29,749 bases of DNA from an uncultured Duganella sp. (GTDB lineage Bacteria; Pseudomonadota; Gammaproteobacteria; Burkholderiales; Burkholderiaceae), in assembly GCA_946482335.1 (NCBI GenBank), contig CAMLRG010000055.1, positions 1 through 29,749 on the forward strand, read 5' to 3'. This document shows, piece after piece, positions 1-29,749 of the stretch (position 1 is the stretch's first letter; each line of letters opens with the position of its first letter). Under the pieces are notes generated by a model, which searched no databases, was not told the origin of the DNA, and saw nothing but the letters and a program-made list of their open reading frames with translations. A program made the position numbers and the translations under genes.

Positions 1-110
1 AAGCCTTGCGGCTCCGGGCACATCATCAAACGCCCACACTTATCGACTGTTGATTTTTAAAGATCGCTGCCTGTTTGTTCGACGAAGCGTTGTGTTCGTC
101 AGCAGCAGAG
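1..110 (-). other. rRNA operon leader with boxA (16S gene lies beyond the left edge)
   Basis: Read on the minus strand, this stretch matches the leader that precedes 16S rRNA in Burkholderiales. A boxA-like GATCTTTAAA (56-65) is followed by the CAACAGTCGATAAGTGTGGG type of sequence (about 34-53). Two sigma-70 promoters lie directly upstream. The mature 16S start is not reached, so the rRNA genes should begin just left of position 1. Recognition of the leader is from memory of the family; the boxA and promoter spacing are visible. The short reading frames here are not credible genes. Confidence 0.8.
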
Positions 111-117
111 AAGCGAG

Positions 118-146
118 ATTATGCGGTACATCGTGCAACTCGTCAA
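118..146 (-). promoter_or_regulatory. rrn promoter P2 (proximal)
   Basis: On the minus strand there is a -35 TTGACG (141-146), exactly 17 bp, then a -10 CATAAT (118-123). The expected transcription start is near 110. An A-rich stretch upstream (about 147-175) could serve as an UP element. It faces away from the sigma-54 activator gene and drives the rRNA leader. Confidence 0.75.
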
Positions 147-205
147 CCCCTCTTGTTTCCCGCTTCGTTTCGCGCTGTTGGCTGCGTTGCGTTGCGAGGG
201 ACAGA

Positions 206-234
206 ACTATAGCCGACCGGCGCCCGGCGCGCAA
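206..234 (-). promoter_or_regulatory. rrn promoter P1 (distal)
   Basis: On the minus strand there is a -35 TTGCGC (229-234), 17 bp, then a -10 TATAGT (206-211, five of six consensus bases). It lies 88 bp upstream of the second promoter. Tandem promoters are usual for rRNA operons. Its upstream flank runs into the sigma-54-type element at 243-257 that points the other way. Confidence 0.6.
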
Positions 235-242
235 GGGGTGTC

Positions 243-257
243 TGGCATTGAGTTTGC
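243..257 (+). promoter_or_regulatory. sigma-54 -24/-12 element upstream of the acoR-like gene
   Basis: TGGCATTGAGTTTGC has the -24 TGGCA and -12 TTGC (followed by T) at canonical spacing. The expected start near 269 would leave a leader of about 84 nt before the ATG at 353, longer than at the other sigma-54 sites here. If real, the activator gene is itself sigma-54 dependent, possibly autoregulated. No clear activator site was found upstream. Confidence 0.45.
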
Positions 258-352
258 TTGCGTAACAATACAACGCACCTGGCAATCGCTTTTTGTTCAC
301 TTTTGACACAGGTGCTACATTAAAGAAAGCCGCAGAGGCTGCTGGGGGAGAC

Positions 353-2299
353 ATGCAACAGGAAACTGTTCCAAATTTGAGCAATGCGATCATCGAGACC
401 GCGCACCTGCGGTCGCGCACTTATGGCCTGGATCCGCGCAGCGATGTGGACTACGGACCGATCGACCGCAGTGCGCTCAACGGGTTGATCGAGCAAAACC
501 GCTTGCTGCACACCCATGCGGTGCCAGCCATGGAAACGCTCTACCAGCAAATCGTCAACACCCATAATATGGTGATCCTGACGGACGCCCAGGGTGTGAT
601 CCTGCATTCGCTGGGCGATGACGACTTCCTGGAGAAAGCCAACCGGGTCGCCCTGCAAGCTGGCGCAACCTGGTCCGAGCAATGCAAGGGTACCAATGCG
701 ATTGGCACGGCGATCGCCGAAGCCAAGCCCGCCCTGGTCCATGCCGATCAGCATTTTCTCCAAGCCAACCATTTCCTGACATGCTCCGCGGCGCCAATCA
801 CTGACCATGCCGGCAATGTCATCGGGGTACTGGACGTATCCGGCGACCAGCGCGCCTTCCATAAACACACCATGGCCCTGGTGCGCATGTCGGCGCTGAT
901 GGTTGAGAACCAACTGTTTGCCGCAGCTTTCGAGGATGTCATCACCCTGCACTTCCATGCCAGGCCGGAATTCATCGGTACGCTGATGGAGGGCATTGCG
1001 TCGTTCACGCCCGGCGGCCGCTTCATTGCCGCCAACCGTGCCGGCCTGTTCCAGCTCGGGCTGACATTCGCGGCGCTGCAATCCCATACCTTCAGCTCAT
1101 TATTCGGTCTGCCGGTGTCGGCACTGTTCGACCATTACCGGACGGCGGCGCCGGGCCTGCTCGACCTGTGCCTGCATAGTGGCGTGCGGGTGTTCGGACG
1201 CGCCCAGCTGCGGCTGGCCAATAACCATTTCCAGCATCCGATCGTCTCCGCGCGCGAGGACAGCCATCCGGCGCAGACCAATCCAGCCCACACGGCGCGC
1301 CGCTTGTCGGGACTGCGCTACCTGCGCACCGGGGACCAGCAACTGGAAGCGGTGATCGACAAGGTCACCCGCGTGCTGGGCAAGGATATCCCCATCATGA
1401 TCATGGGCGAAACCGGCACCGGCAAGGAATTGCTGGCACAAGCGATCCACAACGATTCGCCGCGCGCACAAGGCCCGTTCGTGGCGGTCAATTGCGCATC
1501 GATCCCCGAAACGCTGATCGAGTCGGAACTGTTCGGCTATGAGGATGGCGCATTCACCGGTGCGCGCAAGAAGGGCGCTGTCGGCAAAATCCTGCAGGCG
1601 AATGGCGGCACCCTCTTCCTCGACGAAATCGGCGACATGCCTTTCCCTTTGCAGGCCCGCCTGCTGCGCGTGCTGCAGGAGCGCATGGTGACGCCGCTGG
1701 GCAGCGGAAAGTCGATCCCGGTCAATGTGGAAGTCATTTGCGCCACCAACCATAATTTGCGCGACCGCATGGCGAAAGGGCTGTTCCGCGAAGACCTGTA
1801 TTACCGGCTCAACGGCCTGGTCGTGAAACTGCCGCCACTGCGCGAGCGCACCGACCTGGAAACAGTCGTCAACAAGATCCTGGCCACCGATACCTGCGGC
1901 AAGCGCTACACCGTGGCGCCGGAGTTGATGCAGCTCTTCCTGCGGCATAAATGGCCGGGCAACTTCCGGCAGCTCACCAACCTGCTGCGCACCGGCGTCG
2001 TGATGACCGGTGACGAGGGGGAAATCGGCCTGCAGCATATGCCGGACGACTTCCTCGACGACATGCGCGAGGCGCAAGCCATAGCGGCGCCTGCGGACGG
2101 CTTTCCCCCAGCCCACGCCGGCAACAGCGCGGCGGTGACGGCGGCCACCATGCCGTGCACCGGCGCGCGCCTGGAAGATATGGAGCAAACCCTGATCGTG
2201 CGTACGCTGGAGGCGCACGGCGGCAATGTCTCCGCCACGGCACGCGCCCTGGGCGTATCGCGCAATACGATCTACCGCAAGCTGCCCCATCTCAAGTAA
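353..2299 (+). CDS. acoR: AcoR-type sigma-54-dependent transcriptional activator
   Basis: This 648-residue activator belongs to the AcoR branch of bacterial enhancer-binding proteins, which turn on acetoin or alcohol catabolic genes with RNA polymerase-sigma-54. An N-terminal GAF-type sensor region (about 60-190) is followed by an AAA+ domain with Walker A GETGTGKE (from residue 352), the sigma-54 contact loop GAFTGA (from about 399) and Walker B LFLDEIGD. A Fis-type helix-turn-helix ends the protein (ATARALGVSRNTIYRKL). The frame is open from 293, but ATG 353 follows GGGGGAG and is the family-like start. The gene is convergent with a porin, 5 bp apart, without a terminator. The sensed compound is unknown. 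Sigma-54 sites before the alcohol-oxidation genes make it the best candidate activator in the window, but the link is inference. Confidence 0.9.
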   Translation: MQQETVPNLSNAIIETAHLRSRTYGLDPRSDVDYGPIDRSALNGLIEQNRLLHTHAVPAMETLYQQIVNTHNMVILTDAQGVILHSLGDDDFLEKANRVALQAGATWSEQCKGTNAIGTAIAEAKPALVHADQHFLQANHFLTCSAAPITDHAGNVIGVLDVSGDQRAFHKHTMALVRMSALMVENQLFAAAFEDVITLHFHARPEFIGTLMEGIASFTPGGRFIAANRAGLFQLGLTFAALQSHTFSSLFGLPVSALFDHYRTAAPGLLDLCLHSGVRVFGRAQLRLANNHFQHPIVSAREDSHPAQTNPAHTARRLSGLRYLRTGDQQLEAVIDKVTRVLGKDIPIMIMGETGTGKELLAQAIHNDSPRAQGPFVAVNCASIPETLIESELFGYEDGAFTGARKKGAVGKILQANGGTLFLDEIGDMPFPLQARLLRVLQERMVTPLGSGKSIPVNVEVICATNHNLRDRMAKGLFREDLYYRLNGLVVKLPPLRERTDLETVVNKILATDTCGKRYTVAPELMQLFLRHKWPGNFRQLTNLLRTGVVMTGDEGEIGLQHMPDDFLDDMREAQAIAAPADGFPPAHAGNSAAVTAATMPCTGARLEDMEQTLIVRTLEAHGGNVSATARALGVSRNTIYRKLPHLK

Positions 2300-2304
2300 G
2301 CCGC

Positions 2305-3450
2305 TCAGAAGAACAGGATGCCGCCGAGGGATGCACCATTCATCTTCGCCTCGGCGCCGGAGAAGGACTTCGAGCGGGTTTGGCCCACTTCGCCAACCAG
2401 CGTGATGGCGCCGGTCAGTGCGTAATAGGCACCGGCCGTCAGGTTGGCGTTCGACTTCAGCCCATTGGTTCCGGCGGTGTTGTCTTCGTTGCGGCTCATG
2501 CCGTAGCCAAGGCCCAGTTTCAGTTTCTCGCTGGCCTTGAAGGTCCCTTGCAGCAGCCAGTGCTTGCTGCGCACATTGCCCTGGTCGGCATCGGACAGCA
2601 CACCGAGCCCTTTGCCACCCTGGTAATTTGCGAGCAAGCCGAAGGCGCCTTGCTGCAACGATGCCCCGGCTTCCCAGCCCGTCATGGTGAAGTCCGCACC
2701 GGCGGCCGCCACAGCCTTGAACTTTTGCGACTTGGCGCCAAGCCAGGCTTTCAAGGCGCCGTCGGCATAACTCAATTGGGCCTGCAGCTGCGGGTTGGAG
2801 CGCGTGGAGTACTGTGCGGCGGACACGATCGGCGAGTCGACCACCGGGTTGAATACCCCGGCGTCGACGCTGAAGCCGGACAGCTTCGGCGAACTGTAGG
2901 CCATCTGGCCGTAATAGCCGACGTAAGCATAGCCGGCACCAATATGGCCCAGCGAGACGCGGCCGCGTTGGGTGGCCTGCACCGGCGCGCCGGCGCCGAT
3001 CAGCGTCATGTCGCCGAAGATGGCGTTGGCGCCGAAGATGCCGTTGTCGCGCCCCAGCTTGAAGGTACCTATGTCCGCATTGCCGAAGCTGAAATAGGCC
3101 TGGCGCACGTCGACTTCGCTGTTCTGCGCGATGGCGCTGTCGGTGGCGGTGGCGTGGTAGATGCCGATGTGGGCCTTGATGTCGAAGCCCGACTGCTTGG
3201 TGGTCGCTGAAGTTACCAGTCCGTTCGGCAGCAAGCCGTTGCCGATGGTGGTGCGGCGGTCTTCGCCGCCGCAGCCAATGCCCACGCTGGCCAGCGCCAG
3301 CCCGCCGACCGCGTCACCGCTGCATGAGACATGGGTATAGTAGGCGTTGACGATGCCGCCCACGTTCACGTTCCACTCGCCCGCCTTGATGTCGACGGCA
3401 TATGCTGCGGGGGCCGCGCCAATTGCGGCGGCCAGCACGATCTTCTTCAT
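2305..3450 (-). CDS. Outer-membrane porin
   Basis: A 381-residue protein with signal peptide MKKIVLAAAIGAAPAAYA, alternating beta-strand patterns and a C-terminal phenylalanine (ending GGILFF), as needed for outer-membrane assembly. It fits the general betaproteobacterial porin families (Porin_4-like) and should form a diffusion channel; the substrate cannot be read from sequence. The ATG at 3450 follows AGGAGACAACA, which excludes the longer open frame to 3552. A sigma-54-type element (3496-3510) lies about 34 nt upstream of the likely start codon, similar to the alcohol-oxidation operons. The gene ends 5 bp from the AcoR-type activator, so it may be an activator target that admits the inducing compound. 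That role is inference. Confidence 0.88.
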   Translation of the reverse strand: MKKIVLAAAIGAAPAAYAVDIKAGEWNVNVGGIVNAYYTHVSCSGDAVGGLALASVGIGCGGEDRRTTIGNGLLPNGLVTSATTKQSGFDIKAHIGIYHATATDSAIAQNSEVDVRQAYFSFGNADIGTFKLGRDNGIFGANAIFGDMTLIGAGAPVQATQRGRVSLGHIGAGYAYVGYYGQMAYSSPKLSGFSVDAGVFNPVVDSPIVSAAQYSTRSNPQLQAQLSYADGALKAWLGAKSQKFKAVAAAGADFTMTGWEAGASLQQGAFGLLANYQGGKGLGVLSDADQGNVRSKHWLLQGTFKASEKLKLGLGYGMSRNEDNTAGTNGLKSNANLTAGAYYALTGAITLVGEVGQTRSKSFSGAEAKMNGASLGGILFF

Positions 3451-3495
3451 TGTTGTCTCCTCGTTGTGATTGATGGATGCTGCACGAGGGACAGG

Positions 3496-3510
3496 GCAAT
3501 TAGCGTGCCG
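3496..3510 (-). promoter_or_regulatory. sigma-54 -24/-12 element for the porin
   Basis: On the minus strand CGGCACGCTAATTGC matches TGGCACG-N4-TTGC except for the first base. The expected start near 3484 gives a leader of about 34 nt. A loose inverted pair TGTTC (3574-3578) and GGAAC (3590-3594) lies further upstream, inside the end of the LacI gene, but does not match the activator site shared by the other operons. Confidence 0.6.
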
Positions 3511-3580
3511 GGGCCGCACACCGGGGCGGCGCGCGGGATGCGCTGTGCACATTGCGCCGATTTGGATCAGCGCTGTTCAG

Positions 3581-4609
3581 TTACGGACCGGAACGCGGAT
3601 GCACAGGCGGCTTGGCGAGCGAGCCGCGCGTCGTCAGGCTGATCGGGAATTTGCGCCTGACGGGGCGCTTCACGTCGTAGCACATGTTCAGCAGTTTGCG
3701 CACTGCGCTCTGGGTCATCTCGCGCCAGGGAATGTGCACCGACGTGAGGCGCGGGGCGGCGTAGGATGCGGCCGGCGTATCGTCATAGCCGATCACCGAC
3801 AGGTCGTGCGGCACGCGGATGCCCGCTTCCTGGAAGCAGGAAAGGGCCCCGACCGCCATTTCATCATTGGCGCAGAACAGCGCCGTAAAGTGGTAACCCG
3901 ACTTGAGCAGCTCGTTGGCGACATGCCAGCCGCCTTCCGCCGAAAAATCGCTTTCGCCGATCCACAGTGTGCCGGGATCGATGCCGGCTTGTGCCAGTTC
4001 GCCAAGAAAGCCATTGATGCGCATGACGTTGTCGGCGATATTCGCCGGACCGGCAATCACCGCGATCGCCCGATGCTGATGTTCCAGCAGGGTGCGCGCG
4101 GCCAGTTGGCCGCCATAAACGTGGTCCACGCTGAAGCACTGGTCGGGCATGCTGTCGAAGCAGCTGTTGACCATGACCAGCCGCCCCTGCTTCGGGCCCA
4201 GTGCCGCCAGGTCCTCTTCCTGCAGCGCGGCACTCATCACCAATACGCCATCGCAGCCGCGCTCCATCAGGAATTCAATACCCTTCATGGCTTGCGCACG
4301 CGCGCCGCCTTTGCCCGAGCCGAAGGCCACCACCATCTGCATGCCGGCTGCCTGCAATTCCGCGTCGATGATCTGCAGGATCGGCGTGTAGAAGGTACCG
4401 GACAGCACAGGGATATACACGCCGATGGTCTGGGTGCTGCCCAGCATGAGCGAACGGGCCACGTGCGAGGGCCGGAAGTTCAGGCTCTCGATGGCTTTTT
4501 GCACCATTTCCCGCTTGGCGGGCGATACCGAGCCCTTTCCGCTCACGACGCGCGATGCGGTACCCATCCCTACGCCGGCCAAACGTGCCACATCTTTCAG
4601 GGTTGCCAC
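3581..4609 (-). CDS. LacI-family transcriptional repressor of the GH30/TonB locus
   Basis: A 342-residue LacI/GalR-type repressor. The N-terminal helix-turn-helix reads TLKDVARLAGVGMGTASRVV, followed by a hinge and a periplasmic-binding-protein-like effector domain (VYIPVLSGTFYTPILQ to the C-terminus). I chose GTG at 4609, preceded by GAGGA, because the frame otherwise extends to 4675 and would put a perfect LacI-type operator (4629-4644) and the promoter inside the gene. The family binds sugars or oligosaccharides and releases DNA. The same palindrome occurs upstream of the TonB receptor at 10335-10382, so this protein most likely represses both itself and the glycan operon. The inducer is probably a beta-glucan fragment, inferred from the GH30 enzymes. 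Confidence 0.88.
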   Translation of the reverse strand: MATLKDVARLAGVGMGTASRVVSGKGSVSPAKREMVQKAIESLNFRPSHVARSLMLGSTQTIGVYIPVLSGTFYTPILQIIDAELQAAGMQMVVAFGSGKGGARAQAMKGIEFLMERGCDGVLVMSAALQEEDLAALGPKQGRLVMVNSCFDSMPDQCFSVDHVYGGQLAARTLLEHQHRAIAVIAGPANIADNVMRINGFLGELAQAGIDPGTLWIGESDFSAEGGWHVANELLKSGYHFTALFCANDEMAVGALSCFQEAGIRVPHDLSVIGYDDTPAASYAAPRLTSVHIPWREMTQSAVRKLLNMCYDVKRPVRRKFPISLTTRGSLAKPPVHPRSGP

Positions 4610-4628
4610 AAGGTCCTCAGGCTGAAAT

Positions 4629-4644
4629 TTGGAAACGCTTCCAA
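4629..4644. promoter_or_regulatory. LacI-type operator upstream of the repressor gene
   Basis: TTGGAAACGCTTCCAA is palindromic apart from the central A/C step and matches the sites at 10335 and 10367 with one change. It starts right at the -10 of the putative repressor promoter, a position suited to autorepression. Confidence 0.85.
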
Positions 4645-4672
4645 TGCTAACCAAAATGCCTTTGCGAAGCAA
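4644..4672 (-). promoter_or_regulatory. Promoter of the LacI repressor gene
   Basis: On the minus strand there is TTGCTT (4667-4672), 17 bp, then TAGCAT (4644-4649). The -10 shares its last base with the operator, so a bound repressor would cover the start site. The -10 matches only four of six consensus bases, so this is a plausible but unproven call. Confidence 0.5.
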
Positions 4673-4675
4673 CAC

Positions 4676-6127
4676 CTATTCTGAGCGCACCACCGTCTGG
4701 ATGGCGTGGGCCGGGATTTCCACTTGCGTATCGAGGCCGTCGATCACCAGCCGGTATCGCTGCGGCTGGCCGGTCCCGTTCATCACCACCACGGCCAGGC
4801 TGCCGTCGGCATTGCGGAAGGCCACGGTATGCAGGGTGCTGCGGCTGGCCGCGGCGCTCACCCGGCGTGCTTGCGGCCGGATATAGCGGGCGAAGTGACC
4901 CAGGTAGGCGTAGCTCGGGGTGAATATCAGCTCCCCGTCATCGCTGGCATGGAGCGGGGCGAAACAGTAGTTGCCCACGTGGTTCGGACCGCCGCGGCTA
5001 TCCAGCAGCATGTTCCAGTCGATCCAGCCCACCGCGCCTGCGTTCAGGTCCGCAATGATTTCACTGCCATAGCGCTCGCCGTTGGCCCAGGATTGCATCT
5101 GCGCCGCATCGAACTTCTCGACCGAAGCCTCGGTGAGCAGGAAATTCACGTCCGGGTATGCCTGCTGCATCGCCGCGACGTTGCGGTGCATGGGTTCCCC
5201 TTTGGCCCAGGTTTCGTACCAGTGGAAGCCCACGCCCCAGATATATTGGCGGGCCTTGGGATCGGACAGGATGTGGGCTGCTCGCTGGGGCAGCAGGTCG
5301 CGGTTGTGATCCCATACCACGATCTTCTTCGCGCCAAGGCCGGCCTGCTTCAGCGCCGGCCCGAGGTGGTCTGCCAGGAAACGCGTTTCCTCCTCCGCCG
5401 TGTAGATCATCGATTCCCAGGTCTGGGTCGCCATCGGTTCGTTCTGGACCGACAGCCCCCACAGCTCGATACCGGCTTTCTCATAGGCTTGCACGAACTT
5501 GACGATGTATTGCGCCCAGGCGTCGCGGTAGGCTGGCAGCAGTTTGCCGCCGCGCAGCATGCTGCCGTTGGATTTCATCCAGGCCGGCGCGCTCCATGGA
5601 CTGGCCATCACGCGCACAGGGTTGCCGTGCGCGGCGCCGCTTGCCAGCGCTTGCCGCAGCAGGGGCACGCGGTATCGCAAATCGTGCTCGATGCTGAACG
5701 AGGACAGCGTACGGTCGCCATCTTTCACATAGGTATAGCTGCCGCTGGCGAAATCGGAGCTGTGGATGGTGGTGCGGACCACGTTGTAGCCCAAGCCTTG
5801 TACCGGGTCGAAGTAAGCCGTCAGGAAGGCCCGCTGGGCGGCCGGCTTCAAGCGGCCGTAGACTTCGGCCGTGGCATCGGTGATCGCCCCGCCGAAACCG
5901 AAGACTTGCTGGAACGCCTTGCCGGTGTCGACGAAAATGGCAGTCTCGGTTTCCAGCGGCTGGGTGGCGGGGATGGGCTGGGGTAGCGCCTGCGGTGCGA
6001 AAAAGGTGGCGCCGCCCTGGGCGGTGGTATAGAGCTTCCAGGGGCCAGTGGGGGCGGCGGTCGCGGGAAGACATGCCGCCAGTCCGGCGCCCCAGATCAA
6101 CTTCATGGCCTGTCGTCTTGTTGTCAA
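4676..6127 (-). CDS. GH30-family glycoside hydrolase, Tat-type signal
   Basis: A 483-residue GH30 glycosidase (glucosylceramidase / endo-beta-1,6-glucanase type). The acid/base Glu (about 230) is in SVQNEP and the nucleophile Glu (about 333) in LLTEAS; both sit in the family's TIM barrel, followed by a C-terminal beta domain ending in VEIPAHAIQTVV. The start is uncertain. ATG 6106 has a weak ribosome site, whereas TTG 6127 follows GGGGAGA directly after the upstream stop and yields TTRRQAMKLIWGAGLAACL, a twin-arginine-like signal. I prefer the TTG. The gene is the third in an operon with a TonB receptor and another GH30 enzyme. It should cut beta-linked glucan fragments outside the cytoplasm; the exact linkage is not shown by the sequence. 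Confidence 0.88.
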   Translation of the reverse strand: MTTRRQAMKLIWGAGLAACLPATAAPTGPWKLYTTAQGGATFFAPQALPQPIPATQPLETETAIFVDTGKAFQQVFGFGGAITDATAEVYGRLKPAAQRAFLTAYFDPVQGLGYNVVRTTIHSSDFASGSYTYVKDGDRTLSSFSIEHDLRYRVPLLRQALASGAAHGNPVRVMASPWSAPAWMKSNGSMLRGGKLLPAYRDAWAQYIVKFVQAYEKAGIELWGLSVQNEPMATQTWESMIYTAEEETRFLADHLGPALKQAGLGAKKIVVWDHNRDLLPQRAAHILSDPKARQYIWGVGFHWYETWAKGEPMHRNVAAMQQAYPDVNFLLTEASVEKFDAAQMQSWANGERYGSEIIADLNAGAVGWIDWNMLLDSRGGPNHVGNYCFAPLHASDDGELIFTPSYAYLGHFARYIRPQARRVSAAASRSTLHTVAFRNADGSLAVVVMNGTGQPQRYRLVIDGLDTQVEIPAHAIQTVVRSE

Positions 6128-6128
6128 C

Positions 6129-7586
6129 TTATTTCTCCCCATTCCAGGTGAAGGTCGCAACGCTGCGGCCTGGCAGCGTATAACGGAAATTGCGGGCGCC
6201 AACCCGCACCGAGAAGCTGCGCGGCTCGTTGGCCGAGTTCGACATCAGCATGGCAATCGAGCGGTCCGGGTTCTGGAAGGCGACGTGCGCGAACTCGCCC
6301 GTCCCGCCGTTGGATGCGATGCGGCGGGCGCCCGGACGCACAAAGCGGCTTGCGTGGGCCAGCGCGTAATACTCGACATTGCGCGTGACAGCGCCGGTGG
6401 CCGAGTCGATCGTCACCACGCCGCGGCAGTCATTGCAGCCGCCCAGGTGCGGGCCATCCTTTTCGTCCAGCGCCAGGTTCCAGAGCAGTACGCCGCGCGC
6501 CCAGTTGCGGGTGCTATCGATCAGCAGCGTGCGGGCGAAGTACTGCAGGTTGGCCGACCAGTCGGGCGCCCAGCGTCCGCCCGAGCATTCGGTAAACCAG
6601 GCGTCCTTGGCGGGATACTTGTCATGCACCGCGGACTGGGCGGCCACGTTGCCGGCATAGCAATGCCATGCCACACCGCTCACATATTGGGCGGCCGTCG
6701 GATCGGCCAGCACGGCGGATGGCGACTCCGGCTGGTCCCAGTTGTGGTCCCAGTCGAACAGCGTGGTGCCCGGATGTTCGGCCGCCAGGCGCGGGCCGAG
6801 GTACGCGCCGATCAGGGCGGCGCGCGCGGCCGGTTCGACCCGCATGCCGGGATAGTTGTCCGGCTCGAAATGGGGCTCGTTCTGCAGGGTGAGGGCGAAG
6901 ATCGGGACGCCTTCGGCCTTCATTGCCTGTACATAGCGGCTCAGGTAGCGAGAGAAGGCGTCGTAGGCTGCCGGCTTCAGGCTGCCCTTCACCAGGCTGT
7001 CGCTGGTCTTCATCCAGCCCGGCGCACTCCACGGCGACGCCATGACCTTGAGCTGCGGATTGAGCGCGAGCGCCTGCTTCACGGTCGGCAGCACCGTGCC
7101 GCGCTGCGCATCGATCGAGAACCTGGCCAGTTCCGGGTCGGACTGCCCCGGCGGCATGTCATCGAAGCTGTAGTGCGCCTGCGAGAAATCCGATGCGCCG
7201 ATCGTCAGGCGCGTGAACGACAGGCCGATGCCGGAAGCGGTCCCGAACAGGTCCTTCAGCAGTGCCTCGCGCTGGGCTGGATCAAGGCGCTTCTGGATCA
7301 GCCATGCCGAGGCATCCGTGATGGAAGCGCCGAAGCCCTGCATTTCCTGGTATTGCACGGCCGGGTCGACATTGATGACGATGGCCGCCGGGCTGGCGCC
7401 GTCGAGCGACGCCGGCTCCGCCTGCGCCAGCAGCCTGGCCTGGTCACCGGTCGTGACCCAGGCCTGCACCGGGACAGAGGGCAGTGTGGACACGGCTGCC
7501 GGCCGGTCCACCACCGCTCCGCCACTGCAGGCCGCAACCAGGGGGATGGCTGCCAGCAGGAAAATCCTCAAGACGTTGAAATTCAT
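6129..7586 (-). CDS. GH30-family glycoside hydrolase, lipoprotein
   Basis: A 485-residue GH30 glycosidase. The N-terminus has a lipoprotein signal with lipobox LVAAC (MNFNVLRIFLLAAIPLVAAC), so the enzyme is probably membrane-anchored. Catalytic Glu residues are in TLQNEP (about 237) and WFTECSG (about 333). The conserved QGFGASITDAS near the N-terminus is typical of GH30. ATG 7586 is chosen over a GTG nine bases earlier because GAGGTG is well placed for it. It starts 10 bp after the TonB receptor stop and its stop lies within the ribosome site of the next GH30 gene, so the three are one operon. It likely degrades beta-glucan at the cell surface or in the periplasm. Confidence 0.9.
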   Translation of the reverse strand: MNFNVLRIFLLAAIPLVAACSGGAVVDRPAAVSTLPSVPVQAWVTTGDQARLLAQAEPASLDGASPAAIVINVDPAVQYQEMQGFGASITDASAWLIQKRLDPAQREALLKDLFGTASGIGLSFTRLTIGASDFSQAHYSFDDMPPGQSDPELARFSIDAQRGTVLPTVKQALALNPQLKVMASPWSAPGWMKTSDSLVKGSLKPAAYDAFSRYLSRYVQAMKAEGVPIFALTLQNEPHFEPDNYPGMRVEPAARAALIGAYLGPRLAAEHPGTTLFDWDHNWDQPESPSAVLADPTAAQYVSGVAWHCYAGNVAAQSAVHDKYPAKDAWFTECSGGRWAPDWSANLQYFARTLLIDSTRNWARGVLLWNLALDEKDGPHLGGCNDCRGVVTIDSATGAVTRNVEYYALAHASRFVRPGARRIASNGGTGEFAHVAFQNPDRSIAMLMSNSANEPRSFSVRVGARNFRYTLPGRSVATFTWNGEK

Positions 7587-7596
7587 GTGCGGCACC

Positions 7597-10278
7597 TCAC
7601 AGCTTGTAGTTCAGGCCGAGCAGGATCTGGCGGCCATAGGTGGTGTAGCGTTCCGGCGCATAGGCGCCGCTAGAGAACGGGCTGCCCTGCATGGTCTGGT
7701 AGGGCTCATTATTCACGTTATTCACCTGCAGCAGGATCGACAAGCCTTTCAGGCGGCCGGTCTCGAAGGCGTAGCCAGCCTGGAAGTCGATTTGCCGTTC
7801 GGCCAGGATCTCGCTGAACGAACGCAATGCAAACAGGCCCGTCACCTCGCCACGGTAGGCGGAACGGTAGCGCCGGCTCACGCGCGCCGAGAAACCATCC
7901 TTCTCGTAGTACAAGGTCACGTTGGATACGCTGCCGGACAGCCCGGGCAGTTTTTCCTTGGTGCCTGGCCCGTTCGGATGGATCGAGCTTTCGGTGCGCG
8001 AATAGCTGCCGGTTGCGCCAAAGCCGTCCAATGCCTGCCACAACATGCTGCCTTCCAGCGAGCCGGAAAGTTCAATGCCGCGCACCATGCCGCCCTGGCC
8101 ATTGGCCGGCCGGTTCATGGTACCGATGTTCGAGACCGGCACCACGTTGGAGGGGTTGGGGAAGCCGCTGAAATCGAACGCTGTCTGCTGGTTGTAGATA
8201 TAGTTCTGCAGCTTCTTGTAGAAGAACGCCATCGCCACGTAGCTGCTCTTGCCGAAGTAGTTTTCGGCGGATACGTCATAGGCATTGGCGCGCCACGGCT
8301 CCAGTTGCGGATTGCCGCCGCTGCCGCCCCACTCGCGGGTGGTCTGGTTGACGCCGCCGGAAGCGCCGGCGCGCATGTCCTGCATCTGCGGCCGCGCCAC
8401 GGTTTTCGCGGCGCCGAAGCGCAGGTAGCTGCGGTCCAGGTAGCGGCCCATGTCGAAGTTGAGGTTGAGGCTAGGCAGCACATCGGTGTAGCTGGCGCCA
8501 CTGCCGATCGCGGTGATCACGTCGCCGTTCACGGCCAGGCCGTCGGAATGCTGGTTGACGTGGATCGCCTGCACCCCGACATTGCCGCGCACCGGGACCG
8601 GTCCCAGTTCGGTATCGATCACCAGCTTGGCGAACGCCGTGGTCTGCTTCTCGGTCACGTTCCAGTTCTGCAGCGCCAGGTCGGCGCTGCGCGCAGGCTG
8701 CTGGTCATAGTATTTCGCCAGCACCGCCAGGGTGTCGTAACTCAGGACGGCCGGGATTCCGGCAAACGACAGCGAAGTGGAAGGCTGGATCAGGTCCTGC
8801 GACACCACGGCCGGCGCATGGTTGTTCTTGAGGAAGTAGTAGTTATTGATGTCCGAGTGCGTCTTTTCGCGCCTCGAATAGTTCAAGCCGGTTTCGATGC
8901 TGCTCAGGACGCCGTCCAGGCCATGCTTGGCCGAGACCTTGAACGTGCCCAGCTTGTCCTCCACGCGCGGACGGTGCATGTCGGCGTCCTTGCCCCAGCC
9001 GCCAACGTCGGTCAGGCGGATGATGTCGCGGTTGCTGAAGTCCACGCTCGGCCTGAAGTTCGGCAAGCCCGCACCGACCGGTATCTTGAACTGGAAGTCG
9101 TTATCGGTGATGCCGGAGTTGGCCGGTCCCAGGCCGGCATAAGTTTCCAGCACTTGCTCATTGCGCTTGGCGCGGGAGTAGGACAGGTCGCCCACCAGGT
9201 CCCAGCCATCGACCCGCAGCAGGTTGTTCCAGCCTACGGCGGACAACTTATCCTTGCGGGTGTTGTAATCGTTGCGCGCGATCGGTTCGAGGTTGACCAG
9301 GGTGCCGCCGGTCAGCAGACGCGTCCCGCCGATGGTTTCGATTTGCGGATTGCGGTACGTGACGGCACTCCACTGGTGCGAATTCCACATCATGCCGCGC
9401 ATGGTCTCGGTCTGGTCGAACTGCGAGTAGTACAGGTCGAGGGTGCTGCGGAAATTGCGCGAAGGACGGTATTCCAGCACGCCCATCAAACCATCGCGCA
9501 CTTGCTTGCGCGAGGTCGCCGTGACCTCGGCGCCTTTCAGCGCGACCACGTCCTCGTTCCCCGGCGGCAGGTTGTTCTGGTCACCCCACCACCACGATTT
9601 GTATTCCTTCTGCTGGCCTGGCGAATCCAGGCGGGCATAGCCAAGCGCCACGCCAACGGTGTTATTCATGAACTGGTCGACATAAGCAAAGCTCAGGCGC
9701 GTGCCTTTGTCGTCGGAACCGGCATTGAGCTTGCCGTTGCCGTTTTTCTCGACCCGTGCATTGAGCGCCAGCGCACGCCCGCGGCGGTCGAGCGGGCGCA
9801 CTGTCTGCAAGTCCACCGTGCCTGACAGCCCCTGCCCCATCAGCGCCGCGTCGGGCGTCTTGTACACTGTGACGCCGCTTAACAGCTCCGATGGATATTG
9901 GTCGTACTCGGCGCCGCGGTTATTGCTGGTGCTGACCAGTTCGCGGCCATTCATCAGGGTGCCGGCAAAGTCGGGCGCTAGGCCGCGCAGGGAAATCACC
10001 TGGGCACGGCCCGCCACACGCTGCGCCGTCAGCCCCGGCAGGCGGGCGATCGATTCCGCGATCGATACGTCCGGCAGCTTGCCGATATCCTCGGCCGTCA
10101 CCGCTTCGACGATGGAGTCCGATCCCTTCTTGATCGCGATCGCATTTTCGATACTGCCGCGGATACCTGCGACATAGACCTGCTGTAGCGGTTCTTCCTG
10201 TGCTTGCGCTGCCGCGCTCCACAGCAAGGCTGCGCATGCTGCGGCTATGGGACGGCGCGTCGTGCCGAGTTTGCTCAT
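7597..10278 (-). CDS. TonB-dependent receptor of the glycan operon
   Basis: An 893-residue outer-membrane receptor of the group common in Xanthomonas, Caulobacter and relatives for oligosaccharide uptake (TonB-Xanth-Caul type). A signal peptide ending AAAQAQ precedes the TonB-box region QQVYVAGIR, the plug (SDSIVEAVTAEDIGKLPDVSIAESIARLPG) and a large barrel ending in LLGLNYKL. ATG 10278 follows GGAGAGA; the frame opens earlier at 10320, but that would cover an operator. The gene leads the operon with two GH30 enzymes and is preceded by three LacI-type sites. It should import the oligosaccharide released by GH30 activity, most likely a beta-glucan fragment (inferred from context). Confidence 0.92.
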   Translation of the reverse strand: MSKLGTTRRPIAAACAALLWSAAAQAQEEPLQQVYVAGIRGSIENAIAIKKGSDSIVEAVTAEDIGKLPDVSIAESIARLPGLTAQRVAGRAQVISLRGLAPDFAGTLMNGRELVSTSNNRGAEYDQYPSELLSGVTVYKTPDAALMGQGLSGTVDLQTVRPLDRRGRALALNARVEKNGNGKLNAGSDDKGTRLSFAYVDQFMNNTVGVALGYARLDSPGQQKEYKSWWWGDQNNLPPGNEDVVALKGAEVTATSRKQVRDGLMGVLEYRPSRNFRSTLDLYYSQFDQTETMRGMMWNSHQWSAVTYRNPQIETIGGTRLLTGGTLVNLEPIARNDYNTRKDKLSAVGWNNLLRVDGWDLVGDLSYSRAKRNEQVLETYAGLGPANSGITDNDFQFKIPVGAGLPNFRPSVDFSNRDIIRLTDVGGWGKDADMHRPRVEDKLGTFKVSAKHGLDGVLSSIETGLNYSRREKTHSDINNYYFLKNNHAPAVVSQDLIQPSTSLSFAGIPAVLSYDTLAVLAKYYDQQPARSADLALQNWNVTEKQTTAFAKLVIDTELGPVPVRGNVGVQAIHVNQHSDGLAVNGDVITAIGSGASYTDVLPSLNLNFDMGRYLDRSYLRFGAAKTVARPQMQDMRAGASGGVNQTTREWGGSGGNPQLEPWRANAYDVSAENYFGKSSYVAMAFFYKKLQNYIYNQQTAFDFSGFPNPSNVVPVSNIGTMNRPANGQGGMVRGIELSGSLEGSMLWQALDGFGATGSYSRTESSIHPNGPGTKEKLPGLSGSVSNVTLYYEKDGFSARVSRRYRSAYRGEVTGLFALRSFSEILAERQIDFQAGYAFETGRLKGLSILLQVNNVNNEPYQTMQGSPFSSGAYAPERYTTYGRQILLGLNYKL

Positions 10279-10304
10279 GTGTCTCTCCATTCTCATCGAC
10301 CGGA

Positions 10305-10320
10305 TTGGTAACGTTTCCAC
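10305..10320. promoter_or_regulatory. Degenerate third LacI-type operator
   Basis: TTGGTAACGTTTCCAC differs from TTGGAAACGCTTCCAA (4629-4644) at three positions. It starts 30 bp from the next site, close to three helical turns, and lies between the perfect sites and the receptor start codon. Confidence 0.5.
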
Positions 10321-10334
10321 TTATTGGCCAAAAT

Positions 10335-10350
10335 TTGGAAGCGCTTCCAA
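10335..10350. promoter_or_regulatory. LacI-type operator 1 upstream of the TonB receptor
   Basis: Perfect 16-bp palindrome TTGGAAGCGCTTCCAA, the classic LacI-family operator shape with a central CG. It matches the site before the repressor gene except for one base. Confidence 0.92.
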
Positions 10351-10366
10351 GCCTGCCGATAAAAAA

Positions 10367-10382
10367 TTGGAAGCGCTTCCAA
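10367..10382. promoter_or_regulatory. LacI-type operator 2 upstream of the TonB receptor
   Basis: A second perfect TTGGAAGCGCTTCCAA, 32 bp from the first (about three helical turns), so two repressor dimers could sit on the same face of the DNA. I could not identify a convincing sigma-70 promoter between them. Confidence 0.92.
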
Positions 10383-10422
10383 TTCGAGGCCATTATGGTC
10401 CCGAACAAAATGCCATGTCAAC

Positions 10423-10448
10423 AAAAAAAAGGCGGCCCGCGGGCCGCC
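10423..10448 (-). terminator. Rho-independent terminator of the alcohol dehydrogenase operon
   Basis: On the minus strand the perfectly self-complementary GGCGGCCCGCGGGCCGCC (10431-10448) is followed by eight T residues (10423-10430). It lies about 20 bp after the alcohol dehydrogenase stop and separates that operon from the LacI-controlled one. Confidence 0.92.
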
Positions 10449-10469
10449 GAAGCAACACATTGGAGATCG

Positions 10470-12206
10470 TTATCGCGGTGCCAGCTTGAACACCCACACC
10501 GAGCCGCCCTGCTCGAGGAAGTTGACCTTCTTCGCCACTTCCCCGCCCCACAGCGGCACTGCACCGCCCCAGCCGGATACGACGGCCACGTATTGCGTGC
10601 CGCCGTCCTGCCAGGTGACGGGCGGTGCGACCACGCCGGAGCCGGTCTGGAACTGCCACAATTCCTTGCCGGTCTGTGCGTCGAGCGCCTTCAGGTAGCC
10701 TTCCGGCGTGCCGTAGAACACCAAGCCGCCGGCGGTCGCCATCGCCCCGCCCCACAGCGGCGCATTGTTCTTCACTTCCCACTTGATCTTGCCGCTCTTC
10801 GGGTCGATCGCCCGCAGGGCGCCGATGTAGTCGTCGAACAGCGGTTTGATGGTGAAGCCGGCACCCAGGTAGGCGCCGCCTTTCTTGTAGCTGATCGGCT
10901 CATTCCAGATATCCATGCCCCACTCGTTGGCGGGCACGTAGAACAACCTGGTCTGCGGGCTGTATGCCATCGGCTGCTGGTTTTTGGCGCCAAGGAAGGC
11001 CGGCGCTGCGAACACGGTACTGCCCTTCTTGCCCTCCTCACCCTTGGTCGGGTCGCCTGGACGGCCATCGGACGTGAAGTTCGGGCGGCCGGTCTTCAAG
11101 TCGATGCCGGTGGCCCAGGTGATCTTGCGCACGAAGGGAAAGGCATTCACCAGCTTGCCGTCGCGGGCATCGTTCACGTAGAAGAAGCCGTTGCGGTCGG
11201 CCTTGCCGCCATAGCGCTTGCCGTCCATCTCGAAGGTGACGAACTCATTGGCGCCGTCGAAGTCCCAGGCATCATTCGGCGTATTCTGGTACGCCCATTT
11301 GATGGCGCCGGTCAGCGGGTCAAGCGCCACCGTGGAGGAGGAGTAAAGGTTGTCGCCGGGACGCAGGTGGCTGTTCCAGGGCGCCGGGTTGCCGGTGCCG
11401 AAGTACGCCAGGCCGGTTTTCGGGTCGTAGGTGCCGCCCATCCAGGTCGAGGCGCCGCCAGTCTTCCACAATTCACCCGGCCAGGACTTGTTGACCGAAC
11501 CGGTGACGCCGGTCTCGGTGGCTTTGCCTTCGCTATCGTACTTGTAGCCCATGTGGCCTTCCACCGTTGGGCGGGTCCACAGCAGCTCGCCGGTCTTGGG
11601 GTCGCGGCCTTCGACGCGGCCGACGATGCCGAATTCACCGCCCGATACACCGGTCAGCAGCACGCCGTTGGCAATCAGGGGGGCGGCGGTCATCGAGTAG
11701 CCGGCGGCGTAGTCGTCCACCTTTTCCTTCCACACCACTTTGCCGGTGTCCTGGTCCAGTGCGACCAACTGTGCGTCCAGCGTGCCGAAGATCACCAGGT
11801 TGTCGTACAGGGCGGCGCCGCGGTTGATCACGTCGCAGCACGGCATGATGGCGTCCGGCAGGCGGTGCTCGTACTTCCACAGCTTGTTGCCGGTCTTGAG
11901 GTCGAGGGCGAAGATGCGCGAGTAGGAAGCGGTCACGAACATCTTGCCGTTGTAGATCAGCGGCTGCGATTCCTGGCCGCGCTGTTTTTCGCCGCCGAAC
12001 GAGAACGACCATGCCGGTACCAGGCGGCTGACATTGCGCGTATTGATCTGCTTCAGCGGCGAGTAGCGCTGTCCCTCCGACCCCATGCCGGAAGAAAGCA
12101 CGCTGCCGGTGTCCTTGGCGGCGTTGTCCAGCATGGTGGTGGTGACGCTGGCGGCCTGCGCCAGTGTTGCTGCCCCCAGCAGCATTCCGATAGTGATGTA
12201 TTTCAC
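10470..12206 (-). CDS. PQQ-dependent alcohol dehydrogenase, lanthanide-type active site
   Basis: A 578-residue periplasmic quinoprotein of the methanol/ethanol dehydrogenase family; it oxidises alcohols to aldehydes and passes electrons to a cytochrome c. It has a signal peptide ([18 protein letters not shown]), the adjacent-cysteine disulfide (C123-C124 in [10 protein letters not shown]), and the metal ligands Glu191 (GGEFG), Asn273 (GTGNPAPWN) and catalytic Asp315 in NDAWDFDG. Asp317, two residues on, is the extra ligand of lanthanide-dependent enzymes (PedH, XoxF); calcium enzymes usually have Ala or Ser there. C-terminal tryptophan-docking repeats are present ([14 protein letters not shown]). 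The start is GTG after GGAGACAGGAC. It is the last gene of an operon after an aldehyde dehydrogenase and a DUF779 protein. The substrate is probably ethanol or another short alcohol (inferred). Confidence 0.93.
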
Positions 12207-12221
12207 GTCCTGTCTCCTGTT

Positions 12222-12575
12222 TTATCGTTGTGGATCGGTCATCAGGCGGGAACGCAGCAGGAAGCGCTTGCCGGTGCCGTTATCGAGCGAGAACATGCCG
12301 CCATTGCCCGGCACCACATCGATGATCAGCTGCGTGTGCTGCCAGTACTCGAACTGTTCCTGCCCCATGAAGAAGGGCATGCCGCCCAGGTTGCCGAGAT
12401 AAACGTCGGTCTCGCTGACGTTGAACTCGTTCGCCGGGTAGCACATCGGCGAACTGCCATCGCAGCAGCCGCCGGACTGGAAGAACAGGATCGGACCATG
12501 CTGCCGATACAGCTCGGCGATCAGCGCCAGGGCCGGTTCGGTGGCCGTCACGCGGGCGGCAATTGCGGTATCCAT
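12222..12575 (-). CDS. DUF779 family protein
   Basis: A 117-residue protein of the DUF779 family, which is repeatedly found beside acetaldehyde dehydrogenases. A cysteine-rich segment GGCCDGSSPMCYP (about 35-47) looks suited to metal or redox chemistry. No signal peptide is visible, so it is cytoplasmic. The frame opens further upstream, but the ATG at 12575 (MDTAIAARV), after AAAGGCAGGGA, is the family start and avoids overlapping the aldehyde dehydrogenase. It lies 23 bp after that gene and 15 bp before the alcohol dehydrogenase, so all three are co-transcribed. The biochemical role is unknown; accessory function for the aldehyde dehydrogenase is an inference from context. Confidence 0.88.
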   Translation of the reverse strand: MDTAIAARVTATEPALALIAELYRQHGPILFFQSGGCCDGSSPMCYPANEFNVSETDVYLGNLGGMPFFMGQEQFEYWQHTQLIIDVVPGNGGMFSLDNGTGKRFLLRSRLMTDPQR

Positions 12576-12598
12576 GCTGTGTCCCTGCCTTTCCGCGC

Positions 12599-14119
<1,521 letters not shown>

Positions 14120-14158
14120 GTCGTCCTCTATTGAGTGGTTGTGGGTATTGGTGGGTTC

Positions 14159-14173
14159 GCAATTGCCGTGCCA
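14159..14173 (-). promoter_or_regulatory. sigma-54 promoter of the aldehyde/alcohol dehydrogenase operon
   Basis: On the minus strand TGGCACGGCAATTGC matches the sigma-54 consensus TGGCACG-N4-TTGC at every fixed position. The expected start near 14147 gives a leader of about 28 nt before ATG 14119. Confidence 0.9.
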
Positions 14174-14214
14174 GCTGCTTTTGCGCTTTGCCTGGCGCTC
14201 CGCGCAACAACAGC

Positions 14215-14236
14215 TGTTCCAAACTTGAACACCTGT
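14215..14236 (-). promoter_or_regulatory. Candidate activator-binding site (UAS) of the dehydrogenase operon
   Basis: On the plus strand TGTTCCAAACTTGAACAC followed by CTGT. TGTTC and GAACA form an inverted pair with 7 bp between. The 22 bp match the site before pedF (21015-21036) at 18 positions in the same orientation to the gene. It begins 43 bp upstream of the -24 GG. The bound protein is presumably the AcoR-type activator, but this is not shown. Confidence 0.7.
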
Positions 14237-14244
14237 TGCTCAAT

Positions 14245-15174
14245 TCAACGGATCACCACTCCCCAGGGCAGCTCGCCGACCGTGATGTCGGCCACCTTGC
14301 GCGCGCTGGCGGTATCGATCACGGACACGCTGCCGGAACGGCCATTTGCCACGTACAGCTTGCTGCCGTCCGGTGTCATGGCCATATTCCAGGGCCGCTT
14401 GCCGACGGCGATGGTGGCGCTGACCTCGTTACGTGCCGTGTCGATGCGCATCACGCTGCCGTCCGTGCCGTTGGAGACGTAGACACTGCGGCCGTCGGGG
14501 TGCACAGCGATGCCATTGGCATTGCGGCCTGCCGGCACGGTGGCCAGCGTGCGCAAGGTCGCCGGGTCGATCACGTACACTGCGTTGGCCAGCTCGCATG
14601 CAACGTAGACCCGGCTCGCATCGGGCGCAAAGCCGATGCCGCGTGGGCGCAGCCCCACCGCGACAGAACCGGTCTGGCGGCGCAGCGCAACGTCGATCAC
14701 GTCCACCTGCTCCGCATCCTCGGCACTGACGTAGAGGTAGCGGCTGTCCGGGCTGAATACCGCATGTTCGGGGTTGCGGCCTTGTACCGGGATGTCGGCC
14801 AGGCGGGCATGCGTGACGGCGTCGAACAGGGCCACGCTATTGCCTTCCTCCACGGCCACGGCCACCATTGTGCCGTCCGGCGATACGCTGACGCCCTCGG
14901 GCGAGCTGCCCAGTGCCAGGGCCACGCTGGTGCCGGCCGCGCTGTCGATCGCCAGCAGGCTGCCGCTGCCGGCATCGCTGACGAACAGTTGGCGCCCGGC
15001 TGGACCGATGCCGATGCCTCGCGGCCGTTTGCCTGCCGGGATCTGTCGGACCACGGTGTCGGTCGAGGTGTCGATCACGCTGATGGTGCCGGATTTCTCG
15101 TTCGGCACATAGGCGAAGGGCGCGGCACTGGCGCCGGCCGCGGCGCATAGCGCCATGAGCAGGATTGCCTTCAT
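14245..15174 (-). CDS. PQQ-catabolism-associated YVTN beta-propeller protein
   Basis: A 309-residue secreted seven-bladed beta-propeller with YVTN-type repeats, for example FAYVPNEKSGTISVIDTST, LFVSDAGSGSLLAID, VYVACELANAVYVID and LYVANGRSGSVSVID. It fits the family annotated as PQQ-dependent catabolism-associated beta-propeller protein. A signal peptide (MKAILLMALCAAAGASA) sends it to the periplasm. ATG 15174 follows AAAGGAGACATC; the longer frame to 15309 would cover the promoters. A sigma-54 element (15212-15226) lies about 26 nt upstream of the expected transcript start-to-ATG leader, and pqqU is divergent. Its function is not established in the family; a scaffold or binding role in alcohol oxidation is a guess. 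Confidence 0.88.
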   Translation of the reverse strand: MKAILLMALCAAAGASAAPFAYVPNEKSGTISVIDTSTDTVVRQIPAGKRPRGIGIGPAGRQLFVSDAGSGSLLAIDSAAGTSVALALGSSPEGVSVSPDGTMVAVAVEEGNSVALFDAVTHARLADIPVQGRNPEHAVFSPDSRYLYVSAEDAEQVDVIDVALRRQTGSVAVGLRPRGIGFAPDASRVYVACELANAVYVIDPATLRTLATVPAGRNANGIAVHPDGRSVYVSNGTDGSVMRIDTARNEVSATIAVGKRPWNMAMTPDGSKLYVANGRSGSVSVIDTASARKVADITVGELPWGVVIR

Positions 15175-15211
15175 GATGTCTCCTTTGGTATGGTGTGTGC
15201 CCGTTAGTAAT

Positions 15212-15226
15212 GCAAGCGATATGCCA
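15212..15226 (-). promoter_or_regulatory. sigma-54 -24/-12 element for the beta-propeller gene
   Basis: On the minus strand TGGCATATCGCTTGC (then A) has TGGCA and TTGC at canonical spacing. The expected start near 15200 leaves about 26 nt to ATG 15174, like the leaders of the other operons. Confidence 0.65.
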
Positions 15227-15251
15227 GCAACCGTGCGGCACGGCGGTGCCT

Positions 15252-15266
15252 TGGCAGGCATATTGC
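15252..15266 (+). promoter_or_regulatory. sigma-54 -24/-12 element for pqqU
   Basis: TGGCAGGCATATTGC (then T) has TGGCA and TTGC at canonical spacing. The expected start near 15278 gives a leader of about 46 nt. It stands back to back with the element at 15212-15226, with only 25 bp between the two -24 boxes. Confidence 0.6.
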
Positions 15267-15323
15267 TTATGTGTCCGGGAGACCCGCGCAGCGGGCATGC
15301 TGAACACATCCGAGGAGACTGAG

Positions 15324-17453
15324 ATGCACCCGATCCGTTTGAACGTCATGGCCGGCCTGCTGGCCAGCCTGTTTTCCCCCATGCTGGCGCAGGCTGCGCC
15401 AGGCGGCGCGGCGCCCGAAGGGGCGGCGATTGCCGATGTCGTCGTCATCAGCGGCAGCCGCACCGAACACCAGAGCTTCGACCTGCCGGCGGCGGTGGAC
15501 GTCCTGGATGCGCAGCGCATCCAGGAAGGGCAGTTGCGCGTCAACGCTTCCGAGGCCCTGGCCGCCGTGCCCGGCGTGGTGGTGCAGAACCGCCAGAACT
15601 ATGCGCAGGACCTGCAAATCTCCTCGCGCGGCTTCGGCGCCCGCTCAGCCTTTGGCGTGCGCGGTGTGCGGCTGATCACCGATGGCATTCCGGCCAGCAT
15701 GCCGGACGGCCAGGGCCAGGCGGCCACGTTCAACCTCGACATGGCGGAACGCATCGAGGTATTGCGCGGACCGTATTCGGCCATCTATGGCAACCATGCG
15801 GGCGGCGTGATCCAGCTGTTCACGCGCGACGGTGAGGGCGCGCCGACCGTGGAGGCAAGCATTGCCGGCGGCAGCGACGGCTTGCGCAAGACCGGCCTCA
15901 ATGCACAGGGCAGCGCCGGGGGTGTCGGCTATGTGCTGGACGCTTCCCGTTTCGAAACGGATGGCTACCGCGACCACAGTGCGGCGCGGCGCGACCAGGC
16001 CATGGCGAAACTGAGCCTGCAGCCGATGGCCGGCGCCAGGCTGGTATTGGTGGCGAATGGCCTGCGGCAAAAAGATACCCAGGATCCGCTGGGCGCCACC
16101 TGGGCCACGTGGCAACGCGACCCGCGTGCCGGCGAGACCGACGCCAGCGATACCCAGGTGCCAAAGCGCACGCTGGCGGAGCGCTATGACACGCGCAAGA
16201 GCATCGACCACCAGCAAGGCGGCGCCAGCTGGGACCAGCGCTTCGCATCCGGCAGCCTGCACGCCAGCGTATGGGGCGGCAACCGGCGCGTGACGCAATT
16301 CCAGTCATTCTCCAAAGGCTTCCAGGCGCCGGCCAGCCATTCGGGAGGGGTGATCGATTTCGACCGGGATTTCTATGGCACGGATATCAACTGGCAGGAT
16401 ATGCGCGAGCTGGCGGGCGGCCGGCTGACCACCACGTTTGGTGTGGAATACAGCCGCTCCAGCGACGAGCGCAAAGGCTACGAGAACTTCATCGGCAATA
16501 CCTTCGGCGTGCAGGGCAAGCTGCGCCGCGATGAGGAGGACGTGGTATCGAGCACCGATCCTTATGTGCAGTCGGAATGGCAGGGCGAGCGCTGGCAGTT
16601 CACGGCGGGCTTGCGCCATAGCCGCATGCGGGTGTCGGTCGATGACCATTTCGCCGGCAACGGCAACGACAGCGGCTCGCTGCGCTTCAGCCGCAGCACG
16701 CCGCTGCTGGGCGTGCTGTACAAATTGACGCCGGGCCTGAACCTGTACGCGACTGCGGCACGCGGTTTCGAGGCTCCGACGCTGAATGAATTGTTTTATT
16801 CCGCCAGCGGTGCCGGTTTCAACTTCAAGCTGCGCCCTGCCCGCAGCACCCATGTCGAAGCCGGCATCAAGGCCCGCGCCGGCGACACGCGCATCGATGC
16901 CGCGCTGTTCCAGGTGCGCACGCAGGATGAACTGGTGGTCGATACCGCCAGCGGCGGCCGCACCAGTTACCGCAATGCCAGCGAAACGCTGCGCCAGGGC
17001 GCCGAGCTGTCGCTCGACAGCAAGCTGGGGGCCGGTTTCAGCACACGCGTGGCGGCCACGGTCCTGAAGGCGACCTACGAGAAACCGTTCGGCAGCGTGC
17101 GCGAAGGCAGCCGCCTGCCGGGTGTGCCACGCGCCAGCCTGTTTGCCGAGCTGTCCTGGAAATCCAGCGGGGAACGCTTCGGCGCCGCGCTCGAGTCGCT
17201 CAGCGTGGGCCGGGTGTTCGCCGACGATGCCAATGCCGACGTGCCGGCACCGGGCTACAGCGTGCTGAATGCGCGCCTGGTCGCCAAGCAAGCGTGGGCG
17301 GGATGGCGGATCAGCGAGTTTGTCCGCCTGAACAACCTGGCGGACCGGCGCTACATCGGTTCCGTCATCGTCGGCGACAGCAACAAGCGCTATTACGAGG
17401 CCGCCCCCGGCCGCAACTGGGCAGCCGGTGTCAGTGCGCAGTACCAGTTCTAG
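15324..17453 (+). CDS. pqqU: TonB-dependent PQQ receptor (PqqU/YncD-like)
   Basis: A 709-residue outer-membrane receptor. It closely resembles E. coli YncD, renamed PqqU for its role in PQQ uptake, as I remember that sequence: the plug has VPGVVVQNRQNYAQDLQISS and GFGARSAFGVRGVRL followed by DGIPASMPDGQGQ, and the end has YIGSVIVGDSNKRYYEAAPGRN. A signal peptide ends at MLAQAA and a TonB box (DVVVISGSR) follows. ATG 15324 is preceded by GAGGAGA; the open frame from 15195 would include the promoter. A sigma-54 element precedes it. It ends in a CTAG that is also the stop of the convergent receptor gene. Import of PQQ for the neighbouring quinoprotein is a strong contextual inference. The PqqU assignment rests on remembered motifs, not an alignment. 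Confidence 0.85.
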   Translation: MHPIRLNVMAGLLASLFSPMLAQAAPGGAAPEGAAIADVVVISGSRTEHQSFDLPAAVDVLDAQRIQEGQLRVNASEALAAVPGVVVQNRQNYAQDLQISSRGFGARSAFGVRGVRLITDGIPASMPDGQGQAATFNLDMAERIEVLRGPYSAIYGNHAGGVIQLFTRDGEGAPTVEASIAGGSDGLRKTGLNAQGSAGGVGYVLDASRFETDGYRDHSAARRDQAMAKLSLQPMAGARLVLVANGLRQKDTQDPLGATWATWQRDPRAGETDASDTQVPKRTLAERYDTRKSIDHQQGGASWDQRFASGSLHASVWGGNRRVTQFQSFSKGFQAPASHSGGVIDFDRDFYGTDINWQDMRELAGGRLTTTFGVEYSRSSDERKGYENFIGNTFGVQGKLRRDEEDVVSSTDPYVQSEWQGERWQFTAGLRHSRMRVSVDDHFAGNGNDSGSLRFSRSTPLLGVLYKLTPGLNLYATAARGFEAPTLNELFYSASGAGFNFKLRPARSTHVEAGIKARAGDTRIDAALFQVRTQDELVVDTASGGRTSYRNASETLRQGAELSLDSKLGAGFSTRVAATVLKATYEKPFGSVREGSRLPGVPRASLFAELSWKSSGERFGAALESLSVGRVFADDANADVPAPGYSVLNARLVAKQAWAGWRISEFVRLNNLADRRYIGSVIVGDSNKRYYEAAPGRNWAAGVSAQYQF

Positions 17454-19645
17454 AAATTGATGCGCAGCCCGGCCGTCACCGAGCGTGGCGCGCCGGGCGC
17501 CACAAAGCGCGCTTCCTGCGGCGCGCCCTCCTGCAGCGGGCGGCCGCCGGGGAAGAAATCGGCGGCCACGGCGCCGAACGTTTCATGACGGCGGTTGGCG
17601 GCATTGTTGATGCGCACATGCCATTCCCATTGGTCGTTCGGCCGATAGCTGGCTTGCAGTCCAAGCAGGGCGTGGCCCGCAATGCGCCAGCCGGGCCGGT
17701 CGCCATCTTCGTTGCCCATCAAGGCCATATGCGAGCTGGCGTGCAGGGTTGCGCCCAGCTTCAGCGCGGGGGTGGCGTGCCAGTCTGCGCCGAACTTGAA
17801 GCTGTGGCGCGGCAAGCCCGCAATACGCGTGCCGTTTTGTACCGCGACATCGCGGGTGCCGGTGAACAGGCTGCCGCTGGCGCCATATACGGCATCCAGG
17901 AAACTATAGGCAAGGCTGACCTGCAGCGCGCGTGTGCGCAGACTGGCGGTGAAGTCGGCGCCCTGGTGGCGCGTGCGGGGGAAGTTGGCGAAGTAGCCGT
18001 GCTGGCTGATGCCAGCCGTGCGGAACAGGATGTCGTCCCGGTTTTGCGTGCGGTAGAACGCAAGCGTGACCTGCTGTTCGCCTTGCTTCCAGCGCGCGCC
18101 TGCCTCCACTGTACGCGACACGACCTGCTTCAGGTAGGGGTCGGATTGCAGGCCGACCGGCAGGCGGCAAGGCTGCCCGGGGTCGGCGCAACCCAATTCG
18201 ATCACGGTCGGGACGCGGTTGCTCTGCGAGGCGCTGGCGAACAGGGTGGTGCCTGCCGCGGCCTGGTAAGTGATGCCAAGGGCGGGGTTCAGCTTGCGAT
18301 AAATGAAGCGTTCATGCTGTGCGTTGCTGTCGTCCTCGTCGCGGTCGTGCCGCAGCGTATTGGCCACCCTCGACCAGCCGACACGCGCCGATCCCGTGAG
18401 CGACCAACGGGGTGCGAATGTCCACGTATCGCTGGCGAACAGCGCGGCGCTGGCTGCGCTGCCGTCGACTTCGGCCTCCAGTTCCCGCCCGCTGCCCGGC
18501 AGCGCCAGCACGTCGCGCCGTGCCCCGAAGGCCGCGGGCTGGCTGAATTGGGCGAATGAGACGCTGTTGCGGTCGAAGGTGGCGCCCAGCGCCAGCCGGT
18601 GCGCCCCTGCGGGCAACTGCAGGCTGGCGCTCGCCCCCTGGCTGCGCTGGCGCGTCACTGCCGTATTCAGGCTGGCCGGGGCTGGGCCGGCTTCGCGCTC
18701 GTCGTCTTCATCGCCGTCGGCAACGTCACCATTCACACCATCACGGCGGCTGCTGCGGACGTAGGCGGACAGCGCCAGCTGCGCATTCCCTTCCAGCTGG
18801 CGGCGCAGGCTGGCCTGAAGCTGGCGCAGCTGGTTGCTGCTGCGGTCCGGGCTGGTGTACACGGCGCGCCGGTCCGCGTGGTACAAGCCATCCGGCAGCA
18901 AGCCATTGCCCGTCAGCCGGCTGCCGCCGGCCAGGACCGACAGGTCCCAGTCCTGCCGCGCCGCAGCGTGCCCCACCTTGGCGAACAGCCTGGCCAGGTG
19001 ACCCGGCGACGCGGCCCGCCAACCACGGTCATGGAACAGTGTCGCCGCCGCAAAGCTATGCCAGCCATCCGCCCGCTGCGCACCGTGCGATAACTCCACG
19101 CGCCGCCGGCCATCGCTGGCTGCCGTGACGCCGATGCTGCCGCCGGGATCGTCCCGGCCGTTACGGGTCAGCAGCACCAGCGCCCCGCCCAGCGTATTCA
19201 AACCATACAGCGGGTTGGAACCCGGCGCCAGCAGCACTTGCCCGATGGCCGCTTCCGGCAGCATGTCCCAATTCACGACATCGCCGAACGGCTCATTCAC
19301 CCGCACGCCATCGAGATACACCGACAACCCTTGCGCCGTGCCCAATAGCGGCGAGGCGCGGAAGCCGCGATAGGTAAGGTCCTGCTGGTAAGGGCTGCCC
19401 GATATACCGTTCAGGTTCACGCCCGCCAGCGTGCGCGCCATGGTTTCCGCCAGGGTCTCGCCCTGCTGCGGCGCCGCGCCGAGCTGCACGGCATAAGGCA
19501 GCAGCTTGCTTTCAACCGCGAGTACCGGCACCGGCGCGATGCCGACGATCTCGACGGACTGGATGCCATTGCCGCCGCCCCCACCCTCGGCGCGCGCTGC
19601 TGCAGCCAGGACCGCCAGCAGCCCAGTCAACGCCCGCCTTTTCAC
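17450..19645 (-). CDS. TonB-dependent receptor of the PQQ/alcohol-oxidation operon, acidic loops
   Basis: A 731-residue TonB-dependent receptor: signal peptide MKRRALTGLLAVLAAAARA, TonB box SVEIVG (30-35), plug with YQQDLTYRGFRASPLLG and DGVRVNEPFGDVVNWD, then the barrel, ending in a phenylalanine (AGLRINF). It overlaps the solute-binding protein gene by ATGA and is the third gene after pedF, so it belongs to the sigma-54 operon. Two stretches are strikingly acidic: 302-318 (core ADGDEDDERE) and about 433-440 (HDRDEDDS). A cysteine pair in GCADPGQPC suggests a disulfide-closed loop. The ligand is unknown; PQQ, a metal chelate or a lanthanide complex are possible, the last suggested by the lanthanide-type dehydrogenase. 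That is speculation from context. Confidence 0.85.
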   Translation of the reverse strand: MKRRALTGLLAVLAAAARAEGGGGGNGIQSVEIVGIAPVPVLAVESKLLPYAVQLGAAPQQGETLAETMARTLAGVNLNGISGSPYQQDLTYRGFRASPLLGTAQGLSVYLDGVRVNEPFGDVVNWDMLPEAAIGQVLLAPGSNPLYGLNTLGGALVLLTRNGRDDPGGSIGVTAASDGRRRVELSHGAQRADGWHSFAAATLFHDRGWRAASPGHLARLFAKVGHAAARQDWDLSVLAGGSRLTGNGLLPDGLYHADRRAVYTSPDRSSNQLRQLQASLRRQLEGNAQLALSAYVRSSRRDGVNGDVADGDEDDEREAGPAPASLNTAVTRQRSQGASASLQLPAGAHRLALGATFDRNSVSFAQFSQPAAFGARRDVLALPGSGRELEAEVDGSAASAALFASDTWTFAPRWSLTGSARVGWSRVANTLRHDRDEDDSNAQHERFIYRKLNPALGITYQAAAGTTLFASASQSNRVPTVIELGCADPGQPCRLPVGLQSDPYLKQVVSRTVEAGARWKQGEQQVTLAFYRTQNRDDILFRTAGISQHGYFANFPRTRHQGADFTASLRTRALQVSLAYSFLDAVYGASGSLFTGTRDVAVQNGTRIAGLPRHSFKFGADWHATPALKLGATLHASSHMALMGNEDGDRPGWRIAGHALLGLQASYRPNDQWEWHVRINNAANRRHETFGAVAADFFPGGRPLQEGAPQEARFVAPGAPRSVTAGLRINF

Positions 19646-20454
19646 GGCTTCGCCAACTGCACGCCGTGGCGCGCAAAGATTTCCTTCAGTTCACCGCTGG
19701 CGGCCAGCTCATTCAATGCGGCCTGCAGCTGGCGCGCCAGATCCGTCCTGTCCTTGCGCACCGCCATGCCTACCGCCCATCCGGCACGCGGCAGCCGCTG
19801 GAAAGTGACCTGTTCCACCGGAAAGGCCGCATCGCCGCGCAGCACGGACTCGATCTCCGAGCGGGTCGCCAGCACGGCATCCAGCCCACCGGCTTTCAAC
19901 TCCTGCAATGCCTCGGCCGACGTCGGGAACAGCCGCACCTGGTCGCGAAACCGGCCATTGCCTTCGCCCAGCATTACCATGCCTGCCAGCGAGACCTGCT
20001 CCACCCCGATGCGCTTGCCCGCCAGCGCGTCAATGCCGTCGAATACCGGGATGCTGCGGGCGCTGCGGACCAGCCGCACCGATTCCACATGGTAGGGCGC
20101 AAAGATCTCCACCTTGTCGTTCGCCATCAGCGTGCGGTCAACCGGCACATGCAGCATCACATCCGCCGGGCCGTAGCCAAGGTAATGCCCTTTCCACACC
20201 ATATTGCGCAAGTCATCGTTCAGGTTTTCGCCCGCCGGGAAGGGCAGCAGGCTCAATTTCATCGACAGCTTGCGCGCCAGCGCGGCGGCCAGGTCGACAT
20301 CGATGCCAGCCCCGTTGGCGGAGAACGGCGCAAACTCCTTGTACACGGCAACTTTAAGGGCGCCGGTATCGGCACGCACCGGCAGCGCCGCAAACAGCAG
20401 GGCACAGCCGATCAGCAGCAGGGCGCGGAGGCCGCGCAGGCGCAAGGTCAGCAT
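19642..20454 (-). CDS. Quinoprotein dehydrogenase-associated solute-binding protein
   Basis: A 270-residue periplasmic protein of the bacterial extracellular solute-binding family 3 fold, of the type annotated as quinoprotein dehydrogenase-associated putative ABC transporter substrate-binding protein. The signal peptide runs to about PVRA, followed by LKVAVYKEFAPFSANGAGIDVDLAAALARKL and, at the end, ELKEIFARHGVQLAKP. ATG 20454 follows GTGAGG, 12 bp after pedF, and the stop overlaps the receptor start. No ABC permease or ATPase is adjacent, as is usual for this group, so it may serve the dehydrogenase (ligand delivery or assembly) rather than a transporter. The ligand is not evident. Confidence 0.87.
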   Translation of the reverse strand: MLTLRLRGLRALLLIGCALLFAALPVRADTGALKVAVYKEFAPFSANGAGIDVDLAAALARKLSMKLSLLPFPAGENLNDDLRNMVWKGHYLGYGPADVMLHVPVDRTLMANDKVEIFAPYHVESVRLVRSARSIPVFDGIDALAGKRIGVEQVSLAGMVMLGEGNGRFRDQVRLFPTSAEALQELKAGGLDAVLATRSEIESVLRGDAAFPVEQVTFQRLPRAGWAVGMAVRKDRTDLARQLQAALNELAASGELKEIFARHGVQLAKP

Positions 20455-20466
20455 GGCAGCCTCACG

Positions 20467-20928
20467 TCAATTGGTGGCGCGCCGGGTTTCCAGGTAGGTC
20501 TTGATGGCCCACATGGCTTCCTGGTTGAAGACGCCTTCGAATGGCGGCATATACACCGCGCCGTTACGCACCTTGCCGGCCCGGATCGACGCCAAGTAAT
20601 AGCGGTCAATCTCCTTGTAGCAGGCCTGTTTCTTGGTTTCGTTGCGCATGCCTTGGCAGTCCCGGTCCAGCAAGCGCAAGTCGGGTGCGATGCCGCCCGA
20701 AACCGCTTCAATGCCGTGGCAACGGGCGCAATTCTGGTTATAAGCGGAATATCCGATCTTCAGCGCGAGCTTGCTGTCCTTGTAGGGATTTTCATCGCGC
20801 CACTTATCGCCCAGCGCCGGCAAGCCGGTGGTATCGACACCCTGCGGCGTGACATTACCGTGGGCAAAAGCAATCAGGGAAGTGGTTACGGCAAGCGTCA
20901 GCGCGACGCCGAGGACGATGCGTTTCAT
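20467..20928 (-). CDS. pedF: Cytochrome c-550, PedF type
   Basis: A 153-residue periplasmic c-type cytochrome, the expected electron acceptor of the quinoprotein alcohol dehydrogenase. It has a signal peptide (to about AFA), one heme-binding CARCH (C67, C70, H71) and a candidate axial methionine M127 in YMPPFEG. Two further cysteines (C91, C103) may form a disulfide. The HGNVTPQGVDTTGLPALG start of the mature chain is characteristic of PedF. ATG 20928 follows CAGGAGACATCC; the frame opens as far as 21039 but would cover the promoter. A perfect sigma-54 promoter lies at 20970-20984 and an activator-like site at 21015-21036. It heads an operon with the solute-binding protein and the second TonB receptor. 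Confidence 0.92.
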   Translation of the reverse strand: MKRIVLGVALTLAVTTSLIAFAHGNVTPQGVDTTGLPALGDKWRDENPYKDSKLALKIGYSAYNQNCARCHGIEAVSGGIAPDLRLLDRDCQGMRNETKKQACYKEIDRYYLASIRAGKVRNGAVYMPPFEGVFNQEAMWAIKTYLETRRATN

Positions 20929-20969
20929 GGATGTCTCCTGCATGATGTGGTTGTAATACCCATGCAGGA

Positions 20970-20984
20970 GCAATCGCCGTGCCA
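20970..20984 (-). promoter_or_regulatory. sigma-54 promoter of the pedF operon
   Basis: On the minus strand TGGCACGGCGATTGC (then T) matches the sigma-54 consensus at all fixed positions and differs at one base from the dehydrogenase-operon promoter. The expected start near 20958 gives a leader of about 30 nt before ATG 20928. Confidence 0.9.
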
Positions 20985-21014
20985 TGCATTTTTTGCCCAT
21001 GCGGGCGGTGCAGT

Positions 21015-21036
21015 TGCTCCAGATTGGAACACCTGT
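21015..21036 (-). promoter_or_regulatory. Candidate activator-binding site (UAS) of the pedF operon
   Basis: On the plus strand TGCTCCAGATTGGAACAC followed by CTGT, 18 of 22 positions identical to the site at 14215-14236. It starts 32 bp from the -24 GG, against 43 bp at the other operon: a difference of 11 bp, one helical turn. Confidence 0.7.
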
Positions 21037-21057
21037 CACACAGCATGTGTCACATGC

Positions 21058-22284
21058 CTATCCTTTGACGCACACCACCTGTTTCAGGGTGTGCACCACC
21101 TCCACCAGCTCTTCCTGCGCCTTCATGACCGCATCGATATCCTTGTAAGCCATCGGGATTTCGTCGATCACGCCAGCGTCCTTGCGGCACTCGACGCCTT
21201 CCGTCGCCCTGAGCTGGTCTTCCAGCGAAAAGCGGCGCTTCGCTTCGTGACGGCTCATGGTGCGGCCGGCGCCGTGGCTGGCGCTGTGGAAGCTCTCGGG
21301 GTTGCCCTTGCCGCGCACAATATAGCTTTTGGCCCCCATCGATCCGGGAATGATGCCCAGCTCGCCCTTGCGGGCGGAGACTGCGCCCTTGCGCGTCACC
21401 AGCACGTCCTTGCCGAAGTGACGTTCCTTTTGCACATAGTTGTGGTGGCAGTTCACCGCTTCGACGTGGGTTTCGAAGGGTTTGGCGATCACGGTCCGCA
21501 CGGCGGCTATCAGGTTCTGCATCATCACTTCCCGGTTCATGCGGGCGAACTTCTGCGCCCAGCCTACGGCTTCCACATAATCGTCGTAGTGCTCGGTGCC
21601 TTCTTCCAGGTAGGCCAGGTCCTTGTCCGGCAGGTTGGCGATATGGTGGCGCATATCCTGCTGCGCCAGTTCGATGAAGTGGGAACCAATGGCATTGCCC
21701 ACCCCGCGTGAACCGGAGTGCAGCATGAACCAGACCGCGTCCTCCTCGTCCAGGCACACTTCCACAAAGTGGTTGCCTGAGCCGAGGGTGCCCAGGTGGC
21801 GGTAGTTATTGGTGCGCTCCAGCTTCGGCGTCTTTTCGCAGATCGCGTCGAATTCATCCTTCAATTTCGCCCATGCCGCGTCCACCGCCGCCGGAGGATT
21901 CTCCCAGGAGCCGCGGTCGCGGCCCCGGAATTTCGGGGTCAGCCCATGCGGGATGGCCTTCTCGATCGCGCTGCGCAGCGGCCCCAGGTTGTCGGGCAGG
22001 TCGCGTGCATTGAGCGTGGTCTTGGCGGCCATCATGCCACAGCCGATATCGACGCCAACCGCGGCCGGGATGACCGCGCCCAGGGTCGGGATCACGCTGC
22101 CGATGGTGGATCCTTTACCGAGGTGGACGTCCGGCATCACCGCGATGTGCTTGTAGATGAAGGGCATTCTGGCCGTATTGGACAATTGCTGGCGCGCGTC
22201 GACTTCAACCGGAACTCCCTTGGTCCACATCTTCACCGGACTGCCGCCCGGCACTTCCATTACATCGAATTCGTCATCCTTCAT
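21058..22284 (-). CDS. rtcB: RtcB RNA-splicing ligase
   Basis: A 408-residue tRNA-splicing/RNA-repair ligase that joins 2',3'-cyclic phosphate or 3'-phosphate RNA ends to 5'-OH ends, using GTP and Mn2+. It shows PDVHLGKGSTIG, the metal-binding cysteine in GVDIGCGM, LGSGNHFVE, MLHSGSRGVGN, CHHNYVQKE and, near the C-terminus, the guanylylated histidine in HSASHGAGR (His337, the same number as in E. coli), ending in VVCVKG. The start is uncertain by a few codons: TTG 22296, ATG 22287 or ATG 22284; the last has GAGG six bases upstream. It follows rtcA by only a few bases, so the two form an rtcAB operon. No rtcR regulator gene is nearby. Confidence 0.95.
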   Translation of the reverse strand: MKDDEFDVMEVPGGSPVKMWTKGVPVEVDARQQLSNTARMPFIYKHIAVMPDVHLGKGSTIGSVIPTLGAVIPAAVGVDIGCGMMAAKTTLNARDLPDNLGPLRSAIEKAIPHGLTPKFRGRDRGSWENPPAAVDAAWAKLKDEFDAICEKTPKLERTNNYRHLGTLGSGNHFVEVCLDEEDAVWFMLHSGSRGVGNAIGSHFIELAQQDMRHHIANLPDKDLAYLEEGTEHYDDYVEAVGWAQKFARMNREVMMQNLIAAVRTVIAKPFETHVEAVNCHHNYVQKERHFGKDVLVTRKGAVSARKGELGIIPGSMGAKSYIVRGKGNPESFHSASHGAGRTMSRHEAKRRFSLEDQLRATEGVECRKDAGVIDEIPMAYKDIDAVMKAQEELVEVVHTLKQVVCVKG

Positions 22285-22292
22285 CATAGGCC

Positions 22293-23315
22293 TCAAGCTT
22301 TGGCGCGCACATAGCAGGTATTGAACCGTTCGCCCTGCTCGAAGGTTATCGTCACAGGCAGGAAATGCGCAATGACTTCGGCATTGGTGATGGCATGCTG
22401 CGACACATGGTCCAGCGTGTAGGCGCCGCCGCCGGCCAGGGCCATCGGCAGCATCACCTGGTCGCCCAGATGTTCGCCGACCGCGGCCCCGGAAGCCAGG
22501 TAGCGACGCGCCTCCAGGGACGCTTCGCGCGCAACCGTTTCAGCGCGCACGCCGCGGTCGCCGATGGCGGAAAACACTTCCGTCACGGCTTCGCTGTCAA
22601 TGGTCAGCAACAGGGCGTTGCCTGGGCTGGCGGTTGATGGCGACAACGGTTCGCGCATCTGGCCCTCCTCCCAGCCCATCAGGTTGCGCACGGTCGCATA
22701 CTGGCGCTGCGCCACCTGGGCCGGCAGCCGGGCTGCGATCACTTGCGCATAGGCTTCGCGCAATAGGCCGCGCTCGAGCAGGTCGAGGTGCTGCAAGCGC
22801 TTGCATGGCCATACGCTGGCGGAGATGGTGCCGGCGCCAGCCGGGTAGAACCCGTAGCGTTCGATATCGATCTCCACTTCGGCACCCATGGCCGCGAGCA
22901 CGCGGCAGTAAGCGCGTTGCAGGAATTCCGCCGGCGGTGCCTTGGGGTTGTGGGTGCCGCCGGTGACCGTGACGATGGCGGACTGTTCGGCGAACAGCAA
23001 GGCGGGAATCAGGGTTTGCAGCACCAGCGTCGTGCTGCCGGCGGTGCCGATGTCGAAATCGTACACCCCGCCGTTCACATGGCCCGGTGTGAATTCCAGT
23101 GTGGTCGAGCCGACTTCGGCGTCGGTAACGGTCGCATTGCAGACGATGGCAGCGGCACGCACAGCCGACAAATGCTGGCGCCGCAAGCCGGGCGGCTGAC
23201 GGTTGGCGCGGATGTTCTGGATGCGGAAGCCCTGGCCGGTAATCATCGACAAGGACAGTGACGTGCGCAGGATCTGTCCTCCGCCTTCGCCTGTCGAACC
23301 GTCCAGTTCAATCAT
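22293..23315 (-). CDS. rtcA: RtcA RNA 3'-terminal phosphate cyclase
   Basis: A 340-residue RNA 3'-phosphate cyclase that uses ATP to make 2',3'-cyclic phosphate ends, the partner of RtcB in RNA repair. It opens with IELDGSTGEGGGQILRTSLS and contains NIRANRQPPGLRRQHLSAVR; the adenylylated histidine is in SQHAITNAEVIAHFLP (about His307). ATG 23315 follows GGGAGG; the open frame to 23411 would overlap the preceding gene and lacks family-like sequence. A 10-bp inverted repeat (23325-23355) covers part of the ribosome site. It lies 56 bp after the phytase-like gene and just before rtcB. Confidence 0.95.
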   Translation of the reverse strand: MIELDGSTGEGGGQILRTSLSLSMITGQGFRIQNIRANRQPPGLRRQHLSAVRAAAIVCNATVTDAEVGSTTLEFTPGHVNGGVYDFDIGTAGSTTLVLQTLIPALLFAEQSAIVTVTGGTHNPKAPPAEFLQRAYCRVLAAMGAEVEIDIERYGFYPAGAGTISASVWPCKRLQHLDLLERGLLREAYAQVIAARLPAQVAQRQYATVRNLMGWEEGQMREPLSPSTASPGNALLLTIDSEAVTEVFSAIGDRGVRAETVAREASLEARRYLASGAAVGEHLGDQVMLPMALAGGGAYTLDHVSQHAITNAEVIAHFLPVTITFEQGERFNTCYVRAKA

Positions 23316-23324
23316 CGCTCGCCT

Positions 23325-23355
23325 CCCTGCCGGCATTATCCGCCAGCCGGCAGGG
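23325..23355 (-). other. Hairpin overlapping the rtcA ribosome-binding site
   Basis: Perfect 10-bp inverted repeat, CCCTGCCGGC (23325-23334) and GCCGGCAGGG (23346-23355), with an 11-nt loop. The GGG at the base of the arm is the first half of the rtcA ribosome site GGGAGG (23322-23327). With no T tract it is a poor terminator for the upstream gene; it could lower rtcA translation or simply stabilise the upstream transcript end. Confidence 0.6.
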
Positions 23356-23371
23356 CGACGGCGCACAAACC

Positions 23372-25375
23372 TTAGTAACTGCCGAGCGCCTTGGCGAACT
23401 TGATCAGCCACAAGCGGCTGGGGCGCTCACGGTCGTCGCCGCGTGCAACGCGGATACTGTTGGCGGCATGGCAACCGGCAGTGTTGTTGGTGATGATGGT
23501 GCCGTTCGCATCGACATTGCATTTGGTCACGTCGGCATCGACCTCTGCACCGGACGGGGTGAAGATGCGGGTCTTCAAGCCAAAGTCGTTGTCGTTGACC
23601 AGGGCCAGCGTGTTGCCGTCCACGATAGCCAGGCCTTCAGCCTTCTCCGCCAGCCATCCGATCGCGTTCAAGTCCAGCAGCAGGGACTTCCTCAGCGGCA
23701 CGACCTTGGACCAGTCGGCGCCATTGACCGCCACCGCCCCCATCGAACTCTTTTCCAGGTCCGATGTGGCCGGATTGAAACCGGCGGCGCCGATATCGGT
23801 GGCGGCGCCGATCTCGACCAGCATCAGCCTGTTGGAAACCTTGCCGTTCGGCGCCGCGCCCTGCTCGATCACGATGAACTTGCCATTACCCAGCGCCGCC
23901 ACGTCGCCCAGCTTGGCGTTTCCGGTGCGGCCGTCGGCATAGTCGGTCCCGCTCAGCGGATAGGCGAACATGCGCGCGGTGCTGCCGGTGGCGGGGTCGA
24001 ATTCGATCCAGCGCGTGAAGCGCGCAAAGCGTTCCACCTGTTCATTCTTGCCGGTCACCGAGTATGGAGCGCTGCCGTCGCTCAGCGGGCTTTGCAGGAA
24101 GCCATGCAGCTTGTCGCTGGCGGCATCCAGTGCCATGCCCTCCATGCCGCGGTTGGCGCGGCGCTTGGCAAAGATGGCCGGCAAGCCGCTGCCGGGGGCG
24201 TAACGCGACTGGATGGCGCCAGTCGCGGCGTCGACCTTCACGATGAAGGGGCCGTATTCGTCGGACAGCCACAAGGCATTGCGCTTCTCGTCGAAGGCGA
24301 TGGCTTCGGTGTCGAGGCCGTTGGCGCTGTGCACTGCCTTGGTCGCGGCATCGTATTTCATGGCGTCGAAGACCGGTACTTCGGCGGAATTGCCCAGCGT
24401 GCCCGCCGGTATGGGCAGGCCGGAGCTATTGCTGCCTGCCGCAACCTTGATCGGCATGCTGGACGCCAATACGGCGCCCGATTTGCCGACGGTGATGATG
24501 CCGACCGATGGGGTGAAACTTGGCGAGGGGAAGATCTTGGCGCCCATGGTGCCGCTGCCGTTCGGGTTCGGCACATTCGGGCCGTCGCCGTTCGGGCCGC
24601 GGTCGGTCAAGCCGTAGAATTCCAGGTCGCCGTTGGCGGCGGTGCCCTTGAAGGCCAGCGCGGAACCGTAGGATGGCAGGAAGCCCAGCGGGAAGTCGGC
24701 CTTGACCTTGGCATTGCTGCCTTCGTATGGAATGTACATGCTGTTGGCAGCCTGGATCTGGTAGCGCGTCACGGTGACGGTGGCGGCGGCCTGCGTGAAG
24801 GTTTCTTGCACCGGCGTGCCGACCCTGGAGGCCAGGGTGTCTTCGAAATGCTCGCGCACCAGCAGGCGGCGCTCGTCGTCGATGCCGCGCGCACCGTAGG
24901 CGGCGCCGGCGGCGGCCAGGTTGGCTGCCATCGCCTTGTTGAAGTCGGCCACGGCGGCACCGAAGTCGAGGGACTTGCCTGCCATGGCGTGCTTCACGTC
25001 GGCGGCGATGCGGATGCCGTTGGCGGGATCATTGTCTTCGTCCAGCAGCTGCAGTGCCAGCAAGCGGTTGACGACTTTGGCGTCCTTGACGTCGGTTACG
25101 CCCGCCAGCTGAAGCGGCGTAATGATGGGGGCGCAAGCCGCGCTGCCCAGGGCGATGCCGCCCACGCTGAAGCTGACACTCTCGCCTTCCTTGCAGGTGA
25201 ACTCGCCCTTGGCCCCGGTCGTGGCGCGCGCGGCGCTGCCTGCGACATAATCCGCGCCTTCCACTGCGCCGTCGACGAAGCTGCCATTGACGGTTGGTTT
25301 GGCAGGTTCACTGCTGCCGCCACCGCCGCAGGCGGCGAGGGCGAATGCAAGGGGAAGGAGCGACAGGGTTTTCAT
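23372..25375 (-). CDS. Phytase/esterase-like lipoprotein
   Basis: A 667-residue lipoprotein (lipobox LAAC, Cys16, in MKTLSLLPLAFALAACGGGG). The C-terminal two thirds match the Phytase-like group annotated as esterase-like activity of phytase family proteins, with LEFYGLTDRGPNGDGPN, IFPSPSFTPSVGIITV, DTEAIAFDEKRNALWLSDEY, NRGMEGMALDAASDKLHG and a propeller-like repeat pattern. The N-terminal part (about 25-190) resembles secreted carbohydrate-surface lipoproteins but is not assigned. ATG 25375 is chosen because the preceding open stretch (to 25435) lacks a signal peptide and contains the promoter. A Pho box (25418-25435) upstream fits a phosphate-scavenging enzyme that releases phosphate from organic phosphates. 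Substrate is unproven. Confidence 0.85.
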   Translation of the reverse strand: MKTLSLLPLAFALAACGGGGSSEPAKPTVNGSFVDGAVEGADYVAGSAARATTGAKGEFTCKEGESVSFSVGGIALGSAACAPIITPLQLAGVTDVKDAKVVNRLLALQLLDEDNDPANGIRIAADVKHAMAGKSLDFGAAVADFNKAMAANLAAAGAAYGARGIDDERRLLVREHFEDTLASRVGTPVQETFTQAAATVTVTRYQIQAANSMYIPYEGSNAKVKADFPLGFLPSYGSALAFKGTAANGDLEFYGLTDRGPNGDGPNVPNPNGSGTMGAKIFPSPSFTPSVGIITVGKSGAVLASSMPIKVAAGSNSSGLPIPAGTLGNSAEVPVFDAMKYDAATKAVHSANGLDTEAIAFDEKRNALWLSDEYGPFIVKVDAATGAIQSRYAPGSGLPAIFAKRRANRGMEGMALDAASDKLHGFLQSPLSDGSAPYSVTGKNEQVERFARFTRWIEFDPATGSTARMFAYPLSGTDYADGRTGNAKLGDVAALGNGKFIVIEQGAAPNGKVSNRLMLVEIGAATDIGAAGFNPATSDLEKSSMGAVAVNGADWSKVVPLRKSLLLDLNAIGWLAEKAEGLAIVDGNTLALVNDNDFGLKTRIFTPSGAEVDADVTKCNVDANGTIITNNTAGCHAANSIRVARGDDRERPSRLWLIKFAKALGSY

Positions 25376-25417
25376 GCGGGCCTCGGGTGGTCGAAAAGCC
25401 CAGCATAAATAGCCGAA

Positions 25418-25435
25418 ATGACATGCCAATGACAC
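25418..25435 (-). promoter_or_regulatory. Pho box (PhoB site) for the phytase-like gene
   Basis: On the minus strand GTGTCAT-TGGC-ATGTCAT: two 7-bp repeats, each differing from the PhoB consensus CTGTCAT at one position, separated by 4 bp. A -10-like TATGCT lies 10 bp downstream, the standard distance. Expected to be switched on under phosphate limitation. Confidence 0.75.
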
Positions 25436-25441
25436 AAAACA

Positions 25442-25471
25442 AAAAGGGCCCGCTACGCAGCGGGCCCTTTT
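25442..25471 (-). terminator. Terminator after the 5S rRNA gene
   Basis: A 13-bp inverted repeat: AAAAGGGCCCGCT (25442-25454) and AGCGGGCCCTTTT (25459-25471), loop of 4. It lies 12 bp after the 5S 3' end. The A/T-rich flanks on both sides make it usable in either direction. Confidence 0.92.
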
Positions 25472-25483
25472 GCCTTGTTAATT

Positions 25484-25599
25484 AGTCTGACGATAACCTA
25501 CTTTCACACTGGTTGCAGCACTATCATCGGCGCAGAGTCGTTTCACGGTCCTGTTCGGGATGGGAAGGGGTGGGACCGACTTGCTATGGTCATCAGACT
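25484..25599 (-). rRNA. rrf: 5S ribosomal RNA (solitary copy)
   Basis: On the minus strand the sequence contains the diagnostic betaproteobacterial 5S segments ATGACCATAGCAAGTCGGTC, CCACCCCTTCCCATCCCGAA, CAGGACCGTGAAACGACTC and GTGTGAAAGTAGG. The ends AGTCTGA and TCAGACT close the terminal helix, giving 116 nt. One stem (GCTG-CAAC-CAGT type) differs from the usual sequence, but its bases still pair. No 23S gene lies upstream: the sequence beyond 25600 is a short leader and then the DUF5691 gene. Confidence 0.95.
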
Positions 25600-25660
25600 T
25601 GACCGGTTTCGGCGCCAGTTCCACAACGGGGCAACTGGCAACGAGATTCTGAAAGGCGAA

Positions 25661-25689
25661 ATTATACCGGTTCGCCGCGCGTACAGCAA
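25661..25689 (-). promoter_or_regulatory. sigma-70 promoter of the solitary 5S gene
   Basis: On the minus strand there is TTGCTG (25684-25689), exactly 17 bp, then a perfect TATAAT (25661-25666). The expected start near 25654 gives a precursor leader of about 55 nt before the 5S. It sits just after the stop codon of the DUF5691 gene. Confidence 0.8.
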
Positions 25690-25699
25690 GCGAAGATTG

Positions 25700-28339
25700 T
25701 CATGCCAGCGCTTCGAGCAGGGCGCGCCGCAGCGTATGGGCCTTGCCGGTCAACGGCATGCGTTCCAGGGCGGCCCTGGCGGCAGGCGCGGGGCGCAGGC
25801 GATGCCGCAGCACCAGTTCCTGCATCAACTGGAGCAGCTTGGCCATGTCGCGCGGCGCTTCGCCGGCTGGCGGCTCGCACAGCACGCCCAGCACCGCCAG
25901 CACGACGTGCGGCATGCGCGGATCTGCCGCAGCCGCCGTTGCCAGCGCCGCCGCCAAGCGGCCGGCCATGAAAAAGCCTTGCGGCTGCAATTCCAGCAGG
26001 GCGCGCCCGAGGGCATGGGCATCCAGGCGTCCATCGCTGCCGCTGGCCACAAAGGCATCGACAGCCCGCGCCAGCCGCCCGGGATCCTTGCCCATCAGCG
26101 CCAGAGCCATTGTCTTCAACGCCGCCGGCGTCATGAGCGTCACCGGCTCGCCCAGTACGCGCATCCAGGCAACCTGGTGCCATTCCGTGTCGGGATACTG
26201 GAGATGCTGCGCCAGCCCGGGCATGGCATCGCCATACATCGCCTCATGGCTGGAAGGGAAGTGCGAAGCCCCGAACAGGATCAGGGCTTCCGAGTGGCGC
26301 CAGAAATCCATGTGCATGTGCGGCGCCAGCAAGGTGGTGTCCACCGGTTGCGGTGCCGGGCACACCGTGCTGCGGGGGCTGAAGTAGTTGCCGTGCTCCC
26401 ATTCGACCAGTTCCGCCTGTAGTTCCACAGACGCTGCGCGGGCACCGTCCGGCAGCCCGCCGCCGAATACCAGCACTGCCGTCGGGTCGTCCTCGCCCGG
26501 GTAGCGGATACGCGAGGCAGCCAGGCAAAGCGCCTCATCTGGCTGCGCCGGCCATTCGCCGCCCAGCGCATAACACAGCGCCTGCCGGAAAGGCGAATCG
26601 GGCAGCGCTTGCGCGGCCCGCAGGACGCCGGCATCTGCCGCCGGCGCCAGCCGCAGCAAGGCACGCACCTGGACGCGCAACGGCAGCTTCGCCAGTTGCG
26701 CTCCCAACTTGCCGGCACGCTGCACAAGCACGGCTGGGGCGATGAAGCCGCCGCGGTGCGTGGCGATATCGAATGCGCTGGCGTCGTCGATGCGCTCCGA
26801 CAGCAGGCCAAGGGCCCCGCCGGCTGCCGGCAGACGCTCGCGCTCCTCACCTGCCACCTGGGCCAGCAGCAGCCGCGCGAACTCGCCCGCCATGCAAGCC
26901 TTCAAGTCCCAGCGGTCGACCTTCAGCTTGCGGGCACGCTTGAGCACTGGGGCGAAGCGCGCACGGTCGTCGGCGGAGAGCGGCGCTGCGGCAAGCAGGG
27001 CCCCAAAGGCTATCTCGAACATGTCCAGGTCGGATTGATCTTCCAGCAGGCGGGCGCACAGCGCCACCAGCTCGTCCAGAGTAGCCGGGGCTGGCAAGGT
27101 ACGCGACGCATCAAGCGGGGACATGGGCTGCGCAGGCGGCGGCAAGGCAATGTCGTGCCAGTCGTCCTGCGGGCAGGCGGGTGGACCGCCAAGCAATGCA
27201 GCCAATGCCGGCTGCACGCTGGGCGCAACGAATGGCAGCATGGCCCGCGCCGCGGCATCGCCATCGTCGTCCAGGCCCCATTTGCCTAGCCGCGCGACGA
27301 TGGTTTGCTGCAGTCCGGGGTCGGTATGCTGCAATCCTTCCAGCGCAAGGCGCGCCGCCGCGGCCCGCTGGCCGGGATCCCGCTTGACCACCGCATCCAG
27401 CAGCTTCAAGGCGCTGCCGATCTGCGCCTTGACGGAAGACAGCATGACCGGACGCAGGGCATCCAGCAGGCTCCCTGCATCGAGCAGCTGCTTGTCGAGC
27501 AGTTTGGCGCAAGCGCCGAGCGCCATGCTAACCGTGGGCGGAATCCGGCTATGAAGCAAGGACAGGTAGCGCGCAGATTCCACCGCCATCTCTTCGACGG
27601 TCGGTTCCAACCGGTCGTGGAAACGCGAGAACCAGCCTGCCCGGAATTGCGGCCAATCGCGCTCCAGCGTATCCAGGCAGCGTGCCAGCATCTCCGTGCG
27701 CGAATAGACGCCGTCTTCGCATAGCTGAAGCAGGTTCCAGGCCCATGTTTCCTCGTCCTTGAACGTGTATTTGTCGATCCCCGCGAGGTTGACGTCACTG
27801 GTGCCCTCGAGATCAAAGATCCTGAGCAGGACAGGTTTCAGGATTTCGATATTCCCAACCAGGTAGTCACGCAATTTCGAGCGCAATCGGTGATGTATCG
27901 CCATCAGGCGCAGGATGCCTTCATCATCCAGCTCGAATGGCGACAACCCTGCCTTGGCAAGTTGCAATGCCGCTGCCGGATGGCTGCAATCCCAGAGCGC
28001 CCGCGCCAGCATCGGCAGGCTGGGTGGGCGGAAACGCGCCGCCACCGCGACCAAGCGTTCCGCCTTCAAGCGGAAGGAAGCTGCCCGGTCGGCTGGTGCG
28101 CAGACGAGCATCGCCACCTCTATGGCATCGCGCTGGCCGTCGGTGGCGCGCATACCCCACGAATCGTGCACGGTATCGCGGTCATACCACGAGTAGCGCA
28201 TCAGGTCCGCCACCTCGCCCAGGCGCTCAGCCTGCGCCAGGCGCTGAGGCTCGGGCATGGCGGCCAGCATATCCAGCACGGCGTTGCCATCGCCGGCGTA
28301 GATCATCGCTTCCAGTTCATTCGCAGGGACGAAGCTCAT
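25700..28339 (-). CDS. DUF5691 domain-containing protein
   Basis: An 879-residue protein, rich in alpha-helix and alanine/leucine, that I assign to the DUF5691 family, mainly because it follows a SWIM zinc-finger gene with an ATGA overlap, the known pairing. No catalytic motif, signal peptide or membrane segment stands out. ATG 28339 is set by the overlap (the frame opens to 28405). In other bacteria the SWIM-DUF5691 pair sits with a MoxR-type AAA+ ATPase and a VWA protein, which suggests work in a MoxR-VWA protein-remodelling or conflict system. Neither partner is present here. A solitary 5S gene follows. Confidence 0.7.
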   Translation of the reverse strand: MSFVPANELEAMIYAGDGNAVLDMLAAMPEPQRLAQAERLGEVADLMRYSWYDRDTVHDSWGMRATDGQRDAIEVAMLVCAPADRAASFRLKAERLVAVAARFRPPSLPMLARALWDCSHPAAALQLAKAGLSPFELDDEGILRLMAIHHRLRSKLRDYLVGNIEILKPVLLRIFDLEGTSDVNLAGIDKYTFKDEETWAWNLLQLCEDGVYSRTEMLARCLDTLERDWPQFRAGWFSRFHDRLEPTVEEMAVESARYLSLLHSRIPPTVSMALGACAKLLDKQLLDAGSLLDALRPVMLSSVKAQIGSALKLLDAVVKRDPGQRAAAARLALEGLQHTDPGLQQTIVARLGKWGLDDDGDAAARAMLPFVAPSVQPALAALLGGPPACPQDDWHDIALPPPAQPMSPLDASRTLPAPATLDELVALCARLLEDQSDLDMFEIAFGALLAAAPLSADDRARFAPVLKRARKLKVDRWDLKACMAGEFARLLLAQVAGEERERLPAAGGALGLLSERIDDASAFDIATHRGGFIAPAVLVQRAGKLGAQLAKLPLRVQVRALLRLAPAADAGVLRAAQALPDSPFRQALCYALGGEWPAQPDEALCLAASRIRYPGEDDPTAVLVFGGGLPDGARAASVELQAELVEWEHGNYFSPRSTVCPAPQPVDTTLLAPHMHMDFWRHSEALILFGASHFPSSHEAMYGDAMPGLAQHLQYPDTEWHQVAWMRVLGEPVTLMTPAALKTMALALMGKDPGRLARAVDAFVASGSDGRLDAHALGRALLELQPQGFFMAGRLAAALATAAAADPRMPHVVLAVLGVLCEPPAGEAPRDMAKLLQLMQELVLRHRLRPAPAARAALERMPLTGKAHTLRRALLEALA

Positions 28340-29667
28340 CGCATGGCCTCCGCCGCCAATACGTGTTTGCATGGGCCGCGCGCACCTTGGTATTTGGCGA
28401 ACCACGGACAGGTGCAGTGCAGCTCATCGCCGACTTCGCGCACGCGATGGGCGATGCCGCCGCTTGCCACCTCCGCTTCGAAAGGCTCCAACCGTACTAC
28501 CTGCACTGCCCCCAGGTCCAGCAGTTCGCGCGCGGAAGTCAATCGTGGATTCAAGTCCTCCACCAGCGATAAGTCGAAGGGCAGCACGCGATGAAAATAT
28601 CGAGCCTCCGACAAATCGAAGCCAACCAGCCCTGATGCACCAAGCACACGCAAGGCATCGTCGACGTCGTCCGGCTGGAGCGACAGCCTGCCGCCAATCT
28701 CCTTGGTATCGAGAGCGGGCTGCCATGCCAGCTGGGCGCGCACACTGGCAAGTGCGCTGGTGCCGGACGCGCGCAACAGGGCATGCAAAGCCTGTCCTTC
28801 ACCGGAAAAGCCGCGCCAGGTTTCCGCGCTGAGCGCAAGCGTCAGGCGCGCGGTACCGAAGTCCAGCACCCAGGCGCAGGATTGCTGCGCCTCGTCCGCG
28901 TAGACGGTGACGGATTGCGCCTTCGGCACCAGCTGTTCGAGGACGCGCAAGCGCGAAGTATCGCTGATGCGCACGCCATTTGCCGATGGTGTGGCGGTCA
29001 TGCGCGGCCCGGCGCTACCGGCAACCATCCACAGCGGGGTGCGGCCGTTCGCATTGCGCGGCAAGGACCTCAGGAAGCGCAGCGCTTCCATTCCGCCCAT
29101 GGTATGGCGCGCGCCCATGCCGGCCAGGTAGGACTGCACTTCCAGCATGCCCCGCAACCAGCGCAGGGGGAGTTCGACCTTTTTCTCCGTGACGCTGGCG
29201 TCGGCAGTGTGGAGGGTCAGTTCCTGCCGCCCGACCGAAAGTCCAAGGCCGTCCGCATCGCGCAAACGCGCCAGCGCCGCGCGCATCGGCGCGTTGAAGT
29301 CGACGTTGGTGGTGCCCTGGCCGACGGTTTCGCCGTCGTAGGCCGCGGGGAGCAGGTCGGCGCGGATGTAGGTGCTGCAGCAGGCGGAGAAGCCTTCGAA
29401 TCGAAGCATGCCGCCACCGGACGTCACGACGGGGTCGGCCAGCATCAGGGCTTTTGCCAGGGAGTTGGCCGGCATGAAGAAGCGGGAACCGACGATCAGG
29501 TGTACGGCCGTCAGCAGCTCCGCGCACAGGCGCGGTTGCAGCAGTCGGCCTTCAAAGAAGTGGGGTTGCTCGGTCGCGCTGGAGGTAGCGAGCACCAGGT
29601 GCGGACTGCCGGTGCCCGTTACCGTGGAAGGGGATGCGTAGCGGTAGGCATGGGCTAGGGTTGGCAT
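28336..29667 (-). CDS. SWIM zinc-finger protein
   Basis: A 443-residue protein whose C-terminus has a SWIM zinc finger: C418-x-C420 ... C433-x-H435 in the HCTCPWFAKYQGARGPCKH region. The rest (about 1-390) is a conserved but uncharacterised region typical of this family (HFFEGRLLQPRLCAELLTAV, ARYFHRVLPFDLSLVEDLNP). SWIM fingers bind nucleic acid or protein. There is no signal peptide. It overlaps the DUF5691 gene by ATGA and is probably co-translated with it. The ATG at 29667 has no ribosome site; a -10-like TATATT ends only 6 bp upstream, so the message may be leaderless. The exact start is therefore less certain. Confidence 0.87.
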   Translation of the reverse strand: MPTLAHAYRYASPSTVTGTGSPHLVLATSSATEQPHFFEGRLLQPRLCAELLTAVHLIVGSRFFMPANSLAKALMLADPVVTSGGGMLRFEGFSACCSTYIRADLLPAAYDGETVGQGTTNVDFNAPMRAALARLRDADGLGLSVGRQELTLHTADASVTEKKVELPLRWLRGMLEVQSYLAGMGARHTMGGMEALRFLRSLPRNANGRTPLWMVAGSAGPRMTATPSANGVRISDTSRLRVLEQLVPKAQSVTVYADEAQQSCAWVLDFGTARLTLALSAETWRGFSGEGQALHALLRASGTSALASVRAQLAWQPALDTKEIGGRLSLQPDDVDDALRVLGASGLVGFDLSEARYFHRVLPFDLSLVEDLNPRLTSARELLDLGAVQVVRLEPFEAEVASGGIAHRVREVGDELHCTCPWFAKYQGARGPCKHVLAAEAMR

Positions 29668-29673
29668 GCGGAA

Positions 29674-29679
29674 AATATA
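29674..29679 (-). promoter_or_regulatory. Putative -10 box for the SWIM gene
   Basis: TATATT on the minus strand (five of six consensus bases) ends 6 bp before ATG 29667, which would place the start at or next to the ATG. No good -35 was found at 16-18 bp, so the call is tentative. Confidence 0.3.
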
Positions 29680-29708
29680 GCATGCTGGGAGGCTAAAACC
29701 GGTAAACC

Positions 29709-29735
29709 GGGGTCTGACCCGGAGGGTCAGACCCC
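29709..29735. repeat. Perfect 12-bp palindromic repeat (GGGGTCTGACCC type)
   Basis: GGGGTCTGACCC (29709-29720), GGA, then GGGTCAGACCCC (29724-29735): perfect 12-bp arms and a 3-nt loop. It resembles short dispersed palindromes that I recall from Oxalobacteraceae genomes (REP-like); copy number cannot be judged here. No T tract follows, so a terminator role is not supported. Between it and the SWIM gene there is only about 30 bp. Confidence 0.75.
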
Positions 29736-29749
29736 GTCTGTTCGAACGG

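Follow-up and report, generated by a model that had tools for sequence, protein, structure and literature searches.

The genes for alcohol oxidation in the DNA analyzed here, a stretch of 29,749 nt (the window), probably form a local sigma-54 regulon run by an AcoR-type activator. Judged by its nearest relatives, the host belongs to the Massilia/Duganella/Pseudoduganella group of the Oxalobacteraceae. The activator would bind 17-bp TGTTCCANNNTGGAACA repeats whose starts lie 47-59 bp ahead of the -24 elements of pedF, exaC, and the porin gene. Its signal would be a small molecule (from the genes present, acetaldehyde or a related product), and signal-bound AcoR would open sigma-54 polymerase at these three promoters. 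The porin, the PQQ alcohol dehydrogenase together with acetaldehyde dehydrogenase, and cytochrome c550 PedF, which would take electrons, would be co-induced. Through further sites, in the acoR leader and just inside the coding region, the activator would also regulate its own gene. Binding, activation, the inducer, and the transcript starts in this scheme are what we infer from the DNA.

The activator gene (353..2299, forward strand) predicts a protein with GAF, AAA (PF00158), and Fis-type HTH (PF02954) domains in Pfam. The GAFTGA motif of the AAA domain of sigma-54 enhancer-binding proteins occurs in 51/51 aligned rows of AcoR-type proteins, and an AAA domain with this motif, combined with an HTH, marks the window protein as an enhancer-binding protein. 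As originally predicted, it is the sole sigma-54 activator in the window, the sigma-54 interaction domain being found by Pfam in 1/25 proteins. Every NCBIfam match shown for it was below its cut-off and none was AcoR; it is because a curated AcoR family match is missing that the term AcoR-type is used. Mean identity to the window protein over the 51 rows is lower in the HTH (0.76) than in the GAF (0.82) and AAA (0.88) domains, and among the 12 rows listed the recognition portion of the HTH hardly varies.

The outer-membrane porin gene (2305..3450, reverse strand) has homologues that their sources annotate as porin or predicted porin; for a longer ORF, 2305-3552, neither Pfam nor NCBIfam gave a match. 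Listed between the porin and the next gene considered here are LacI, two GH30 enzymes, and a TonB receptor. That next gene encodes the PQQ-dependent alcohol dehydrogenase (10470..12206; TIGR03075, 760 bits vs. a cut-off of 480). The dehydrogenase, the DUF779 protein (12222..12575; PF05610), and acetaldehyde dehydrogenase ExaC (12599..14119; NF050026, 943 bits vs. a cut-off of 900), all on the reverse strand, are spaced tightly enough for one operon, and in most relatives the dehydrogenase is without an element of its own. The gene for a YncE-like beta-propeller protein (14245..15174, reverse; PF21783 over its cut-off in the longer ORF) is divergent from that of a TonB-dependent receptor (15324..17453, forward). 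The best match of the latter, NF041535, gave 611 bits with the longer ORF, short of the 1200-bit cut-off, and the receptor is therefore named PqqU-like. A further TonB-dependent receptor and a solute-binding protein (17450..20454, reverse; PF00593, PF00497) lie 3' of the gene for cytochrome c550 PedF (20467..20928, reverse; TIGR04494, 192 bits vs. a cut-off of 122, longer ORF), and RtcB and RtcA are listed after PedF.

When both strands of the whole window were scanned, TGGCAN6TTGC was matched exactly only five times: at 243..257 (forward) before acoR, at 14159..14173 (reverse) before the exaC operon, at 15212..15226 (reverse) before the yncE-like gene, at 15252..15266 (forward) before pqqU, and at 20970..20984 (reverse) before the pedF operon. 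A sixth element, CGGCACGCTAATTGC at 3496..3510 (reverse), lies before the porin gene and has one mismatch. GG at -24 and GC at -12, at fixed spacing, are found in all six, and their places and their orientation toward the genes agree with the original prediction. With the transcript start set 12 nt past the -12 element, the predicted leaders are 26 nt (yncE-like), 28 nt (exaC), 30 nt (pedF), 34 nt (porin), and 46 nt (pqqU), which is the range of 26-46 nt given beforehand for five of the six; the sixth, that of acoR, is 84 nt. An earlier expectation of 0.2 chance matches, made for equal base frequencies, was about threefold too low: in 100 dinucleotide-preserving shuffles the count averaged 0.76 and never exceeded 3, so that five was reached in 0/100. 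From the density in the genomes of six relatives, 0.25-0.66 elements are expected per window-sized stretch (Poisson p 6e-4 at 0.66).

In a scan of the window with a generic sigma-54 consensus, weighted by a scheme of our own, the five exact elements took ranks 1-5, and the porin element was tied 7th-9th with two intragenic matches, below one match inside acoR. The porin element alone is not significant because it ranks with or below intragenic matches. Similar matrix scores at many non-promoter positions had been named in advance as grounds for abandoning the prediction; the scan gave no such result for the five exact elements, and for the porin element, with intragenic matches scoring alike, it did so in part.

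Relatives were represented by 67 loci from a PedF query, most with Oxalobacteraceae names. One gene order recurs widely among them: pedF - binding protein - (TonB receptor) - pqqU - yncE-like - exaC - DUF779 - dehydrogenase - porin. Elements were counted from -450 to +100 of each gene start using one widened pattern for all genes, variants having been added after the first scan. They were found before pedF in 65/67 loci (one as GGGCA), pqqU in 59/62, the yncE-like gene in 58/61, and exaC in 61/61; L065 is out of the exaC count, having too little upstream DNA, and the exaC picks in L036 and L038 are intragenic, with promoter matches there at -103 and -118 among the matches listed. These elements, like the site motif below, their conservation, and their co-occurrence, are direct observations. 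Over the 67 loci, which include the training sites of the site matrix used, the six-base spacer gave 274 matches, and a candidate activator site lies 30-130 bp upstream of 94 of them. When the spacer was set to five, seven, or eight bases, there were 15, 8, and 19 matches with 0, 1, and 0 sites; reversing or permuting the pattern gave 5 and 1 matches with 1 and 0 sites, respectively. In a complete Janthinobacterium genome (G017), 7/139 matches fall within 1,306,041-1,325,941, among the matches listed, and five of the seven are at the pedF, pqqU, yncE-like, exaC, and acoR promoters. The binomial chance of at least six matches per 20 kb is 6e-6 in this genome, for a stretch chosen because it is the cluster. 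That the elements are simply chance matches to a short motif could be argued from the 47-142 matches present per genome in six relatives (vs. 18-36 for the reversed pattern) and from the porin element ranking with intragenic matches; however, the shuffles, the conservation, and the spacer controls refute a chance origin of the five exact elements, and the probability of this explanation is negligible.

The candidate AcoR site is an inverted repeat. At up to three mismatches, the window contains four copies (vs. 0.60 in shuffles), one each next to exaC and pedF, one within the start of acoR, and one in lacI. A variant with a 4-bp spacer scored poorly and was discarded; the 3-bp spacer fits. Sites in the window were ranked by a matrix built on 53 distinct sites that precede pedF and exaC in relatives, leaving out the nearest three loci (L001-L003); the porin and acoR sites were absent from its training. 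First was the exaC site (14215..14231, reverse; one mismatch, score 27.3), 58 bp upstream of the -24 start, followed by the site at the acoR coding start (367..383, forward; two mismatches, 25.4), the pedF site (21015..21031, reverse; one mismatch, 25.1) at 47 bp upstream, a weak porin candidate (3553..3569, reverse; 14.1) at 59 bp upstream, and the acoR leader site (294..310, forward; 13.4), 51 bp downstream of the -24 start. The next scores were 12.9 inside a TonB receptor gene and 8.1 in lacI. In 30 random windows, the best score averaged 10.5 and peaked at 16.6; for the fourth best, the mean was 6.6 and the highest value 9.1. Singly, the porin and acoR-leader scores are each below the random-window maximum, but the window sites stand out as a set because the fourth-best random score only reaches 9.1. 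Candidate activator sites near the promoter are found at exaC, pedF, acoR, and, weakly, the porin gene, and none at pqqU or the yncE-like gene.

A second matrix was trained on all 67 loci, and its scores for pedF and exaC are consequently in-sample. With it, the median best site score was 24.4 at pedF (n=65), 21.3 at exaC (n=61), 9.9 at the porin (n=33), -2.7 at the yncE-like gene (n=58), and -4.6 at pqqU (n=59). Random 180-bp stretches gave a median of -4.5, a 95th percentile of 5.5, and a 99th percentile of 24.4, the last raised because true sites lie among them. At pedF, the distance from site to promoter is 45-48 bp in 39/60 cases, 57-59 bp in 16, 68-69 bp in four, and 26 bp in one. Helical phasing of this distance was set aside as an argument, being clear at pedF and unclear at exaC. 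Sites with at most two mismatches number 6-14 per genome (G001, G017, G028, and G031), three of them in the cluster among the sites listed.

Searches for AcoR homologues covered 36 of the genomes behind the 67 loci, and loci were returned for 30 matches. A homologue at E <= 1e-120 was present in 35/36 genomes, 33 of which have one at least 71% identical; RpoN was searched for in 16 of the 36 and is encoded once per genome in 16/16. Within the GTDB family of G002 (145 genomes), PedF is over its cut-off in 41 and an AcoR orthologue (E <= 1e-200) occurs in 60, and all 41 PedF genomes are among the 60 (Fisher 9e-22, uncorrected for kinship). Twenty more distant acoR regions, chosen to span AcoR identity, contained 41 matches with the six-base spacer, 19 of which had a site, whereas the control patterns gave 1-6 matches and none with a site. 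The pair of site and element precedes exaC in 10/11 of the distant regions with exaC and pedF in 8/10; of the three misses, two are due to the edge of the region, which truncates exaC in L113 and pedF in L108, and L112 is a true miss. The pair also precedes exaC beside AcoR genes only 56-63% identical, the dehydrogenase in 3/7 regions, and pqqU in 2/3, and 6/32 pairs precede no homologue of a window gene.

It might be argued that the repeats at the sigma-54 promoters belong to a different enhancer-binding protein, with its gene elsewhere, and that AcoR is a mere neighbor, since some relatives have two or three AcoR-like genes and, in L107, a repeat and element lie beside a histidine-kinase gene. 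We consider this improbable: the repeats are at acoR itself in 30/30 relatives, and the pair precedes exaC beside acoR in distant genomes where the rest of the cluster is missing in the region seen (L116 and L118-L121).

The sequence evidence for control by AcoR is good at acoR, at the exaC-DUF779-PQQ alcohol dehydrogenase operon, and at the pedF operon, and weaker at the porin gene; to this extent the original prediction of a single regulon stands, and for pqqU and the yncE-like gene it is borne out as far as the promoter elements. Porin elements were found in 30/30 relatives, all of them variants (27 GGGCA, 2 AGGCA, and 1 CGGCA) and none TGGCA. The median porin site score lies above the 95th percentile of the control and below the 99th, and the scores in L055 and L062 are just 4.9-5.0. 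Judged by eye in the site alignment, from which L088 is out, the porin shows a 19-bp pitch.

The layout at acoR appears unusual in that the enhancer sites are downstream of the activator's own sigma-54 element. The exact element is on the acoR strand in 30/30 of the relatives fetched, and sites scoring >9 are downstream of it in all 30; none was found upstream within the 78-261 bp examined. Those of the window start 51 and 124 bp past the -24 start, the second being inside the gene. A sigma-70-like core, TTGYTC-17-TACATT, matched by eye to a loose consensus, overlaps the sites in 20/30 relatives, and the pattern is missing in the other 10. Sites downstream of the element, with a sigma-70-like core there, mean that acoR autoregulation may not be simple activation; activation and repression cannot be told apart from sequence. 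AcoR could repress its own gene, the repeats blocking the sigma-70-like core and the upstream sigma-54 element being minor, a proposal limited to acoR, with the other genes outside its scope. The downstream sites and the overlapping core speak for repression, but the sigma-54 element is kept in every relative and the core is itself a loose match with a third of relatives lacking the pattern, and we regard repression as plausible but somewhat doubtful. Among the more distant acoR regions, the pair is at acoR in only 3/20, and the downstream layout is thus not general. FleQ sites are reportedly downstream of RpoN promoters at flagellar genes; the likeness is in enhancer sites downstream of a sigma-54 element, whereas here the gene is the activator's own and not flagellar. 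If AcoR does activate acoR from these sites, this would be a natural case of enhancers downstream of an activator's own sigma-54 promoter.

The divergent elements of pqqU and the yncE-like gene are strongly conserved, that of pqqU largely including its spacer, and alignment of the region between the two genes shows no conserved block besides them. Site scores at both promoters are at control level, and between -800 and +700 of the yncE-like start a site >11 was found in 0/57 loci. With no enhancer site nearby, both are counted as sigma-54 genes that AcoR may or may not control. A different sigma-54 activator might run pqqU and the yncE-like gene, making the six promoters two regulons, as the control-level scores and the 57 loci without a site would suggest. 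However, where the yncE-like gene is missing (L015 and L108), exaC and pqqU have a single site between them, and its distance of 82-101 bp fits either element; pqqU has a site of its own in L126; and the alignment offers no other conserved block. Two regulons are accordingly a serious possibility that we nonetheless hold to be on the unlikely side. Were AcoR the driver of both genes, it would act from the exaC site ~1 kb away or from unrecognised sites.

The kind of circuit is known, but its regulon span, site motif, and acoR layout were not met in the literature searched, and no AcoR-PQQ link in Oxalobacteraceae was recognised in the open-licence literature, which was searched mostly at listing level. 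An AcoR-type activator is predicted to run exaC in Ralstonia solanacearum, in which ethanol growth needs rpoN1 (PMC4676750); the likeness is in the activator, exaC, and sigma-54, but the accessible part of that paper names ExaC alone, whereas the window adds the PQQ dehydrogenase, PedF, the porin, and the site motif, and relatives add pqqA. The Pseudomonas ped/exa cluster has, as here, a PQQ alcohol dehydrogenase, PedF, a PedG-type binding protein, and a porin, but, from the portion of the account available, differs in its regulators, the LuxR-type AgmR/ErbR and PedS2-PedR2 (PMC12997753). Bacillus AcoR differs in that, in the section available, it serves acetoin catabolism (PMC10018347). AcoR would here take the role that LuxR-type regulators have in Pseudomonas, and the site motif and target list are testable for the control of alcohol use in a group of soil and water bacteria. 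Azospirillum exaA is said to depend on sigma-54 with the LuxR-type EraR. In Azospirillum brasilense, exaA and pqqA resemble the present case in that PQQ dehydrogenase and PQQ synthesis are co-induced, and differ in that, according to the part of the source at hand, RpoE6 is required (PMC12826043). PqqU is a TonB-dependent PQQ importer, and many PQQ users import PQQ, in the excerpt available of PMC12124388; the window receptor is of the same type though under the family cut-off, and its predicted promoter is sigma-54-type and divergent from the yncE-like gene.

Searches for pqqC in 16 of the 36 genomes found it in nine; pqqA-like ORFs were identified by a sequence motif. NGGCAN6TTGC lies ahead of pqqA in 7/9 relatives with pqqC (three exact), and both element and site in 6/9, with best site scores of 14.0-18.7; upstream of pqqA, there is no such element in L104 and L105 and no such site in L106. 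In seven relatives, including G001 and G002, pqqC was not found, which would be consistent with PQQ import as in the part available of PMC12124388; some relatives are draft or metagenome assemblies, and an absent pqqC may therefore be an assembly gap. If the AcoR regulon is real, PQQ synthesis, and perhaps import, would be tied to the demand of the PQQ-needing enzyme. A more ambitious and unlikely version would have one activator run the whole quinoprotein program, cofactor import or synthesis included, with pqqU and the yncE-like gene borrowing the exaC enhancer ~1 kb away and acoR acting as a sigma-70/sigma-54 switch. Its enhancers, placed downstream of the sigma-54 start and overlying the sigma-70 core, would let one state of AcoR shut the basal promoter and the other fire the inducible one. 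The original prediction did not include the enhancer sites, the fact that those at acoR lie downstream, or the PQQ synthesis link in relatives, and the pqqA link was unsought: a whole-genome site in G003 happened to adjoin pqqC.

The segment between the PQQ dehydrogenase and porin genes (about 3571-10465) encodes a LacI protein, a pair of GH30 enzymes and a TonB receptor. In the relative locus L070, both flanks align nearly end to end and this segment is absent, so it is probably a polysaccharide-use island that inserted just upstream of the porin's candidate AcoR enhancer site and spared the porin promoter.

PqqC was not found in 7 of the 16 relatives' genomes searched (G001, G002, G012, G017, G020, G028, and G031), whereas a PQQ dehydrogenase is encoded in the cluster of each of these seven; judged from gene content, they are likely PQQ importers, barring assembly gaps. 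In the alignment of relatives, conservation in the sigma-54-type element (TGGCAGGYATATTGCTT; 15252-15268, plus strand) of pqqU, the PqqU-like receptor gene, extends through the spacer. This spacer conservation exceeds the needs of a sigma-54 site.

An additional target is perhaps the histidine-kinase ORF of Janthinobacterium LM6 (locus L107), at whose start a perfect repeat precedes an exact sigma-54 element by 70 bp (4345-4428, minus strand); a LuxR-type response regulator comes after this ORF. No activator gene was found beside rtcB and rtcA in the window (21058-23411, minus strand), but 15 of the 67 loci carry an additional sigma-54 activator domain near rtcB (33-36% to AcoR), which our guess would make RtcR.

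The window carries a 5S rRNA gene at 25485-25597 (minus strand). Upstream of acoR, a 16S-23S operon was found in relative locus L128 and a 5S gene in L129, while no rRNA genes were found there in L130. Contigs of many relatives end in the vicinity of acoR, and the left end of the window may therefore adjoin an rRNA operon.

The matrix scan of the window also returned a candidate site within the TonB receptor gene (19264-19280, score 12.9). It lies away from any described promoter, and is probably a chance match.
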